From Phycicoccus sp. Soil802 (GTDB taxonomy: Bacteria; Actinomycetota; Actinomycetes; Actinomycetales; Dermatophilaceae), in contig NZ_LMSS01000004.1 in assembly GCF_001429605.1 (NCBI RefSeq), positions 124,001 to 188,000 of the forward strand: a DNA stretch of 64,000 nucleotides, given 5' to 3'. Of this stretch, positions 1 to 64,000 are shown piece by piece; positions within the stretch are counted from its first letter, which is position 1; every line of letters begins with the position of its first letter. The position numbers and the translations under genes are program-made. A model generated the notes under the pieces. That model made no database searches. It was not told where the DNA came from and was given only the letters and a program-made list of their open reading frames with translations.

Positions 1-1
1 C

Positions 2-619
2 CAGTTCCTCACCAAGGAGTTCTGGGGACGGCGCATCGTCAGGTGGGCGGTGATCGTGCCCTGGGCCGCGTCGCTCGTGATCACCGCCCGGCTGTTCAGC
101 CTGATCTACAGCTACTACTACGGCACGCTCAACGCCGTGCTCCTCAAGCTGCACGTCATCGACACCCCGATCGACTTCATCGGCAGCGACCGGCTGATCA
201 TGCCGTCGATGATCGTGGTGGGGGTGTTCGTCTCCATCCCGTTCACCGCCTACGTCTTCGTCGCCGGGCTCAACGCGATACCTGGCGACGTCTACGAGGC
301 GGCGCGCATCGACGGTGCCTCGGCCTGGCAGACCTGGCGGCAGATCACGCTGCCCCTGCTGCGACCCGCGATCCTCGTCGCGACCGTCCTGAACATGATC
401 TACGTGTTCAACAGCTTCCCGATCATCTACACGCTCAACGAGTCCAACCCCGGGTTCGGTCACGACACGACGATCACGTTCATGTACAAGCTCGCCTTCA
501 AGAGCGCCGAGAAGGACGTGGGCCAGTCCGCGGCAGCCGGGTTGTTCAACGTGTGCCTGATCCTGGTGGCGGTGCTCGTCTACCTCCGGGTGTCCAGCTG
601 GCGCGAGGAGGAGTCATGA
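2..619 (+). CDS. Sugar ABC transporter permease, MalF type (5' truncated)
   Basis: Inner-membrane permease of a carbohydrate ABC importer; the start lies before the window and the frame is open from base 2. Several hydrophobic segments are visible. Near residues 95-120 of the visible part is the EAA cytoplasmic loop (YEAARIDGASAWQTWRQI, then LPLLRP), which docks the ATPase. The stop overlaps the next permease start (ATGA), so the two are translationally coupled and probably form the heterodimeric pore. The solute-binding protein and perhaps the ATPase should lie upstream, outside the window. The substrate cannot be read from the sequence; the downstream kinases and aldolase suggest a hexose or amino-hexose derivative. 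Confidence 0.9.
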   Translation, partial: QFLTKEFWGRRIVRWAVIVPWAASLVITARLFSLIYSYYYGTLNAVLLKLHVIDTPIDFIGSDRLIMPSMIVVGVFVSIPFTAYVFVAGLNAIPGDVYEAARIDGASAWQTWRQITLPLLRPAILVATVLNMIYVFNSFPIIYTLNESNPGFGHDTTITFMYKLAFKSAEKDVGQSAAAGLFNVCLILVAVLVYLRVSSWREEES

Positions 620-1500
620 GCAGCACGTCCACCGGCCTGCCGGCCGCCCCCACCGTCCGTCGTCCGCGACCGGGTGGGTGGCGGGGCGTCCGGCCGTGGG
701 TCATGCCGATCATCGGCCTGGTCGTCGCCTTCGCCTTCCTGTGGCCCTACCTCGTGATGCTGCTCGACGCGTTCCGCCCGAGCAGCGACGTGGTGAAGAC
801 GCCGCCGTCCCTGCTCCCGGAGCAGTGGAAGTGGACGACGTTCTCCGAGGTGCTCGGTGACGAGCGCTTCCTCGCCTGGCTGAAGAGCTCGCTGGTGATC
901 TCGCTGTCCTCGACCGCCATCGTCGTGGTGGTGGCGATCCCGGCGGCCTACTTCACCGCGCGGTTCCGGTTTCGCGGCCGGATGGCGTTCCTGTTCCTCG
1001 TGCTCGTGACCCAGATGTTCGCCCCTACCTCGCTGGTCGTGGGCATCTACCGCGAGTTCTACGCCCTCACCCTGGTCGACACCTACCAGGCGCTGATCCT
1101 CACCAACGCCGCCTTCAACCTGGCTTTCGCGATCTGGATCCTGCACGGCTTCTTCGCCTCGATCCCGCGCGAGATCGAGGAGGCCGCCGAGCTCGACGGT
1201 GCGGGCCGGCTCGGTCGGCTGTGGCGGGTCATGCTGCCACTGACGCTGCCGGGCCTGGTCACGGCGACGATCTTCACGTTCATCGCGGCCTGGAACGAGT
1301 ACGTCGTCGCGCTCACCCTGATGCTCAGTGACGACAAGAAACCCCTGACCGTCGGCATCAACTCCTACGTCACCGGCTATGAGCAGAACTGGGACCAGCT
1401 GTTCGCCGCCTCCATCGTCGCGATCGTCCCGGTCGTGGTGTTGTTCGCGGTCATCGAGAAGCACCTCGTCGGCGGGCTCACGTCGGGGGCGGTCAAGTGA
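616..1500 (+). CDS. Sugar ABC transporter permease, MalG type
   Basis: Second permease subunit, 294 residues, starting at the ATG that overlaps the upstream stop. It has a basic N-terminus, a first membrane helix near residues 33-53, several further helices and the conserved EAA loop (EIEEAAELDGAGRLGRLWRV, then MLPLTLPG) in the C-terminal half. The C-terminal helix and the ending HLVGGLTSGAVK are typical of MalG-family partners. Its stop overlaps the GTG of the DeoR regulator, so transport and control are in one operon. Family assignment is firm; the sugar is unknown. Confidence 0.93.
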   Translation: MSSTSTGLPAAPTVRRPRPGGWRGVRPWVMPIIGLVVAFAFLWPYLVMLLDAFRPSSDVVKTPPSLLPEQWKWTTFSEVLGDERFLAWLKSSLVISLSSTAIVVVVAIPAAYFTARFRFRGRMAFLFLVLVTQMFAPTSLVVGIYREFYALTLVDTYQALILTNAAFNLAFAIWILHGFFASIPREIEEAAELDGAGRLGRLWRVMLPLTLPGLVTATIFTFIAAWNEYVVALTLMLSDDKKPLTVGINSYVTGYEQNWDQLFAASIVAIVPVVVLFAVIEKHLVGGLTSGAVK

Positions 1501-2309
1501 GCGAGCTCGAGGTGCGCGGCGGCATGGATCGCGGCGCCCGCTGGGGTGCCCTGCTCGCCCTCCTCGCCGAGCACGGCCGGCTCAGCGTGGCCCAGGTCGT
1601 GGAGGCGCTCGGTGTCTCGGAGGCCACGGTGCGGCGCGACTTCGGCGAGCTCGCCGCCCAGCAGCTGGTGACCCGCACCCACGGCGGGGTCGTGGCCAGC
1701 GCGGTGGCGTACGAGCTGCCGGCCCGCTACAAGCTCGCGGGGAGCGACTCGGCCAAGGAGCGGGTCGCAGCCCATGCGGCCGACCTCGTGCCGGAGGGCA
1801 CCGTGGTGGGCTTCAACGGGGGCACGACGACCAGCGCGACCGCGCGACGGCTCGCGGCCCGAGCCGACCTCGCGGCCAGCTCGAGGCGCCCCGCGGTCAC
1901 CGTCGTGACCAACGCGCTCAACATCGCCACCGAGATGGTGCTGCGACCCTTCATCCGCTGCGTGTCGCTGGGGGGCGTGGCGCGGCAGGAGTCCTACGAG
2001 CTCTCGGGTCCGCTCGCCGCCATGGTGCTGGGCGAGCTGTGGCTCGACACAGTCGTCCTCGGCGTCGACGGGGTCTCCAGCGCGGGCGGGGCCACCTGCC
2101 AGCACGAGGGGGAGGCCGGCATCAACTCGCTCATGGTCCAGCGCGCGGACCGGGTCGTCGTCGTCGCGACGGGCGACAAGGTCGGCCGCCGGGCGTTCGC
2201 GCGGATCTGCCCGACCGAGCGGATCTCGTTGCTGGTCACCGATTCCAGCGCTCCCGACGATGCTGTCTCCGACCTGCGGGCCGCGGGTGTCACGGTGCAG
2301 GTGGTCTGA
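1497..2309 (+). CDS. DeoR-family transcriptional regulator
   Basis: Sugar-responsive regulator, 270 residues, GTG start overlapping the previous stop. Residues about 16-65 form the DeoR winged helix (LSVAQVVEALGVSEATVRRD, then a wing ending in TRTHGGV). The rest is the DeoR C-terminal sensor domain, a phosphosugar isomerase-like fold with FNGGTTTSATA near residue 105 and GVDGVSSAGG near 190. Members usually bind a phosphorylated sugar made by the pathway they control. Its place between transporter and kinase genes suggests local, probably repressing, control. No operator is visible because the operon promoter lies upstream of the window. Confidence 0.92.
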   Translation: MSELEVRGGMDRGARWGALLALLAEHGRLSVAQVVEALGVSEATVRRDFGELAAQQLVTRTHGGVVASAVAYELPARYKLAGSDSAKERVAAHAADLVPEGTVVGFNGGTTTSATARRLAARADLAASSRRPAVTVVTNALNIATEMVLRPFIRCVSLGGVARQESYELSGPLAAMVLGELWLDTVVLGVDGVSSAGGATCQHEGEAGINSLMVQRADRVVVVATGDKVGRRAFARICPTERISLLVTDSSAPDDAVSDLRAAGVTVQVV

Positions 2310-2311
2310 GG

Positions 2312-3229
2312 GTGGATCGTCCTGTCGTGGCCGCGATCGATGTGGGCGGCACGCGGATCAAGTCAGCCCTGGTGACCCGCGAAGGAGTCGAGGTCGTGGC
2401 CCTCACTCGACCCACTCCCGAGCGCCTCGACGTCGACGGCGCCCTGGTGGACGCCGCGGTCGACACCGTGGGCGCGCTGCGGGACGCCGCGACCCGGGAC
2501 GGCCACGAGGTCGCCGTCGCCGCGGTGGGACTGGTCGTGCCGGGGATCGTCGACGACGGCAGGGGCCTGGCGCGATGGTCGGCCAACCTGGGCTGGCGCG
2601 ACCTGCCCGTCGCCGAACCGCTGGAGCGGGTCCTCGCGCTCCCGGTCGCGTTCGGCCACGACGTGCGTGCCGGGCTGGTGGCCGAGGCCAGGTTCGGCGC
2701 CGCCCGGCTCGCCTCGAACGCCGTCTTCGTCGCGATCGGCACGGGAGTGGCCGGCGCGCTCCTGCTCGACGGACGGGTCATCTCGGCCGACGGCTGGAGC
2801 GGCGAGCTGGGTCACCTGGTCGTCGAGCCCGGCGGTCCCCGCTGTGGCTGCGGAGGGCGGGGATGCCTCGAGGCCGTCGCGTCGGCCGCAGCGGTCGAGT
2901 CGGCCTACGCGGCCAGCACCGGCACCCGGCGTGACGCCGCTGCCGTCGCGGAGCTCGTGGCGGGCGGAGACCTGCCGGCCACCAGCGTGTGGCAGGGGGC
3001 CGTCGACGCGCTGGCCCGGGCGGTCGTCGCGACGGTCACCCTGACCGGGGTCGAGCGAGTCGTCGTGGGTGGCGGACTGAGCCGCAGCGGTGAGGTGCTG
3101 CTGCGCCCGCTGCGCAGCGCGGTCGAGTCCGCCCTCACGTTCCAGCGGCGCCCCACCATTGTGCAGGCCGCGCTCGGGGACCGCGCCGGATGCCTGGGCG
3201 CCTCCTGCCTGGCGTGGGATCGCACGTGA
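2312..3229 (+). CDS. ROK-family sugar kinase
   Basis: ATP-dependent sugar kinase, 305 residues, starting at GTG two bases after the DeoR stop. The phosphate-binding motif DVGGTRIK is at residues 10-17, the expected catalytic Asp lies in FGHDVRAG near residue 115, and the ROK zinc site CGCGGRGCLE is near residue 178. There is no N-terminal helix-turn-helix, so this is an enzyme and not a NagC/XylR-type repressor. It probably phosphorylates the imported sugar at C6 before the PfkB kinase and aldolase act. Substrate (glucose, GlcNAc, ManNAc, fructose or similar) cannot be assigned. Confidence 0.9.
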   Translation: MDRPVVAAIDVGGTRIKSALVTREGVEVVALTRPTPERLDVDGALVDAAVDTVGALRDAATRDGHEVAVAAVGLVVPGIVDDGRGLARWSANLGWRDLPVAEPLERVLALPVAFGHDVRAGLVAEARFGAARLASNAVFVAIGTGVAGALLLDGRVISADGWSGELGHLVVEPGGPRCGCGGRGCLEAVASAAAVESAYAASTGTRRDAAAVAELVAGGDLPATSVWQGAVDALARAVVATVTLTGVERVVVGGGLSRSGEVLLRPLRSAVESALTFQRRPTIVQAALGDRAGCLGASCLAWDRT

Positions 3230-4149
3230 TCGTCACCGTCACGCCCAACCCGGCCCTTGACGTCACGTATGCCGTCGAGCGCCTCACGGTCCACCGCAGC
3301 CACCGCGTGCTCGAGGTCCGCGAGGTGGCGGGCGGCAAGGGGCTGAACGTCTCGTCGGTTCTCACCGGCCAGGGACAGCCGGTGCTGGCGGTGGGCCTGG
3401 TCGGGGGAGCCGCCGGCGAACGGCTGCTCGCCGACCTCGACGCACGCGGCATACGGCACTCGTGCCTGACGAGCCCGGTCGAGACCCGGCGCACGGTCAC
3501 CGTCGTCTCGCGGGCCGACGGCGAGGCGACCGCCTTCAACGAACCCGGTGCGCCCTGCGCCCCCGGCCAGTGGGACTCGGTCGTCGCGCACACCGGTCGG
3601 GTGCTCGTCGAGCACGGTGCCGCGGTGCTGGTCGCCTCCGGCAGCGTCCCACCGGGCTTTCCGCCCGACGGGTACGCCCAGCTCGTGGCGGCCGGTCACG
3701 CCGCCGGCTGCCGGGTGGTCCTCGACGCCTCCGGCGACGGGTTGCTCGGTGGGGTCGCCGCTGGTCCGGACGTGGTCAAGCCCAACCGCGACGAGCTCGC
3801 CGAGGCGACCGGGAGCGACGACCCGGTCGCGGGTGCCCGTCTGCTCCAGGACCGCGGGGCCGGGGACGTGCTGGTCTCGCTGGGGCCGGACGGCATGGTC
3901 TGGGTCCCAGCGCAGGGTCCGGTGCTGCGGGCTGCACTGGGCCACGCACTGCTCGGCAACCCCACCGGGGCCGGCGACGCCGCCGTGGCCGCGGTGGCCG
4001 CGGGCTTGCTGTCGGGGGAGCCGCCCGAGCTGTTGCTGCGCAACGCCGTGGCCTGGTCTGCGGCGGCGGTGCTGCAGCCGGTCGCAGGGGTCGTGTCGGC
4101 CGATGACGTCGCCCGCCTGGGGGCCGACGTGACGATCTGGAGGGACTGA
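3226..4149 (+). CDS. PfkB-family phosphosugar kinase (1-phosphofructokinase/tagatose-6-phosphate kinase type)
   Basis: Ribokinase-fold kinase, 307 residues. I chose the GTG at 3226 because it overlaps the ROK stop and gives the family N-terminus IVTVTPNPALDVTY; an upstream in-frame ATG would add 12 residues of overlap. PfkB signature 1 (VAGGKGLNVSSVL) is near residues 35-50 and signature 2 with the catalytic base (NPTGAGDAA) near residue 245. The family phosphorylates fructose-1-P or tagatose-6-P to a 1,6-bisphosphate. The next gene encodes the bisphosphate aldolase, so the two steps are consecutive. Confidence 0.9.
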   Translation: MIVTVTPNPALDVTYAVERLTVHRSHRVLEVREVAGGKGLNVSSVLTGQGQPVLAVGLVGGAAGERLLADLDARGIRHSCLTSPVETRRTVTVVSRADGEATAFNEPGAPCAPGQWDSVVAHTGRVLVEHGAAVLVASGSVPPGFPPDGYAQLVAAGHAAGCRVVLDASGDGLLGGVAAGPDVVKPNRDELAEATGSDDPVAGARLLQDRGAGDVLVSLGPDGMVWVPAQGPVLRAALGHALLGNPTGAGDAAVAAVAAGLLSGEPPELLLRNAVAWSAAAVLQPVAGVVSADDVARLGADVTIWRD

Positions 4150-4150
4150 C

Positions 4151-4984
4151 GTGCTGGCTGATCTGGCAGGGGTGCTCGCGGAGGCGCGGGCGCAGGGGCG
4201 CGGGGTGGCGGCCTTCAACGTCATCCACCTCGAGCATGCGCAGGCCCTGGTCGGGGCGGCCGAGGACGTGGGCCTGCCCGTCGTCCTGCAGGTCAGCGAG
4301 AACACCGTGCGTTTCCACGGAGCCCTGGCCCCGCTCGCGGCGGCGGCCCGCGTGCTGGCCGAGGCGGCCACCGTCCCCGTGGTGCTCCACCTCGACCACG
4401 CCGTGAGCACCGACCTGGTCGAGGAGGCGCTCGGTGCGGGCTTCACGTCGGTGATGTTCGACGGGTCGACCCTCGAGGACAGCGAGAACCGTGCCGTCAC
4501 GCGGGCGGTCGTCGACCGCTGCCACGCCGCGGGGGTGAGCGTCGAGGCAGAGCTCGGCGAGATCGGGGGCAAGGACGGCGTGCACGCCCCTGGAGTCCGG
4601 ACGCGACCGGACGAGGCGGCCCAGTTCGCCCGCGACACTGGCGTGGACGCGCTCGCGGTGGCCGTCGGGTCCTCCCACGCGATGACCCACCGCACCGCGG
4701 TCCTCGACCTCGACCTGATCGCGGCGATCGCGGCGCAGGTGCCCGTCCCACTGGTGCTGCACGGCTCGTCGGGGGTGCCTGACGACGGGATCCAGGCGGC
4801 GGTGCGCGCGGGAATGACCAAGATCAACATCGCGACGCACCTGAACGCCGTCTTCACCGCAGCCGTGCGTGAGCGGCTGGCGGCCGACGACGCACTGGTC
4901 GACACCCGCAAGTACCTCGGGCCGGCGCGCGCAGCCGTGCGCGCCGAGGCGGCCCGGCTGCTGGCGCTGGTCGCGCTGCGCTGA
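4151..4984 (+). CDS. Class II fructose/tagatose-bisphosphate aldolase
   Basis: Zinc aldolase that splits a ketose 1,6-bisphosphate into dihydroxyacetone phosphate and glyceraldehyde 3-phosphate; 277 residues, GTG start one base after the kinase stop. Metal and catalytic signatures are present: LDHA near residue 80, AELGEIGG near 132, a His in VGSSHAM near 178 and HGSSG near 203. Length and sequence fit the short GatY/KbaY/AgaY branch better than the glycolytic Fba of actinobacteria. As last gene of the operon it closes the route transporter, ROK kinase, PfkB kinase, aldolase. Tagatose versus fructose cannot be decided here. Confidence 0.92.
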   Translation: MLADLAGVLAEARAQGRGVAAFNVIHLEHAQALVGAAEDVGLPVVLQVSENTVRFHGALAPLAAAARVLAEAATVPVVLHLDHAVSTDLVEEALGAGFTSVMFDGSTLEDSENRAVTRAVVDRCHAAGVSVEAELGEIGGKDGVHAPGVRTRPDEAAQFARDTGVDALAVAVGSSHAMTHRTAVLDLDLIAAIAAQVPVPLVLHGSSGVPDDGIQAAVRAGMTKINIATHLNAVFTAAVRERLAADDALVDTRKYLGPARAAVRAEAARLLALVALR

Positions 4985-5062
4985 CGGGTGTCCGCGGCAC
5001 GGCGAACCCGCCGCACGGCGCGAACGGCCCGGCCGCGCGGCAGGGAACGGGCGTGCCCGGCA

Positions 5063-5068
5063 TACCCT
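5063..5068 (+). promoter_or_regulatory. -10 box of a leaderless transcript
   Basis: TACCCT ends six bases before the ATG at 5075, with no purine-rich ribosome site between. It overlaps a copy of the CGGCATACC word (5058-5066). Confidence 0.45.
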
Positions 5069-5074
5069 CGACGC

Positions 5075-5698
5075 ATGAGTGACCTGCAGTGTGCCGCCAC
5101 GCTCCTCGTCGCCCGCCACGGCGACGCGGAGTACGGACACCCCTCGGTGCTGTCCGACGAGGGAGGGTGGCTGTCGCCCAAGGGGATCGAGCAGACCACT
5201 GCCCTGGCCGAGTCCCTGGTCGGCCGAAGGGTGGCCGCGGTCCGCACCAGCCCGCTGGCGCGTGCCGTCCAGTCCGGCGCGGTCGCGGCCGAGGTCCTGG
5301 GCGTCGACTCGCGCGCGGTCGAGGGGCTCGAGGAGTTCTCGGTCGGTGCCCTGGCGGGCCGGCCGCACGACGACCCCGAGCTGCACTCGGTCTTCAAGGC
5401 CTGGCTGCACGGCGACACGAGGCGCTGCATCCCCGGCGGGGAGACGGGGGAGGAGGTCCTCACCCGCTACCGGGAGGCGCTGCTGTCGATCGCCGACCAG
5501 TTCCGCGGCGAGACCGTCCTGGTCTTCTCGCACGGTGGCGTCATGTCGTTCGCCCTGCCGCGGCTGTCCAGCCACCTCCGCGGGGACCTCGCCGCAGCCA
5601 AGTTCCTGCCCAACTGCGGGGTGGCCGAGGTGGCGGTCGACGGTGACGGCTTCGACGTCCGCACCTGGCCGGGCTCGACCGACCGCGCGGTCGTCTGA
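5075..5698 (+). CDS. Histidine phosphatase family protein
   Basis: Phosphoglycerate-mutase-like phosphatase, 207 residues. The catalytic RHG motif (LLVARHGDAEYG) is near residue 15, and the second catalytic His is in FSHGGVMSFAL near residue 155. The start is the ATG six bases after a TACCCT box, giving the family N-terminus; longer upstream frames lack homology. It has its own likely promoter and stands apart from the sugar operon. The family includes phosphoglycerate mutases, alpha-ribazole phosphatases and broad phosphatases, so the substrate is unknown. Confidence 0.85.
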   Translation: MSDLQCAATLLVARHGDAEYGHPSVLSDEGGWLSPKGIEQTTALAESLVGRRVAAVRTSPLARAVQSGAVAAEVLGVDSRAVEGLEEFSVGALAGRPHDDPELHSVFKAWLHGDTRRCIPGGETGEEVLTRYREALLSIADQFRGETVLVFSHGGVMSFALPRLSSHLRGDLAAAKFLPNCGVAEVAVDGDGFDVRTWPGSTDRAVV

Positions 5699-5742
5699 CC
5701 CCGGCGCCACCTGCACAGGGTGTGCCAGCGCCGCCCCGACGA

Positions 5743-6438
5743 CTAGAACAGCCGGTGCTCGCTGTTGTCGATGCCCTTGAGCGCGTCGTAGTCCAGCGTC
5801 ACGCAACGGATGCCCCGGTCGGTCGCCAGCGTGCGCGCCTGCGGCTTGATCTCCTGCGCCGCGAAGACCCCGGTCACCGGTGACAGGTGCGGGTCGCGGT
5901 TCATCAGCTCGAGGTAGCGGGTGAGCTGCTCGACGCCGTCGATGTCACCCCGCCGCTTGATCTCCACGGCCACCGAGGCCCCGGCGGCATCACGGCACAG
6001 GATGTCGACCGGTCCGATGGCGGTCATGTACTCGCGACGCACCAGGCTCCAGCCGTCGCCGAGGGTGTGGATGTGCTCGGCCAGGAGCTTCTGGAGGTGG
6101 GCCTCGACCCCGTCCTTGACCAGCCCGGGGTCGACCCCGAGCTCGTGCGACGAGTCGTGCAGCACCTCGTGGATGAGCACCCGGAGCCGGTCCTCCGACT
6201 TGGCGTGCTGCACCAGCCAGACGGCCGTGACGCCGTCCGCGGTCTCGTGCTCCTCGGGGGACACCTCGGCCATCGCGCACGGAGGAGACATCCAGTTGAG
6301 CGGCTTGTACGAACCACCATCGCTGTGGACCAGCACCGACCCGTCCGCCTTGACGAGGAGCAACCTCGTCGCCAGGGGGAGGTGGGCCGTCAGCCGGCCC
6401 TCGTAGTCCACCGAACACTTCGCTATGACCAGCCGCAC
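5743..6438 (-). CDS. nucS: Endonuclease NucS (EndoMS), mismatch-specific
   Basis: Nuclease that cuts both strands at mismatched bases; in actinobacteria lacking MutS/MutL it carries the non-canonical mismatch-repair pathway, with the beta clamp as partner. The protein is 231 residues, the usual length. It begins [20 protein letters not shown] (N-terminal DNA-binding domain). The RecB-like nuclease triad is visible: Asp145 in PVDILCRD, then Glu159 and Lys161 in AVEIKRRG, with a QLTRY motif near 171. It is transcribed on the minus strand, convergent with the histidine phosphatase. Confidence 0.96.
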
Positions 6439-6518
6439 GAGGGGTCACTCTACGGGCAGCCAACCGTTGCGTCGTGCGGGGTCGGTGGCGCACACTCGGA
6501 GCACAGAGGTGAGCTGGT

Positions 6519-6923
6519 ATGCCGAACGTCCTGGGCAACGTCGCCGGTCTCGTCCTCGTGATGGGCACCCTCGTGAGCGGGGTGCGTTGGCTCACGACGG
6601 GCCAGCCACCCCGGCTCGTGCAGCCAGCCGTCACGAGGTACCAGGCACGGCGCGACCTGCGGCGCCCTGTGCCCGAACCCATCCCGCCCATCCTGCTGGC
6701 GATGGAGCTGAGCCGGCTGGCCGCGCACATCCGCCGTGTCGAGGCGGGCGACCAGCCCCGCAAGGCGGAGCGGCTGATGGCGGCCAGGCTCGCCTACGAC
6801 CACGCGCTGCGGGACTACTGCCGGGCCGTCGGCATCCCGGTGCCTGTGGCGATCCGCGGCCTGTCCCGCGAGCAGCGGTTCCACATGGAGTCCGCCCTGA
6901 TCGGCGCCGGCCACGACTGGTGA
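6519..6923 (+). CDS. Conserved hypothetical protein with one N-terminal membrane helix
   Basis: 134 residues, function not recognised. Residues about 5-24 (LGNVAGLVLVMGTLVSGVRW) form one likely membrane helix; the rest is soluble, basic and probably helical, with the central stretch LAMELSRLAAHIRRVEAGDQ. The ATG lies inside a GGTATGCCG word. It is divergent from nucS, about 80 bp away, so the promoters share that gap. Coding character is good (GC-rich third positions, no competing frame). It resembles small actinobacterial proteins beside nucS, but that is recollection, not proof. Confidence 0.65.
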   Translation: MPNVLGNVAGLVLVMGTLVSGVRWLTTGQPPRLVQPAVTRYQARRDLRRPVPEPIPPILLAMELSRLAAHIRRVEAGDQPRKAERLMAARLAYDHALRDYCRAVGIPVPVAIRGLSREQRFHMESALIGAGHDW

Positions 6924-6938
6924 CCCGGCTTCCCGCAG

Positions 6939-6986
6939 GTCTTTGATGGGTTGGCCACACCAGGGTGTGGTCAACCCATCAAAGAC
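6939..6986. terminator. Near-perfect hairpin, GTCTTTGA family, copy 1
   Basis: Arms of 23 bases (GTCTTTGATGGGTTGG... against ...CAACCCATCAAAGAC) pair with one mismatch around a two-base loop. It lies between the hypothetical gene and the dehydrogenase at 7066. A degenerate copy is at 22493-22540. It could terminate transcription or be a dispersed repeat. Confidence 0.6.
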
Positions 6987-7065
6987 TCGGGCTTCGGGGC
7001 CGGGGTGGTGACCGTCACGCTGCCCAGGGGTCCACGCGGCATACCCGCTCTGCCAGACTCGCCGC

Positions 7066-8844
7066 ATGGCTCGTGAGTTCAGCAAGGTCGGAGTGATCGG
7101 TCTCGGCACCATGGGTGCCGGCATCGTCGAGGTGTTCGCCCGCAACGGCATCGACGTCGTCGCCGTCGAGGTCGACGAGGCGGCGGTCGAGAAGGGCCGT
7201 GGGGTGCTCGAGCACTCCACCGGCCGGGCGGTCAGCCGCGGCAAGCTGAGCGAGGAGGACCAGGCGGCGCTGCACTCGCGCGTGCTGTTCACCTCGAGCC
7301 TCGACGACCTCGCGGAGTGCGAGCTGGTCGTCGAGGCCGTCCCGGAGCACCTCGACCTCAAGAAGGACGTCTTCGGCAAGCTCGACGCGATCGTCGGCCC
7401 CGACGCCATCCTCGCGACCAACACCTCGTCGCTGTCGGTCACCGAGATCGCGGTGGCCACCGGCAACCCCAAGCGGGTCGTCGGCATGCACTTCTTCAAC
7501 CCCGCGCCCGTGCTGCAGTTCGTCGAGGTCATCCGCACGGTCGTCACCGAGGACGAGGTGTTCGAGGACGTCAAGGCCCTGGCCCTGCGGCTCGGCAAGC
7601 AGCCGGTCATCGTCGGCGACAAGGCCGGGTTCATCGCCAACGCCCTGCTGTTCGGCTACCTCAACCACGCCGTCTCGATGTTCGAGTCGCGCTATGCCAG
7701 CCGCGAGGACATCGACGCGGCGATGAAGCTCGGCTGCGGCTACCCGATGGGACCGCTGGCGCTGATGGACCTCATCGGCCTGGACACCGCCTACGAGATC
7801 CTCGACACGATGTACAAGCAGGGCCGGGACCGGCTGCACGCCCCCAGCCCGGTCATCAAGCAGATGGTCAGCGCCGGCCTCAAGGGCCGCAAGAGCGGGC
7901 GCGGGTTCTACACCTACGCCGAGCCGGGCAGCAGCCAGGTCGTCGACGACTCCCTCACGCCGCGCCCCGCAGGTGACGCGGGCGTGGCCCTGCGCGAGGT
8001 CCGCACGGTCGGCGTCGTGGGCTCCGGCACCATGGCCACCGGCATCATCGAGGTCTTCGCCAAGGCCGGCTACGACGTCACCTACGTGACCCGCAGCCAG
8101 GCCAAGGTCGACGCCGTCACCGCGGCGATCACCAAGTCGCTCGAGAAGGCGGTGCAGCGCGGCAAGCTCGAGGAGTCGGCCCGCGCCGAGGCGTTGTCCC
8201 ACCTCACCGGCACCACCTCGCTGGACGCCCTGGCCACCGTCGACCTCGTGGTCGAGGCGGTCGTCGAGGACCTCGCCGTCAAGAAGGCGTTGTTCGAGAA
8301 CCTCGACGAGATCTGCAAGCCGGGCGCGATCCTGGCCACCACCACCTCGTCGCTGCCCGTCGTCGACTGCGCGGCCGCCACGACGCGGCCCGAGGACGTC
8401 ATCGGGATGCACTTCTTCAACCCGGCCCAGGTCATGAAGCTCGTCGAGGTCGTCCACACCGTCTCGACCGCCGCCGACGTCGTGGCCACCATCCAGGACG
8501 TGTGTGCCAAGGTCGGCAAGCATGCCGTGACCTGCGGTGACCGCTCGGGCTTCATCGTCAACGCGCTGCTGTTCCCCTACCTCAACGACGCCGTGAAGAT
8601 GCTCAGCGCCAACTACGCCACCGCCGACGACATCGACACCGCCATGAAGACCGGCTGTGGCCTGCCGATGGGGCCGTTCGAGCTGCTCGACGTGGTCGGC
8701 AACGACGTGTCCCTGGCGATCCAGCGTGAGCTCTACCTCGAGTTCCGCGAGCCCGGGTTCGCCCCGGCGCCGCTGCTCGAGCACATGGTCACGGCCGGCT
8801 ACCTCGGTCGCAAGACCGGTCGCGGCTTCCGCACCTACGCCTGA
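7066..8844 (+). CDS. 3-hydroxyacyl-CoA (3-hydroxybutyryl-CoA) dehydrogenase, tandem-duplicated
   Basis: NAD(P)-dependent dehydrogenase interconverting 3-hydroxyacyl-CoA and 3-oxoacyl-CoA; 592 residues, about twice a single PaaH/Hbd unit. Copy 1 (about 1-290) has GLGTMGAG at 12-19, the catalytic Ser in NTSSL near 121 and His in GMHFFNP at 142. Copy 2 (about 310-592) has GSGTMATG near 319, TTSSL near 425 and GMHFFNP near 448. Both keep the Ser-His-Glu relay; copy 2 has Ala in place of the third nucleotide-loop Gly and Thr in place of Asn before TSS. Full-length fusions of about 590 residues are known in actinobacteria. A CAGACT box six bases before ATG suggests a leaderless mRNA. Role: fatty-acid oxidation or the acetoacetyl-CoA to crotonyl-CoA route that feeds ccrA. 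Confidence 0.93.
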   Translation: MAREFSKVGVIGLGTMGAGIVEVFARNGIDVVAVEVDEAAVEKGRGVLEHSTGRAVSRGKLSEEDQAALHSRVLFTSSLDDLAECELVVEAVPEHLDLKKDVFGKLDAIVGPDAILATNTSSLSVTEIAVATGNPKRVVGMHFFNPAPVLQFVEVIRTVVTEDEVFEDVKALALRLGKQPVIVGDKAGFIANALLFGYLNHAVSMFESRYASREDIDAAMKLGCGYPMGPLALMDLIGLDTAYEILDTMYKQGRDRLHAPSPVIKQMVSAGLKGRKSGRGFYTYAEPGSSQVVDDSLTPRPAGDAGVALREVRTVGVVGSGTMATGIIEVFAKAGYDVTYVTRSQAKVDAVTAAITKSLEKAVQRGKLEESARAEALSHLTGTTSLDALATVDLVVEAVVEDLAVKKALFENLDEICKPGAILATTTSSLPVVDCAAATTRPEDVIGMHFFNPAQVMKLVEVVHTVSTAADVVATIQDVCAKVGKHAVTCGDRSGFIVNALLFPYLNDAVKMLSANYATADDIDTAMKTGCGLPMGPFELLDVVGNDVSLAIQRELYLEFREPGFAPAPLLEHMVTAGYLGRKTGRGFRTYA

Positions 8845-8895
8845 GCCGGGTCGGGTGCGGCCTTCGGGCCGTGCGGCCTCTGGGAGACTGGACCC

Positions 8896-9195
8896 ATGCC
8901 CCGCGCCAACCGGCGTCGCCGTGACGACGCCCCGCTGAACCTCGACCGAGCGGTCGGGGGCACCGCGCGGCGGGAGCTGTATGCCGGTGCCGAGTGGTTC
9001 GTGCGCCGCGTCACCGGCAGTGGGGCGAGCCGGGCGTACCTGTGCCCGGGTTGCCAGCAGAACATCCCGATCGGCACGCCCCACGTGGTCGCCTGGCCGG
9101 CCGAGGGCATGGGCGGTCTCGACGACCGACGGCACTGGCACACGCCCTGCTGGGAGGCCCGCGACCGCCGCCACACCCGCGGCGCCACCCGCTGA
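8896..9195 (+). CDS. Small zinc-ribbon-like conserved protein
   Basis: 99 residues. A basic N-terminus (MPRANRRRRDD) is followed by a conserved core EWFVRRVTGS, then YLCPGCQQNI, then HVVAWPAEG and HWHTPCWEARDRR. Two CPGC cysteines plus His/Cys of HWHTPC could bind one zinc ion. Similar small proteins in actinobacteria are often labelled ATP/GTP-binding protein without evidence; I see no nucleotide motif. GAGACT six bases before ATG suggests a leaderless transcript separate from the dehydrogenase. Function unknown; a nucleic-acid role is only a guess from the basic tail and zinc-ribbon pattern. Confidence 0.75.
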   Translation: MPRANRRRRDDAPLNLDRAVGGTARRELYAGAEWFVRRVTGSGASRAYLCPGCQQNIPIGTPHVVAWPAEGMGGLDDRRHWHTPCWEARDRRHTRGATR

Positions 9196-9303
9196 CCCGC
9201 TGACTCGGCGCGCCAGGGGGGCCAGCCGCGCGGCACGCGTGCCCAATGACGACTCGGCGCGAACCTGTTTCGCGGGGACCGACGTGCGGAGGATGCTGGC
9301 TCC

Positions 9304-9663
9304 ATGAGAGTGGCGGCGGCGGTCTGTTCGCTCGTGCTCGGCCTGGGGTTCGGCCTCCCCGGCGTCTTCGGCGCGCTGCACCTTGCCCGCACCGGTGAGG
9401 TCTGGACGTTCGTCGGTTTCCCGACCTACGGTGGCGGCCCGTTCGAGCGCTGGGGCATCCCAACCTCGGTGGCGCTGGTGGTGGGCTTCGTTCTCGTGTG
9501 CGCTGCCGAGGTGGTGCTGGGCGTCCTGATCCTGGCTGACGCCCCCGGCGCGAAGGCCCTGTCGATCGCCCTCCTGCCGTTCGAGCTCGCCTACTGGGTC
9601 GGGTTCGCGTTGCCCTTCGGCCCACCCCTCGGCATCGCCCGCACTGTCCTGCTGTTCCTCTGA
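9304..9663 (+). CDS. Small multi-pass membrane protein
   Basis: 119 residues, unrecognised. Hydrophobic segments are at about 3-24, 56-79 and 84-118, so three to four membrane helices. The region between the first two (TGEVWTFVGFPTYGGGPFERWG) is polar and aromatic and may be extracytoplasmic. GATGCT six bases before the ATG fits a leaderless start. It is convergent with the next minus-strand gene, two bases after its stop. No catalytic motif is visible. Confidence 0.65.
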   Translation: MRVAAAVCSLVLGLGFGLPGVFGALHLARTGEVWTFVGFPTYGGGPFERWGIPTSVALVVGFVLVCAAEVVLGVLILADAPGAKALSIALLPFELAYWVGFALPFGPPLGIARTVLLFL

Positions 9664-9665
9664 GG

Positions 9666-10202
9666 TCAGCCCGGCGCGCCACCGCCCGCCTCGACGAGGA
9701 CCTTGACCCTGGTCACGTACGCGTCGAGCGCCTCCTGGAGCTTGGTCCCCACTTTCCGAGTGAAGCCGACGGGGACCTTTGACTCGAAACGGACGACATA
9801 GCGGCACCCGCCGGCCGCGTCGGTCAGTTCGTGACGTTCGATCGTCGACACCCGTTCGGTCCGTGACCGGCGGACGGACAGGCTCGGCGGGAGGTGGGTC
9901 AGTACATCCGACTCGAGCACGGCAAGCTGTCCCTGATCGGTCGTGCGGAACACGAAGAGGGTCCTGTCGTGACCGTCCACGGCCGTGCCAGGGACGGTGA
10001 ACAGCTTCACGCGATGGCCCTCCAGGAGAAGCGCTTCAACGCCGTCTGCCTCGACCAGATCCCAGACGGCTTGACCGGTGGCACGGATGTGAACCTCGGA
10101 CTGCGCCTCGAAGAGCTCGCCGAAGAGCTCGTCGTCGCGCCGCTCGTCCTGCCGTCGTGACCAGCGCTGCTCAAGGCGCCCCAAGAACCCCGTCCCCTGC
10201 AT
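9666..10202 (-). CDS. SRPBCC-like hypothetical protein
   Basis: 178 residues, cytosolic. Residues about 35-160 show the START/SRPBCC pattern: SEVHIRATGQAVWDLV, a mid strand LAVLESDVLTHLPPSL, then STIERHELTDAAGGCRYVVR and a C-terminal helix KLQEALDAYVTRVKVLVEAG. Such proteins bind hydrophobic ligands; no active site is evident. The charged N-terminus (LEQRWSRRQDERRDDEL) may be a helix. Codon use is somewhat less biased than in neighbours. It stands alone, with no operon partner. The fold assignment is by pattern only. Confidence 0.6.
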   Translation of the reverse strand: MQGTGFLGRLEQRWSRRQDERRDDELFGELFEAQSEVHIRATGQAVWDLVEADGVEALLLEGHRVKLFTVPGTAVDGHDRTLFVFRTTDQGQLAVLESDVLTHLPPSLSVRRSRTERVSTIERHELTDAAGGCRYVVRFESKVPVGFTRKVGTKLQEALDAYVTRVKVLVEAGGGAPG

Positions 10203-10304
10203 CCAGCCAGTATCACTGACGGCGCCAGGTCGCGAGTGGCATTGGTCTCAAAGGGCGATCAGTGGCTGTGGTGGCGCAGCTGCCCGCGGGCCCGTCGCTT
10301 CAGC

Positions 10305-11663
10305 TCAGTGGCGGCGCTGGCGGGGCAGCAGGACCTCTTCGTAGAGGAGCAGCAGGCCGGCGGCGACCGGGATCGCCAGCAGCGCGCCGAGCACGCCGAG
10401 CAGCGTGCCGCCGGCGAGGGCGGCGACAACCGTCACCGCGCCAGGCACCGAGACCGTGCGCTGCATGATCCTCGGTGCCACGACGTAGTTCTCGAGCTGC
10501 TGGTAGACGACGTAGTAGATGAGGGCGATGACCGCCTTCTTGGGCTCGTCGAAGATCGCCACCAGGCACACGACGGCCGCGCCGGCGGTCGCACCCACCA
10601 TGGGGATCAGGCCGAGGAAGCCGACCGCGACGGCCAGCACCGCGGCATACGGGATGCCGACGATCATCATCATGATCCACGAGCAGATGGCGTTGATCGT
10701 CGCGACGGCGACCTGGCCGATGGCGTAGGAGCCGGTGCGTCGCATGATCTCCTCGGACAGCGAGATCACCCGCGGACGACGCGAGGCGGGGACGATCGCG
10801 TAGGCGCCCTGCTTCACGCGGGGGAACGACGCGAGCAGGAACAGCGTGAGGACCAGCACCGTGAAGGCCTGGAAGATCCCGCCGATGACGGCCGCGCCGA
10901 CGCCGAGCACGCCGCCGAAGACCTGGCTGAGGAAGTTGCCGTCGGTGATCCGCTTGTTGAACTCGGCCTGGATCTTGTCAACCACGCCGTAGTGCTGGTC
11001 GAGGTCCTTGACGAAGCGGCTCTGGAGGATCTGGTCGAGGTAGTCGGGCGCCTTCTGGGCGAGGTCGGTGCCCTGCGAGATGACCGGCGGCACCACGACG
11101 AGCCCGAGGAGCGTGAACACCGCCACCACCCCGGCGAAGACCAGGGCGACCGCACCTGCGCGGTTGAGCCCGTGGCGGGTGAGGAACTCGACGAGCGGGT
11201 TGAGCGTGAGGGCCAGGAAGAACGCGATGACGACGAGGGTCAGGACGGTGGTCAGCCGGCCGAGCGTGTGCCAAAGGAGCACGGCCGTGAGCACGCCGAT
11301 CGCGCCGACGAAGCCCATGTAGAACGGCGACTGGCGGTTGAGGGGGCGCCCGGCGCGCCCGTAGCGACGGCCGTCGTCATCGGGCGAGCGCTCGGCGTCG
11401 TCCTCGCGCTCGCGGACTCCCACGCCCAGGTCGGCGTGGCTCGATGGGGACGTCGTGCCGTCGGTGGGCACCCCGTCGGGCTGGTCGCCGGGCTCGCTGG
11501 CCGCGCCGGTCGCTCCCGCTGGCTGACGGCGCGAGGGCAGGATGTCGGCGAGCAGCTCACCCCACTCGCCGGACTGCTCGGAGCGGTCGTGGGGGTGGTT
11601 GCTGGCCCGCAACGCGTCCCGCTGGGCGCGCCGGAACTCTCTCCACCGGTCGAGCACTGACAT
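10305..11663 (-). CDS. AI-2E family transporter
   Basis: Polytopic membrane protein of the PF01594 family, 452 residues. After a charged N-terminal region (about 1-100, low complexity) come helices starting FYMGFVGAIGVLTAVLLWHT, paired helices around 165-200, a soluble mid-domain (about 215-285) and further helices. Near residue 350 is the family motif GIPYAAVLAVAVGFLGLIPM. Named after AI-2 export in E. coli, but many members are Na+/H+ antiporters or of unknown substrate. It has no linked quorum-sensing gene here. The roughly 100-residue hydrophilic N-terminus is longer than in E. coli homologs. Confidence 0.88.
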   Translation of the reverse strand: MSVLDRWREFRRAQRDALRASNHPHDRSEQSGEWGELLADILPSRRQPAGATGAASEPGDQPDGVPTDGTTSPSSHADLGVGVREREDDAERSPDDDGRRYGRAGRPLNRQSPFYMGFVGAIGVLTAVLLWHTLGRLTTVLTLVVIAFFLALTLNPLVEFLTRHGLNRAGAVALVFAGVVAVFTLLGLVVVPPVISQGTDLAQKAPDYLDQILQSRFVKDLDQHYGVVDKIQAEFNKRITDGNFLSQVFGGVLGVGAAVIGGIFQAFTVLVLTLFLLASFPRVKQGAYAIVPASRRPRVISLSEEIMRRTGSYAIGQVAVATINAICSWIMMMIVGIPYAAVLAVAVGFLGLIPMVGATAGAAVVCLVAIFDEPKKAVIALIYYVVYQQLENYVVAPRIMQRTVSVPGAVTVVAALAGGTLLGVLGALLAIPVAAGLLLLYEEVLLPRQRRH

Positions 11664-11711
11664 GCGACGACCCTATGGCACCGACACCCGCCCAGCCCGC
11701 GAAGGCGCAGG

Positions 11712-13052
11712 TCAGGCGTTGCGGAAGCGGTTGATCTGCGGGAGCAGGGCCGCGCGCTTCTCGGTGTCCGTGACCCCGAGGCCAGCCTCGGGCGACAGGG
11801 TGAGGACGCCGACCTTGCCCTGGTGGGCGTTGCGGTGGACGTCGAGGGCCGCCTGGCCGACCTCGTCCATGCCGTAGGTCTTCGACAGCGTCGGCTGGAT
11901 GAGCCCGCGGTTGATCAGCTCGTTGGCCTCCCACGCCTCGCGGTAGTTGGCGAAGTGGCTCGAGATGATCCGCTTGAGGTTCATCCACAGGTAGCGGTTG
12001 TCGTACTCGTGCATGTATCCGGAGGTCGACGCACAGGTGACGATCGTGCCGCCCTTGCGTGCGACGTAGACGCTCGCACCGAAGGTCTCCCGGCCGGGGT
12101 GCTCGAAGACGATGTCGACGTCGTGGCCGCCGGTCAGCTCGCGGATCTTCTTGCCCAGCCGCTGCCACTCCCGCGGGTCCTGCTGGGTGTTGTCGTCGTT
12201 CCAGAACCGGTAGCCCTCGGCGTTGCGGTCGATGATGAGCTCGGCACCCATCTCGCGGCAGATCTGGGCCTTCTCGGGCGACGACACGACGCAGATGGGG
12301 GTCGCCCCGCCGGCCAGGGCCATCTGGGTGGCGTAGGACCCCAGGCCGCCGGAGGCGCCCCAGATGAGCACGCGGTCGCCGAGCTTCATCGCCGCGCCGT
12401 TCTTGGAGATCAGCTGGCGGTAGGCCGTGGAGTTCACGAGCCCGGGGGAGGCCGCCTCCTCCCACGACAGGTGGGCGGGCTTGGGCATCAGCTGGTTCGA
12501 CTTCACGATGGCGAGCTCGGCGAGGCCGCCGAAGTTGGTCTCGAAGCCCCAGATGCGCTGCTGCGGGTCGAGCATCGTGTCGTTGTGGCCGTCGGCGTCC
12601 TCGAGCTCGACGGACAGGCAGTGCGCCACGACCTCCTGGCCGGGCGTCCACTTGGTCACCCCGGGGCCGGTGCGCAGGACGACGCCGGCCAGGTCGGAGC
12701 CGACCACGTGGTAGGGCAGGTCGTGCCGCTTGGCGAACTCGGAGGTGCGGCCGTAGCGCTCGAGGAAGCCGAAGGTCGACACCGGCTCGAAGATCGAGGT
12801 CCACACGGTGTTGTAGTTGATGGCGCTGGCCATGACGGCCACCAAGGCCTCACCCGGCGCGAGCTCGGGCACCGGCACGTCGTCGAGGTGCAGCGACTTG
12901 CGGGGGTCCTTGTCCTTGCTGGCCAGGCCCTCGAACATCTCGACCTCGTCCTTGTGCACCGTCACGGCGCGGTAGGACTCGGGGATGGACAGCCCGGCAT
13001 ACGTCTCCTGGGTGCGGTCCCCAGAGAGGATGGCGTCGCGGATTTCCTGCAT
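11712..13052 (-). CDS. ccrA: Crotonyl-CoA carboxylase/reductase
   Basis: NADPH-dependent reductive carboxylase of crotonyl-CoA to ethylmalonyl-CoA (or reductase to butyryl-CoA without CO2); 446 residues, the usual length. It is an MDR-fold enzyme with N-terminus MQEIRDAILSGD, core INYNTVWTSIFEPVSTF, the GFETNFGG loop with the conserved Phe-Glu used in CO2 binding, the nucleotide site LIWGASGGLGSYATQ, and HFANYREAWEAN near the C-terminus. The epimerase gene lies upstream on the same strand, 178 bp away. Role: ethylmalonyl-CoA pathway for C2 assimilation or supply of extender units and branched precursors. Confidence 0.95.
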   Translation of the reverse strand: MQEIRDAILSGDRTQETYAGLSIPESYRAVTVHKDEVEMFEGLASKDKDPRKSLHLDDVPVPELAPGEALVAVMASAINYNTVWTSIFEPVSTFGFLERYGRTSEFAKRHDLPYHVVGSDLAGVVLRTGPGVTKWTPGQEVVAHCLSVELEDADGHNDTMLDPQQRIWGFETNFGGLAELAIVKSNQLMPKPAHLSWEEAASPGLVNSTAYRQLISKNGAAMKLGDRVLIWGASGGLGSYATQMALAGGATPICVVSSPEKAQICREMGAELIIDRNAEGYRFWNDDNTQQDPREWQRLGKKIRELTGGHDVDIVFEHPGRETFGASVYVARKGGTIVTCASTSGYMHEYDNRYLWMNLKRIISSHFANYREAWEANELINRGLIQPTLSKTYGMDEVGQAALDVHRNAHQGKVGVLTLSPEAGLGVTDTEKRAALLPQINRFRNA

Positions 13053-13230
13053 CGGTGTGGCTCCTCGGCGTCGTCGGCACGTGCAGCCGAAACTACTGCT
13101 GGGTAAGGCGATCCGGGGCCCGGTGAGACTCCGGTCACGCGGTGACCTACCTCACCCGCCGCCTGCCTCGGCGGGCTCACGGACCGGGTATGCCGCGTGG
13201 CCAGTCCCAGCCTTGGGTCCCCGCTGGCGG

Positions 13231-13671
13231 TCAGTGCGTCTCGTGCGCGGGCTGGACCAGCTCCACGAGGATGCCGCCGGCGTCCTTGGGGTGGATGAAG
13301 TTGACGCGGGAGTTCGAGGTCCCCCGTCGCGGCTCGTCGTAGAGCAGGCGCAGGCCCCGGTCACGGAGCACCTGGCTGACGGCTTCGACGTCCTCGACCC
13401 GGTAGGCGACCTGCTGCACGCCGGGGCCTGAGCGGTCGAGGAACTTGGCAATCGTCGACTCCGGGGAGAGCGGCGCGAGCAGCTGGATGTGGGAGCCGCT
13501 GCCGCCCACGGCCATCATCGCCTCGCGCACGCCCTGCTCCTCGTTGACCTCCTCGTGCGCCAGCGTCATGCCGTAGGTGTCGCGGTAGAAGGCGATCGCC
13601 TCGTCGAGGTCGCGCACCGCGACCCCCACGTGGTCGATGGCCGTGAACAGGTCGATCGGCAGGCGGGTCAT
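13231..13671 (-). CDS. mce: Methylmalonyl-CoA epimerase
   Basis: Vicinal oxygen chelate enzyme converting (S)- to (R)-methylmalonyl-CoA (also ethylmalonyl-CoA); 146 residues. I chose the ATG at 13671, giving MTRLPIDLFTAIDHVGVAVR; the longer upstream frame adds 36 non-conserved residues. Metal ligands expected in IDHVGVAV (His), SHIQLLAP (His) and GILVELVQP (Glu) are all present. It is transcribed toward ccrA, so the two may share a transcript and pathway: carboxylated acyl-CoA products need this epimerase before a B12 mutase. The mutase is not in the window. Confidence 0.93.
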   Translation of the reverse strand: MTRLPIDLFTAIDHVGVAVRDLDEAIAFYRDTYGMTLAHEEVNEEQGVREAMMAVGGSGSHIQLLAPLSPESTIAKFLDRSGPGVQQVAYRVEDVEAVSQVLRDRGLRLLYDEPRRGTSNSRVNFIHPKDAGGILVELVQPAHETH

Positions 13672-13876
13672 GCCACCACCGTAGGCACCCGGCCGCCCGG
13701 CAGACAGGGGTGAGTCGTGTGGTGGTCGCCACGAGGGGTGACCCGGCAGGCCCGGATCGGCGACGGCCCGCCGGGTCACGGTGGTGGTGTGGTGGTGCCC
13801 CCAGGGGACCGGCCCGGAGCCTCCCGCGGGTGCCGCCCGAGCACGCCCGGGGACGGTTCGTCGTGCGCGAGGCCCC

Positions 13877-13882
13877 TAGACT
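13877..13882 (+). promoter_or_regulatory. -10 box of gatC (leaderless)
   Basis: TAGACT followed by seven bases and the gatC ATG; no ribosome site between. Confidence 0.6.
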
Positions 13883-13889
13883 GGCGCCC

Positions 13890-14186
13890 ATGTCCGCACT
13901 GTCCCGGGACGACGTCGCGCACCTCGCCGGCCTCGCCCGCATCGACCTGTCCGACGCCGAGCTCGACCGCATGGTCGGCGAGCTCGGCGTCATCCTCGAG
14001 TCCGTCGCCAAGGTGCAGGAGGTGGCCGCCGACGAGATCGAGCCGATGTCGCACCCGCTGCCCCTGACCAACGTCACGCGTCCCGACGAGGTCCGCCCGT
14101 CCCTCGGTGCCGAGGCCGCCCTGGCTGCTGCTCCCGAGAAGGAGCAACAGCGCTTCTCGGTGCCCCGCATCCTCGACGAAGACTGA
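13890..14186 (+). CDS. gatC: Asp-tRNA(Asn)/Glu-tRNA(Gln) amidotransferase subunit C
   Basis: Small scaffold subunit of GatCAB, 98 residues, beginning [20 protein letters not shown]. It stabilises GatA against GatB. The conserved segment [20 protein letters not shown], then the C-terminal [10 protein letters not shown], match the family. It is the first gene of gatC-gatA-gatB and probably leaderless (TAGACT box). The complex amidates Glu-tRNA(Gln) and Asp-tRNA(Asn). With a likely non-discriminating GltX at the far end of the window, this is the main route to Gln-tRNA in such organisms. Confidence 0.95.
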
Positions 14187-14250
14187 GCGACCGCGCCGAG
14201 TGCGCGTCCCACCCAGCGACAGACCCTGCGACAGACCAAGGACGACCCTC

Positions 14251-15768
14251 GTGAACACCGACCCCACCCGCCTCAGCGCCGCTGAGCTGGCTCATGCCAT
14301 CGCCTCGAAGGAGCTCAGCTCCGTCGAGGTCGTCCAGGCCCACCTCGACCGGATCGCCGCGGTCGACGCCGACGTGCACGCGTTCCTCCACGTGGACGGC
14401 GCAGGCGCGCTCGACGCGGCCCGGGCCGTCGACGAGCGCCGGGCGTCCGGCGAGGACCTGCACGTCCTCGCCGGCGTCCCGATCGCCGTCAAGGACGTCA
14501 TGGCGACGAAGGGCCTGCCGACGACGTGCGGCTCCAAGATCCTCGAGGGCTGGATCCCGCCCTACGACGCCACGCTCGTGTCGCGGCTCAAGGCAGCCGG
14601 CATGCCGATCCTCGGCAAGACCAACATGGACGAGTTCGCGATGGGGTCCTCGACCGAGCACTCGGCCTACGGACCCACCCACAACCCCTGGGACCTCACC
14701 CGGATCCCCGGCGGGTCGGGAGGTGGCTCCTCGGCCGTGGTCGCGGCATACGAGGCACCGCTGGCGATCGGCACCGACACCGGTGGGTCGATCCGCCAGC
14801 CGGCCTCGGTGACGGGCACCGTCGGCGTGAAGCCGACCTACGGTGGTGTCTCGCGCTACGGCCTCGTGGCCCTGGCCTCGAGCCTCGACCAGGCCGGTCC
14901 GTGCACGCGGACCGTGCTCGACGCCGCGCTGCTGCACTCGGTCATCGGTGGCCACGACCCGATGGACTCCACCTCGATCAACGCCCCGGTGCCCTCGGTC
15001 GTCGAGGCCGCACGGCGGGCCGACGTCAAGGGGCTCAAGGTCGGCGTCATCAAGGAGCTCGGGGGAGAGGGCTACCAGGCCGGCGTGCGCGCCCGGTTCG
15101 ACGAGTCGGTCACCCTGCTCCAGGAGGCCGGGGCCGAGGTCGTCGAGGTGTCCTGCCCGAGCTTCGACTACGCGCTGGCCGCCTACTACCTGATCCTGCC
15201 GAGTGAGGCGTCCTCGAACCTCGCGAAGTTCGACGCCATGCGCTACGGCCTGCGGGTGCTGCCCGAGGGGATTGAGGACCCGAGCGCGGAGCAGGTCATG
15301 GCGGCCACGCGTGACGCCGGCTTCGGCGACGAGGTCAAACGCCGCATCATCCTCGGCACCTACGCCCTGTCGAGCGGCTACTACGACGCCTACTACGGTC
15401 AGGCCCAGAAGGTGCGCCGGCTCATCGCCAACGACTTCTCCACCGCCTTCGAGCAGGTCGACGTGCTGGTGAGCCCGACGGCCCCGACCACCGCGTTCAA
15501 GCTCGGCGACAAGCTGGACGACCCGATGTCGATGTACCTCCAGGACGTCGCCACCATCCCGGCCAACCTCGCGGGCGTGCCCGGCATGTCGCTGCCCAGC
15601 GGTCTGGCCGACGAGGACGGGCTGCCCACCGGCATCCAGATCCTCGCCCCAGCGACCCAGGACGAGCGTCTCTACAACGTGGGTGCCGCGCTCGAGAAGA
15701 TGCTCGTCGACCGATGGGGTGGGCCGTTGCTGGCCAAGGCGCCCCAGCTGACCGCGAAGGGAGCGTGA
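14251..15768 (+). CDS. gatA: Asp/Glu-tRNA amidotransferase subunit A
   Basis: Glutaminase/amidase subunit, 505 residues, amidase-signature fold. It releases ammonia from glutamine and channels it to GatB. The Ser-cisSer-Lys triad is visible: Lys82 in IAVKDVM, cis-Ser in the GGSGGGSS run near 155-161 and the nucleophile Ser near 183 in [13 protein letters not shown] chose the GTG at 14251 ([17 protein letters not shown]), preceded by AAGGA; a further upstream frame is not conserved. It lies 64 bp after gatC and 2 bp before gatB. Confidence 0.97.
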
Positions 15769-15770
15769 CC

Positions 15771-17306
15771 ATGAGCAGCGCCACGTCCGTTGCCGAGGAG
15801 ATCGTCGACTACGACGAGGCCCTCGAGCGCTACGACCCCGTGATGGGGCTCGAGGTGCACGTCGAGCTCAACACGGCGACGAAGATGTTCTGCGGGTGCG
15901 CGACCGGGTTCGGGGCCGACCCCAACAGCCAGGTCTGCCCCGTCTGCCTCGGCCTGCCCGGTGCCCTGCCGGTGGTCAACGAGAAGGCCGTCGAGTCGGC
16001 CATCCGGATCGGCCTCGCGCTCAACTGCGAGATCGCCGAGTGGTGCCGGTTCGCCCGGAAGAACTACTTCTACCCGGACATGCCGAAGAACTTCCAGACC
16101 AGCCAGTACGACGAGCCGATCGCCTTCGAGGGCCACCTCGATGTCGAGCTCGGGGACGGCACGACCTACCGCGTCGAGATCGAGCGCGCCCACATGGAGG
16201 AGGACACCGGCAAGTCGCTGCACATCGGCGGCGCGACCGGTCGCATCCACGGTGCCGACCACTCGCTGGTCGACTACAACCGCGCTGGCATCCCGCTCAT
16301 CGAGATCGTGACGAAGCCGCTGACCGGCGCGGGGAAGCGTGCACCCGAGGTCGCCAAGGCCTACGTCGGCGCCCTGCGTGAGCTGCTCCGAGCCCTCGGG
16401 GTCTCCGACGTGAAGATGGAGCAGGGTTCGCTGCGATGCGATGCCAACGTCTCCCTGCGCCCGCGCGCGACCGGCGACCAGTCTCAGGACGACGTGCCGC
16501 TCGGCACGCGCACCGAGACCAAGAACGTCAACTCGCTGCGCAGCGTCGAGCGGGCCGTCCGCTACGAGATCACCCGTCACGCGGCGATCCTCGACAGGGG
16601 CGACAAGATCACCCAGGAGACGCGGCACTGGCACGAGGACACCGGCGTCACGACCAGCGGTCGCGAGAAGTCGGACGCCGAGGACTACCGCTACTTCCCC
16701 GAGCCCGACCTGGTGCCCGTGGCCCCGACCCGCGAGACCGTGGAGATGCTGCGGGGCACCCTGCCCGAGGCTCCCGGTGAGCGTCGGCGCCGCCTGCAGA
16801 ACGACTGGGGCTACAGCGATCTCGAGATGCGTGACGTCATGAACGCCGGTGCGGTCGCCCTCATCGAGGAGACCGTGGCCGCTGGTGCCACGCCGGCCGG
16901 TGCGCGCAAGTGGTGGACCGGTGAGCTGGCCCGCCGCGCCAACGTCGAAGGCCGGAGCGTCGAGGAGTTCGGCGTCACCCCCGCCCACATCGCCGAGCTC
17001 GACCGGCTGGTCCGGGACGGCCGGCTCAACGACTCGATGGCCCGTCAGGTGCTCGAGGGCGTGATCGCCGGCGAGGGCGCACCGACCGAGGTGGCGGACG
17101 CCCGCGGCTTGGAGCTCGTGCAGGACGACGGCGCGCTCGAGGCAGCCGTCGACAAGGTCATCGAGGCCAACGCCGAGGTCGCCCAGAAGGTGCGCGACGG
17201 CAAGGTCCAGGCCGCTGGTGCGCTCATCGGCCAGGTGATGAAGGAGATGAAGGGCCAGGCCGATGCCGGCAAGGCCCGCGAGCTGATCCTCGCCAAGCTG
17301 AGCTGA
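15771..17306 (+). CDS. gatB: Asp/Glu-tRNA amidotransferase subunit B
   Basis: Kinase/transamidase subunit, 511 residues, that activates the side-chain carboxylate of misacylated Glu-tRNA(Gln) or Asp-tRNA(Asn) and transfers ammonia. Signature [20 protein letters not shown] near residues 22-41, with a Cys pair here and [13 protein letters not shown] near 63 forming the zinc site, and a C-terminal YqeY-like helical domain (about 360-511) for tRNA binding. Start is the ATG at 15771; a GTG two codons earlier overlaps the gatA stop and is also possible. Followed by a perfect 50-bp palindrome. Confidence 0.97.
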
Positions 17307-17332
17307 CGTCCGCTCACCGCACCCGCTGAGCC

Positions 17333-17382
17333 TCTGTTGGAAGGGGAACTACCGGATATCCGGTAGTTCCCCTTCCAACAGA
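17333..17382. terminator. Perfect 50-bp palindrome after gatB
   Basis: Every base from 17333 to 17382 pairs with its mirror around the GATATC centre (TCTGTTGGAAGGGGAACTAC and its complement). It sits between gatB and the convergent DUF937 gene, so it can fold in either transcript and is probably a bidirectional terminator. There is no loop and no long T run, unlike a standard terminator. Confidence 0.75.
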
Positions 17383-17401
17383 CGTGGTCACGGGGCGGCT
17401 G

Positions 17402-17974
17402 TCAGCGGCGGCCTGCGCCGAGCAGGCCGCCGAGCACGTCCGTGATGATCGACCCGGTGTCGACCCCGCCGGACTGCGTGCCCTTGGTGGCCCCGCCGAG
17501 GACCTGACCGAGGATGTCGCCGAGCCCGCCGCCGCCCGCGCTCGCGGACGGCGACCGGGAGGCGTCGGCCGCGCCCCCGAGCACCTTCTTGGCCAGCCAG
17601 GACAGCACGATGGGCGCGAGGATCGGGATCAGCTTGGCGACGATCCCCTTGCCTGCTGACCCGCTGATACCCCCGAGCTGGCTGACCACCTGGTCACGGT
17701 TGTCGCCGAAGATGTGCTGAGCGATCTTGTCGCCCTCGGCCGGGTCGACCTGGCCGAGGTCGACGCCGCCCTCGACCAGCGCCGGGTCGTGCTGGCCCAG
17801 CGCCTCGGCGAGCGAAGCCGCACCTGCCGGGTCGGCCGCGTTGGCGTCGAGACCGCCGAGCAGGGCCGGTAGTGCGGTCCTGGCAGCCTGCTCGACGTCC
17901 GCGGGGTCGGCCCCCACCTGCTGCGCGAGCTGGTCGAGGTCGACCTGCGACAGGATCTCGTCCACTGCTGACAT
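17402..17974 (-). CDS. DUF937 domain protein (YidB-like)
   Basis: 190 residues. DUF937 core from about 1 to 130: LSQVDLDQLAQQVGADPADV, ALPALLGGLDANA, QVVSQLGGISG and IPILAPIVLSWLAKKVLGG, with helical repeats rich in Leu/Ala. The C-terminal third is Gly/Ser-rich with GLGDILGQVLGGATKG and IITDVLGGLLGAGRR, amphipathic segments seen at the tail of such proteins. The start ATG at 17974 follows AGAAGGGGG. Function unknown; E. coli YidB is uncharacterised, and some relatives have bacteriocin-like annotation without proof. Convergent with gatB. Confidence 0.8.
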   Translation of the reverse strand: MSAVDEILSQVDLDQLAQQVGADPADVEQAARTALPALLGGLDANAADPAGAASLAEALGQHDPALVEGGVDLGQVDPAEGDKIAQHIFGDNRDQVVSQLGGISGSAGKGIVAKLIPILAPIVLSWLAKKVLGGAADASRSPSASAGGGGLGDILGQVLGGATKGTQSGGVDTGSIITDVLGGLLGAGRR

Positions 17975-18054
17975 GGGTGCCCCCTTCTGAGGTGGTCGGC
18001 CGCCATGGCCGCGCCTGGCGTCAACGTACCGCGCCGCCGTCCGCGCGGGCAGGC

Positions 18055-19239
18055 CTAGAAGTCGTCGAGCGACAACGCGACGACCCGGTCGTCGTCTGCG
18101 GCAGGGGTGCCGCGGAAGGTGTTGCTCGTCAGCACCCACAGCCGACCGTCGGGCGCGGCAACCGCATCACGCAGCCGGCCGTACCTGCCCTCGAGCAGCC
18201 GGTCGGGCCTGCCGACCCCGTTGGTGGTCAACGGGACCCGCCAGAGCGACTCGCCCCTCAGTGCGGCCATCCAGACGGCGCCCTCGGTCACGGCGATCCC
18301 GCTCGGTGAGGCGTCGGAGGTCGCCCACTGGACGAGGGGGTCGGTGAAACCCGAGCGTCCGGCCCTGCCCTCGACGACCGGCCAGCCGTAGTTGCGGCCG
18401 GGCTGGATGAGGTTGAGCTCGTCCCACGTGTTCTGGCCGAACTCGCTGGCGAACATCCGCCCGTCGGGTGCCCACGCGATGCCCTGGACGTTGCGGTGCC
18501 CGTAGCTCCAGACCGGGGAGGCGCCGAACGGGTTGCCGGGAGCGGGCTTGCCGTCCTTGGTGATCCTGAGGATCTTGCCGCCGAGGGCCTCCTTGTCCTG
18601 CGACCGGTCCGACTTCCCTGCGTCACCGGTCGTGACGTAGAGGTAGCCGTCGGGGCCGAAGGCGAGTCGCCCGCCGTTGTGGTGGCCGGCCTTGGGTATG
18701 CCGCGCAGCACCACAGTGGGCCGGGTCGCCGCGCCGTCCGCGAAGGTCAGCCGCACAACGCGGTTGTCCTCGGCCGCCGTGAAGTAGACGAAGATGCTCT
18801 GGTCGGTGGCGAAGTCGGGGGAGACCGCGACGCCGAGCAACCCGCCCTCGCCGTCCGGGGTGACCCCGGGGACCTCGCCCAGGACCCTCGGCGCCTGACC
18901 GGCCCGGACCTGCAGGAGCCGCCCCTCGTCGCGCAACGTGACGAGGGCCGACCCGTCGGGCAGGAACGCCAGGCCCCACGGGACGTCGAGGTCCTTGGCG
19001 ATGGTCGCGGTGGCGGCAGCGCTCGTCGGACTCCTGGTCGTCGACGGGCTCGTGGTCGTCGAGGCGCTCGAGGTCGCGGAGGTGCTGATCCGGGGAGCCG
19101 AGACCGTTCCCGTCGGGCCGGGGTCGTCGCCCGAGCAGCCGCTGACGAGCAGCACACCGACGACCACGGAGGCGGTTGCGGCCCCTGCGGAGGTGCGCCC
19201 TGGACCCTTGCGCCTCGGATGGACTGGTGCACGCGGCAT
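18055..19239 (-). CDS. PQQ-dependent sugar dehydrogenase-like lipoprotein
   Basis: Six-bladed beta-propeller of the soluble glucose/aldose dehydrogenase family, 394 residues, exported and lipid-anchored. The N-terminus is basic, followed by a hydrophobic stretch and lipobox VSGC near residue 35, then a Thr/Ser-rich linker (to about 80). The domain starts IAKDLDVPWGLAFLPDGSAL, with GEGGLLGVAVSPDF, HHNGGRLAFGPDGYLYV and GHRNVQGIAWAPDG matching the quinone/calcium scaffold. It probably oxidises a sugar outside the membrane; the PQQ ligands are not verified. The start codon lies in the word CACGCGGCATACC. No PQQ synthesis gene is in the window. Confidence 0.87.
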   Translation of the reverse strand: MPRAPVHPRRKGPGRTSAGAATASVVVGVLLVSGCSGDDPGPTGTVSAPRISTSATSSASTTTSPSTTRSPTSAAATATIAKDLDVPWGLAFLPDGSALVTLRDEGRLLQVRAGQAPRVLGEVPGVTPDGEGGLLGVAVSPDFATDQSIFVYFTAAEDNRVVRLTFADGAATRPTVVLRGIPKAGHHNGGRLAFGPDGYLYVTTGDAGKSDRSQDKEALGGKILRITKDGKPAPGNPFGASPVWSYGHRNVQGIAWAPDGRMFASEFGQNTWDELNLIQPGRNYGWPVVEGRAGRSGFTDPLVQWATSDASPSGIAVTEGAVWMAALRGESLWRVPLTTNGVGRPDRLLEGRYGRLRDAVAAPDGRLWVLTSNTFRGTPAADDDRVVALSLDDF

Positions 19240-19288
19240 ACCCCATTGTGCGGGATGGGCACCCTGCGAACGCCGATGGAGACGGGGC

Positions 19289-19294
19289 TACCGT
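19289..19294 (+). promoter_or_regulatory. -10 box of the hydroxyacid dehydrogenase gene (leaderless)
   Basis: TACCGT, seven bases, then ATG 19302. No ribosome site is visible. Confidence 0.45.
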
Positions 19295-19301
19295 GCTGGA
19301 C

Positions 19302-20228
19302 ATGACTCTCGTGACCCTGCCCGGACCGGAGTGGCTCGAAGCTGTGGGCCCGGTCTCCGGCATCGAGCTGGCAGTCTGGGACCTCGACGGTGTGCCCGAC
19401 CGTGCCGACGAGGTCAGGGTGGTCGTGCCGCCCTACATCGGTGCCGGCGAGCGGCTCGCGGTCCTGTCACAGCTGCCGCACCTCGAGCTGGTGCAGCTGC
19501 TCACCGCCGGCTACGACAACGTCCTCGCCGTGCTGCCCGACGCCGTGCTGCTGGCCAACGCCACGGGGGTCCACGACGCCTCGACCGCCGAGCTCGCCGT
19601 GGCCCTGACGTTGGCGAGCCTGCGCGACTTCCCGGACTTCGTTGCGGCGCAACGGGATCGGACCTGGCTGCCCTCGGTGTTCCACGAGTCGTTGGCCGAC
19701 AAGCGGGTGCTCGTGCTGGGGTACGGCTCGATCGGTCGAGCGGTCGCGGCCCGGCTGACGCCGTTCGAGGTGCAGGTGACCGCCGTCGCCAGCCGTGCCC
19801 GGGCGGGCGACGAGCTGGTGCGGTCGGTGCACGGGGTCGACGAGCTGCCGGAGCTGCTGCCACACCACGACGTGGTGGTCGTGATCGTGCCCCTGAGCGA
19901 CCAGACGGCCGGGCTGGTCGACGACGAGTTCCTCGCGGCGATGCCCGACGGGTCGTTGCTGGTCAACGTCGCCCGTGGTGGGGTGGTCGAGACCGACGCG
20001 CTCGTGCGGCACGCGACCGCCGGCCGGATCCGGGCCGCCCTCGACGTCACCGACCCCGAGCCGCTGCCCGCCGACCACCCGCTGTGGGGACTGCCGGGCG
20101 TGTTCATCACGCCCCACGTGGGTGGTGCGTCGACGGCCTTCATGCCGCGGGCGGCCCGGCTGCTCCAGGAGCAGCTGGGCGCGTATGCAGCAGGTCGGCC
20201 CCTGCGCAACCTCGTCGCGCGCGACTGA
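19302..20228 (+). CDS. D-isomer specific 2-hydroxyacid dehydrogenase
   Basis: NAD(P)-dependent dehydrogenase, 308 residues, shorter than SerA and lacking an ACT domain. The nucleotide loop VLGYGSIGRAVAARL is near residue 145; catalytic Arg is in NVARGGVVETDAL near 225, Glu in DVTDPEPLPADHPLW near 250, and His in ITPHVGGAS near 272. Such enzymes act on glyoxylate, hydroxypyruvate, lactate or phosphite; the substrate cannot be told. I used the ATG at 19302, as the longer frame overlaps the divergent lipoprotein start. The family N-terminus resembles that of short phosphoglycerate dehydrogenase-like proteins of actinobacteria. Confidence 0.9.
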   Translation: MTLVTLPGPEWLEAVGPVSGIELAVWDLDGVPDRADEVRVVVPPYIGAGERLAVLSQLPHLELVQLLTAGYDNVLAVLPDAVLLANATGVHDASTAELAVALTLASLRDFPDFVAAQRDRTWLPSVFHESLADKRVLVLGYGSIGRAVAARLTPFEVQVTAVASRARAGDELVRSVHGVDELPELLPHHDVVVVIVPLSDQTAGLVDDEFLAAMPDGSLLVNVARGGVVETDALVRHATAGRIRAALDVTDPEPLPADHPLWGLPGVFITPHVGGASTAFMPRAARLLQEQLGAYAAGRPLRNLVARD

Positions 20229-20230
20229 CC

Positions 20231-21040
20231 TCAGGCGGACGGGGTCTGGTCAGGCGCCATCCCGATGCGGTCGACGACCAGGGCAGGCACGTGGGCGGCC
20301 TGGTCCGCATCGTCGGGGTCAGCACGGTCGGGGAAGTCGAAGACCGCGACCATCGACTGCATCGGGTAGTCGGGCACGACGTCGGCGGTCCGGATCACCA
20401 GGCCGTCGACCGCGAAGCTCGCGCCGTCCGGCGCCCAGTCGACGCTGTAGGTGTGGAACTCGCTGACGTCGATCGGCACACGCGGAGCGTCGAAGTCGTC
20501 GACCAGCCGAGGGTCGCGGAACGGGTGCACCCCCATCCCCACCGCGGCGCCCTCTGCGGTGATCGCGTCGCCGAAGACCTCCACGACGCAGAGCTCCCCA
20601 CACCGGTCCGGCTGGTCCTCGAGGCCGACCAGCCACCAGGCGGCCATCGACCGCGACGTGAGGTCCATCCGCGCCCGCAGCTCCAGGCGGCCGAAGCGGG
20701 GCGTCCAGCCCCACATCGTCGGCTGGGCCTCGCGCACCAGGGCGCCCTCGCGCACCGGCTGCTGGCCGATGGTGCTCCCGACCGGGCCGGCGAAGACGCC
20801 GGACTGCACTCCGGACACGCGCAGCGGTCCGTGGTCGTCGGGGCACCACAGGCCGTGCTCGGGGGGGATGGTGAGGTGCAGGCACGAGTCGCGCACGGCA
20901 TACGTGGCCGCGCTGGCGGCCCGGGAGCTCCACTGGGGGAGGTAGGACGGGACCCACACCGAGAGGTCGAGGTCGGGGTCCGCGAAGTCGTCGACGAAGC
21001 CCTGGTGGCCGGGGTCGTCCTGGGCGCGGTCGGCGGTCAT
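20231..21040 (-). CDS. Glycoside hydrolase family 16-like protein, atypical active site
   Basis: 269 residues, no signal peptide, so apparently cytosolic. The beta-jelly-roll pattern of GH16/laminarinase is visible: FGRLELRARM, AAWWLVGLEDQ, the active-site strand GELCVVEVFGD near residue 155, and FHTYSVDWAPDGASFAVDGL near 210. The classical motif is E-x-D-x-x-E; here the Asp is Cys (E-L-C-V-V-E), while both Glu are kept. Activity is therefore uncertain. The gene is convergent with the dehydrogenase (2 bp gap) and divergent from the BNR protein at 21093. It could be a retaining glucanase-like enzyme or a carbohydrate-binding relative. Confidence 0.72.
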   Translation of the reverse strand: MTADRAQDDPGHQGFVDDFADPDLDLSVWVPSYLPQWSSRAASAATYAVRDSCLHLTIPPEHGLWCPDDHGPLRVSGVQSGVFAGPVGSTIGQQPVREGALVREAQPTMWGWTPRFGRLELRARMDLTSRSMAAWWLVGLEDQPDRCGELCVVEVFGDAITAEGAAVGMGVHPFRDPRLVDDFDAPRVPIDVSEFHTYSVDWAPDGASFAVDGLVIRTADVVPDYPMQSMVAVFDFPDRADPDDADQAAHVPALVVDRIGMAPDQTPSA

Positions 21041-21092
21041 GTCCCCATCGTGACGGGTGCCACCGTCAGACGTCAGTGCCATATTGGGAGCC

Positions 21093-22202
21093 ATGGGAGA
21101 CACGGCTGAGCGCACTGCTGGGGAGACCATCATCGGGATCGGGACGCGCAAGGGCCTGTGGCTGGCCCGCAGCACGGACCGGCGCACCTGGACGGTCGAG
21201 GGACCGCACTTCCTGATGAGCGAGGTGCTGTCCCTGTTGTTCGACACGAGGCGCGACACCCCGAGGCTGCTGGTGGGCTTCCGGTCGTCGCACTGGGGCC
21301 CCTCGCTCCAGCACTCCGATGACTTCGGCGCCACCTGGGTGGAGCACCCCGAGGGCTCGATCCGCTTCCCCGAGGACACCGACACCGCGCTCAAGGCCAC
21401 CTGGCAGCTCGTCGCCGACCCGCACGACCCCGACGTGGTCTGGGCCGGCACGGAGCCCCAGGGGCTGTGGCGCAGCGCCGACGGTGGCGAGACGTTCGAG
21501 CTCAACCGGGGGCTGTGGGAGCACCCGCACCGGCCCGAGTGGGGCGAGGGGTTCGGTGGCGGTGCGATCCACACCGTCCTGCCCAGCCCGGCCAGCCCGG
21601 ACCACATGCTCGTCGCGATGAGCACCGGGGGCGTCTACAACACCCGTGATGGCGGACAGTCGTGGACCCCGGGCAACACCGGCATCCACGCCTACTTCCA
21701 GCCCCACGACGAGTGGCCCGAGTTCGGCCAGTGCGTGCACAAGGTGGTCCGCGACAGCGCCACCGCCACCCGCCTGTACGCGCAGAACCACCGGGGCGTC
21801 TACCGGTCGGACGACGACGGGGTCACCTGGACCTCGATCGAGGCGGGGCTGCCCACCAACTTCGGCATGACCGCGCTGGCCCACCCGACCCAGGGCGACA
21901 CGGTGTGGCTCGTGCCCATCGCCTCGGACGGCGAGCGGATCCCCCCTGCGGCGGAGCTGCAGGTGCAGCGCAGCGACGACGCGGGTGCGCACTGGCGCAC
22001 GCAGCACGAGGGCCTGCCGTCGCCGTCCTACACGAACGTCCTGCGCGACGCCGCAGGGCTCGACACCCACGACGACCCCGGCCTCTACCTCGGCACCCGC
22101 AACGGCGAGGTCTACGCCTCGCTCGACGGCGGCGAGTCCTTCGACCGGGTCGTCGAGCAGCTCCCCGACGTCCTGTGCGTCCGGGCGGTCACGCTCCGAT
22201 GA
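21093..22202 (+). CDS. BNR/sialidase-type beta-propeller protein
   Basis: 369 residues, no signal peptide. Several Asp-box (BNR) repeats S-x-D-x-G-x-x-W are visible: SDDFGATW, SADGGETF, TRDGGQSW, SDDDGVTW, SDDAGAHW and SLDGGESF, spaced as in a six- or seven-bladed propeller. Asp-boxes are structural; no sialidase Arg triad is evident, so a sialidase label is not justified. Its stop overlaps the ATG of the MoaD-like gene, so the two are made together. This pairing recurs in actinobacteria as far as I recall, which suggests a joint, uncharacterised role. Confidence 0.85.
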   Translation: MGDTAERTAGETIIGIGTRKGLWLARSTDRRTWTVEGPHFLMSEVLSLLFDTRRDTPRLLVGFRSSHWGPSLQHSDDFGATWVEHPEGSIRFPEDTDTALKATWQLVADPHDPDVVWAGTEPQGLWRSADGGETFELNRGLWEHPHRPEWGEGFGGGAIHTVLPSPASPDHMLVAMSTGGVYNTRDGGQSWTPGNTGIHAYFQPHDEWPEFGQCVHKVVRDSATATRLYAQNHRGVYRSDDDGVTWTSIEAGLPTNFGMTALAHPTQGDTVWLVPIASDGERIPPAAELQVQRSDDAGAHWRTQHEGLPSPSYTNVLRDAAGLDTHDDPGLYLGTRNGEVYASLDGGESFDRVVEQLPDVLCVRAVTLR

Positions 22203-22483
22203 CCGCGCGGGTCGTCCTGCCGGGTCTGTTGCGCGACCTGGCCGAGGGTGCTGCCGAGCTCCCCGTCGAGCTGTCGGCGGATGCACCCCTCGCCGAGGTG
22301 CTCGACCGGGCTTTCGAGCCGTGGCCGATCCTCGCCTCCCGCGTCCGCGACGAGCGCGGGCAGATCCGCCGCCACGTCAACGTGTTCGTCGACGGCGAGG
22401 ACGCCAAGCGCGCCGACGGCGTGCAGACGCGGGTGTCGCCGACCTCGACGGTCCACGTGATCAACGCCGTCTCCGGCGGCTGA
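22199..22483 (+). CDS. MoaD/ThiS-like ubiquitin-fold sulfur carrier
   Basis: 94 residues, ATG overlapping the stop of the propeller gene. Beta-grasp pattern VVLPGLLRDLAEG, helix APLAEVLDRAFEPWP, strand HVNVFVDGEDAKR, ending STVHVINAVSGG with the C-terminal Gly-Gly that is adenylated and converted to a thiocarboxylate in MoaD, ThiS and mycobacterial CysO. No activating E1-like (MoeB/ThiF) gene is nearby. The convergent gene at 22558 encodes a cysteine-synthase-fold enzyme, a family that includes the CysO partner CysM; a functional link is inference. Confidence 0.85.
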   Translation: MTARVVLPGLLRDLAEGAAELPVELSADAPLAEVLDRAFEPWPILASRVRDERGQIRRHVNVFVDGEDAKRADGVQTRVSPTSTVHVINAVSGG

Positions 22484-22492
22484 CCCGCGGCA

Positions 22493-22540
22493 GTCTTTGA
22501 GGGGTTGGCCACGTCAGAGCGTGGTGAATCCATCAAGGAC
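22493..22540. terminator. Imperfect hairpin, GTCTTTGA family, copy 2
   Basis: Arms of 21 bases beginning GTCTTTGAGGGGTTGGCCAC and ending ATCAAGGAC, about 16 of 21 paired, 6-nt loop. It is clearly related to the hairpin at 6939-6986 but decayed. It lies between two convergent genes. Confidence 0.5.
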
Positions 22541-22557
22541 TCGTGGGTAAGCCCGGG

Positions 22558-23667
22558 TCAGGCGGTCCAGATCCCGTCGTCCCAGGCCCGCTCGAGAACT
22601 CTTCGATGGGGGCCGAGGTCCCAGCCGCGCTCGGTGAGCCAGTCGTCGTTGCGGTAGGTGCCGGCATACCGCTCCGACCCGTCGCACAGCAGCGAGACGA
22701 TGCTGCCGGACTCGCCGCGCTCAGCCATCTCGCAGGCCAGCCGTAGGGCCCCGAAGAGGTTGGTGCCGGTCGAGGCGCCGGCGCGCAGGCCGGTGCGCTC
22801 GGTGAGGAACCGCATCGCCGCGACCGAGGCGGCGTCGGGCACCAGCAGCATGCGGTCGACGACGCTCGGGATGAAGCTGGGCTCCACGCGCGGTCGGCCG
22901 ATGCCCTCGATCCGCGACCCGCAGGCCGCCGAGACGCCCTCGTCGTCACCGCAGAAGCCGGGGAAGAAGGCCGACCGCTCCGGGTCGACGACACAGACCT
23001 GGCTGGACAGGCCGCGGTAGCGGACGAACCGTCCGATCGTGGCACTCGTGCCGCCGGTCCCGGCGCCGACGACGACCCAGTGCGGCACCGGGTGCCGCTC
23101 CCTGGCCATCTGCTCGAAGATCGACTCCGCGATGTTGTTGTTGCCCCGCCAGTCGGTCGCGCGCTCGGCGTAGGTGAACTGGTCGAGGTAGTGCCCGCCA
23201 CGCTCCTCGGCCAGCCGGCGCGCCTCGTCGTAGACCTCGGAGGCGTCCTCGACGAGGTGGCACCGACCGCCCTCGCGCTCGATCAGGGCGATCTTCTCCG
23301 GGCTCGTCGTGCTGACCATGACGGCGATGAACGGCAGCCCGAGCATGCGCGCGAAGTACGCCTCGGACACGGCCGTCGACCCGCTCGAGGCCTCGATGAC
23401 GGTCGTGCCCTCGTGCAGCTCGCCGTTGCAGAGCGCGTAGAGGAACAGCGAGCGGGCGAGCCGGTGCTTGAGGCTGCCGGTCGGGTGCGTCGACTCGTCC
23501 TTGAGGTAGAGGTCGACGTCGGGCAGGCCGGGCACCGGCACGTGCACCAGGTGGGTGTCGGCGCTGCGGTTGGCGTCGGCCTGGATGCGTCGGACGGCCT
23601 CGTCGAGCCACGCCCGGTCGGTCGGGGTGGACGTCACGGCGTCGATCAGGGTGGGCCCCTGTTCCAT
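22558..23667 (-). CDS. PLP-dependent cysteine synthase family protein (Cds1-like)
   Basis: Fold-type II PLP enzyme, 369 residues. The PLP lysine lies in [15 protein letters not shown] near residue 67, the substrate loop in [16 protein letters not shown] near 93, and the phosphate loop in [17 protein letters not shown] near 200. Length and the [10 protein letters not shown] form fit the actinobacterial branch that includes Mycobacterium Cds1 (Rv3684), a cysteine desulfhydrase releasing H2S, more than CysK. Synthase activity cannot be excluded. Start ATG at 23667. It is convergent with the MoaD-like gene and divergent from the SixA-like phosphatase gene, with a GGTATGCCG word in the gap. Confidence 0.85.
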
Positions 23668-23816
23668 CGGTCATTCCTCACTGCGCAGCGAGGTATGCCG
23701 TGGCCGCTCGTCGCTGCCCCGGGTCACCTCGTCGTGTGGCACGAGGCTAGCGGCCGGGGCTGGCTGCCGGACCTGCAGGGCTGGCCGTCTGGGGCCATCA
23801 GGGCCATGCTCGGGGT

Positions 23817-24341
23817 ATGACCCTCGCCAGTGATGACAAGGTGCTCATCCTCTTCCGCCACGCCAAGGCGGAGCAGGTCTTCGGCAAGCCCGACCACGAG
23901 CGCGAGCTGACCGGTCGGGGCGTGCGGGACGCCCGCGCGGCCGGGGCCTGGCTGCACGAGCACGAGCTCGGGCCAGAGCTCGTGCTGTGCTCGTCGGCCA
24001 CCCGGACCCGGCAGACCTGGGCCGCCGCCGAGGAGGGCGGAGCCTGCGGGGAGACGGTGGAGTTCTCCGACAGCATCTACTCGGGCGGCGCCGAGACGGT
24101 GCTGCGGTCGCTGCGAGACGCGCCGGGCGAGGTGCAGGTCGTGATGGTGGTCGGCCACAACCCGACGATGGCGATGCTGGCCAGCGGGCTGTCCGAGGGC
24201 GACGGCTCGAGCGCCGCGCACGACTGCCTCGCCGCGGGCTTCCCGACGTCCTCGATCGCGGTGCTGCGCTACTCGGGACCGTGGTCGGGACTCGCGTTCG
24301 GCACGGCAGCGCTGGAACGCTGCCACGTGTCGCGCGGGTGA
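23817..24341 (+). CDS. SixA-like histidine phosphatase
   Basis: 174 residues. Phosphohistidine-phosphatase pattern: VLILFRHAKAEQ near 10-21 (catalytic His in RHA), LTGRGVRDARAAG, CSSATRTRQTW near 60-70 and VVGHNPTMAML near 115 (second His). SixA homologs dephosphorylate HPt domains or NPr in proteobacteria; in actinobacteria the target is unknown. CATGCT six bases before the ATG fits the leaderless pattern. The gap to ilvD holds another CACGCGGCATACC word. It stands as a single-gene unit. Confidence 0.87.
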   Translation: MTLASDDKVLILFRHAKAEQVFGKPDHERELTGRGVRDARAAGAWLHEHELGPELVLCSSATRTRQTWAAAEEGGACGETVEFSDSIYSGGAETVLRSLRDAPGEVQVVMVVGHNPTMAMLASGLSEGDGSSAAHDCLAAGFPTSSIAVLRYSGPWSGLAFGTAALERCHVSRG

Positions 24342-24421
24342 CCACGCGGCATACCAGGGTGGCGTCCTTGCGGCGCCGGTCGGCCAGTGAGACCCGCGTC
24401 CCACCCTGTGGACCCGAGTTC

Positions 24422-24427
24422 TAGACT
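24422..24427 (+). promoter_or_regulatory. -10 box of ilvD (leaderless)
   Basis: TAGACT, six bases, then the ilvD ATG. Same layout as gatC. Confidence 0.6.
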
Positions 24428-24433
24428 GCGGAC

Positions 24434-26161
24434 ATGACGACCACCGAGCCCACTGCGGGGGCGACCACGTCCGGCGTCGACATCAAGCCGCGCAGCCGCG
24501 ACGTCACCGACGGCATCGAGAAGACCGCGGCGCGCGGGATGCTCCGCGCGGTGGGCATGGGCGACGACGACTGGGTCAAGCCGCAGATCGGCGTGGCCAG
24601 CTCCTGGAACGAGATCACGCCCTGCAACCTGTCGCTCGACCGGCTGGCGAAGGCGGTCAAGGACGGCGTGCACTCGGCCGGTGGCTACCCCCTCGAGTTC
24701 GGCACGATCTCGGTCAGCGACGGCATCTCGATGGGCCACGAGGGGATGCACTTCTCGCTGGTGAGCCGCGAGATCATCGCCGACTCCGTCGAGACCGTGA
24801 TGAACGCCGAGCGGCTCGACGGCTCGGTGCTGCTGGCCGGCTGCGACAAGTCGCTGCCGGGGATGCTGATGGCCGCCGCTCGCCTCGACCTCAGCTCGGT
24901 CTTCCTCTACGCCGGGTCGATCCTGCCGGGCATCGCCAAGCTCTCCGACGGCTCGGAGAAGACGGTCACGATCATCGACGCGTTCGAGGCCGTCGGCGCC
25001 TGTGCTGCCGGGTTGATGTCGCGGGCGGACGTCGACGCGATCGAGCGCGCGATCTGTCCCGGCGAAGGCGCCTGCGGCGGGATGTACACCGCCAACACGA
25101 TGGCGTCCGTGGCCGAGGCGATGGGGATGTCGCTGCCCGGCTCGGCCGCCCCGCCCGCGACCGACCGTCGACGCGACGGTTTCGCCCGCAAGTCCGGTGA
25201 GGCGGTCGTCGAGCTGCTGCGTCGCGGCATCACCGCGCGCGACATCATGACCAAGGAGGCGTTCGAGAACGCCATCGCCGTCGTGATGGCCTTCGGTGGC
25301 TCGACCAACGCCGTCCTGCACCTGCTCGCCATCGCCAACGAGGCGGAGGTCGACCTGACCCTCGACGACTTCGTCCGTGTCGGCGCCAAGGTGCCGCACC
25401 TGGCCGACGTGAAGCCGTTCGGCCAGTACGTCATGACCGACATCGACCGGGTCGGGGGAGTGCCGGTCGTCATGCGGGCGCTGCTCGACGCGGGGCTGCT
25501 GCACGGCGACTGCCTGACCGTGACCGGCCGGACCATGGCCGAGAACCTCGCCGACATCGCCCCGCCCGACGTCGACGGCAAGGTCGTCCGCGCGATGGCC
25601 CAGCCCATCCACAAGACCGGCGGCATCACGATCCTCAAGGGGACGCTCGCGCCCGAAGGGGCCGTCGTGAAGTCGGCCGGCTTCGACTCCGACGTCTTCG
25701 AGGGCACGGCGCGGGTGTTCGACGGCGAGCGGGCCGCGATGGACGCGGTCGAGGACGGCTCGCTCAAGGCCGGCGACGTCGTCGTCATCCGCTACGAGGG
25801 CCCCAAGGGCGGTCCCGGCATGCGCGAGATGCTGGCCGTGACCGGCGCCATCAAGGGTGCGGGCCTCGGCAAGGAGGTGCTGCTCCTGACCGACGGCCGG
25901 TTCTCCGGGGGGACGACGGGTCTCTGTGTCGGGCACGTCGCCCCCGAGGCCGTCGACGGTGGGCCGATCGCGTTCGTGCAGGACGGAGACCGGATCACCC
26001 TCGACGTCGCGAACGGTGTGCTCGACGTCCACGTCGACGAGGCCGAGCTGGCCCGACGGGCGGAGGGCTTCGAGCCGCCGGCCTCGAAGTACCCGCGCGG
26101 CGTCCTGGCCAAGTACCGCAAGCTGGTCGGCAGTGCGAGCGGCGGTGCCGTCTGCGGCTAG
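24434..26161 (+). CDS. ilvD: Dihydroxy-acid dehydratase
   Basis: Iron-sulfur dehydratase turning 2,3-dihydroxy-isovalerate and 2,3-dihydroxy-3-methylvalerate into the 2-keto acids; 575 residues. Cluster cysteines are seen in [13 protein letters not shown] near residue 64, [10 protein letters not shown] near 137 and [12 protein letters not shown] near 210. The C-terminal swivelling domain has [15 protein letters not shown]. It lies ahead of ilvBNC but is separated by a palindrome and the ilvB leader, so it has its own promoter. Full-length and unambiguous. Confidence 0.97.
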
Positions 26162-26191
26162 GCCGTTCAGCTCGCGGGGTCCCTTCTCTCG

Positions 26192-26242
26192 CGGTTCGAG
26201 GTATTCGGCGACCGGGACCCGGTCGCCGAATATCTCGAACCG
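26192..26242. terminator. 51-bp near-perfect palindrome after ilvD
   Basis: Two 25-base arms (CGGTTCGAGGTATTCGGCGA... and its complement) with one G-T pair and a one-base loop at 26217. No T tract follows. Probable ilvD terminator, of the same loopless style as the gatB palindrome. Apart from this, the leader gene and the attenuator, nothing is seen in 26162-26504. Confidence 0.7.
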
Positions 26243-26329
26243 GGTTTGTGAGTGAGACGACAGTCCCGGATCGTGGGACCGGTTGTCTCGTACGTTGACA
26301 CCACCAGTGGACGGCGGGAGAGTTCTCGT

Positions 26330-26356
26330 GTGGCACGAATTCTCGTACTTCACTAG
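26330..26356 (+). CDS. ilvB leader peptide (MARILVLH)
   Basis: Eight-codon frame: GTG GCA CGA ATT CTC GTA CTT CAC TAG. Four consecutive codons for Ile, Leu, Val and Leu make ribosome speed sense branched-chain aminoacyl-tRNA. GGGAG lies upstream (26316-26320), 9 bases before the start. The stop codon sits at the foot of the first of two hairpins before ilvB. Actinobacterial ilvB leaders with an RILVL core are known, so this is probably the same element. Confidence 0.85.
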   Translation: MARILVLH

Positions 26357-26421
26357 CGCGCCGGCTCCCGAGCCAGCGCGCTGCCCTCCGTCGTCCTCAC
26401 CTGAGGACTGGAGGGCTTTTT
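26355..26421 (+). promoter_or_regulatory. Transcription attenuator of ilvBNC
   Basis: Hairpin 1 (26355-26382): arms AGCGCGCCGGCTC and GAGCCAGCGCGCT, one mismatch. Hairpin 2 (26384-26415): CCCTCCGTCGTCCTCA against TGAGGACTGGAGGG with tail TTTTT (26417-26421), a standard intrinsic terminator 83 bases before the ilvB start. With the leader peptide it forms a classical ribosome-controlled attenuator: termination when Ile/Leu/Val-tRNA is plentiful. The exact antiterminator pairing was not resolved. The following bases hold a short direct repeat, GAGCAGATCCAGTG twice (26425-26453). Confidence 0.85.
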
Positions 26422-26504
26422 CATGAGCAGATCCAGTGTGAGCAGATCCAGTGGGAACACCTCCAGCCTGAGCAGTTCGAGCGAGAACCGAAAGCGGTAG
26501 TGAC

Positions 26505-28391
26505 GTGAGCGACCTGAAACCGGCACCGAGCCCGGTCGGCAGTCCAGCCCCCAGCCCGTCCCGGCTGGCCGAGCAGGCCAAGGCGAAGGTGCCCGCCGTG
26601 GTGACCGGCGCCCAGAGCCTGGTGCTCTCGCTCGAGGCCATGGAGGTCGACACCGTCTTCGGCATCCCCGGCGGGGCGATCCTGCCGGCCTACGACCCGC
26701 TGCTCGACTCGGTCAAGGTCCGCCACATCCTGGTCCGCCACGAGCAGGGGGCCGGTCACGCGGCCGAGGGCTATGCCAGTGCCACCGGCAAGGTCGGGGT
26801 CTGCATGGCGACGTCCGGGCCGGGCGCGACCAACCTGGTCACCGCGATCGCCGACGCCTACATGGACTCGGTGCCGATCGTGGCGATCACCGGCCAGGTC
26901 GCGTCAGCCGCCATCGGCACGGATGCGTTCCAGGAGGCCGACATCCGCGGCATCACGATGCCGATCACCAAGCACAACTACCTCGTGACCGACGCGTCCC
27001 AGATCCCGCGGGTCATCGCCGAGGCGTTCCACATCGCCTCCACGGGACGTCCCGGCCCGGTGCTGGTCGACATCTCCAAGGACGCCCTGCAGGCCAAGAC
27101 GACGTTCTCGTGGCCGCCGAAGTACGACCTGCCCGGCTACCGGCCCGTCGCGCGACCGCACAACAAGCAGATCCGCGAGGCGGCCCGGCTCATCGCGGCG
27201 GCCAAGCGCCCGGTCTTCTACGTCGGCGGCGGCGTCGTCCGGGGTCGTGCTTCGGACGCCCTGCGGGAGTTCGTCGAGCTGACCCAGATCCCCGTCGTGA
27301 CCACCCTGATGGCGCGCGGTGCGGTGCCCGACAGCCACCCGCTCCACCTGGGCATGCCGGGCATGCACGGGTCGGTCGCGGCCGTCACCGCCCTGCAGAA
27401 GTCCGACCTGCTCATCACCCTCGGCGCGCGGTTCGACGACCGGGTCACCGGCCAGCTGTCGACGTTCGCCCCCGAGGCCAAGGTCATCCACGCCGACATC
27501 GACCCGGCCGAGATCTCCAAGAACCGCACCGCCGACGTCCCGATCGTCGGTGACGTGCTCGAGGTGATCGGCGAGCTGGTCAAGGCCGTCTCGGCCGACC
27601 ACGAGGCCGGCACCAAGGGCGACTACGCAGCGTGGCGGGACCAGACCGCCGGCTGGAAGGCCACCTTCCCCCTCGGCTACACCACGCCCGAGGGCGAGGA
27701 GAACGCTGTGTCGCCGCAGCAGGTCATTGAGCGGATCGGGGCCATCAGCGGTCCCGAGTCGATCTACGTCGCGGGCGTCGGGCAGCACCAGATGTGGGCC
27801 GCCCAGTTCGTCCAGTACGAGCGCCCGAACGCTTGGCTCAACTCCGGTGGCCTCGGCACGATGGGGTATGCCGTGCCGGCCGCCATGGGCGCGAAGGTCG
27901 CAGAGCCGGACCGCGTGGTCTGGGCGATCGACGGTGACGGCTGTTTCCAGATGACCAACCAGGAGCTCGCGACCTGCGTGATCAACAACATCCCGATCAA
28001 GGTCGCGATCATCAACAACAGCAGCCTCGGCATGGTGCGCCAGTGGCAGTCGCTCTTCTACGACAAGCGCTACTCCAACACCGACCTGCACACGTCGGTC
28101 GGCAACCGCATCCCCGACTTCGTCAAGCTCGCGGACGCCTACGGCTGCGTGGGCCTGCGCTGTGAGCGGCCGGAGGACATCGACGCGACGATCAAGAAGG
28201 CGATGGAGATCAACGACGTCCCGGTGATCGTCGACTTCGTGGTCCACCGCGACGCGATGGTCTGGCCGATGGTGCCGGCCGGCGTGAGCAACGACGCCAT
28301 CCAGGTCGCCAAGGACACCGCCCCGCAGTGGGACCGTGAAGAGGACGAGGCCACCGAACAGCCCGAGGACGCGGACAAGGACGGGAAGTGA
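26505..28391 (+). CDS. ilvB: Acetolactate synthase large subunit
   Basis: ThDP/FAD enzyme condensing two pyruvates, or pyruvate with 2-ketobutyrate; 628 residues. N-terminal domain with [20 protein letters not shown] and the ThDP glutamate in [14 protein letters not shown] near residue 86; FAD-binding middle domain; C-terminal ThDP motif [15 protein letters not shown] with [12 protein letters not shown]. The start is the GTG at 26505, giving an N-terminal extension of about 30 Pro/Ser/Ala-rich residues before the core, as is common in actinobacteria. First gene of ilvBNC, downstream of the attenuator. Confidence 0.97.
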
Positions 28392-28396
28392 TGGCG

Positions 28397-28909
28397 ATGA
28401 GCAAGCACACCCTGTCGGTCCTGGTCGAGAACAAGCCGGGCGTCCTGGCCCGCATCGCGGCGCTCTTCTCACGGCGCGGCTTCAACATCGACTCGCTCGC
28501 GGTCGGCCCGACCGAGCACCCCGAGATCTCCCGGATGACGGTCGTGGTCGACGTCGACGCGTTGCCGCTGGAGCAGGTGACCAAGCAGCTCAACAAGCTC
28601 ATCGAGGTGCTCAAGGTCGTCGAGCTCGAGCCCACTGCGTCGGTCCAGCGGGAGATCCTGCTGGTCAAGGTCCGCACCGACATCCACAGCCGCAGCCACG
28701 TCCTGGAGACGGTGCAGCTGTTCCGGGCCAAGGTGGTCGACGTCGCCAGCGACACCCTGACCATCGAGGTCACCGGCAACCGGGACAAGCTCGCCGCCTT
28801 CCTCGAGGTCATCGAGCCGTTCGGGGTCAAGGAGCTGGTCCAGTCCGGCATGGTCGCCATCGGCCGCGGCACCCGCTCCATCACCGATCGCGCCATGCGG
28901 TCCGCCTGA
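28397..28909 (+). CDS. ilvN: Acetolactate synthase small (regulatory) subunit
   Basis: ACT-domain subunit that activates IlvB and confers valine feedback inhibition; 170 residues. I chose the third possible start, ATG 28397 (MSKHTLSVLVENKPGVLARI), because GGGAAG is 8 bases upstream and this matches the family N-terminus; GTG 28388 and ATG 28391 overlap the ilvB stop. ACT domain about 3-80 (GFNIDSLAVGPTE), C-terminal domain to about 165 ending GRGTRSITDRAMRSA. Coupled with ilvB in the operon. Confidence 0.96.
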   Translation: MSKHTLSVLVENKPGVLARIAALFSRRGFNIDSLAVGPTEHPEISRMTVVVDVDALPLEQVTKQLNKLIEVLKVVELEPTASVQREILLVKVRTDIHSRSHVLETVQLFRAKVVDVASDTLTIEVTGNRDKLAAFLEVIEPFGVKELVQSGMVAIGRGTRSITDRAMRSA

Positions 28910-28944
28910 TTTCACTGCACACCCGAGAAGCACAGACAACCTAA

Positions 28945-29985
<1,041 letters not shown>

Positions 29986-30001
29986 CGACCACAGCAGGTA
30001 T

Positions 30002-30033
30002 GCCGGCCGGTCCCGTTCGCGGGGCCGGCCGGC
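30002..30033 (+). terminator. Terminator hairpin after ilvC
   Basis: GCCGGCCGGTCCCG, TTCG loop, CGGGGCCGGCCGGC: 14 pairs (one G-T) with a stable UUCG-type loop, then a modestly T-rich tail. It starts inside a GGTATGCCG word. Confidence 0.75.
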
Positions 30034-30243
30034 TTCGTCGTCTTCGAGCCAGCCGGCTGGGCAGTCAGCGGGGCAGTCCGGGACGGCGTGGTGGCCGGCG
30101 CCGAGCAGCACGAGAGGTGTGATCTGCGTGTCACATGTCGAGCCACGGCATCCACATGCTGAGCCGGGTCGTATGCTGTGCGCCGGGCACAGCGTGGTGC
30201 CGGACCCCCCAATGACCAACGTGACCCACCGAAGGACTGACCC

Positions 30244-31830
30244 GTGAGCAAGCCGATCGTGCTGATCGCCGAGGAACTCTCGCCCGCCACCATCGATGCC
30301 CTCGGGCCCGACTTCGAGGTCCGCCACGTCGACGGAGCGTCCCGCGAGGCACTCCTACCGGCCCTGGCGGACGTGGACGCCGTCCTGATCCGCTCGGCCA
30401 CCAAGATGGACACCGAGGCCATCGCCGCCGCCAAGAACCTCAAGGTCATCGCGCGCGCTGGTGTCGGGCTCGACAACGTCGACGTCCCAGCGGCCACCCG
30501 TGCGGGGGTCATGGTCGTCAACGCACCGACCTCCAACATCACCTCCGCGGCCGAGCTGGCGGTTGGCCTCCTGCTGTCCACCGCCCGCAACATCGCGCCT
30601 GCCAACCAGGCCCTCAAGGGCGGTGCGTGGAAGCGCAGCAAGTACGGCGGCGTCGAGCTGCTCGACAAGAAGGTCGGCGTCGTCGGCTTCGGCCGGATCG
30701 GCCAGCTGGTCGCCGAGCGGCTCAAGGGCTTCGGCATGGAGATCCTCGCCTACGACCCCTACGTCTCGGCGCAGCGGGCCGGCCAGCTCGGCGCCCAGCT
30801 CGTCACGCTCGACGAGCTCCTCGAGCAGAGCGACTTCATCACCGTGCACCTGCCGAAGAACCCCGAGACGGTGGGGCTCATCGGCAAGGAGGCGCTGACC
30901 AAGGTCAAGCCGAGCGTCCGCATCATCAACGCCGCCCGCGGCGGGATCGTCGACGAGGAGGCGCTGGCCGAAGCGTTGCGTGAGGGCCGCGTGGCCGGCG
31001 CCGGCATCGACGTCTTCGCCACCGAGCCCACGACCGAGAGCCCGCTGTTCGAGCACGAGTCGGTCGTCGTGACACCACACCTCGGGGCCTCCACCGACGA
31101 GGCCCAGGAGAAGGCCGGCGTCTCGGTGGCCAAGTCGGTGCGGCTCGCCCTCGGTGGCGACCTGGTCCCCGACGCGGTCAACGTGTCCAGTGGCGTCGTC
31201 CCCGAGGAGGTCCGTCCGGGCATCGCCCTGGTCGAGAAGCTCGGCCGGATCTTCACCTCGCTGGCCGGCTCCGTGCCGGTGCAGCTCGACGTCGACGTGC
31301 AGGGTGAGATCACCGCGCACGACGTGTCGATCTGGAAGCTCGCCGCGCTCAAGGGCCTGTTCACCGACGTGACCGAGGACCCGGTGACCTACGTCAACGC
31401 GCCGCTGCTCGCCGAGCAGCGGGGGTGCGAGGTGCGTCTGCTCACCGACCCGACCATGCAGGACTTCCGCAACGTCACGACCCTGCGCGGCACCCTCGCC
31501 GACGGGTCGACCATCAGCGTCGCCGGCACCCTCACCGGCCCTCGCCTGATCGAGAAGGTCGTCGGCGTCAACGGTTTCGACATCGAGGTGCCGCTCACCG
31601 AGCACCTCGCCTTCTTCACCTACGTCGACCGGCCCGGGGTCATCGGCACGGTCGGGCGGCTGCTGGGCGACGCCGACATCAACATCGCCGGCATGCAGGT
31701 CGCGCGCAACGAGAAGGGCGGCCAGGCACTGGTCGCCCTCACCGTCGACAGCCGCATCCCGGCCGACGTCCTCGCCGCGATCGTCACCGAGGTGGGCGCC
31801 GACGTGAGCGTCGTCGACCTCGCCGACTGA
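30244..31830 (+). CDS. serA: D-3-phosphoglycerate dehydrogenase
   Basis: First step of serine synthesis, NAD-dependent; 528 residues, the long type with three domains. Substrate/NAD domains with VVGFGRIGQLVAERLKGFG near 145-165, catalytic Arg in NAARGGIVDEEAL near 233, Glu in FATEPTTESPLF and His in VTPHLGASTDEAQ near 280. An allosteric ASB domain (about 315-450) and a C-terminal ACT domain (HLAFFTYVDRPGVIGTVGRL, about 455-528) follow, which in mycobacteria mediate serine inhibition. GTG start. The 210-bp upstream gap after the ilvC hairpin holds TATGCT (30172-30177) as a weak -10 candidate. Confidence 0.96.
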   Translation: MSKPIVLIAEELSPATIDALGPDFEVRHVDGASREALLPALADVDAVLIRSATKMDTEAIAAAKNLKVIARAGVGLDNVDVPAATRAGVMVVNAPTSNITSAAELAVGLLLSTARNIAPANQALKGGAWKRSKYGGVELLDKKVGVVGFGRIGQLVAERLKGFGMEILAYDPYVSAQRAGQLGAQLVTLDELLEQSDFITVHLPKNPETVGLIGKEALTKVKPSVRIINAARGGIVDEEALAEALREGRVAGAGIDVFATEPTTESPLFEHESVVVTPHLGASTDEAQEKAGVSVAKSVRLALGGDLVPDAVNVSSGVVPEEVRPGIALVEKLGRIFTSLAGSVPVQLDVDVQGEITAHDVSIWKLAALKGLFTDVTEDPVTYVNAPLLAEQRGCEVRLLTDPTMQDFRNVTTLRGTLADGSTISVAGTLTGPRLIEKVVGVNGFDIEVPLTEHLAFFTYVDRPGVIGTVGRLLGDADINIAGMQVARNEKGGQALVALTVDSRIPADVLAAIVTEVGADVSVVDLAD

Positions 31831-31850
31831 GCTCCGCGACCTGAACCACG

Positions 31851-31895
31851 AGGTATGCCGGTGGGTCCCCGAGGTGGGGACCCACCGGCATACCT
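31851..31895. terminator. Palindromic bidirectional terminator built from the GGTATGCCG word
   Basis: Perfect 20-base arms AGGTATGCCGGTGGGTCCCC and its complement around a 5-base loop. It lies between convergent serA and the acetyltransferase gene. Confidence 0.8.
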
Positions 31896-31925
31896 GTCTG
31901 TGGGGGGAGGGTGCGGCGGCGCGGC

Positions 31926-32465
31926 TCAGCTGCGCGGTGGGCCGTCGTGGAGGACCAGGTTGAACAGGATGCTGTCGCGCCAGTCACCGTCGAGGTAGAG
32001 GAACGACGGGATCCGCCCGATCTCCTCGAACCCGCAGCGCTGCAGCACGGACTGGGACGGGAGATTCGCCACCATGGTGCTCGCCCCGAGGCGGTGCAGG
32101 CCGAGGTCGTGCCCGCGCTGCACGAGGTGCTCGAGCGAGGCGACGGCGAGGCCGCGGCGCAGGTGGGCGTGGTCGACCCAGTAGCCCACGTCGGCCCCGA
32201 GCATCGCGCCACGCACGATGTTCTGCAGGGTGGCGGCCCCCACGACGTCGGTGCCGTGCCAGAGCACCCAGGAGTCGAACAACCCGAGCTCGACCTGGCG
32301 CAGCCGACCCTCGACGACCTCGCGCTGGCCTTCCTCCGTGAAGAACGACTCGGGGCGTGCGGGCTCCCACGGACGGAGGTGGTCACGGTTGCGCTCGGCC
32401 GCGTCGGCCAGCGGGCCGGCGTCGTCGATCGAGAGGGGACGCAGGGCGTAGCCGTCGGCAAGCAC
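31926..32465 (-). CDS. GNAT-family N-acetyltransferase (RimJ/RimL-like)
   Basis: 179 residues. Acetyl-CoA dependent, RimJ/RimL type: YALRPLSIDDAGPLADAAER at the start, then VVGAATLQNIVRGAMLGADV, GYWVDHAHLRRGLAVASLEH (the acetyl-CoA loop region), LGLHRLGASTMVANLPSQSV (conserved Asn) and LQRCGFEEIGRIPSFLYLDG. Members acetylate N-termini of ribosomal proteins, EF-Tu or small molecules; the target is unknown. Single gene, convergent with serA. Confidence 0.88.
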   Translation of the reverse strand: MLADGYALRPLSIDDAGPLADAAERNRDHLRPWEPARPESFFTEEGQREVVEGRLRQVELGLFDSWVLWHGTDVVGAATLQNIVRGAMLGADVGYWVDHAHLRRGLAVASLEHLVQRGHDLGLHRLGASTMVANLPSQSVLQRCGFEEIGRIPSFLYLDGDWRDSILFNLVLHDGPPRS

Positions 32466-32601
32466 CTCGCCACCCTAGACAATCGGGTCTCGGGCACCTC
32501 GGACAGCGGTCCCTCGAGGACCTGCACACCATGAGACGCCGGTCACGTCCAGCCATGTCTCACTGCGTGGGAAACGGGTGTCAATTAGTTGGACGTCCAC
32601 G

Positions 32602-32607
32602 TAACCT
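32602..32607 (+). promoter_or_regulatory. -10 box of the leader ORF (leaderless)
   Basis: TAACCT, seven bases, then ATG 32615; same layout as the other leaderless starts. Confidence 0.5.
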
Positions 32608-32614
32608 CGAAGAC

Positions 32615-32662
32615 ATGACGCGGCAGGTCGTAATTCTTATTTGCCGCGGCGAGTTCCGGTAG
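32615..32662 (+). CDS. Putative regulatory leader peptide MTRQVVILICRGEFR
   Basis: Fifteen codons, no ribosome site, ATG seven bases after TAACCT. The run Val-Val-Ile-Leu-Ile-Cys in a short leaderless frame resembles an amino-acid-sensing leader. Its last codons (GGC GAG TTC) form the left arm of a hairpin at 32644-32680. The codon run would sense Val/Ile/Leu, and a single Cys follows; mycobacterial and streptomycete cysteine leaders are an alternative comparison. No intrinsic terminator follows, so control may act on translation of the small gene at 32807 or through Rho. Confidence 0.55.
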   Translation: MTRQVVILICRGEFR

Positions 32663-32727
32663 TCAGCCCACTCGCCGCGGAGATCCCGCGTGCGTGGCTG
32701 GCAGTGGCACCCCGTTAACCGGCGAGT
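32644..32727 (+). promoter_or_regulatory. Switchable stems downstream of the leader ORF
   Basis: CCGCGGCGAGT (32644-32654) pairs perfectly with ACTCGCCGCGG (32670-32680). The segment GGCGAGT occurs again at 32721-32727, so ACTCGCC (32670-32676) could pair with the downstream copy when a ribosome covers the upstream one. That is the layout of an attenuation-type switch. A further hairpin CCCTGT/ACAGGG lies at 32765-32782. Confidence 0.5.
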
Positions 32728-32806
32728 GCCCAGTGCGATCACCGAGAACCACCCCAAGACCGAGCCCTGTTGTGACACAGGGAGATCCGTAGAGGAAATG
32801 ATCAAC

Positions 32807-32887
32807 ATGAGCGAAGAGGCCGAAAAGGCACGTCAGGCACTGCAGGAGTCGATGGACCTGCGCGAGCAGGGTCACTCCGACGACTGA
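32807..32887 (+). CDS. 26-residue small protein, highly charged helix
   Basis: Open frame of 26 codons beginning MSEEAEKARQALQESM and ending GHSDD. AGAGGA ends 10 bases before this ATG; another ATG at 32798 sits too close to it. The peptide is acidic, Glu/Ala/Gln-rich and probably one helix, with no membrane segment. It is the only coding candidate between the leader ORF and the separate leaderless promoter of leuB, so it may be the product controlled by the upstream switch. Not recognised. The rest of 32466-33010 shows nothing else. Confidence 0.5.
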   Translation: MSEEAEKARQALQESMDLREQGHSDD

Positions 32888-32998
32888 CCAGCGCGACGCA
32901 CACCTCCGCACCGACCGGTGCGACGACGAACGGCTCCGGGCAACCGCTCAGAGTCGTTCGTCATGTGAGACACCGGTATCAGATTGCAAGACCCTCCT

Positions 32999-33004
32999 TA
33001 GGCT
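32999..33004 (+). promoter_or_regulatory. -10 box of leuB (leaderless)
   Basis: TAGGCT, six bases, then ATG 33011. Confidence 0.55.
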
Positions 33005-33010
33005 GGTGAC

Positions 33011-34078
33011 ATGGCTTCCGTGAGCACCGGCAACGACACCGTCAACCTCGCCGTCATCGGCGGCGACGGGATCGGGCCGGAGGTCGTGGCCGAGGGCCTG
33101 AAGGTCCTCGAGACGGTCACCGCCGGCACCGGCACGAAGTTCCACGCGACCGAGTACGACCTCGGGGCGAGGCGCTGGCACGCCACCGGGGAGACCCTGC
33201 CCGACTCCGTCCTGGAGGAGCTGCGCGGGCACGACGCCATCCTGCTCGGCGCGATCGGTGACCCCACCGTGCCGAGCGGCGTCCTCGAGCGCGGGGTGCT
33301 CCTGCCGCTGCGGTTCGCCCTCGAGCAGTACGTCAACCTGCGCCCGGCCAAGCTCTACCCCGGAGTGCAGAGCCCGCTCGCGGTCGAGCGGGTCGCCCCC
33401 GACGGCATCGACTTCGTCGTCGTCCGCGAGGGCACGGAGGGTCCCTATGTCGGCAACGGCGGTGCGCTGCGCACCGGCACCCCGAACGAGATCGCCACCG
33501 AGGTCAGCGTCAACACCAGGTTCGGCGTCGAGCGGGTCGTCCGCGACGCCTTCGCCCGTGCGCAGGCGCGTCCGCGCAAGCACCTGACGCTCGTCCACAA
33601 GCACAACGTGCTCACCCACGCCGGGCACCTCTGGCGCCGCACCGCCGACGAGGTGGGCGCCGAGTTCCCCGAGGTCACGACGGCATACCAGCACGTCGAC
33701 GCGGCCACGATCTTCCTGGCCACCGACCCCGGACGCTTCGACGTCATCGTCACCGACAACCTGTTCGGTGACATCATCACCGACATCGCGGCCGCGATCG
33801 TCGGCGGCATCGGGCTGGCCGCCAGCGCCAACATCAACCCCGAACGCACCGCTCCCAGCATGTTCGAGCCGGTGCACGGTTCCGCCCCCGACATCGCCGG
33901 GCAGGCCAAGGCCGACCCGACCGCGACCATCCTCTCGGTCGGCATGCTCCTCGAGCACCTCGGTCGGGCCGACGAGGCGGCCCGCGTCGAGCGCGCGGTC
34001 GAGGCCGACCTGGCGGCCAGGGGGAGTGTCGTGCGCAGCACCTCAGAGGTCGGCGACGCGATCGCGTCCCTCCTCTAG
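33011..34078 (+). CDS. leuB: 3-isopropylmalate dehydrogenase
   Basis: NAD-dependent oxidative decarboxylase of leucine synthesis, 355 residues; with citramalate synthase present it should also act on methylmalate for isoleucine. Features: [18 protein letters not shown] at the start, [17 protein letters not shown] near 140, [12 protein letters not shown] near 195, the metal-binding stretch [23 protein letters not shown] near 250, and the NAD loop [13 protein letters not shown] near 285. This is the actinobacterial IPMDH form. It has its own leaderless promoter. Confidence 0.96.
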
Positions 34079-34101
34079 ACGACTGGCTACATCCGACGTC
34101 T

Positions 34102-34127
34102 CCTGCCCGGGTGGTTGGCCGGGCAGG
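34102..34127 (+). terminator. Hairpin between leuB and ilvE
   Basis: CCTGCCCGG, eight-base loop, CCGGGCAGG: nine perfect pairs, no T run (TAATCTC follows). It could terminate leuB or shape the ilvE leader. Confidence 0.55.
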
Positions 34128-34183
34128 TAATCTCGGCAGGAGGAACCCCGCCCCCACCGGGGGTGACCCACCAGGAGGACTCC

Positions 34184-35293
34184 ATGAGCCAGACCACCGC
34201 CCCGCTGACCTTCGAGGTCGCCCGCCGCAGCGACCCGCGGCCGGACGCGGAGCGTGAGGCGGTACTGGCCGACCCGGGGTTCGGCACCACCTTCACCGAC
34301 CACATGGTCACGGCGACGTGGCGCAAGGGCGAGGGCTGGAGCGAGGGCAAGGTCGTCCCCTACGGGCCGATCACGCTGATGCCGTCGGCTGCCGTGCTGC
34401 ACTACGCCCAGGAGATCTTCGAGGGCATGAAGGCCTACCGCCACGAGGACGGGTCGATCTGGACGTTCCGCCCCGAGGCGAACGCCCAGCGACTGATCCG
34501 CAGCGCCCGCCGGATGACCCTGCCCGAGCTGCCCGAGGAGGACTTCATCGCCTCGCTGCGCGCGCTGGTCGAGGTCGACCAGGCCTGGGTGCCGTCGGGC
34601 GCCAGCGGGGAGTCGAGCCTCTACCTCCGCCCGTTCATGTACGCCTCCGAGGCGTTCCTCGGGGTGCGCCCGGCGTCGGAGGTCACCTACTCGGTGATCG
34701 CCTCGCCGGCCGGCGCGTACTTCAGCGGCGGCATCAAGCCGGTGACCCTGTGGCTCTCCACCGACTACGCGCGGGCCGGCGAGGGCGGCACCGGCGCCGC
34801 GAAGTGTGGCGGCAACTACGCCTCCAGCCTCGCGGGACAGCTCGAGGGCATCGAGAACGGCTGTGACCAGGCCGTCTTCCTCGACGCCTCGACGCACACC
34901 TACGTCGAGGAGCTCGGTGGCATGAACCTGTTCTTCGTCACGAAGGACAACCGGCTCGTCACGCCCGAGCTCACCGGGTCGATCCTCGAGGGCGTCACCC
35001 GCTCGTCGGTGCTGGCGCTCGCCAAGGAGATGGGCCTGGAGCCGGAGGAGCGGCGGGTGCCCATCCAGGAGTGGAAGGACGGGGCGGCCAGCGGCGACAT
35101 CGTCGAGATCTTCGCGTGCGGCACCGCCGCGGTCATCACCCCCGTCGGCGAGCTGCGCTGGGCCGGCGGCTCGTGCGACCACCGACGCGGTGTCGACTAC
35201 GGCGAGGTCACCCGCTCGATCCGTGAGCGGCTGCTCGACATCCAGTACGGCCGCACCGCGGACACCCACGGCTGGCTGACCCGCCTGGTCTGA
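34184..35293 (+). CDS. ilvE: Branched-chain amino acid aminotransferase
   Basis: PLP fold-type IV transaminase making Val, Leu and Ile from the keto acids with glutamate; 369 residues. The ATG at 34184 follows AGGAGG by 5 bases, one of the clearest ribosome sites in the window. Motifs: ALHYAQEIFEGMKAYR near 83, LYLRPFMYASEAFLGVRP near 155, and the PLP lysine in TGAAKCGGNYASSLAGQ near 207. EEIFACGTAAVITPVGEL-type C-terminal loop is present. Closes the valine/leucine/isoleucine route with ilvBNCD and leuB. Confidence 0.96.
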   Translation: MSQTTAPLTFEVARRSDPRPDAEREAVLADPGFGTTFTDHMVTATWRKGEGWSEGKVVPYGPITLMPSAAVLHYAQEIFEGMKAYRHEDGSIWTFRPEANAQRLIRSARRMTLPELPEEDFIASLRALVEVDQAWVPSGASGESSLYLRPFMYASEAFLGVRPASEVTYSVIASPAGAYFSGGIKPVTLWLSTDYARAGEGGTGAAKCGGNYASSLAGQLEGIENGCDQAVFLDASTHTYVEELGGMNLFFVTKDNRLVTPELTGSILEGVTRSSVLALAKEMGLEPEERRVPIQEWKDGAASGDIVEIFACGTAAVITPVGELRWAGGSCDHRRGVDYGEVTRSIRERLLDIQYGRTADTHGWLTRLV

Positions 35294-35309
35294 GGCCCCA
35301 CGCGCCATC

Positions 35310-35350
35310 GGTATGCCGCCCGCTCCCCTGGAGCGGGCGGCATACCTTTT
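35310..35350 (+). terminator. Intrinsic terminator after ilvE, built from the GGTATGCCG word
   Basis: Arms GGTATGCCGCCCGCTCC and its complement (17 perfect pairs), three-base loop, then TTTT. Confidence 0.88.
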
Positions 35351-35451
35351 GGTTTGGGTTCGGGCTATTGGTTTGTGTTCGGACCATTGACAGGCCCAGC
35401 CCGCTGGGTGAAGCATTCGCTCACCTTCGTTGCGTGGACTAGGAGTCTGCT

Positions 35452-37044
35452 GTGTCCGATGTGCGATCACTGTCCGATGACGAGCGCCGCCTCGCCGAGC
35501 TCGGTTACAAGCAGGAGCTCAACCGCTCCTGGTCCGGCTTCTCGAACTTCGCGATCTCGTTCTCGATCATCTCGATCCTGGCCGGGTGCTTCACCACCTT
35601 CGGCCAGGGCTTCAACAACGGTGGGCCCATCGCGATCTCGTGGGGCTGGCCCATCGTGTCGGCGTTCATCCTCCTCATCGGCTTCACCATGTCCGAGCTG
35701 GTCTCGGCCTACCCGACCTCGGGTGGCATCTACTGGTGGGCCAGCAAGATGGGCGGGGCGCGGGCCGGCTTCTTCACCGGGTGGCTCAACCTGATCGGCC
35801 TCATCGCCGTGACGGCCTCGGTCGCCTACGGCTGCGCCACCTTCCTCGACCTCACGCTGAGCACCTTCTCGAAGGGCTACGCCGACAGCTACTCGCTCAC
35901 CAGGGTGTTCTGGCTCTTCGTGATCCTGCTCGCGCTCGCCTCGGTGCTCAACATCTTCAGCGGCCACCTGATGGCGATCATGAACAACGTCTCGGTCTGG
36001 TGGCACGTCGTCGGCGCGACCATCGTGATCCTGATGCTCATCTTCATCCCCGACCACCACCAGAGCTTCTCCTACGTGTTCACGGAGCGGTTCAACAACT
36101 CCGGCTACAGCGGTGGGAGCAACAGCTCGCTGAAGTACTGGTTCCTCGTGCTGCCGTTCGGCCTGCTGCTCACGCAGTACACGATCACCGGGTTCGACGC
36201 GTCAGCCCACCTCTCCGAGGAGACCGCCTCAGCGTCGAAGGCAGCGGCGAAGGGCATCTGGCAGTCGATCTTCTACTCCGCCATCGGCGGCTGGATCCTG
36301 TTGCTGTGCTTCCTCTTCGCGGTCCCTGACAACGACAAGGGACTGCCGGACAACGCAGGGGTCGGCGGCGGTGGAGTGGCCTACATCTTCACCCACGCCA
36401 TGGACAGCAAGTGGGCCGGCACGATCCTGCTCATCTCCGCAGTGGGCCAGTTCTTCTGCACCACGTCGTGCATGACCAGTGCCTCCCGGATGACGTTCGC
36501 GTTCAGTCGTGATGGCGCGATCCCGGGATCCCGACTGTGGTCCTCGCTGTCGGGCGCCAGGGTGCCGGCCAACGCCGTGATGCTGGTGGCCGTCGTGGCC
36601 GCGCTGATCACCCTCCCCGCGCTGAAGGAGGTCAACATCGGCACGGACGAGTCGCCGCTCATCGTGCCGGTCGCCTTCTACGCGGTGGTCTCGGTGGCCG
36701 TGATCGGGCTCTACCTCGCGTTCCTCATCCCGATCTGGCTGCGCTGGCGGATGGGCGACGCGTTCCAGCCCGGCAGCTGGAACAACGGCGCGAAGTACAA
36801 GTGGATGAACATCATCGCCGTCATCGAGATCGCGATCATCTCGATCTACTTCATCCTGCCCTTCGTCCCGGCCGGCGTGCCGTTCAGCGATGGCTTCGAC
36901 TGGAAGTTCGTCAACTACGCGCCCATCCTCACCATCGGCTCGCTGGTCATCCTGTGGATCTGGTGGCAGGTCTCGGCGCGGCACTGGTTCAAGGGCCCGA
37001 AGCACACCATCGACCAGGCCGTGGTGGAGGCCTTCGGGGAGTGA
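35452..37044 (+). CDS. APC-superfamily amino acid/amine permease
   Basis: Twelve-helix importer of the amino acid-polyamine-organocation superfamily, 530 residues, GTG start. The N-terminus RLAELGYKQELNRSWSGFSN, then the helix-1 gap FAISFSIISILAGCF, matches the GABA/choline/ethanolamine-type branch. FTMSELVSAYPTSGGIYWWAS and GFDASAHLSEETASASKAA (intracellular loop) are family signatures. It begins a tight cluster: its stop overlaps the kinase-like gene. By context it imports the amine degraded by the following enzymes, as PuuP does in E. coli; the substrate is not readable. Confidence 0.9.
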   Translation: MSDVRSLSDDERRLAELGYKQELNRSWSGFSNFAISFSIISILAGCFTTFGQGFNNGGPIAISWGWPIVSAFILLIGFTMSELVSAYPTSGGIYWWASKMGGARAGFFTGWLNLIGLIAVTASVAYGCATFLDLTLSTFSKGYADSYSLTRVFWLFVILLALASVLNIFSGHLMAIMNNVSVWWHVVGATIVILMLIFIPDHHQSFSYVFTERFNNSGYSGGSNSSLKYWFLVLPFGLLLTQYTITGFDASAHLSEETASASKAAAKGIWQSIFYSAIGGWILLLCFLFAVPDNDKGLPDNAGVGGGGVAYIFTHAMDSKWAGTILLISAVGQFFCTTSCMTSASRMTFAFSRDGAIPGSRLWSSLSGARVPANAVMLVAVVAALITLPALKEVNIGTDESPLIVPVAFYAVVSVAVIGLYLAFLIPIWLRWRMGDAFQPGSWNNGAKYKWMNIIAVIEIAIISIYFILPFVPAGVPFSDGFDWKFVNYAPILTIGSLVILWIWWQVSARHWFKGPKHTIDQAVVEAFGE

Positions 37045-37946
37045 CCTCGGGCCTCTCACTCGACGAGGCACTCCAGAGGCTGCCCCGGCTGGGGCAGCCT
37101 CTGGAGGTCACCGAGCTCCCTGGCGGTCTGACCAACCACAACTACCGGGTCCGGACGCCGACGCACGACGTCGTCGTCCGGATCTCACCTCCCGGCACCG
37201 AGCTGCTGGCGATCGACCGCGAGCACGAGTGGCACAACAGCACCGTGGCAGCCTCGGTCGGCGTCGGCGCCCCCGTCGTCGACTACCTGCCCGGCGAGGG
37301 AGTCCTCGTCGTCGAGTTCCTCCCCGGACGCACCTACGGCCCGGACGACGTGGCCGCCAACCTCCCGCGCGTCGCAGCGGCCGCGCGCCGGCTCCACGGC
37401 GGCCCCGAGTTCGCCTCCCGTTTCGACATGTTCGAGGTGCAGCGCGGCTACCTGCGGATCGTCCGCGATCGCGGGTATGCCGTGCCCGAGGGTTACGACG
37501 CGCTGGCGCCGGCCGCGGCCCGCGTCGAGGCTGCGCTCGCCTCCCGGCCCGAGCCGCTCGTGCCGTGCCACAACGACCTGCTGGCCGCCAACGTCCTCGA
37601 CGACGGGGGAGACCTCCGGTTCATCGACTACGAGTACTCGGGGATGAACGAGGCCTCCTTCGAGCTGGGGAACCTCGTCAACGAGTCGCAGCTCGACCAC
37701 GACCACCTGGTCGAGCTGGTCGAGGCCTACCACGGGAGGGCCACCCCCCGGCTGGTCGCTCGCGCCGAGCTGTGGGGGTTGGCCGGGCGGTGGGCGTGGA
37801 CGCTGTGGGGGGCGATCCAGCACGGTGTGTCCGACGTCGACCACGACTTCTGGGACTTCGCGATGGAGCGCCACGAGCTGGCCCTGCCGCTGCTGACGAG
37901 CCGGCGGTTGGACGACCTGCTCGACGCCGCCGGTGGTCCCGCATGA
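37041..37946 (+). CDS. Choline/ethanolamine kinase-like phosphotransferase
   Basis: Protein-kinase-like (APH/ChoK/LicA) fold, 301 residues, GTG start overlapping the permease stop. LPGGLTNHNYRVRT near 30-43 is the LicA/ChoK nucleotide loop; the Brenner motif HNDLLAANVL near 177-186 supplies the catalytic Asp and Asn, and FIDYEYSGMN near 193 the metal-binding Asp. Expected activity: ATP-dependent phosphorylation of a small amino alcohol or similar. Coupled to both neighbours by overlapping stop/start codons, so it belongs to the amine pathway; its exact step is unclear since phosphorylation has no place in the known Puu pathway. Confidence 0.85.
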   Translation: MTSGLSLDEALQRLPRLGQPLEVTELPGGLTNHNYRVRTPTHDVVVRISPPGTELLAIDREHEWHNSTVAASVGVGAPVVDYLPGEGVLVVEFLPGRTYGPDDVAANLPRVAAAARRLHGGPEFASRFDMFEVQRGYLRIVRDRGYAVPEGYDALAPAAARVEAALASRPEPLVPCHNDLLAANVLDDGGDLRFIDYEYSGMNEASFELGNLVNESQLDHDHLVELVEAYHGRATPRLVARAELWGLAGRWAWTLWGAIQHGVSDVDHDFWDFAMERHELALPLLTSRRLDDLLDAAGGPA

Positions 37947-40414
37947 GCGGGGTCCCCGAGCGCGCCCGCGTCGTCGTCGTCGGTGGTGGGGTGATCGGCT
38001 GCAGCGTCGCCTACCACCTCACCAAGCTCGGGTGGACTGACGTCGTGGTCCTCGAGCAGGGCACCCTCTCCTGCGGAACCACTTGGCACGCAGCGGGACT
38101 CGTCGGGCAGCTCAGGGCGAGCGAGGCCGGCACCCGGCTCGTGCAGTACTCCACGGACCTCTACTCGAGGCTCGAGGACGAGACCGGGCTGACCACCGGC
38201 TACCGCGTCTGCGGCGGCCTCACCGTCGCGCGGACGCCCGAGCGCATGGTGCAGCTGCGGCGCACCGTCGCCAGCGCCGCGGCATACGACCTCGACTGTG
38301 AGCTGCTCACCCCCGACCAGGCGCTCGACCGTTTCCCCCTCATCCGGGTCGACGACGTGCTCGGGGCGATCTGGCTCCCGGGCGACGGACGCGCCAACCC
38401 GACCGACCTCACGCAGTCGCTGGCCAAGGGCGCGCGCATGGGGGGCGCCACGATCGTCGAGCGGGTCCGCGTCACCGGTGTCACGACCCGCGCCGGCCGG
38501 GTGGCAGGGGTGTCCACCGACCAGGGCGACATCGAGGCGGAGTTCGTGGTGAACTGCGCGGGACAGTGGGCCAAGGCCGTCGGCGCGCTGGCCGGCGTGA
38601 CGGTGCCCCTGCACTCCGCGGAGCACTTCTACGTCGTGACCGACCAGGTCGCCGGGGTCCACCGCGACCTGCCGATCCTGCGCGACCCGGACGGCTACAC
38701 CTACGTCAAGGAGGAGGTCGGGGGTCTCCTGGTCGGTGGGTTCGAGCCGGTGGCCAAGCCCTGGGTGTCGCCCGATGAGATCCCCTATCCCTTCGAGTTC
38801 GCCTTGCTCGACGAGGACTGGGAGCACTTCGAGGTGCTCATGGACAGTGCGGTGCACCGGATCCCGGCACTCGCCGACACGGGGATCCGCAAGTTCTACA
38901 ACGGTCCCGAGAGCTTCACGCCCGACAACCAGTTCCTCCTGGGCGAGGCGCCCGAGCTGCCCGGCTTCTTCGTGGGTGCCGGCTTCAACTCGGTCGGGAT
39001 CGCGTCGGCCGGCGGCGCGGGCCGGGCGCTCGCCGAGTGGATCGTCGAGGGGGAGCCCACGTCCGACCTGATCGGCGTGGACCTCCGGCGCTTCTCGGCG
39101 CTGTCAGGGAGCAACGCGTGGCTGCGAGCGCGGGTCGGCGAGGTGCTGGGGCTGCACTACGCCGTGCCGTGGCCCAACCGCGAGCTGGAGTCCGCACGGC
39201 CGCAACGGATCTCGCCCGTGCACGACCTCCTGGTCGCCCAAGGCGCCTGCCTCGGCAGCCGCAACGCCTGGGAGCGGGCCAACGTCTTCGCGCCGCCGGG
39301 GGTGGCGCCCGTCCTCGACTACGCGTGGGAGCGACCGAAGTGGGTGGACTGGTCGGTGGCCGAGCAGCGAGCCACCCGCGAGGCCGTGGCGGTCTTCGAC
39401 CAGACGTCCTTCTCCAAGTACGTCGTGACCGGACCCGACGCCGTCCGGGCGCTGCAGTGGCTCTGCTCGGCCGACGTCGACGTGCCCGTGGGCCGGGCGG
39501 TCTACACGGCGATGCTCAACCAGCGCGGCACCTACGAGGCCGACCTCACCGTGACGCGGACCTCCGCGACCGACTTCTTCCTCGTCAGCAGCGCCGCGAC
39601 GACGGTGCGTGACCTCGACTGGATCCGGCGACACGTGCCCGGCGACGCCCGCGTCGGCGTCGTCGACGTGACCGGCTCGTATGCCGTGTTCGGCGTCATG
39701 GGGCCGCGCTCGCGCGAGCTGCTCGAGGCCTTGAGCGCCGACCGCTTCGACGACGCGTCGTTCCCGTTCGGCACCAGTCGGGAGGTCGTGGTGGGGACGA
39801 CGCTCGTGCGGGCCACCCGGATCACCTACGTCGGCGAGCTCGGGTGGGAGCTCTACGTCCCGACCGAGCTCGCGCGGTCGGTCTACGAGGACCTGTTCCG
39901 CGTCGGCGCGGACCTCGGGGTCGTCCCGGCCGGCTACTACGCGATCGAGTCCATGCGGCTGGAGAAGGGCTACCGCGCCTTCGCCCGAGAGCTCACCACC
40001 GACACCGGCCCGGTCGCGGCCGGGCTGACCTTCGCCTGCAAGCTGCGCGGCGACGTCGACTTCCTCGGTCGGTCGGCGGTGGAGGCCTCCCGCCTCGTCC
40101 CGCCGCCCCGCCGGGTGGTGTCACTCGTGGTGGGTGACCCCACGGCATACCTCTGGGGTGGCGAGCTGCTGCTCCGCGACGGTGAGCCCGCGGGACAGGT
40201 CACCAGTGCGGCCTGGGGCGCGACCGTGGGGGTCTCCGTCGGCCTGGCCCTGGTCGGCGACCGGGCCTCCGGCACTGCTACGAAGGACTGGCTCGAGGAG
40301 GGGACGTGGACCGTCGACCTCGCGGGGGAGCGGTGGCCGGTGCGACTGTCGCTGCGTCCGCCGTTCGACCCGGAGGGCCGCAAGCTCGGACGCGGGGGAG
40401 ACGACACAACATGA
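37943..40414 (+). CDS. FAD-dependent amine dehydrogenase, DMGDH/sarcosine dehydrogenase type with GcvT domain
   Basis: 823 residues. N-terminal DAO FAD domain with VVVVGGGVIGCSVAYHL (residues 10-26) and TTWHAAGLVGQL, where His49 aligns with the covalent FAD attachment of dimethylglycine and sarcosine dehydrogenases. An FAO_M middle domain (about 380-435) and GCV_T plus C-terminal domain (about 440-815; GELGWELYVP, YYAIESMRLEKGYRAFARE) bind tetrahydrofolate. The family demethylates N-methyl amines to 5,10-methylene-THF. Here it occupies the slot held by the smaller DAO oxidase PuuB in polyamine clusters. ATGA overlap upstream; the GntR regulator follows. The true amine substrate is not known. 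Confidence 0.88.
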   Translation: MSGVPERARVVVVGGGVIGCSVAYHLTKLGWTDVVVLEQGTLSCGTTWHAAGLVGQLRASEAGTRLVQYSTDLYSRLEDETGLTTGYRVCGGLTVARTPERMVQLRRTVASAAAYDLDCELLTPDQALDRFPLIRVDDVLGAIWLPGDGRANPTDLTQSLAKGARMGGATIVERVRVTGVTTRAGRVAGVSTDQGDIEAEFVVNCAGQWAKAVGALAGVTVPLHSAEHFYVVTDQVAGVHRDLPILRDPDGYTYVKEEVGGLLVGGFEPVAKPWVSPDEIPYPFEFALLDEDWEHFEVLMDSAVHRIPALADTGIRKFYNGPESFTPDNQFLLGEAPELPGFFVGAGFNSVGIASAGGAGRALAEWIVEGEPTSDLIGVDLRRFSALSGSNAWLRARVGEVLGLHYAVPWPNRELESARPQRISPVHDLLVAQGACLGSRNAWERANVFAPPGVAPVLDYAWERPKWVDWSVAEQRATREAVAVFDQTSFSKYVVTGPDAVRALQWLCSADVDVPVGRAVYTAMLNQRGTYEADLTVTRTSATDFFLVSSAATTVRDLDWIRRHVPGDARVGVVDVTGSYAVFGVMGPRSRELLEALSADRFDDASFPFGTSREVVVGTTLVRATRITYVGELGWELYVPTELARSVYEDLFRVGADLGVVPAGYYAIESMRLEKGYRAFARELTTDTGPVAAGLTFACKLRGDVDFLGRSAVEASRLVPPPRRVVSLVVGDPTAYLWGGELLLRDGEPAGQVTSAAWGATVGVSVGLALVGDRASGTATKDWLEEGTWTVDLAGERWPVRLSLRPPFDPEGRKLGRGGDDTT

Positions 40415-40424
40415 ACCAGTTAAA

Positions 40425-40470
40425 GGTCTTATCCCAGACCATTGACGTCCACCCGCCGGGGGTATTGGAT
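40425..40470 (+). promoter_or_regulatory. Internal promoter and operator-like repeat before the GntR gene
   Basis: TTGACG (40442-40447), 17-base spacer, TTGGAT (40465-40470), then six bases to GTG 40477: a good sigma-70-like promoter for a leaderless mRNA. Just upstream, GGTCT (40425-40429) and AGACC (40436-40440) form an inverted repeat like a GntR/FadR operator half-site pair. Confidence 0.55.
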
Positions 40471-40476
40471 CGGACG

Positions 40477-41208
40477 GTGAGCTCCGCCCAGCCGAGGATG
40501 TCGCTGCCCCACGTCGTCCTCCGGCCGGCGTCGGGCAACGCCTTCGAGTCGACAGTCGAGCAGCTCGCGACGGCGATCCGGCTCGGCGTCTTCACCGACG
40601 GCGAGCAGCTCCCGCCGGAGCGCGAGCTCGCCGACCGGCTGGGGGTCAGCCGGAGCACGCTGCGCGAGGCGATCGCCGCGCTGCGCGACTCGGGACTGGT
40701 CACGACGCGCCGTGGGCGAGGGGGCGGCAGCGTCGTGACCTACGCAGGGCTGGAGCCCGGCAGCCGGGCCGGGTCCGTGCCGGTGCGGACCGGTGCGGCG
40801 CTCGCGGACGCCATCGACTTCCGCCGGGTCGTCGAGCCTGGCGCGGCCGCGCTCACCGCGACGCGAGCCCTCGCCGCCGACCAGCGGGCCTGGCTGGTCG
40901 AGAGCGCCAAGGCAGCCCGCGAGGCGCCGGACAACGCGGCCCACCGACTGGCCGACAGCCGCTTCCACCTGGCCGTGGCCACCCTGTCGGGTTCGCCGAT
41001 GCTCATCGAGGCAGTCACGCGCGCCCAGGCGGCCCTCAACGAGCTGCTCTCCGCGATCCCCGTGCTGCCGACCAACATCGCCCACTCCAACGACCAGCAC
41101 GACGCGATCGTGCGGGCCATCCTCGACGGCGACGACGCCCGTGCCCGCGAGGCGATGGAGGAGCACTGCGACGCCACGGCCGCCCTGCTGAGAGGGCTGA
41201 TCGGATGA
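40477..41208 (+). CDS. FadR/GntR-family (FCD) transcriptional regulator
   Basis: Winged-helix regulator, 243 residues from GTG 40477. The HTH is near residues 30-85 (LATAIRLGVFTDGEQLPPER, LADRLGVSRSTLREAIAALR, TRRGRGGGSVV), followed by an FCD ligand domain with DFRRVVEPGAAALTA, FHLAVATLSGSPML and NDQHDAIVRAI, the last containing the His/Asp metal ligands. An ATG at 40411 overlapping the previous stop would add 22 residues, but a promoter lies between, so I prefer 40477. It probably represses the amine cluster until the inducer is present. Confidence 0.9.
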   Translation: MSSAQPRMSLPHVVLRPASGNAFESTVEQLATAIRLGVFTDGEQLPPERELADRLGVSRSTLREAIAALRDSGLVTTRRGRGGGSVVTYAGLEPGSRAGSVPVRTGAALADAIDFRRVVEPGAAALTATRALAADQRAWLVESAKAAREAPDNAAHRLADSRFHLAVATLSGSPMLIEAVTRAQAALNELLSAIPVLPTNIAHSNDQHDAIVRAILDGDDARAREAMEEHCDATAALLRGLIG

Positions 41209-41221
41209 CCAGGCGCCCGCT

Positions 41222-41286
41222 GACCACGCTCGCGTCGACCACGCTCACGACGACCACGCTCACGACCACGCTCACGACCACGCGAC
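41222..41286 (+). repeat. Short tandem repeat GACCACGCTCAC
   Basis: Five consecutive copies of GACCACGCTCAC-like units (15, 15, 12, 12 and 11 bases) fill the gap between the GntR and glutamine-synthetase-like genes. Pyrimidine-rich on one strand and weakly structured; may come from slippage. Confidence 0.85.
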
Positions 41287-41302
41287 AGACCAGGAGACCC
41301 GC

Positions 41303-42670
41303 ATGACCGCTCCACCGCAGCTCACCGTCGAGCAGCTCCGTGCCGACATCGCCTCCGGGGTGGTCGACACGGTCATCGTCGCGTTCACCGACATGCAGGG
41401 TCGCCTGCAGGGCAAGCGGATCCACGCCCAGTTCTTCCTCGACTCCGTGCTGGGTCACGGCACCGAGGGGTGCAACTACCTGCTCGCGGTCGACGTCGAC
41501 ATGAACACCGTGGACGGCTACGCCATCAGCTCGTGGGAGCGCGGGTACGGCGACATGATGTTCGACCTCGACCTCGACACCCTGCGCCGAACCCCGGGCC
41601 AGCCCTACTCGGCGACCGTGCAGTGCGACCTGTCGTGGCTCGACGGCAGCGGTCTCGTCCGGGAGTCGCCACGCTCGGTCCTCAAGGCCCAGGTCGACGC
41701 GGCCGCCGAGCTCGGCTTCGCCGCCCTCACCGGCACCGAGCTCGAGTTCATCGTGTTCGAGGACTCCTTCGACCAGGCCTGGGACCGCCGCTACCAGGGC
41801 CTCACCGGGGCCAACCGCTACAACGTCGACTACTCGATCCTCGGCGGCACCCGCGTGGAGCCGCTGCTGCGCGACATCCGCAACGAGATGTATGCCGGGG
41901 GCGTCACCGTCGAGAGCGCCAAGGGTGAGTGCAACCTCGGCCAGCACGAGATCGCGTTCCTCTACGACCACGTGGTCCGCACCTGTGACAACCACGTGGT
42001 CTACAAGACCGCGGCCAAGGAGATCGCGGCCAACCATGGCAAGTCGCTGACCTTCATGGCGAAGTACGACGAGCGCGAGGGCAACTCGTGCCACATCCAC
42101 CTTTCGCTGCGCGGCACCGACGGGGGGATCGTCTTCGCGGACGACGACAAGGAGGATGGGCGCAGCGCCGTCTTCGAGCACTTCGTGGCGGGCATCCAGG
42201 CGACGATGCGCGAGCTCACGCTCCTCTACGCCCCGAACGTCAACTCCTACAAGCGGTTCCAGCCCGGGTCGTTCGCCCCGACCGCGATCGCGTGGGGCAC
42301 CGACAACCGCACCTGTGCGCTGCGGGTCGTCGGCCACGGTGCCGGTCTGCGGGTCGAGAACCGCGTGCCCGGTGGTGACGTGAACCCCTACCTCGCGGTG
42401 GCGGGCATGCTCGCCGCAGGGCTGCACGGCATCCGCGAGGAGATCGCGCTCGAGCCGGCCTTCGAGGGCAACGCCTACGCGTCCGACAAGGACCGCGTGC
42501 CGTCGACCCTCGCCGAGGCGCGCGACCTGTTCGCGGCCTCGGAGTTCGCCCGCGGCGCGTTCGGCGACGACGTGGTCGACCACTACGCGCACGCCGCCGA
42601 CGTCGAGCTCGCCGCCTTCAACGCCGCGGTGACCGACTGGGAGCGGGTCAGGGGGTTCGAGCGGCTGTGA
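41303..42670 (+). CDS. Glutamine synthetase-family gamma-glutamylamine ligase
   Basis: 455 residues, GS fold of the GlnA3/GlnA4/PuuA branch. N-terminal beta-grasp with VDTVIVAFTDMQGRLQGKRI; catalytic metal ligands in FAALTGTELEFIVFED near 150 and VESAKGECNLGQHEIAF near 210; ATP site GNSCHIHLSL; and NVNSYKRFQPGSFAPT, then NRTCALRVV near 345. The adenylylation loop of GlnA is absent. PuuA ligates glutamate to putrescine; in Streptomyces GlnA3 uses polyamines and GlnA4 ethanolamine. Placed before an aldehyde dehydrogenase and a PuuD-like hydrolase, it should make the gamma-glutamyl amine. The substrate is open. Confidence 0.9.
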   Translation: MTAPPQLTVEQLRADIASGVVDTVIVAFTDMQGRLQGKRIHAQFFLDSVLGHGTEGCNYLLAVDVDMNTVDGYAISSWERGYGDMMFDLDLDTLRRTPGQPYSATVQCDLSWLDGSGLVRESPRSVLKAQVDAAAELGFAALTGTELEFIVFEDSFDQAWDRRYQGLTGANRYNVDYSILGGTRVEPLLRDIRNEMYAGGVTVESAKGECNLGQHEIAFLYDHVVRTCDNHVVYKTAAKEIAANHGKSLTFMAKYDEREGNSCHIHLSLRGTDGGIVFADDDKEDGRSAVFEHFVAGIQATMRELTLLYAPNVNSYKRFQPGSFAPTAIAWGTDNRTCALRVVGHGAGLRVENRVPGGDVNPYLAVAGMLAAGLHGIREEIALEPAFEGNAYASDKDRVPSTLAEARDLFAASEFARGAFGDDVVDHYAHAADVELAAFNAAVTDWERVRGFERL

Positions 42671-44055
42671 GCGTGCACCAGGTCGTCAACCCCGCCACCG
42701 AAGCCGTGGTGGCCGAGGTCCCGCTGGCCGACGTCGAGCAGACCGACGCGGCGATCGAGGCGGCCGAAGCTGCTGGGCCGGCGTGGCGTGCCGTGGCGCC
42801 CGCCGACCGGGGACGCCTGCTACGACGGTTTTCCGAGCAGGTCGACGCGCACAGCGAGGAGCTCGCCCAGCTCGAGGTGGCCAACTCCGGTCACACCATC
42901 GGCAACGCCCGGTGGGAGGCAGGCAACGTCCGCGACGTGCTGGCCTACTACTCGGCGGCCCCCGAGCGGTTGTTCGGCCGGCAGATCCCCGTGGCCGACG
43001 GACTGGACGTCACCTTCAAGGAGCCGCTCGGCACGGTGGGCATCATCGTCCCCTGGAACTTCCCGATGCCGATCGCCGGCTGGGGCTTCGCCCCGGCGCT
43101 TGCTGCGGGCAACACGGTGGTGCTCAAGCCTGCTGAGCTGACCCCGCTGACCGCGATCCGGCTGGGCGAGCTGGCCCTGGAGGCCGGGATCCCCGAGGGC
43201 GTCTTCACGGTCATCCCGGGCAAGGGGTCCGTCGTCGGCGAGCGCTTCGTGACCCACCCCTCGGTGCGCAAGGTTTGCTTCACCGGGTCGACCGCCGTCG
43301 GCCAGCGGATCATGCGCGGCGCCGCCGACCAGGTCAAGCGGATCACCCTCGAGCTCGGCGGCAAGAGCGCGAACATCGTGTTCGACGACAGCGACCTCGA
43401 GACCGCGGCTGCCACGGCTCCCTACGGAGTCTTCGACAACGCGGGGCAGGACTGCTGTGCGCGCAGTCGGATCCTCGTGCAGCGCAGCGTCTTCGACCGG
43501 TTCATGGAGCTCCTCGAGCCGGCCGTGAAGGGTGTCGTGGTGTCCGATCCCGGCGCCGAGGGCACCGAGATGGGACCGCTCATCAGCGCCGGCCAGCGCG
43601 AGACGGTGCGCTCCTACGTCGAGGAGGCGACCGAGGACGTCGACGTCGCCTTCCGCGGCGAGGCGCCGACCGGGGACGGGTACTGGTACCCGGCCACGGT
43701 GGTGCTGCCGAGGGCGACGACCGACCGGGTCTGGCAGGAGGAGGTCTTCGGACCGGTCGTGGCCGTCATGCCGTTCGACGACGAGGCGGACGCGGTCGCG
43801 AAGGCGAACGACACGGCCTACGGGCTGTCGGGGTCGATCTGGACCCGCGACGTGGGACGCGCCCTGCGCGTGGCCCGCGGCGTCGAGGCGGGCAACCTGT
43901 CGGTCAACTCGCACAGCAGCGTCCGCTACTCCACACCCTTCGGTGGCTTCAAGCAGTCGGGGATCGGGCGCGAGCTCGGTCCCGACGCCCTCGACGCCTT
44001 CACCGACGTCAAGAACGTCTTCATTTCGAGTCGCAGCATTTCCACCCTGAACTGA
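42667..44055 (+). CDS. Aldehyde dehydrogenase (NAD(P)-dependent)
   Basis: 462 residues, GTG start overlapping the ligase stop. Conserved VPWNFPMPIAGWGFAPALAAG near 120, general-base Glu229 in ITLELGGKSANIVF, catalytic Cys263 in NAGQDCCARSR, and EEVFGPVVAVMPFD near 360. The class oxidises betaine, amino or gamma-glutamylamino aldehydes. In this cluster it would oxidise the gamma-glutamylated aldehyde to the acid, the PuuC step. The protein is slightly shorter at the N-terminus than typical 475-495-residue members. Confidence 0.92.
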   Translation: MSVHQVVNPATEAVVAEVPLADVEQTDAAIEAAEAAGPAWRAVAPADRGRLLRRFSEQVDAHSEELAQLEVANSGHTIGNARWEAGNVRDVLAYYSAAPERLFGRQIPVADGLDVTFKEPLGTVGIIVPWNFPMPIAGWGFAPALAAGNTVVLKPAELTPLTAIRLGELALEAGIPEGVFTVIPGKGSVVGERFVTHPSVRKVCFTGSTAVGQRIMRGAADQVKRITLELGGKSANIVFDDSDLETAAATAPYGVFDNAGQDCCARSRILVQRSVFDRFMELLEPAVKGVVVSDPGAEGTEMGPLISAGQRETVRSYVEEATEDVDVAFRGEAPTGDGYWYPATVVLPRATTDRVWQEEVFGPVVAVMPFDDEADAVAKANDTAYGLSGSIWTRDVGRALRVARGVEAGNLSVNSHSSVRYSTPFGGFKQSGIGRELGPDALDAFTDVKNVFISSRSISTLN

Positions 44056-44082
44056 CTCAACAACTTCCTGAGAGGACATCAC

Positions 44083-44850
44083 ATGGCAGGCAGGCTCGAG
44101 GGCAAGGTGGCCGTCGTCACGGGCGGGTGCTCCGGCATCGGTCTCGCGACTGTCCGCCGGTTCGCCGAGGAGGGCGCCAAGGTCGTCGTCGGCGACCTCG
44201 ACGACGCGGCGGGGGAAGCCCTGGCCGAGGAGATCGGGGGCGCCTACGTCCACTGCGACGTCGCCGCCAAGGACGACGTCGACCGCCTGTTCGCGACGGC
44301 GAAGGAGAAGTTCGGGCGGCTCGACATCGCGTTCAACAACGCCGGCATCAGCCCTCCGGAGGACGACTCGATCCTGGACACGGACCTCGATGCCTGGCGC
44401 CGGGTGCAGGAGGTCAACCTCACCAGCGTCTACCTGTGCTGCAAGGCGGCGTTGCCCTACATGCTGGAGCAGAAGTCCGGGTCGATCATCAACACGGCGT
44501 CGTTCGTCGCGGTGATGGGCGCCGCGACGTCGCAGATCTCCTACAGCGCCAGCAAGGGCGGCGTGCTGTCCATGACGCGCGAGCTCGGGGTGCAGTTCGC
44601 CCGCGAGGGGATCAGGGTCAACGCGCTGTGCCCGGGGCCGGTCAACACCCCGCTGCTCAAGGAGCTGTTCGCCAAGGACGAGGAGCGGGCGGCCCGCCGG
44701 CTCGTGCACGTGCCGATGGGCCGGTTCGGCGAGCCGGAGGAGATGGCCAACGCGGTGCTCTTCCTGGCCTCCGACGAGTCGAGCTTCATGACCGCCTCGA
44801 CGTTCCTGGTCGACGGAGGGATCTCCGCCGCCTACGTGACCCCCCTGTGA
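44083..44850 (+). CDS. Short-chain dehydrogenase/reductase
   Basis: 255 residues, classical SDR. VAVVTGGCSGIGLATVRRF (cofactor loop near 8-26), acidic residue at the end of strand 2 (VVGDLDDAAG) suggesting NAD preference, NNAGIS near 86, catalytic Ser near 141 in INTASFVAVMG, Tyr154 and Lys158 in SYSASKGG, and NALCPGPVNTPLL. It lies between the aldehyde dehydrogenase and the PuuD-like hydrolase. An alcohol dehydrogenase step, such as gamma-glutamylethanolamide to aldehyde, would explain its presence; this is inference. Confidence 0.9.
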   Translation: MAGRLEGKVAVVTGGCSGIGLATVRRFAEEGAKVVVGDLDDAAGEALAEEIGGAYVHCDVAAKDDVDRLFATAKEKFGRLDIAFNNAGISPPEDDSILDTDLDAWRRVQEVNLTSVYLCCKAALPYMLEQKSGSIINTASFVAVMGAATSQISYSASKGGVLSMTRELGVQFAREGIRVNALCPGPVNTPLLKELFAKDEERAARRLVHVPMGRFGEPEEMANAVLFLASDESSFMTASTFLVDGGISAAYVTPL

Positions 44851-44857
44851 GGTCTGC

Positions 44858-45595
44858 GTGAGCCGACCGCTCATCGGGATCACCTGCTACGTCGAGCCGG
44901 CGAGCCGCGGTGACTGGAAGGACGTGCCGAGCGTCGTCCTGCCGCACGACTACGTCCGGCAGGTCGAGGCGGCGGGCGGGACGATCCTCGTCATCCCGCC
45001 GAGGGCCGACGCGGACGACGTGGTCGCCCGCGACATCGTGTCGCGGATCGACGGGCTGGTGATCGCCGGCGGCGCCGACGTCGACCCGGACCGGTATGCC
45101 GCGCCCGAGCGACACCCGGAGGTGCAGGAAGCGCGCCACGACCGCGACGCCATGGAGCTCGCCCTGGCCACGGCTGCGGCCGAGGCCGACCTGCCCCTGC
45201 TCGGCATCTGCCGCGGCATGCAGGTGATGGCCGTCGCGGCCGGCGGTGTCCTGGAGCAGCACGTGCCCGACCGCGTCGGGCACGTCGACCACTCGCCGGG
45301 TGTCGCGGTCTACGGCCACCACGTGGTCACCACGGTCCCCGGCACCCGCATCGCGAGCCTGCTCGGAGACGTGACGGATGTGCCGAGCTACCACCACCAG
45401 TCGGTGCTGACCCACCCCGGGTACGAGCCGTCGGCGTGGGCGGCGGACGGCACCCTCGAGGCGATGGAGGACCCCGCTGCGCGGTTCCGGCTGGGCGTCC
45501 AGTGGCACCCCGAGGTGGGCGACGACCCGAGGCTCTTCGACGCACTCGTGGCTGCCGCGCGCCAACACCGCGACTCCGCCTCCGAGTCGAGGTGA
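44858..45595 (+). CDS. Gamma-glutamyl-gamma-aminobutyrate hydrolase-like class I glutamine amidotransferase (PuuD-like)
   Basis: 245 residues, GTG start 7 bases after the SDR stop. Peptidase C26/PuuD fold: VIAGGADVDPDRYAA near 70, nucleophile Cys118 in LLGICRGMQVMAVA, ending with catalytic His217 and Glu219 in VQWHPEVGDD. PuuD releases glutamate from gamma-glutamyl amino acids. As last gene it would free the carboxylated amine (for example GABA or glycine) from the glutamyl tag. The next 120 bases show no gene before the cimA leader. Confidence 0.9.
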   Translation: MSRPLIGITCYVEPASRGDWKDVPSVVLPHDYVRQVEAAGGTILVIPPRADADDVVARDIVSRIDGLVIAGGADVDPDRYAAPERHPEVQEARHDRDAMELALATAAAEADLPLLGICRGMQVMAVAAGGVLEQHVPDRVGHVDHSPGVAVYGHHVVTTVPGTRIASLLGDVTDVPSYHHQSVLTHPGYEPSAWAADGTLEAMEDPAARFRLGVQWHPEVGDDPRLFDALVAAARQHRDSASESR

Positions 45596-45714
45596 ACACG
45601 CCCGCCATCACCGGCGGGTTCACCTCGACCCGCAGAACAGCGTGACCAGATGGCGGACCGGGGGTTCAGTCGGTGGACAGCACCTGCCACAGTGATCCCG
45701 TGACCTCCTGGCAC

Positions 45715-45744
45715 ATGGCTACCACCATGGTGATTATCGACTAG
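45715..45744 (+). CDS. cimA leader peptide (MATTMVIID)
   Basis: Nine codons, ATG GCT ACC ACC ATG GTG ATT ATC GAC TAG, ending at the foot of a hairpin. Thr-Thr-Met-Val-Ile-Ile suits sensing of isoleucine-family tRNAs before citramalate synthase. No ribosome site is evident; TGACCT eight bases upstream could be a -10 for a leaderless start. The stop context ACTAGCGCG is identical to that of the ilvB leader. Confidence 0.65.
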   Translation: MATTMVIID

Positions 45745-45794
45745 CGCGACGAGACCTCTCGTCGCGCAGACCTCCCACACCCGGGGGGTCTTTT
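45744..45794 (+). promoter_or_regulatory. Transcription attenuator of cimA
   Basis: Hairpin 1: GCGCGACGAG (45744-45753) with CTCGTCGCGC (45758-45767), ten perfect pairs. Hairpin 2: GACCTCCC (45769-45776) with GGGGGGTC (45783-45790), one G-T pair, followed by TTTT: an intrinsic terminator 133 bases before the cimA start. GACCTC also occurs inside the loop region of hairpin 1, offering a competing pairing. The remaining part of 45795-45926 shows no other element. Confidence 0.75.
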
Positions 45795-45926
45795 GCTTTG
45801 TGGAGACACAGCGTTCGTGGAGACACGGACACAGGCCTCGCCGGCACACCCCAGCCGGGCAGAGGGGCGCGATGACGGGGAGAATGACCACCAGGACACC
45901 GAATGACGACTCGGCGAGGAATGACG

Positions 45927-47507
45927 ATGAGCGACCTGCACGTCTACGACACCACCCTGCGCGATGGCGCGCAGCAGGAGGGGCTCAACCTCTCCGTGTC
46001 GGACAAGCTCGCCATCGCCATGCACCTCGACGAGCTCGGGGTCGGCTTCATCGAGGGTGGTTGGCCGGGCGCGAACCCGAAGGACACCGAGTTCTTCGCC
46101 CGCGCCCAGACCGAGCTGCGGCTGCGCAATGCGACGCTCGCAGCGTTCGGCGCGACCAGGCGGGCCGGTGGCCAGGCGGCCACCGACCCCCTGGTGCGCG
46201 CCCTGCTCGACAGCCAGGCGCCGGTGGTGACTCTGGTGGCGAAGTCCCATGTGCGCCATGTGGAGTCGGCCCTGCGCACCACCCTCGAGGAGAACCTCGC
46301 CATGGTGCGCGACACCGTGTCGTTCCTCGCGGGGGAGGGGCGACGGGTCTTCCTCGACGCCGAGCACTTCTTCGACGGGTATGCCGCGAACCGCGACTAC
46401 GCGCTCGAGGTCGTGCGGGCGGCGATGGAGTCCGGTGCCGAGGTCGTCGCCCTCTGCGACACCAACGGCGGCATGCTGCCCGACCAGATCGCGGACGTGG
46501 TGGCCGATGCGGTCGGCGCGACCTCGGCGCGGGTCGGCATCCACTGCCACAACGACACCGGCTGCGCGGTGGCCAACTCCATGGCGGCCGTCGACGCCGG
46601 GGCGACGCACGTGCAGGGCACCATCAACGGCTACGGCGAGCGCACGGGCAACGCCGACCTCCTCACAGTCGTCAGCAACCTGCAGATCAAGCGGGGGCTG
46701 CCGCTGCTCGAGACCGACCGGCTGCGCGAGGCGACCCGGATCGCCCACTCGATCAGCGAGATCACCAACGTCCCGCCCTACTCCCGGCAGCCCTACGTCG
46801 GGGCCAGCGCGTTCGCCCACAAGGCCGGTCTCCACGCGAGCGCGATCAAGGTCGACCCCGACCTCTACCAGCACACCGACCCCCAGCACGTGGGCAACGA
46901 CATGCGGATGCTGGTGTCCGACATGGCTGGACGCGCCAGCATCGAGCTCAAGGGCCGGGAGCTGGGCTACGACCTGTCCGACGACAACGACCTGCTGATC
47001 CGTGTCCTGGCCCGAGTCAAGGAGCTCGAGCTGCGGGGCTACACCTTCGACGCGGCCGACGCCTCCTTCGAGCTGCTGCTGCGCCGTGAGGTCGAGGGCG
47101 GCGGCTACGACTTCTTCGAGGTCGAGTCCTGGCGGGTCATCACCGACGCGCGTGGCGACGAGGACGCGCTGTCCGAGGCGACCGTCAAGGTCCTCGCGGG
47201 CGGCGAGCGGGTCGTGGCGACCGGTGAGGGCAACGGACCCGTCAACGCCCTCGACCACGCGCTTCGCCGTGCGCTGGCGCCCGCCTACCCCGAGCTCGAC
47301 AAGCTCGAGCTGATCGACTTCCGGGTGCGCATCCTCGATGCCGCCCACGGCACCGACGCGGTCACCCGGGTGCTCATCGAGACCTCCGACGGCTCGACGT
47401 CGTGGGAGACCATCGGCGTGGCCGGCAACATCATCGAGGCCTCGTGGCAGGCCCTGGTCGACGGCGTCACGTACGGCCTGGTGCGCGCCGGGGTGCCCGT
47501 CCGCTAG
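45927..47507 (+). CDS. cimA: Citramalate synthase
   Basis: Condenses acetyl-CoA and pyruvate to (R)-citramalate, the threonine-independent entry to isoleucine; 526 residues. I chose ATG 45927 (MSDLHVYDTTLRDGAQQEGL), 7 bases after GAGGA. DTTLRDG metal loop near 8-14, VGFIEGGWPGANPKD near 38, LCDTNGGMLPDQIADV near 175, metal-ligand HCHNDTGCAVAN near 205, GTINGYGERTGNADL near 230, and a C-terminal LeuA-type regulatory domain (about 380-526). The long form and GGWPGANPKD match citramalate synthase rather than isopropylmalate synthase. Product passes to LeuCD and LeuB. Confidence 0.94.
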   Translation: MSDLHVYDTTLRDGAQQEGLNLSVSDKLAIAMHLDELGVGFIEGGWPGANPKDTEFFARAQTELRLRNATLAAFGATRRAGGQAATDPLVRALLDSQAPVVTLVAKSHVRHVESALRTTLEENLAMVRDTVSFLAGEGRRVFLDAEHFFDGYAANRDYALEVVRAAMESGAEVVALCDTNGGMLPDQIADVVADAVGATSARVGIHCHNDTGCAVANSMAAVDAGATHVQGTINGYGERTGNADLLTVVSNLQIKRGLPLLETDRLREATRIAHSISEITNVPPYSRQPYVGASAFAHKAGLHASAIKVDPDLYQHTDPQHVGNDMRMLVSDMAGRASIELKGRELGYDLSDDNDLLIRVLARVKELELRGYTFDAADASFELLLRREVEGGGYDFFEVESWRVITDARGDEDALSEATVKVLAGGERVVATGEGNGPVNALDHALRRALAPAYPELDKLELIDFRVRILDAAHGTDAVTRVLIETSDGSTSWETIGVAGNIIEASWQALVDGVTYGLVRAGVPVR

Positions 47508-47644
47508 GGACTCCACCGTGCGTGGGCGTCGCCGCGGCGCGCCCCTCGCCTCTCGCATCCTGGACACCGCGTAATGGGTGCTGCCCCTGGGACGTCTGGA
47601 GGCGAGACCACCCGCAGGGGACGAGTCACGAGGGACGGAGGCCC

Positions 47645-49954
47645 GTGGATGAACCAGGAGTAGCCGGGCTCGAGGGCATCGAGGACGAGATCTTCGGTCG
47701 ACAGGTCCTCGCCGCGATGAAGGTGGCGCCACGCGCGAACCTGGCCAACGCCACGAACATCATCGTCGTGACCCTCTACATCGCCCTGCCCGGTCACCCC
47801 GTCTTTGCCCTGGTGTGGGTGGGCCTGGCGCTGCCCGCGGCTGCTCTGCGTGCGGTGGTCTGGTGGCTCGGTGAGCGAGCCTCCCCGCCCAGGCCGACCG
47901 CCGTCCTGAGGCGCCGGTACCACCGCATCTCGATGCTCGAGGTCACGCTCCAGGCCTCCCTCAACGCGATCCTGGCCGCCTACCTGCTCCCGCGGATCGA
48001 CCCGGATCGACAGCTGGTCCTGGTGGCGTCCATCGCGGGGATCCTGGGGGCCGGGGCGGTGGCGCTCTCGACGGTCAGGTCGGTCGGCACGCTGTGGGTG
48101 GTCCTCCACGTGTCCACCATTGCCCCCACCTTCCTGGCGATGGACCGGACCGCCTACGACGTGCTGACGGTCCAGATGTTCGTCTACGGCGCGGTGCTGG
48201 TCGCCGGGGTGGTCTACCTGGCCGACTCGTTCCGGCGACGGACGCTGGCCGAGATCAATGCCAGACGGGAGCACCAGGTCGTCGAGCTCCTCCTCGACGA
48301 CTTCGAGGACGGCTCACGCGACTGGCTGTGGGAGACCGACTCCCAAGGCGCCCTCACCCACGCGTCGGAACGGCTCGCCGAAGTGTCCGGCTACTCGGTG
48401 GAGTCGCTTCGTCGGCTGACGATGGTGGAGCTGCTGGGGCGACTCGCCCACCCGTCCGACGACGGGCGTCGATCCGTCGAGCTGCTCACCGACGCGATGG
48501 CGCGTGGGGTGGGCGTCCGTGACCACTTGCTCCACGTCCAGGTCGGCGGATCGGAGCACTGGTGGGCCATCTCGGCCAAGCCGAGGAAGGCGGCGGACGG
48601 GAGGGTCCTCGGCTGGCGAGGGGTGGGGGCCGACACCACCCAGGCCCACATCCACGGCCTCGAGATGGTGCGGCTCGCTGAGACCGACCCGTTGACGGCG
48701 CTGGCCAACCGCCGCCGGTTCCAGGAGAGCCTCGACTCCGTCCTCGACGGCGAACCGAGCGCCGGCGAGGTCCACCTCGCCATCTTCGACCTGGACAACT
48801 TCAAGGTCGTCAACGACACCCTGGGGCATTCGGTGGGCGATGAGCTGCTGGTCCAGGTCGCCCTGCGGATGGCCGCCTGCAGGGAGGACGACTTCATCGC
48901 TCGCCTGGGTGGGGACGAGTTCGCGGTCGTGACGCAGCCGGCGTCGCCGCCGGACTTCGCCGAGCTGCTGTTCGCGCCCTACCAGGACGTGTTCACCGAG
49001 CCCTTCATCGTGCGGGGCAACCGGCTTCACGTGACCACGAGCGTCGGCTGCGCCCGCGCCTGGCCGGGCACCACGCGGTCCGAGGAGCTGGTCGGCAGGG
49101 CTGACCTCGCCTTGTATGCCGCGAAGGCCGCCGGGCCAAGCCGGATGAGCTCCTACACCTCGTCGATGACGATGCAGGCCCGGGAGCGGGCGTCCCTGGT
49201 CGCCGATCTGCAGCGGGCCATCACGCGAGAGGAGTTCCTCCTCTACTACCAGTCGCAGCACGACCTGCGCACCGGCAAGGTCGTGGCGACCGAGGCGCTG
49301 CTGCGGTGGCAGCACCCACGTCGCGGCCTGCTACCGCCGTCGGAGTTCCTGGAGGTGGCGGAGGCATCCGGTCTCCTCGTGCCCATCGGCGGGCTCATGC
49401 TCCGCCAGGCCTGCCGCAAGCTCGCCACCCTCGGAGGTGGGGTCCGGGTGGCCTTCAACGTGTCCCACTCAGAGCTCGACGCGAACGACTTCCTCGAGCG
49501 GCTCGAGCAGGCCCTGGACGAGTTCGGGGTCGACCCGCAACGGCTCGAGCTCGAGGTGACCGAGACCGCGGCCGGCACGCCGCGGTCGGAGTCGCTGCTC
49601 CGGGAGGTCGCGCAGCTCGGGGTCCGCATCGCGATCGACGACTTCGGCGTCGGCTACTCCTCGCTGGCTCGCCTCCAGCGCATGCCCGTCGACGTCATCA
49701 AGGTGGACCGCTCGTTCGCTGCGGCGCTCAGGGCATCGGAGCCACGGTCGACCGACGTCGCAAGGGCGATCATGAAGTCTGCGGTCGACATCGCCTCGGC
49801 CCTCGGGATCGAGGTCCTGGCGGAGGGGATCGAGACCGCCGGCCAGCTTGCCGAGGTGCGCGGCCTCGGCTTCGACCTGGCGCAGGGTTACTTCGTGGCA
49901 ACCCCTGCGCCCGACCTCAACCGCCACCTGAGGCTCGTGGAGCCGCTGTCCTGA
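47645..49954 (+). CDS. Membrane GGDEF/EAL cyclic-di-GMP enzyme with PAS domain
   Basis: 769 residues, GTG start preceded by GGAGG. N-terminal 1-205 holds about six membrane helices (sensor); a PAS-like domain lies at about 220-335 (WLWETDSQGALTHASERLAE); the GGDEF domain at about 345-500 has the intact active loop RLGGDEFAVV near 420; the EAL domain at about 515-765 has VATEALLRWQHP, the FNVSHSELDA Asn, LEVTETA, IDDFGVGYSSLARL and EVLAEGIET. Both catalytic motifs look intact, so it could make or degrade c-di-GMP. Single gene. Confidence 0.93.
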   Translation: MDEPGVAGLEGIEDEIFGRQVLAAMKVAPRANLANATNIIVVTLYIALPGHPVFALVWVGLALPAAALRAVVWWLGERASPPRPTAVLRRRYHRISMLEVTLQASLNAILAAYLLPRIDPDRQLVLVASIAGILGAGAVALSTVRSVGTLWVVLHVSTIAPTFLAMDRTAYDVLTVQMFVYGAVLVAGVVYLADSFRRRTLAEINARREHQVVELLLDDFEDGSRDWLWETDSQGALTHASERLAEVSGYSVESLRRLTMVELLGRLAHPSDDGRRSVELLTDAMARGVGVRDHLLHVQVGGSEHWWAISAKPRKAADGRVLGWRGVGADTTQAHIHGLEMVRLAETDPLTALANRRRFQESLDSVLDGEPSAGEVHLAIFDLDNFKVVNDTLGHSVGDELLVQVALRMAACREDDFIARLGGDEFAVVTQPASPPDFAELLFAPYQDVFTEPFIVRGNRLHVTTSVGCARAWPGTTRSEELVGRADLALYAAKAAGPSRMSSYTSSMTMQARERASLVADLQRAITREEFLLYYQSQHDLRTGKVVATEALLRWQHPRRGLLPPSEFLEVAEASGLLVPIGGLMLRQACRKLATLGGGVRVAFNVSHSELDANDFLERLEQALDEFGVDPQRLELEVTETAAGTPRSESLLREVAQLGVRIAIDDFGVGYSSLARLQRMPVDVIKVDRSFAAALRASEPRSTDVARAIMKSAVDIASALGIEVLAEGIETAGQLAEVRGLGFDLAQGYFVATPAPDLNRHLRLVEPLS

Positions 49955-50004
49955 GAGGAACCGTGGACCGTCCGCCATCGGGTTGCGCAGAGCTCCACCC
50001 GGCC

Positions 50005-50697
50005 TCAGGCGGGACCGCGGACCGCCTGCTGTCGACCGGCTTCCTCGGCGGACGGGCCCGCTTCCTCGGCGGACTTCCGCGCGAGGTACGCGGTGCGAAG
50101 TCCGCCGCGGGCGCGGAAGCTCAGGGCGGCCGCGGCGTTCGCATTGAGGCCCATCTTGGCCCCGGCGACGGCCAACGGCTCGCCGATCATGATCGTGCGC
50201 CACAGGATCTCCCGCCACCGCGGTGGCAGCGTCGAGAGCACCTCGACCACCAGGCTCTCCTCGAGGATCGTGTCGCTGTCGTCGGGCTGGAGCCGGTCCA
50301 GCGCGTCGGAGTCCCCGACGAGGAACTCTCGGGCGCCCTTGCGGACCCGGTCGACGTACAGGTGGCGGATGGTCGTCGCGAGGTAGGGCCGCAGCGAGCG
50401 GTCCGGGCCCGAGCCGTGGAGCACGGACGTGACCACCCGGGAGAACGCGTCGCTGACCAGGTCGTCGGCCAGGCCGGCACCGCCGACGGCGCGCGCGGTG
50501 CGGAGCGCTGCGGCGTAGTGGCGCTCGTAGAGCGCCGACATCGCCGACATGTCGCCCGCTCGGACGGCGGCCAAGAGCACGAGGTCGTCCTCGGCCGCAA
50601 GGTCAGACGCGGCTCCCGGACTCGCGGGGTCGTCGACCGTCGACGGGTCCGGCTCGCCGTACACCGCCGCGCCCGCAGGGACCTGCATGCCCTCCAT
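50005..50697 (-). CDS. ECF-type RNA polymerase sigma factor
   Basis: 230 residues. Region 2 near 45-120: LYERHYAAALRTARAV, LADDLVSDAFSRVVTS and RPYLATTIRHLYVDRVRKGA (-10 recognition). Region 4 near 145-205: ESLVVEVLSTLPPRWREILW, then GEPLAVAGAKMGLNANAAAA and SFRARGGLRTAYL (HTH). No anti-sigma gene adjoins it, which is unusual for ECF factors. The C-terminal tail carries a repeated SAEEAG. Start may be ATG 50697 or 50688. Its regulon is unknown. Confidence 0.88.
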   Translation of the reverse strand: MEGMQVPAGAAVYGEPDPSTVDDPASPGAASDLAAEDDLVLLAAVRAGDMSAMSALYERHYAAALRTARAVGGAGLADDLVSDAFSRVVTSVLHGSGPDRSLRPYLATTIRHLYVDRVRKGAREFLVGDSDALDRLQPDDSDTILEESLVVEVLSTLPPRWREILWRTIMIGEPLAVAGAKMGLNANAAAALSFRARGGLRTAYLARKSAEEAGPSAEEAGRQQAVRGPA

Positions 50698-50774
50698 GCG
50701 TAACGAGACGCATGGGAGAACGATGTGTGACGCGGGTCATGTCGACCCGTTTGCCCCGGGTCCGCCGGCTCCGG

Positions 50775-52199
<1,425 letters not shown>

Positions 52200-52201
52200 T
52201 C

Positions 52202-52207
52202 AGCCTA
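52202..52207 (-). promoter_or_regulatory. -10 box of argG (leaderless)
   Basis: TAGGCT on the minus strand, eight bases before the GTG at 52193. Confidence 0.45.
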
Positions 52208-52313
52208 CGGGCCGCCAGACCGACGCGTGCACGGGTCCGGTCCGTGGCCAGCCTCCCTGCAACCCGGGCGCCCCGAGGGGTGCTCAGGCTGCAGGCTCGG
52301 GGGTGCTGGCAAC

Positions 52314-52355
52314 TTGACATCGATATATCGATAGGTGCATCATTCGATATATCGA
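52314..52355 (+). promoter_or_regulatory. PadR promoter with two CGATATATCG operators
   Basis: TTGACA (52314-52319), 18-base spacer, CATCAT (52338-52343). Palindrome ATCGATATATCGAT (52319-52332) lies in the spacer, and TCGATATATCGA (52344-52355) right after the -10; centres are 24 bp apart. These AT-rich sites stand out in GC-rich DNA and probably bind the PadR product. Confidence 0.8.
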
Positions 52356-52435
52356 CAACAGACTGTCGACCGTGCGAGAGAGAGCCGCCCGACCAGAGTG
52401 ACGGCCCCCGCACCACCACATTCGTAGGAGAACCC

Positions 52436-53137
52436 GTGAACCGCATGAACCTGAACATCCACATGTCCCACCCCCGCCGAGGGGGCCACGCCGGCCGAGG
52501 CCGGTCCATCGACGACCAGCCCGGTCGCAACCGCGGGCAGGACGGCCAGCCCGGCCACGGACACCACGGGGGACCCCGTCGTGGCCGCAGCGAGTTCGCG
52601 GGCTTCGGCGAAGGCCGTGGCCCTCGCGGCGGCGGACGCGGTCCGCGTCGCGGCCGGCGCGGTGACGTCCGCCGGGCGATCCTCGCGCTGCTCGCCGAGG
52701 AGCCGATGAACGGCTACGGCATCATCACCGCCATCGCCGAGCGCTCCGACGGCTCGTGGCAGCCCGGGCCCGGCTCGGTCTACCCCGCGCTGCGACTGCT
52801 CGACGAAGAGGGCCTGATTGCCCCGGACGAGTCCGATGACGACCCGCGCCGCAAGGTCTTCGCGCTGACCGACGACGGTCGGACCTACGCGGAGACGCAC
52901 GGCGACGAGCTCGCCCAGGCGTTCGCCGACGCGACGACACCGCAGCGGGGCTTCCGCGAGATGCGCCGGGAGATCGGCCAGCTCGTCGTCGCCGTCGAAC
53001 AGGTCGTCATGGCCGGCCAGCCGACCCAGATTGAGACGGCCCAGAAGGTGCTCGCCGACGCCCGTCGCTCGCTCTACCGCATCCTGGCAGAGGACGACGA
53101 GGCGGGCGCTGAGAGCCCGACCGACCCGGTCGAGTAG
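52436..53137 (+). CDS. PadR-family regulator with Gly/Arg/His-rich N-terminal extension
   Basis: 233 residues; GTG 52436 is 5 bases after AGGAG. The first about 80 residues are low complexity (Arg-Gly repeats, His-Gly-His, GPRGGGRGPRRGRRG), then the winged helix: AILALLAEEPMNGYGIITAI, PGSVYPALRLLDEEGLI and DPRRKVFALTDDGRTYAE, and a C-terminal helical dimer domain (about 165-225). PadR repressors usually control an efflux or detoxification gene; none adjoins here, so autoregulation through the two operators upstream is the visible target. The extension may bind metal or DNA. Its 3' end overlaps the convergent gene by 64 bp. Confidence 0.9.
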   Translation: MNRMNLNIHMSHPRRGGHAGRGRSIDDQPGRNRGQDGQPGHGHHGGPRRGRSEFAGFGEGRGPRGGGRGPRRGRRGDVRRAILALLAEEPMNGYGIITAIAERSDGSWQPGPGSVYPALRLLDEEGLIAPDESDDDPRRKVFALTDDGRTYAETHGDELAQAFADATTPQRGFREMRREIGQLVVAVEQVVMAGQPTQIETAQKVLADARRSLYRILAEDDEAGAESPTDPVE

Positions 53138-54015
53138 CCACCGTCGACCGCGTCCAGGGCCTGCAGGAGTCGCTCCCGCAGGCCCTGTCCGCGCGTCGCG
53201 AAGTCGCGCTGCGCGGCGGCATACTCGGCCCGTCCCTGGGGGGTCTCGATGGCGACGGGCACGTAGCCGAGGGCGCCGAGGTCGTAGGGCGAGGCGCGCA
53301 TGTCGAGCTCGCGGATCTCGCGGGCGAGCTCGAAGCAGTCGAGCGCGAGGCTGCTCGGCACCGCCGGCGCCAGCTTCATGCACCACTTGTAGAGGTCCAT
53401 GCCGGCGTGCAGGCAGCCCGGCTGCTCGAGGGCGACCTGGTCCTCGCGGGTGGGTTGGAGGACGTTCAGGGACCGGGCCGGGGGAGTGTAGAAGCGGAAG
53501 GCGTCGAAGTGCGTGCACCGGATCTGCAGCCCGTCGACGACCTCGTCGGTGCCGGTGGGGCCGAGGCGCAGTGGCCAGGCCGAGTGTCGCACCTCGTCAG
53601 GCGACTGGCGGTAGACCATCGCCCACTCGTGCAGGCCGAAGCAGCCGAGCTGCGCCGGCCGCGAGTGGGTGGCTGTCACGAGCCGGCGCACGAACTCGAC
53701 CGTGGCACCACGCGCTTCCAGGTATGCCGCCGTGTCGAGCACACTGCCGCCGTCCAGGTCGCGGTAGAACCGCCACGACCCGCGGTCCAGCTGTGCGGCG
53801 CCGTCGAGGACCAGGTCGGGTCCCGGGTGCCAGCGGCGCAGCTGCGAGGGCTTGAACGGGTAGTAGGTGAAGAGGAAGTCCTCGACCGGGTGGGCCGTGC
53901 CGGTCTGGCGACGCTCGCGGTGGCCGGCCGTGAGGGCGTCGACCCGGTCGGCGTGGTCGGCCTCAAGGGCCTGCCACGCCGCCTGCTCGAGCACCCCGGC
54001 GACCATGGGCACCAA
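53074..54015 (-). CDS. Conserved hypothetical protein, often labelled 3-methyladenine DNA glycosylase
   Basis: 313 residues, cytosolic. Conserved stretches include HPVEDFLFTYYPFKPSQLRR, then WHPGPD near 42-67, FVRRLVTATHSRPAQLGCFG, LHEWAMVYR near 130, and AGMDLYKWCMKLAPAVPS near 205. It belongs to an actinobacterial family whose database name is 3-methyladenine DNA glycosylase; I see neither an HhH-GPD nor an AAG motif, so the name is doubtful. The His/Trp-rich conserved segments suggest an enzyme. The last 21 codons overlap the end of the PadR gene, so the C-terminus may be non-essential. Start ATG 54015 or 54006. Confidence 0.75.
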   Translation of the reverse strand: MVPMVAGVLEQAAWQALEADHADRVDALTAGHRERRQTGTAHPVEDFLFTYYPFKPSQLRRWHPGPDLVLDGAAQLDRGSWRFYRDLDGGSVLDTAAYLEARGATVEFVRRLVTATHSRPAQLGCFGLHEWAMVYRQSPDEVRHSAWPLRLGPTGTDEVVDGLQIRCTHFDAFRFYTPPARSLNVLQPTREDQVALEQPGCLHAGMDLYKWCMKLAPAVPSSLALDCFELAREIRELDMRASPYDLGALGYVPVAIETPQGRAEYAAAQRDFATRGQGLRERLLQALDAVDGGYSTGSVGLSAPASSSSARMR

Positions 54016-54051
54016 GGCTAGGCGGTCACCCTCGTGACGCGGGGAGGGTGG

Positions 54052-54228
54052 TCACGAGCGGGCAGCGGCGTCGTGCAGGACGCGGTCCCAGTCGTGGTCG
54101 AGGTCGCTGAAGGCGATGGTTGAGTCGGCTCCGTGCGGTGCGTGCGGGAGCGACCAGGTGCGGCGGTGGTGACGCTCGAGGGCGAAGACCAGCGCAGTGA
54201 TGAAGGCGATGAAAACGATGATTTCCAT
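54052..54228 (-). CDS. Small single-helix membrane protein
   Basis: 58 residues: MEIIVFIAFITALVFALERH forms one membrane helix, followed by a basic then acidic tail ending HDAAARS. It is divergent from the GlxA-like gene. An inverted repeat ATGATTTC-N7-GAAATCAT (54218-54240) covers its start codon. No homology recognised; coding status rests on the helix pattern, codon use and divergent arrangement. Confidence 0.5.
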   Translation of the reverse strand: MEIIVFIAFITALVFALERHHRRTWSLPHAPHGADSTIAFSDLDHDWDRVLHDAAARS

Positions 54229-54300
54229 GACTGAAATCATGCGCCCAACCGAATGCAGCCACGAGTGGCAGAACTGTCGCTGAGGGAGGTTTTTCTGCCA
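54218..54300. promoter_or_regulatory. Divergent control region with two inverted repeats
   Basis: ATGATTTC (54218-54225) with GAAATCAT (54233-54240), and TGGCAGAA (54266-54273) with TTCTGCCA (54293-54300). Both have perfect 8-base arms. The second ends next to the TACTGT box (54301-54306) before the GlxA-like gene, so it is a candidate autoregulatory site. Confidence 0.45.
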
Positions 54301-54310
54301 TACTGTCGGC

Positions 54311-55264
54311 ATGGCCCTGTCCACGATTGCTGCGCTGATCACCGACCCCGTCGCGATGTTCGAGACCGCCATCGCGTGCGAGGTCTTCGGGCTCGACCGC
54401 ACGGACGACGGAGTGCCGCCGTTCACCTTCATGATGTGCGGCGAGACCGCCGGAGTGCCCGTGCCCACGACGAGTGGCGGCGCGCTGACGCCGACGCACC
54501 AGTGGCAGGACGCACTGGACGCCGACCTCGTGGTCATGCCCGCGGGTGGCGTCCGCGACACGTACCCGGAGGAGCTGCTCGACGTGATCCGTGGTGCGCA
54601 CGCCCGCGGCGCCACGATCCTGTCGATCTGCACGGGGGCGTTCATCCTCGGCGAGACCGGGCTGCTCGACGGGCTGACCGCGGTGACGCACTGGCGCTAC
54701 GCGGAGTCGTTCGCCAAGCGGTTCCCCAAGACCACGGTGTCGATGGACGTGCTCTACCTCGACCACGGCCAGATCGTCACCGGGGCCGGCACCGCAGCGG
54801 GGATCGACGCGGTGCTCCACCTCGTGCGTCGCGAGCTGGGGTCGACGGTGGCCACCCGGATCGCCCGCCGGATGGTCGTGCCTCCGCAGCGCGACGGTGG
54901 CCAGCGCCAGTACGTCGAGGCGCCGCTGCCCGAGGTCGACTGCGAGAGCATGCAGCCGGTGCTCAACCACATCACCGAGAACCTCGACGCCCCCCACACC
55001 GTCCCGGACCTGGCCCGCCTCGCGATGATGTCCGAGCGCACCTTCGCCCGCCGCTTCGTCGCCGAGACGGGCACGACACCGCACAAGTGGCTCGTCCAGC
55101 AACGCGTGCTGCGCGCTCGCGAGCTGCTCGAGTCGACCGACCTCCCGGTGGAGTCGGTGGCGTCGCACAGCGGGTTCGGGTCGGCGGCGTTGCTGCGGAC
55201 CCACTTCCAGACCGTCGTGGGCACTTCGCCCCAGCGCTACCGTCGCGAGTTCTCGCGGCGCTGA
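54311..55264 (+). CDS. GlxA-like AraC-family regulator with DJ-1/PfpI domain
   Basis: 317 residues. Residues 1-175 form a DJ-1/PfpI (GATase1-like) domain (FETAIACEVFGLDRT, DLVVMPAGGVRD, elbow Cys in ILSICTGAFILGE near 115). The C-terminal AraC HTH pair is at about 215-315: HTVPDLARLAMMSERTFARR, ETGTTPHKWLVQQRVLRARE and SVASHSGFGSAALLRTHFQT, then GTSPQRYRREF. Such regulators often respond to betaine-, carnitine- or amine-type compounds (GbdR, CdhR); ligand here unknown. GGGAGG and a TACTGT box lie just upstream of the ATG. Confidence 0.92.
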   Translation: MALSTIAALITDPVAMFETAIACEVFGLDRTDDGVPPFTFMMCGETAGVPVPTTSGGALTPTHQWQDALDADLVVMPAGGVRDTYPEELLDVIRGAHARGATILSICTGAFILGETGLLDGLTAVTHWRYAESFAKRFPKTTVSMDVLYLDHGQIVTGAGTAAGIDAVLHLVRRELGSTVATRIARRMVVPPQRDGGQRQYVEAPLPEVDCESMQPVLNHITENLDAPHTVPDLARLAMMSERTFARRFVAETGTTPHKWLVQQRVLRARELLESTDLPVESVASHSGFGSAALLRTHFQTVVGTSPQRYRREFSRR

Positions 55265-55278
55265 TCTGCCGTGGGCCG

Positions 55279-55313
55279 TGCAGGTTTCGTTCCAATTGGG
55301 TGAGAAACCTGCA
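55279..55313. terminator. Hairpin after the GlxA-like gene
   Basis: TGCAGGTTTC, 15-base loop, GAAACCTGCA: ten perfect pairs; no T tract. Confidence 0.5.
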
Positions 55314-55328
55314 GGGTGGGTGGCCGGA

Positions 55329-55334
55329 TAGGCT
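55329..55334 (+). promoter_or_regulatory. -10 box of the FAH-family gene (leaderless)
   Basis: TAGGCT, six bases, then GTG 55341. Confidence 0.55.
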
Positions 55335-55340
55335 CCTCGG

Positions 55341-56117
55341 GTGCGCATCGCGAGATACACCACTGGTGAGGACCCCTCCTACGGCATCGTCGAGGGGGAG
55401 CCGGGCCGCGAGTTCATCGCCCAGGTCCAGGGTGACCCGCTCTACCAGCCGGTCGTGCTGACGGGCGAGACCGTGCGGCTCGAGGACGCCCGGCTCCTGG
55501 CGCCGGTCATCCCGCGCAGCAAGGTGATCGGCATCGGTCGCAACTACGCCGACCACGCCAAGGAGATGGGCGGCGAACCGCCCGCGCAGCCGTTGATGTT
55601 CCTCGTCCCCAACACCGCGGTCGTCGGTCCGGGCGACCCCATCGTCATGCCGGCCGGGGCGCAGGAGATCTCCTACGAGGGTGAGCTGGCCGTCGTCATC
55701 GGGCGGATCGCCAAGGACGTGCCGCGGGAGCGGGTGTCCGAGGTCGTCTACGGCTACACCTGTGCCAACGACGTCACCGCGCGCGACTGGCAGCGTGGCG
55801 ACGGGCAGTGGGCCAGGGCCAAGGGTTTCGACACGTCCACGCCGTTGGGACCCTGGATCACCACCGAGCTCGACGTCTCCGACCTGCGGATCCAGAGCCG
55901 GATCGACGGCGAGACCCGCCAGGACGGCCGGACCGCCGACATGATCTTCGACGTGGAGACCCTGGTGTCCTACGTCAGCGCCGCGTTCACGCTCCTCCCC
56001 GGTGACGTGATCCTCACCGGCACCCCGGCCGGGGTCGGCCTCGTCGAGCCGGGTCAGCGGGTGGACGTCGAGATCGAGGGCATCGGCACGCTCAGCAACA
56101 CCTTCGTGCGCCGCTGA
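55341..56117 (+). CDS. Fumarylacetoacetate hydrolase family protein
   Basis: 258 residues, GTG start. FAH fold: a short N-terminal domain (MRIARYTTGEDPSYGIVEG), then VIGIGRNYADHAKEMGG near 68, the metal triad in ISYEGELAVVIGR (Glu) and NDVTARDWQRGDGQWARAKG near 145 (Asp), and LPGDVILTGTPAGVGLVEPG near 220. Members are acylpyruvases, oxaloacetate decarboxylases or hydratases. In actinobacteria this gene commonly stands just before gltX; here a SARP regulator and a secreted protein intervene. Confidence 0.9.
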   Translation: MRIARYTTGEDPSYGIVEGEPGREFIAQVQGDPLYQPVVLTGETVRLEDARLLAPVIPRSKVIGIGRNYADHAKEMGGEPPAQPLMFLVPNTAVVGPGDPIVMPAGAQEISYEGELAVVIGRIAKDVPRERVSEVVYGYTCANDVTARDWQRGDGQWARAKGFDTSTPLGPWITTELDVSDLRIQSRIDGETRQDGRTADMIFDVETLVSYVSAAFTLLPGDVILTGTPAGVGLVEPGQRVDVEIEGIGTLSNTFVRR

Positions 56118-56122
56118 GGCGA

Positions 56123-56178
56123 GGTATGCCGCCGGGGTCGTCGCGCTCAGCGCGGGGCGGCCGGCCACGCGGCATACC
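56123..56178. repeat. Facing pair of GGTATGCCG words between FAH and SARP genes
   Basis: GGTATGCCG (56123-56131) and, inverted, GGCCACGCGGCATACC (56163-56178), with a CGCTCAGCGCG-type hairpin between. Possible bidirectional terminator between convergent genes. Confidence 0.6.
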
Positions 56179-56195
56179 CCAGTGTTCTCCGGGTG

Positions 56196-59123
56196 TCAGG
56201 TGGGCGACGTGGCGCGCACGAGCCCGCCATCCTGCGCAGGGGCCCGGCCACAGGCCAGGGCACGGTCCCTGAGCTCGGCGATCGACGGAGCGGGCCCGAC
56301 CGCGACCCCGACCGGGTCGACGGACAGCCGCGCGGCCAGTGGCTCCAGCTCCATCGGGACGGCAGAGTCGCCCAACCCGCCACGCACCGCCGCGCGCGTC
56401 GCGTCCTGGAGCAGCCGCTCGGCCTCCACATCAGGACCTCCGGCCACGGTGGCGAGGGCGATGCCCGCGATCGTCTCGAGCTGCCACCCGAGGTCGCTCG
56501 GGGCGAAGTGCCGGATGGACTCCGCGAGCACGCCACGACCGTCGTCCAGCTGCCCGTCGCGCACGAGGGAGAAGCCGAGCATCTGCAGCGCGTCGCACAG
56601 GACGTATCCGGTGCCGATGCGCCGGCTGCGCCGCACCGCCTCCTGGGCGAAGGGGACGGCCTGCCCCGGCGCGTCGGCCATGAGGTGGCCTCGCGCGATG
56701 TCCACCAACGTCGACATCGCCTCCGTGTCGTCCACGGCGAGGTCGAGGCCGATCCGACCGAGGCGGACCACCTCGGCCGCATCGCCACGGTTGGTGGCCG
56801 CCCACGCCGCGGCGCTGTGGGCGCGAAGCCGCATCCCGCGGTGGCCCGCCTCGGTCGCCACCGAGATCGCCAGGTCACCCTCGGCCCGCGCGGCATCGTC
56901 GTCCCCGCACTCCGAGGCGATGACGGCGCGGAAGCAGTGGGCCAGCACGCGGTGCACCGTGTCCGAGGGGTCGAGCTGGTCGACCGCCGCGAGCAGGGGA
57001 GTGGCCACCTGAGGGCCCTCGACGACGTAGGCCGCGCTCCCCGCGACGATCTGGGCCCTCGGGAGCCAGGGCCCCGGGCGGGGCATCGCGAGAACGGACC
57101 GCATGAGGTCGAGCAGGACGTCCTGTCGTCCGAGCAGGGCCAGGGCACGACGGCGGCTGCCCAGCAGTGCGGTCGCGCGGTCGGGTCGTCGGTTGCCGAC
57201 CAGCTCTTCGACGACCTGCCGGAGGATGGGCAGGTCGTCCTGCACCCCGGCCACGAACTCCTCAGGGACGTGTTCCTCGAAGTCCACCCGCTCCGTTTCC
57301 TCGAGCCACAGGTCGGCCACGGCGAGGAGGGCGGCGTGGCGGCGCGCTGCTGCGGTCGTGACGCCACCGGGGTCGGCGGGGCCGGCCGTCTCGAGGTCGG
57401 TCAGGCACACCGCGCGCACGGTGTGCAGCAGGCCGAACCGTCGCCCCGACCGCGACTCGAGGGGCTGGACCAGGGCGTGCCGGACCAGCGCCTCGATGGC
57501 GAGCAGGGGATCCGCGCGCGTCGGCCCCTCGCCGGTCGCGGCAGCGACGACCGCTGAGGCGGTGCGCCGGTCCGGCGGGCCGTCGAGGACCGAGAGCGCC
57601 TCGAGGGCGACCCGTTCGGCTGGACGGAGCAGGTCGAGGCTCCATCGGACCAGGCTGGTCAGGGACGACTGTCGTCCGCTCGGCGTTGCTGAACTTACGT
57701 CGCCGGGGCGGGGGAGACGTCCGAGGAGCTCGGTGGGAGGAAGCGTTGCGACTCGCGCCGCAGCCAGCTCGATGGCCAGGGGTAGCCCGTCGAGGAGCTC
57801 ACAGAGCTGCACCACCGCGTCGGCGTCCGAGGCGCCCGTGTACCCCGGGACCACCGCCCCCGCGCGCTCCACGAAGAGCTGCCGGGCCGTGGTCCGGGGG
57901 TCGAGCAGTGGCACCGGCACGACGTGTTCACCGGGCAGGCCCAACGGACCCCGGGATGTCGCCAGCACCCTCGTCGTGCGGTGCGCCTCCAGCAGTTCCC
58001 GGATCTCCTTCGGCGCGTTGACGACGTGCTCCAGGTTGTCGAGCGCGAGCAGGGTCGGCTCCTCGTCGAGCCGGTCGCCCAGGGAGTCCGGCGCGACCCC
58101 CAGCGCGCGTGCGACGTTGTCGGTGACCGACGCCGTTCCCGGCTCGGCGGCGAAGGACACCCATCGCACCCCGTCGGTGTCCCGCCGCGCCAGCGCTTCC
58201 TGGGCGGTGCGGGTCTTGCCGACCCCGCCGGGCCCGGTCACCACGACCAGGCGGTGGGAGTCCAGGGCGTCCGCCGTGGCGGTGATGACCTCCTCCCGGC
58301 CGATCGACGGGGACAGGGGAACGGGGACCGGCTCAGCCCGGATCGCCGGGGGTCGGCTGCCCATCAGGGCCGGATCCTGGTGGAGGACGCGCTCGGCCAG
58401 CTCAGCGAGCGCGGGGCCCGGGTCGAGCCCCAGCTCCTGTGACAGGTAGCGCGTGGCTCGACGCAGGGCATCGAGGGCATCGGCCTGTCGACCCGCCCGC
58501 GCGAGAGCGGTCACCAGCAGCTCCCACAGGTGCTCGTGATCCGGGTGCTGCTCAACGAGCTCCTCGAGCTCGGGCAGGGCGGCCTGGTGCTGGGCCAGCG
58601 CCACGTTGGCCTCCGCCCGCAGCTCTCGTCCGCGCAGTCGGTCGCGGTGCAGGGGTTCGAGCCACTCAGCAGCGAAGGGCACTCCCACGAGGTCGGCCAG
58701 CGGGTCGCCCCGCCACTCGTCGAGGGCTGTGGCGCAGTGCTCGGCGGCTGCCTTGGGGCGACCGGCGGTCAGGGCGTCCGCAGCCTCCGTGAGCAGGCCG
58801 CGGAAGCGGGACACGTCGATCTCCTCCACGGCCGCGACGAGCTCGTACCCCTCGCCGTGGCCGACGATGCGGCTCGGGGAGCCGGCTGGCCGGTCGGGTT
58901 CGAGGGCCCTGCGCAGGGTCGAGACGTAGACCTGGAGGTTCTGGCGGTAGTGGGGCGGGACACGTTCGCCCCACACGCCTTCCGCGAGACGGTCGACGGA
59001 CACGGTGTGGTTGGGGTCGAGGGCCAGCTGGGCGAGGACGGCCCGCTGCTTGGGCCCTCCACAGTCGACGGGGGAGCCGTCGTCCGCGACGACCTGCATG
59101 CTGCCCAGGAGCTTGACCTCCAC
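56196..59123 (-). CDS. AfsR/SARP-family transcriptional regulator with NB-ARC and TPR-like domains
   Basis: 975 residues. An OmpR-type winged helix occupies about 1-95 (MEVKLLGSMQVVADDGSPVD, VDRLAEGVWG, YVSTLRRAL), the BTAD domain about 97-245 (VDVSRFRGLL-type start, LDALRRATRYLSQELGLDPG), then an AAA/NB-ARC ATPase with Walker A GPGGVGKTRT near 295 and LLALDNLEHV near 350, GLPLAIELAAARV near 445, and a helical repeat region from about 600. Architecture equals AfsR-like activators that bind direct heptamer repeats. The likely nearest target is the secreted-protein gene just upstream on the same strand. No biosynthetic cluster is visible. Confidence 0.93.
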   Translation of the reverse strand: MEVKLLGSMQVVADDGSPVDCGGPKQRAVLAQLALDPNHTVSVDRLAEGVWGERVPPHYRQNLQVYVSTLRRALEPDRPAGSPSRIVGHGEGYELVAAVEEIDVSRFRGLLTEAADALTAGRPKAAAEHCATALDEWRGDPLADLVGVPFAAEWLEPLHRDRLRGRELRAEANVALAQHQAALPELEELVEQHPDHEHLWELLVTALARAGRQADALDALRRATRYLSQELGLDPGPALAELAERVLHQDPALMGSRPPAIRAEPVPVPLSPSIGREEVITATADALDSHRLVVVTGPGGVGKTRTAQEALARRDTDGVRWVSFAAEPGTASVTDNVARALGVAPDSLGDRLDEEPTLLALDNLEHVVNAPKEIRELLEAHRTTRVLATSRGPLGLPGEHVVPVPLLDPRTTARQLFVERAGAVVPGYTGASDADAVVQLCELLDGLPLAIELAAARVATLPPTELLGRLPRPGDVSSATPSGRQSSLTSLVRWSLDLLRPAERVALEALSVLDGPPDRRTASAVVAAATGEGPTRADPLLAIEALVRHALVQPLESRSGRRFGLLHTVRAVCLTDLETAGPADPGGVTTAAARRHAALLAVADLWLEETERVDFEEHVPEEFVAGVQDDLPILRQVVEELVGNRRPDRATALLGSRRRALALLGRQDVLLDLMRSVLAMPRPGPWLPRAQIVAGSAAYVVEGPQVATPLLAAVDQLDPSDTVHRVLAHCFRAVIASECGDDDAARAEGDLAISVATEAGHRGMRLRAHSAAAWAATNRGDAAEVVRLGRIGLDLAVDDTEAMSTLVDIARGHLMADAPGQAVPFAQEAVRRSRRIGTGYVLCDALQMLGFSLVRDGQLDDGRGVLAESIRHFAPSDLGWQLETIAGIALATVAGGPDVEAERLLQDATRAAVRGGLGDSAVPMELEPLAARLSVDPVGVAVGPAPSIAELRDRALACGRAPAQDGGLVRATSPT

Positions 59124-59210
59124 CGACCCTCCGGCTGCTCAGCCACCCGGCCCGCGCCGGAGCGCCTCATCGTAGGCAGGAGGCATGGTGGCCGGACACC
59201 GCCAAACAAC

Positions 59211-59248
59211 GCAGAGCCGCCGACAGGTGGGCCTGTCGGCGGCTCTGC
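59211..59248 (-). terminator. Terminator after the secreted-protein gene
   Basis: GCAGAGCCGCCGACAGG and its complement (17 perfect pairs), 4-base loop; on the minus strand followed by GTTGTTTGG. It separates the secreted-protein gene from the SARP gene. Confidence 0.85.
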
Positions 59249-59270
59249 GCTGGTCCGTGGTCCGTGTGGA

Positions 59271-59819
59271 CTACTGCACGCGGCACCAGGTCGCGGACGG
59301 GGAGACGTAGATCCCTGAGACCGAGTGGATCTCGGACTGGTACTGGTAGCCCTGGTAGATGCCGTTGTAGTACCAGTACATCTCGATGCTCACGTTGTAC
59401 GCGTAGCCGGAGCGGGCCGAGAAGGTGAAGACGTCGTTGCCCATGCCCAGACCGCTGCGAGTCGAGAGGTAGCCGGACGAGGGGTAGACCTGACGGAGCA
59501 CCCAACCCGACGTGTTGTACTCCCAGACCTTGAACCGGTAGGAGACGGCCCAACCGGCTCCCCACCAGTGCAGGTCCGGCGCCTCGGCCGAGATCGAGCG
59601 GTAGTTGCAGTTCGCCGAGAGGGTGATGCTGGGGGTCGAGGCAGATGCCGAAGTTGCCGTGACGGTGCCGAAGCCAGCGACGCTGGCGAGGACGAGGACG
59701 AGGGCGGCGAGACGCCGGCGGAGGCGACGCGGAGCCCGACGAGCGGATGCCGGAGCCGGGGTCGCGGCGGAGGTGGGCTGGGCAGTCGGGGTGGTCTGGG
59801 TGGTGGTCGTGGTGTTCAT
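59271..59819 (-). CDS. Small secreted protein
   Basis: 182 residues; strong ribosome site (GAGGAGGAGA) before ATG 59819. Residues 1-35 are Thr/Ala/Arg-rich, a hydrophobic signal segment LAALVLVLASVAGFGTVTAT follows, with likely cleavage after SASA near residue 60. The mature part (about 120 residues) has two Cys (near both ends), many Tyr, Trp and Ser, and alternating beta-strand-like patterns (YRFKVWEYNTSGWVLRQVYP, YNVSIEMYWYYNGIYQGYQY). It looks like a compact disulfide-closed beta protein. No family recognised. Adjacent to a SARP regulator and preceded by candidate SARP repeats. Confidence 0.8.
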   Translation of the reverse strand: MNTTTTTQTTPTAQPTSAATPAPASARRAPRRLRRRLAALVLVLASVAGFGTVTATSASASTPSITLSANCNYRSISAEAPDLHWWGAGWAVSYRFKVWEYNTSGWVLRQVYPSSGYLSTRSGLGMGNDVFTFSARSGYAYNVSIEMYWYYNGIYQGYQYQSEIHSVSGIYVSPSATWCRVQ

Positions 59820-59887
59820 CGTTCTCTCCTCCTCGGGGAGTCGGTCCGGGTGGTTTCTTGCTGACAGGAGAACCGTCCCAAGACCCG

Positions 59888-59905
59888 CTTCAGGATCACT
59901 TCAGG
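59888..59905 (-). promoter_or_regulatory. Candidate SARP-binding direct repeat
   Basis: On the minus strand CCTGAAG, TGAT, CCTGAAG: two identical heptamers with a 4-bp spacer (11-bp period), the spacing typical of SARP operators, about 70 bp before the secreted-protein start. A third, inverted CCTGAAG is at 59920-59926. Confidence 0.5.
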
Positions 59906-59929
59906 CCGGACCCGGCCGCCCTGAAGCGA

Positions 59930-59961
59930 GGTATGCCGCGTGGCCGGCCGCGCGGCATACC
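59930..59961. repeat. Facing pair of GGTATGCCG words
   Basis: GGTATGCCGCGTGGCC (59930-59945) and, inverted, CGGCATACC (59953-59961). Part of the genome-wide word described in the findings. Confidence 0.65.
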
Positions 59962-59979
59962 CACCTCCGCCCTCGGCCG

Positions 59980-60228
59980 CGACTTGTTGCCACTGGTGTG
60001 GCACGGGTGGCCCGGATGGGTGGGTTGGTGAGGTCCTGGTGGCAACAAGTCGCGGGGCGTCTCGACTTGTTGCCACTGGTGTGGCACGCGACGCCTGGAT
60101 CGGGGGTCTGGTGAGGTCCTGGTGGCCAGAAGTCGCGGGGGGTGCCGACTTGTTGCCACTGGTGGGGCACGGGTGGCCCGGATCGGGGGTCTGGTGAGGT
60201 CCTGGTGGCCAGAAGTCGCGGGGGACTG
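59980..60228. repeat. Three tandem 83-bp units with inverted ends
   Basis: Units start at 59980, 60063 and 60146, exactly 83 bp apart, each opening CGACTTGTTGCCACTGGTG. Unit 1 closes with GTGGCAACAAGTCG, a perfect 14-base complement of its opening; units 2 and 3 close with GTGGCCAGAAGTCG, now mismatched. Each RNA or strand could fold into a hairpin with a 45-base loop. The array ends 42 bp before gltX. No protein fits, as 83 is not a multiple of 3. Confidence 0.9.
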
Positions 60229-60255
60229 GCGGACGGGACCTTCTCGGGTGGTCCC

Positions 60256-60261
60256 TAGAAT
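60256..60261 (+). promoter_or_regulatory. -10 box of gltX (leaderless)
   Basis: TAGAAT, nine bases, then ATG 60271. Confidence 0.6.
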
Positions 60262-60270
60262 CGGGGCACC

Positions 60271-61794
60271 ATGACTGAGACGCCCAGCTCCGCACCCCGC
60301 CTCCGTGTCGCGCCGTCGCCCACTGGCGACCCGCACGTCGGCACCGCCTACATGTCGCTGTTCAACCTGGCCTTCGCGCGCCAGCAGGGCGGGTCGTTCG
60401 TGCTGCGCATCGAGGACACCGACCGGGCGCGGTTCAGGGAGGACAGCGAGCAGCAGGTCTTCGAGACGCTGCACTGGTTGGGGCTGCAGTGGGACGAGGG
60501 GCCGGACGTGGGTGGGCCCTTCGCGCCCTACCGCCAGTCCGAGCGGCTCGACACCTACCGCCCGTACGTCGAGCGGCTGCTGGCCGATGGTCGCGCGTAC
60601 CACTGCTGGTGCTCGACCGAGCGTCTCGCCCAGATGCGTGACATGCAGCAGAAGCTCAAGCAGCCCACCGGCTACGACCGGCTCTGCCACGGCAAGACGC
60701 GCGAGGAGCGGGCCGAGCTGCCGGGCTTCAACGAGACCCCCGTGGTGCGGATGCTGATCCCCGACGACGTCGAGCTGACCTTCGACGACCTCATCCGTGG
60801 TCGCGTGTCAGCACCGCGTCCCGACGACCAGGTGATCCTCAAGGGCGACGGCTTCCCGACCTACCACCTCGCTGTCGTCGTCGACGACCACGAGATGGGG
60901 ATCACCCACGTCGTGCGTGGTGAGGAGTGGATCTCCAGCACCCCCAAGCACATCCAGCTCTACAAGGACCTCGGGCTCGAGCCGCCGAAGTTCGCGCACA
61001 TGCCGCTGCTGCGCAACACCGACAAGTCGAAGATCTCCAAGCGCAAGAACCCCGCGGCCCGCCTGACCTGGTTCAAGGAGCAGGGCTACCTGCCCGAGGC
61101 GCTGGTGAACTTCCTTGCGCTGCTTGCCTATCCGCCGAAGGAGGGTGCCGCCGGCGAGGACGTCGAGGTCTTCACCTTCGAGGAGTTCAGCGAGGACTTC
61201 GACTGGAAGAAGGTCAACCCGGTCGGCCCGATCTTCGACCTGAAGAAGCTCGACTGGCTCAACGGGGTCTACATCCGTGGGCTCGAGGTGGGTGAGCTGG
61301 CCTCGCGGTTGCTGCCCTTCCTGCAGGCCGACGGGGTGCTGGGTGACAACCCGAGCCTGGGCCAGCTGGCCCGGCTGAAGAAGGTCACCGAGCTGATCCA
61401 GACCCGCATGGTCCTGCTCACCGAGGCGAGCGCCCTGGTGCGCCCGTTCTTCCTCGGCGACGACGAGATCGAGATCGCCGAGGACGCGCGGGCCCAGCTC
61501 AAGGACGACTCCGGTGCGGTCCTGGCCGCGGCGACCAAGGCGCTCGAGGACGTCGACGACACCCGCTCGGGGGTGCTCGGGTCCGAGAGCGGCTGGAGCG
61601 CCTCCGCGATCGAGGCTGTCCTGCGCACGGCGATCGTCGAGGAGATGGGCATCAAGCCCAAGTTCGCGTTCGGGCCGCTGCGCACCGCCGTCTCCGGCCA
61701 GCGGATCAGCCCGCCGCTGTTCGAGTCGATGGAGATCCTCGGCAAGACCTCGACCCTGGCGCGCCTGCACCGGCTGCACGACGACCTCGCCTGA
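60271..61794 (+). CDS. gltX: Glutamyl-tRNA synthetase
   Basis: Class Ib synthetase, 507 residues. HIGH-type motif in RVAPSPTGDPHVGTAYMSLF (HVGT near 22-25), FVLRIEDTDRARF near 47, zinc-region-like CWCSTERLAQMRD near 112, WISSTPKHIQLYKDLGL near 220, and KMSKS-type KISKRKNP near 254; C-terminal anticodon domain about 330-507. Because gatCAB is present and no glnS is seen here, it probably charges both tRNA-Glu and tRNA-Gln. The two tRNA genes follow directly. Confidence 0.96.
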   Translation: MTETPSSAPRLRVAPSPTGDPHVGTAYMSLFNLAFARQQGGSFVLRIEDTDRARFREDSEQQVFETLHWLGLQWDEGPDVGGPFAPYRQSERLDTYRPYVERLLADGRAYHCWCSTERLAQMRDMQQKLKQPTGYDRLCHGKTREERAELPGFNETPVVRMLIPDDVELTFDDLIRGRVSAPRPDDQVILKGDGFPTYHLAVVVDDHEMGITHVVRGEEWISSTPKHIQLYKDLGLEPPKFAHMPLLRNTDKSKISKRKNPAARLTWFKEQGYLPEALVNFLALLAYPPKEGAAGEDVEVFTFEEFSEDFDWKKVNPVGPIFDLKKLDWLNGVYIRGLEVGELASRLLPFLQADGVLGDNPSLGQLARLKKVTELIQTRMVLLTEASALVRPFFLGDDEIEIAEDARAQLKDDSGAVLAAATKALEDVDDTRSGVLGSESGWSASAIEAVLRTAIVEEMGIKPKFAFGPLRTAVSGQRISPPLFESMEILGKTSTLARLHRLHDDLA

Positions 61795-61862
61795 GGTCGG
61801 GGGCGTCGAGCAGGTCGTCGGCGCCTGCCGGCCACACGTGTCAGGCGCCACTCACAGCCGAT

Positions 61863-61892
61863 TTGGGAACGCGACCGAGGGGCCGGTAGTAT
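61863..61892 (+). promoter_or_regulatory. Promoter for tRNA-Gln
   Basis: TTGGGA (61863-61868), 18-base spacer, TAGTAT (61887-61892), about 56 bp before the tRNA. Confidence 0.4.
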
Positions 61893-61948
61893 CGCGTCTC
61901 GGTTCACTCCCATGAAGGCCTTCGGGCGCGCTGGAAGTGATACCCCCT

Positions 61949-62020
61949 TGGGGTATGGTGTAATTGGCAACACTACGGTTTCTGGTACCGTCATTCTAGG
62001 TTCGAGTCCTGGTACCCCAG
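61949..62020 (+). tRNA. tRNA-Gln (anticodon CTG)
   Basis: Cloverleaf of 72 bases: acceptor TGGGGTA/TACCCCA, D-arm around GTGTAATTGGCAACAC, anticodon stem ACGGT/ACCGT with loop TTCTGGT (CTG), T-arm CTAGG TTCGAGT CCTGG, discriminator G. No encoded CCA. A 12-pair hairpin (62092-62119) lies between this and tRNA-Glu. Confidence 0.95.
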
Positions 62021-62128
62021 CTCAGGCGCAAGCCCTTGTGGCACACGCCGATTCGGAGAAATCCACTTCCTGCCGGTATGGTTCTCTCCGCTGCCCGCGC
62101 ACTGCAGAGTGCACGGGCAACCAGCTAG

Positions 62129-62201
62129 GGCCCCGTTGTGTAGCGGCCTAGCACGCCGCCCTCTCAAGGCGGTAGCGCGGGTTCGAATCCCGTCGGGGCT
62201 A
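62129..62201 (+). tRNA. tRNA-Glu (anticodon CTC)
   Basis: Cloverleaf of 73 bases: acceptor GGCCCCG/CGGGGCT (first pair G-T), D-arm TTGTGTAGCGGCCTAGCA, anticodon stem CCGCC/GGCGG with loop CTCTCAA (CTC), T-arm GCGGG TTCGAAT CCCGT, discriminator A; CCA is encoded at 62202-62204. Confidence 0.96.
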
Positions 62202-62207
62202 CCAGTA

Positions 62208-62235
62208 GAAGCCTCCGTCCACGGACGGGGGCTTC
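62208..62235 (+). terminator. Terminator after the tRNA genes
   Basis: GAAGCCTCCGTCC and GGACGGGGGCTTC, 13 pairs (one G-T), tight two-base loop; also faces the convergent MerR gene. Confidence 0.75.
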
Positions 62236-62267
62236 TCCCATGTCCGGGTCCGGACGGGTGAGCCAGC

Positions 62268-62864
62268 CTAGGTGGCTCCGCTGCTGACGTGCTCCTGGGC
62301 GAGTCTGCGCAGTGCCGCCAGGACCGGGTCGACCAGGACAGTGCCGGCCACCACCCGGTGCAGGGCGGCGGCGAGGTCGTCGCGCGGCACCGCGGCCACG
62401 TCGACCGCGGCGATGCCCTCGGTGGCCCGCGCGTAGCCGGTCAGCGACTCCGGCTCGAGCGGCACGCCGGCGGACCTCGCCGCCGCGATCGCGCCGGTCA
62501 GCGAGCGCAGGGCTGGCGAGTCGGGTGACACCTGCCAGCCGAGCCCGGCCACCAGGTCGGTCACCTCGGCGCTGACGGCGACGTCGGGGTGGCTGGCGGG
62601 CAGCGCGTACTGCGCCTTGCCGAGGAGGTCGTGCCGGGAGGTCGGGGGAGAGTCGAGGGTCTCGACCACCCGCTTGCTCTGGGCGACGGAGACGCCCGCG
62701 TCGATCAGCGCGCGGACCAGCCGCACCCGCTGGAGGTGCATCTCGGAGTAGTCGGCCCGGGTGGCGCCGAGGCTCTCCCCGGCGGGGACGAGCCCCTCAC
62801 GCAGGTAGTACTTGAGGGTCGCCACCGTCGTGCCGCTGCGCTCCGACAGCTCCGACATCTTCAT
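62268..62864 (-). CDS. MerR-family transcriptional regulator
   Basis: 198 residues. Residues 1-70 form the MerR winged helix: MSELSERSGTTVATLKYYLR, EGLVPAGESLGATRADYSE and HLQRVRLVRALIDAGVSVAQ. The rest is helical with no metal cysteines, so it is a small-molecule or orphan type rather than a metal sensor. TAGTGT on the minus strand, eight bases before ATG 62864, fits a leaderless start. It has no linked target gene; convergent with the tRNA unit. Confidence 0.88.
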   Translation of the reverse strand: MKMSELSERSGTTVATLKYYLREGLVPAGESLGATRADYSEMHLQRVRLVRALIDAGVSVAQSKRVVETLDSPPTSRHDLLGKAQYALPASHPDVAVSAEVTDLVAGLGWQVSPDSPALRSLTGAIAAARSAGVPLEPESLTGYARATEGIAAVDVAAVPRDDLAAALHRVVAGTVLVDPVLAALRRLAQEHVSSGAT

Positions 62865-62894
62865 GGATAGTCACACTACCCACGGCCAGCAGGG

Positions 62895-62937
62895 CGAGGT
62901 ATGCCGCGTGGCCGGCTGGGCCACGCGGCATACCTCG
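62895..62937. terminator. Palindrome of two facing GGTATGCCGCGTGGCC words
   Basis: CGAGGTATGCCGCGTGGCC, five-base loop, and its full complement: 19 perfect pairs, after the IclR gene stop (minus strand). Confidence 0.75.
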
Positions 62938-62966
62938 TCGTCGTGGGAACGCGTGGAGCGCTCGCC

Positions 62967-63710
62967 TCAGGCGTGGTTCTGCTGCTGTTGCTGCGCGTGG
63001 TGGCGCGCGAGCACCTCGGTGAGCTTGTTGGCGCCGGCGATGACGGTGGCGGCGTGCAGCCGGCCGGGCTGGCGGGAGAGCCGCTCGATCGGGCCCGAGA
63101 TGGACACCGCGGCGACGACGCGACCGGACGGGCCACGCACGGGTGCCGACACGGAGGCGACGCCGGCTTCCCGCTCGCCCACGCTCTGCGCCCACCCGCG
63201 GCGGCGCACGCCGGAGAGAGTGGTCGCGGTGAACTTGGCGCCGTGCAGCCCGCGGTGGAGCCGGTCGGGCTCCTCCCAGGCGAGCAGCACCTGGGCCGCC
63301 GAGCCGGCCAGCATCGACAGCGTCGCGCCGATCGGGATCGAGTCACGCAGTCCCACGGGGCGCTCGGCCGCGGACACGCAGATGCGGTGGTCGCCCTGGC
63401 GCCGGAAGAGCTGCGCGCTCTCGTTGGTGTGGTCGCGCAGCGCGCCGAGCACCGGGCCGGCAGCGGCCAGGAGCCGGTCCTCGCCGGCGGCGGCGGCGAG
63501 CTCGGCCAGGCGTGGACCGAGCACGAAACGGCCCTGGAGATCGCGCGTGACCAAGCGGTGGTGTTCGAGGGCCACGGCCAGCCGGTGAGCCGTGGGGCGG
63601 GCCAGCCCGGTCGCGGTGACCAGCTGGGCGAGGGTCGACGGACCGGCCTCGAGGGCGCCGAGGACGATGGCTGCCTTGTCGAGAACGCCGACTCCACTGG
63701 TTGTGTCCAT
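62967..63710 (-). CDS. ndgR: IclR-family regulator, NdgR/LtbR-like
   Basis: 247 residues from ATG 63710 ([20 protein letters not shown]). Winged helix about 8-65 ([29 protein letters not shown]); IclR effector domain about 80-240 ([60 protein letters not shown]). A Gln/His-rich tail ends the protein. In Streptomyces and Corynebacterium the homolog (NdgR, LtbR) lies divergent from leuCD and controls leucine genes; the same arrangement is seen here, so the name is well supported by synteny. Confidence 0.9.
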
Positions 63711-63723
63711 GGCTTGATATTGA

Positions 63724-63742
63724 CGTCTCATTCGCTGAGACG
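63724..63742. promoter_or_regulatory. Operator-like inverted repeat between ndgR and leuC
   Basis: CGTCTCA-TTCGC-TGAGACG, perfect 7-base arms, just upstream of the minus-strand CAATAT box that precedes the ndgR ATG by six bases. Likely autoregulatory site. Another hairpin GGGCACGGC/GCCGTGCCC is at 63806-63826 in the leuC leader. Confidence 0.6.
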
Positions 63743-63862
63743 CAAATCCGTGGGCGTGTCCCGCGTGCGAACCTCGGATTGCAGCACAGCGCCGTGCTCA
63801 CGACGGGGCACGGCCAAGCCGTGCCCGCGATGGGCCGCAACCAGGACAAGAGGGTGGAAGAC

Positions 63863-64000
63863 GTGTCAGGAACGCTGGCCGAGAAGGTCTGGGAAGCGCA
63901 TGTGGTTCGGCGCGCCGAGGGCGAGCCGGACCTGCTCTACATCGACCTCCACCTGATCCACGAAGTCACCTCACCCCAGGCCTTCGACGGGCTCCGGCTC
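63863..64000 (+). CDS. leuC: 3-isopropylmalate dehydratase large subunit (3' truncated by window)
   Basis: First 46 codons from GTG 63863: [20 protein letters not shown], then [20 protein letters not shown], the characteristic N-terminus of LeuC. With LeuD it isomerises 2-isopropylmalate (and citramalate in the CimA route). The [4Fe-4S] cysteines lie beyond the window. leuD should follow. Divergent from ndgR. Confidence 0.93.

Follow-up and report, generated by a model that had tools for sequence, protein, structure and literature searches.

The recurrence of one eight-letter word, GTATGCCG, throughout the 64-kb window (the whole stretch of DNA analysed here) raises the question of what keeps so many exact copies in place. 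The word occurs 40 times, against 0.79 expected from dinucleotide shuffles (maximum 3 in 100 shuffles), and is the top enriched 8-mer of the window, the top 7-mers being its parts TATGCCG and GTATGCC. An earlier note on this DNA had estimated about 45 occurrences of TATGCC or its complement, nearly all within GTATGCCG; 42 were found, 40 of them inside the word, and the series said to begin at position 5058 is indeed present from there on, with two earlier copies at 3267 and 3447. The copies are evenly spaced (P 0.0006), and 4 of 10 other stretches are over-dispersed.

On a gene map made with a simple gene caller of our own, 21 of the 40 copies are wholly genic and 19 are intergenic or partly genic. 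The genic copies are read as Tyr-Ala (14), Ala-Tyr (five) and Gly-Ile with the ATA codon (two, at 3447 and 18696), the three readings already proposed in the note. All five close pairs (less than 70 bp) are intergenic and face each other, again as described before, and fold into stem-loops of about -30 to -46 kcal/mol. The extended form, the exact 16-mer GGTATGCCGCGTGGCC, is found on the plus strand at 13187, 59930 and 62898 and on the minus strand at 56163 and 62919, all but the last of which had been named before; at 7032 and 24342, which had also been named, only the first 14 bases match. The copies are listed below, the facing pairs without strand and with their RNA folds, and the others as placed by sequence match and gene map.

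31853..31893: facing pair GTATGCCG...CGGCATAC, stem-loop, convergent gene ends; fold -46.4 kcal/mol, z -7.9
35311..35345: facing pair, stem-loop 17 bp past the end of a plus-strand gene; fold -39.9 kcal/mol, z -7.6
56124..56177: facing pair, convergent gene ends on either side; fold -39.7 kcal/mol, z -2.1
59931..59960: facing pair, intergenic, upstream of both adjacent predicted genes; fold -29.5 kcal/mol, z -4.8
62899..62933: facing pair, 33 bp past the end of the minus-strand gene 62967-63710; fold -42.6 kcal/mol, z -9.5
13187..13202, plus: lone intergenic copy, extended form GGTATGCCGCGTGGCC
7037..7044, minus: lone intergenic copy, matching the extended form in bases 1-14
24347..24354, minus: lone intergenic copy, matching the extended form in bases 1-14
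5058..5065, minus: lone intergenic copy
6517..6524, plus: copy across a predicted gene start
19234..19241, minus: lone intergenic copy
20896..20903, minus: lone intergenic copy, local gene map uncertain
23693..23700, plus: lone intergenic copy
29998..30005, plus: lone intergenic copy, 12 bp past a gene end
3267..3274, plus: genic, Tyr-Ala
3447..3454, minus: genic, Gly-Ile with rare ATA
8979..8986, plus: genic, Tyr-Ala
10643..10650, minus: genic, Tyr-Ala
12995..13002, minus: genic, Tyr-Ala
14744..14751, minus: genic, Ala-Tyr
18696..18703, plus: genic, Gly-Ile with rare ATA
22662..22669, minus: genic, Tyr-Ala
27866..27873, plus: genic, Tyr-Ala
33681..33688, minus: genic, Ala-Tyr
37475..37482, plus: genic, Tyr-Ala
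38280..38287, minus: genic, Ala-Tyr
39679..39686, plus: genic, Tyr-Ala
40143..40150, minus: genic, Ala-Tyr
41890..41897, plus: genic, Tyr-Ala
45094..45101, plus: genic, Tyr-Ala
46379..46386, plus: genic, Tyr-Ala
49114..49121, plus: genic, Tyr-Ala
50921..50928, minus: genic, Tyr-Ala
53217..53224, minus: genic, Tyr-Ala
53722..53729, plus: genic, Ala-Tyr

The genome-wide count, on which the claim of the earlier note could have foundered, came out in its favour: the host genome of 4.29 Mb carries 2,241 copies against 51 for a reversed-word control (44-fold), so that refutation by genome count does not apply. The word is also exact, with 78 copies in the host-genome sample against 1.7 expected and a total of 76 for its 24 one-mismatch variants against about 85, one variant, GTAGGCCG, lying above expectation (17 against 7.4). 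Against a null in which synonymous codons are shuffled, the contrast is weaker (78 against 29.3), because such a null leaves intergenic DNA and hence the copies there intact. Mapped relative to genes, as had been suggested, the word is about four times as dense in intergenic DNA (1.69 per kb) as in genic DNA (0.42 per kb), with 52 of the 78 copies genic and 26 intergenic. The statement that it is kept in every reading frame proved too strong, since the window uses three frames and a 140-kb sample of the host genome five of the six, with 33 of its 52 genic copies in the frame TAT GCC; the argument from the frames for selection on DNA is weaker than claimed since this one frame has most of the genic copies. 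TAT is otherwise rare as a Tyr codon, as had been observed (56 TAT against 675 TAC, with 33 of the 56 TAT within GTATGCCG). The flanks show weak preferences only (152 copies, own genus). In the genus g18, the word sits within a longer repeat. Intergenic close pairs, all facing in the window (5/5), face each other in only two of six cases in the other word-rich genomes sampled.

The comparison with related genera, also suggested earlier, was informative. In the family, probably the Dermatophilaceae of GTDB, 109 of 186 genomes and 30 of 53 genera are rich in GTATGCCG, with 341 to 4,724 copies each, richness being defined by our own threshold of at least 340 copies and at least 2.2 times the control; none of 229 genomes from 19 other families of the order exceeded this threshold (maximum 177 copies). 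Relatives within the family use other words, at least four besides GTATGCCG. Whole-genome counts of GGATGCCG, one base from GTATGCCG, reach 4,480 in G034, 3,949 in G178 and 3,816 in G017, and those of GTACGGCG, two bases away, 3,117 in G084 and 1,031-1,550 in six more genomes; GTATGNCG is a further word with one free position, and the Janibacter word CCCCCTTCG is unrelated to GTATGCCG (132 against 6.1 in 247 kb of sampled sequence). One genome, G036, has two words. No word was detected in the sampled sequence of some lineages, such as g46, g53, g12, g5 and g11, and the sampled word-less relatives encode Tyr-Ala with TAC. Three candidate words were set aside as too weak or unclear, namely GGTCTACG in G008 (26 against 5.6), GGATGCCG in g46 (48 against 15.5) and CCGCATCGA in g32 (21 against 2.3), and GTACGCCG, seen opposite GTATGCCG sites in the GTACGGCG group, was not taken as evidence of a dialect, since Tyr is encoded by TAC by default.

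Homologous genic sites were compared at sampled loci, leaving out L127, L134 and L178, which probably duplicate G077, G039 and G136. Among GTATGCCG users the word was kept at 45% of 131 sites, control 8-mers at 18.5%; in genomes without it, a group that includes the Janibacter genomes with their own word, it was kept at 2.3% against 11.7% (70 sites). Users of GGATGCCG have their own word at only 4 of 39 distinct positions opposite GTATGCCG sites. Recently inserted DNA is poor in the word: ten inserts that split the tad-1 tadA gene, 255 kb in all, hold 22 copies against 108.4 predicted from host density (P 6e-24), although three of the ten are not individually depleted beyond P 0.05. These came from the ten word-rich genomes among the 14 with both tadA halves on a single contig, G099, G159, G163 and G004 being left out as not word-rich. 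Prophages with a portal protein, sought as a sample of foreign DNA, numbered zero in 55 genomes.

We consider it likely that GTATGCCG is a DNA-uptake word, like the DUS of Neisseria or the USS of Haemophilus, in a Gram-positive bacterium with a Tad-type competence pilus; the word-dependent uptake and the receptor are what we infer. Free DNA would be bound by a sequence-specific receptor on the Tad/Flp-type pilus, the most probable candidate being one of the tad-1 minor pilins, and would be handed through ComEA/ComEC and then recombined. Word-bearing fragments would be imported preferentially, and it is proposed that new and repaired copies pile up because of this bias, while an altered receptor specificity would shift the whole genome to a new word. 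As a side role, the facing pairs probably terminate transcription. The view of the earlier note that selection acts on the DNA itself is sustained in so far as selection or drive on the word is supported; among the three options it offered, the uptake word fits best, and a methyltransferase target and a polar chromosome motif fit poorly.

The gene content of the host genome includes comEA/comEC, a tad-2-type cluster (L052) and a tad-1-type cluster (L100) with tadA-B-C and minor pilins, and transformation of Micrococcus luteus is described in PMC4322843 as requiring tad-1, tad-2 and com genes; the split tadA sits in a Tad cluster resembling one that M. luteus requires. ComEC, present in 180 of 186 family genomes, is of no use for separating users from non-users, and tad-1 TadA was likewise rejected as a discriminating gene: tad-1, comEC and tad-2 also occur in several lineages where no word was detected (g46, g53, g5, g11), so that these genes are not predictive of the word. 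A first pass for tad-1 TadA (155 of 186 genomes at E 1e-120) was misleading because it scored at most nine candidates in each genome and lost split genes to its cut; in a second pass over 38 genomes, many of the missing genes turned up split. G023, G024, G070, G071, G095, G097 and G098 had no match in the first pass and lay outside the second, and a tad-1 tadA fragment of more than 60% identity was absent in the word-rich genomes G118 (complete), G101, G122 and G181 (incomplete). The difference in genomes lacking tad-1 (4/118 against 14/68, Fisher p 4e-4) is not relied on since it ignores relatedness and wrongly scores Janibacter as word-less. Type IVa PilT exceeded the cut-off in only one of 80 genomes (G086, not the host), making a ComP-type pilus unlikely, and the type IVa route was rejected. 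The confident model (pLDDT 89.8) of the second minor pilin in tad-1 had no PDB match below E 0.001; that the tad-1 minor pilin diverges faster where the dialect changes is only suggestive.

It is possible, if rather unlikely, that the word is instead a selected, non-polar site of a nucleoid or other chromosomal protein acting in structure, repair or replication and unconnected with DNA uptake, comparable to the cyanobacterial HIP1, likewise an octamer present in great numbers both within and between genes. A rigid, strand-symmetric 8-mer found genome-wide and depleted in recent inserts would suit such a role, as would the failure of competence genes to separate users from non-users. Against it stand at least four further words in one family (GGATGCCG, GTACGGCG, GTATGNCG, CCCCCTTCG), the lineages in whose samples no word was found, and the stem-loop pairs in the window; one would not expect a core chromosomal role to disappear from g46, g53 or g12. 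HIP1 is palindromic, whereas GTATGCCG is not its own complement, and we know of no HIP1 dialects or facing terminator pairs. A polar word of the Chi or KOPS kind, guiding recombination or segregation, is improbable. It would account for an over-represented chromosomal octamer, but counts by strand revealed no polar bias: 20 of 40 copies in the window and 39 of 78 in the host-genome sample are on one strand, and none of 24 stretches, counted each on its own and not relative to a mapped origin, has 75% or more of its copies on one strand. This balance contradicts a polar chromosome-organising motif, and the turnover of dialects and the background level of one-mismatch variants also speak against it. 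We give slightly less credence still to a methylation or restriction-modification target. Some modification sites are non-palindromic words with an adenine, as GTATGCCG is, but such sites are usually neutral or avoided rather than enriched 44-fold, and facing pairs, intergenic preference and dialects would be left unaccounted for. A dispersed repeat of the REP or terminator type, to which the intergenic excess and the strong stem-loops could point, is very improbable with two-thirds of the host-genome copies genic and the flanks so weakly preferred. A codon-pair or composition artefact, for which the predominance of the TAT GCC frame might be cited, is practically negligible in view of the intergenic copies, the other frames, the rarity of TAT elsewhere, the use of TAC for Tyr-Ala in word-less relatives and the depletion in inserts.

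To our knowledge, uptake words are known from the Neisseriaceae and the Pasteurellaceae, both Gram-negative, with a type IV minor pilin as the shown or predicted receptor. They are the clearest case of bacteria selecting the DNA of their kin, and a case in the Actinomycetota would apparently represent an independent origin with a different pilus. Among the matches listed in a search of open-access literature (titles and abstract starts; preprints and most subscription journals lie outside its scope), there was no uptake word in this phylum. The uptake reading, if true, would provide at least five words in dozens of genera for comparing how words begin and turn over and what property a receptor needs, and would predict natural transformability, with a preference for DNA that carries the bacterium's own word, in Pedococcus, Knoellia, Ornithinimicrobium and Janibacter. 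We give an even chance to the reading that Gram-positives evolved uptake words independently: a whole actinobacterial family would transform word-selectively via a Tad pilus, its receptor being a Tad minor pilin, and would have changed its word several times, in one case (Janibacter and Marihabitans) for a sequence of no relation, and mobile elements would respond by repeated insertion into the pilus motor gene.

Among known systems, the Tad/Flp-dependent transformation of M. luteus (PMC4322843, PMC6370729) is alike in its comEA-comEC, tad-2-like and tad-1-like clusters, known here from genes; as to differences, GTATGCCG is not rich in any of the 19 other families sampled, and PMC4322843 and PMC8467076 contain no instance of the term 'uptake sequence'. 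The USS of the Pasteurellaceae, described in PMC12616744 as having two versions, Hin and Apl, and the type IV minor pilin ComN as predicted receptor, is likewise an abundant short word with more than one version, but differs from GTATGCCG in the word, the host phylum and the pilus type. The DUS of the Neisseriaceae, with ComP as its receptor, is another word in Gram-negative hosts, whereas the host of GTATGCCG is Gram-positive and, with PilT in 1/80 genomes, unlikely to use a ComP-type pilus. The DUS and GTATGCCG are alike in being short, non-palindromic and present in thousands of copies, with related words in related genera; the Neisseria DUS is described as forming inverted-repeat terminators and missing from recently acquired genes (PMC2397512), much as GTATGCCG is depleted in the inserts, and among its dialects S. 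muelleri is reported to have two in one genome (PMC3630211), as G036 does here.

The octamer GTATGCCG, which contains TATGCC, occurs 40 times in the 64-kb window against 0.79 expected from dinucleotide shuffles, ranks first among the enriched 8-mers of the window and includes 40 of its 42 TATGCC copies. The over-represented word that the earlier note had described around TATGCC is thus borne out, as is its remark that TAT is almost absent as a tyrosine codon outside the word (23 TAT among 731 tyrosine codons). The genome (4.29 Mb in nine contigs, 99.97% complete) carries 1,143 forward and 1,098 reverse copies, or one per 1.9 kb; the reversed word, used as control, occurs 51 times. The word is also exact: in 140 kb of sequence from this genome 78 exact copies were found against 1.7 expected, while the one-mismatch variants together remain at background (76 against about 85 expected), with a single variant, GTAGGCCG, exceeding its expectation (17 against 7.4). 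The flanks of 152 copies from the genus show weak preferences only, for C then G 3' of the word and for G at the fifth base.

The 140-kb sample comprises the window and four other loci of the genome (L005, L051, L052 and L100), with genes called by a simple custom caller. Of its copies, 26 are wholly or partly intergenic, the density being 1.69 per kb between genes and 0.42 per kb within them (binomial p 1.3e-7), and the 52 genic copies are read as G TAT GCC G (33), as NCG GCA TAC (11) or in three other frames (8). Sites in the window are spaced more evenly than random (CV 0.56, P 0.0006), and over-dispersed spacing was observed in 4 of 10 other stretches. Five facing pairs with starts 22-46 bp apart are present in the window, with predicted stems of -30 to -46 kcal/mol; four lie 6 to 33 bp past a predicted gene end and one lies upstream of both neighbouring genes. 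Elsewhere, in the sampled word-rich genomes, a facing arrangement was seen in only 2 of 6 close pairs between genes. The copies of the 140-kb sample are divided equally between the strands (39 each), with which a non-polar chromosomal function of the HIP1 kind would agree, though such a function is considered unlikely. The strand balance speaks against a Chi or KOPS role: of 24 stretches holding at least eight copies, none has 75% or more of them on one strand.

The interpretation preferred here, namely that GTATGCCG serves as a DNA-uptake word, is judged probable on the combined analysis. Transformation of Micrococcus luteus is reported to require the Tad pilus clusters tad-1 and tad-2 and com genes (PMC4322843). 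The genome under study contains adjacent comEA and comEC (L005), a cluster resembling tad-2 in which TadA, two TadB/C, an Flp-like protein and minor pilins are all open (L052), a separate Flp cluster (L051) and a tadA-tadB-tadC-flp-like cluster with three minor pilins resembling tad-1 (L100). The second tad-1 minor pilin, labelled TadE2, corresponds by its start to M. luteus TadF as given in PMC6370729; since it is among the fastest-changing tad-1 proteins and its cysteine pair is nearly invariant, it is a candidate word receptor, no more. A 1,449-aa ATPase adjoins tad-1 in this genus (L100:6136-10485) and looks FtsK/EccC-like by eye.

Genomes with at least 340 copies of GTATGCCG and 2.2 times the control were defined as word-rich. 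These include 109 of 186 genomes of the family, in 30 of 53 genera (341 to 4,724 copies), and all 11 genomes of the genus under study (625 to 3,986 copies). None of 229 genomes from 19 other families of the order exceeded 177 copies, and where the count passed 100 the ratio to control was at most about 2.9. Named relatives, matched through tad-1 TadA, are Pedococcus (next to which the genus under study is placed, with a 94% identical TadA), Knoellia, Humibacillus, Ornithinimicrobium, Serinicoccus, Flexivirga, Arsenicicoccus and Janibacter, from whose names we infer that the family is Dermatophilaceae in the GTDB sense. In genome G041 of genus g18 (loci L037, L059 and L104), the 16 copies sampled share long flanks, so that the counts for g18 partly reflect a dispersed repeat family.

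Conservation was examined in codon-aligned orthologues of the fetched loci, mostly com and tad gene neighbourhoods. In other users of the word a site was intact in 45% of cases on average (131 sites), the value for other 8-mers containing three A/T being 18.5%, whereas in genomes without the word the figures were 2.3% and, for control 8-mers, 11.7% (70 sites). Relatives poor in GTATGCCG often have a different frequent word. Users of GGATGCCG retained GTATGCCG at 0 of 68 sites, and GGATGCCG was read at 4 of 39 distinct positions opposite GTATGCCG sites, a small number. Whole-genome counts of GGATGCCG reach 4,480, 3,949 and 3,816 in genomes G034, G178 and G017, and G036 carries both words (2,195 GGATGCCG and 1,217 GTATGCCG); in the remaining 76 genomes searched GGATGCCG has 241 to 1,239 copies. 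GTACGGCG has 3,117 copies in G084, whose congeners G085 and G086 use GTATGCCG, and 1,031-1,550 in G002, G003, G015, G088, G089 and G090, against 136-579 in the remaining 40 genomes searched. GTATGNCG, in which position six takes all four bases, was found in Flexivirga and Metallococcus. The Janibacter word CCCCCTTCG is unrelated to GTATGCCG; in locus samples, not whole-genome counts, it occurs 132 times against 6.1 expected (247 kb from 13 loci), with 59 copies on the plus strand, in five of six frames and also between genes, and some of its one-mismatch variants exceed background. One Marihabitans locus has 15 against 0.6 (loci for both genera: L017-L019, L110, L129, L130, L138, L160 and L240-L245). 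Locus samples of genera g46, g53, g12, g11, g5 and g16 gave no clear word.

In 14 genomes tad-1 tadA is in two halves, separated on a single contig by roughly 4 to 79 kb; in the fetched cases the breaks fall near codons 82, 110, 141, 207 (the ATP-binding loop), 233 and 297. At least 5 of the 10 such inserts in word-rich genomes encode a serine recombinase (PF00239 and PF07508). The 70.6-kb insert of G139 (L200-L203) combines one with Dpd 7-deazaguanine DNA-modification genes (dpdA, B, B, D, F, H and J), the 14-kb insert of G080 (L210) has a gene for type III modification together with a restriction-type helicase, and in G184 a similar recombinase follows a shortened tadC. Mobile elements that insert into competence genes, and often bring defence genes with them, are described as a known conflict over transformation (PMC11472951). 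As cleanly bounded foreign DNA, the ten inserts (255 kb) contain 22 copies of GTATGCCG against 108.4 expected at host density, with depletion below P 0.05 in seven individually; the word therefore does not arise passively from local mutation or codon use. Classical prophages of the HK97-portal type are few, the portal protein being found in none of 55 genomes with a word.

Most of these measurements match those described for the Neisserial uptake word DUS, namely density, pairs, depletion in acquired DNA, dialects and two words in one genome (PMC2397512, PMC3630211). An ATGCCG core is common to GTATGCCG and the 12-base DUS form given in PMC3630211, probably by coincidence. The type IVa pilus of the Neisserial system was looked for and not found in this genome, the PilT family exceeding the cut-off in 1 of 80 genomes searched; for this reason, and because we infer the uptake dependence and the receptor, GTATGCCG is said to work like DUS and the Haemophilus USS but is not assigned to the Neisserial system. 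A limited search of the open-access literature found no uptake word described for Actinomycetota. Uptake words as such are already known, and what appears to be new here is a Gram-positive, Tad-linked putative uptake word with several dialects.
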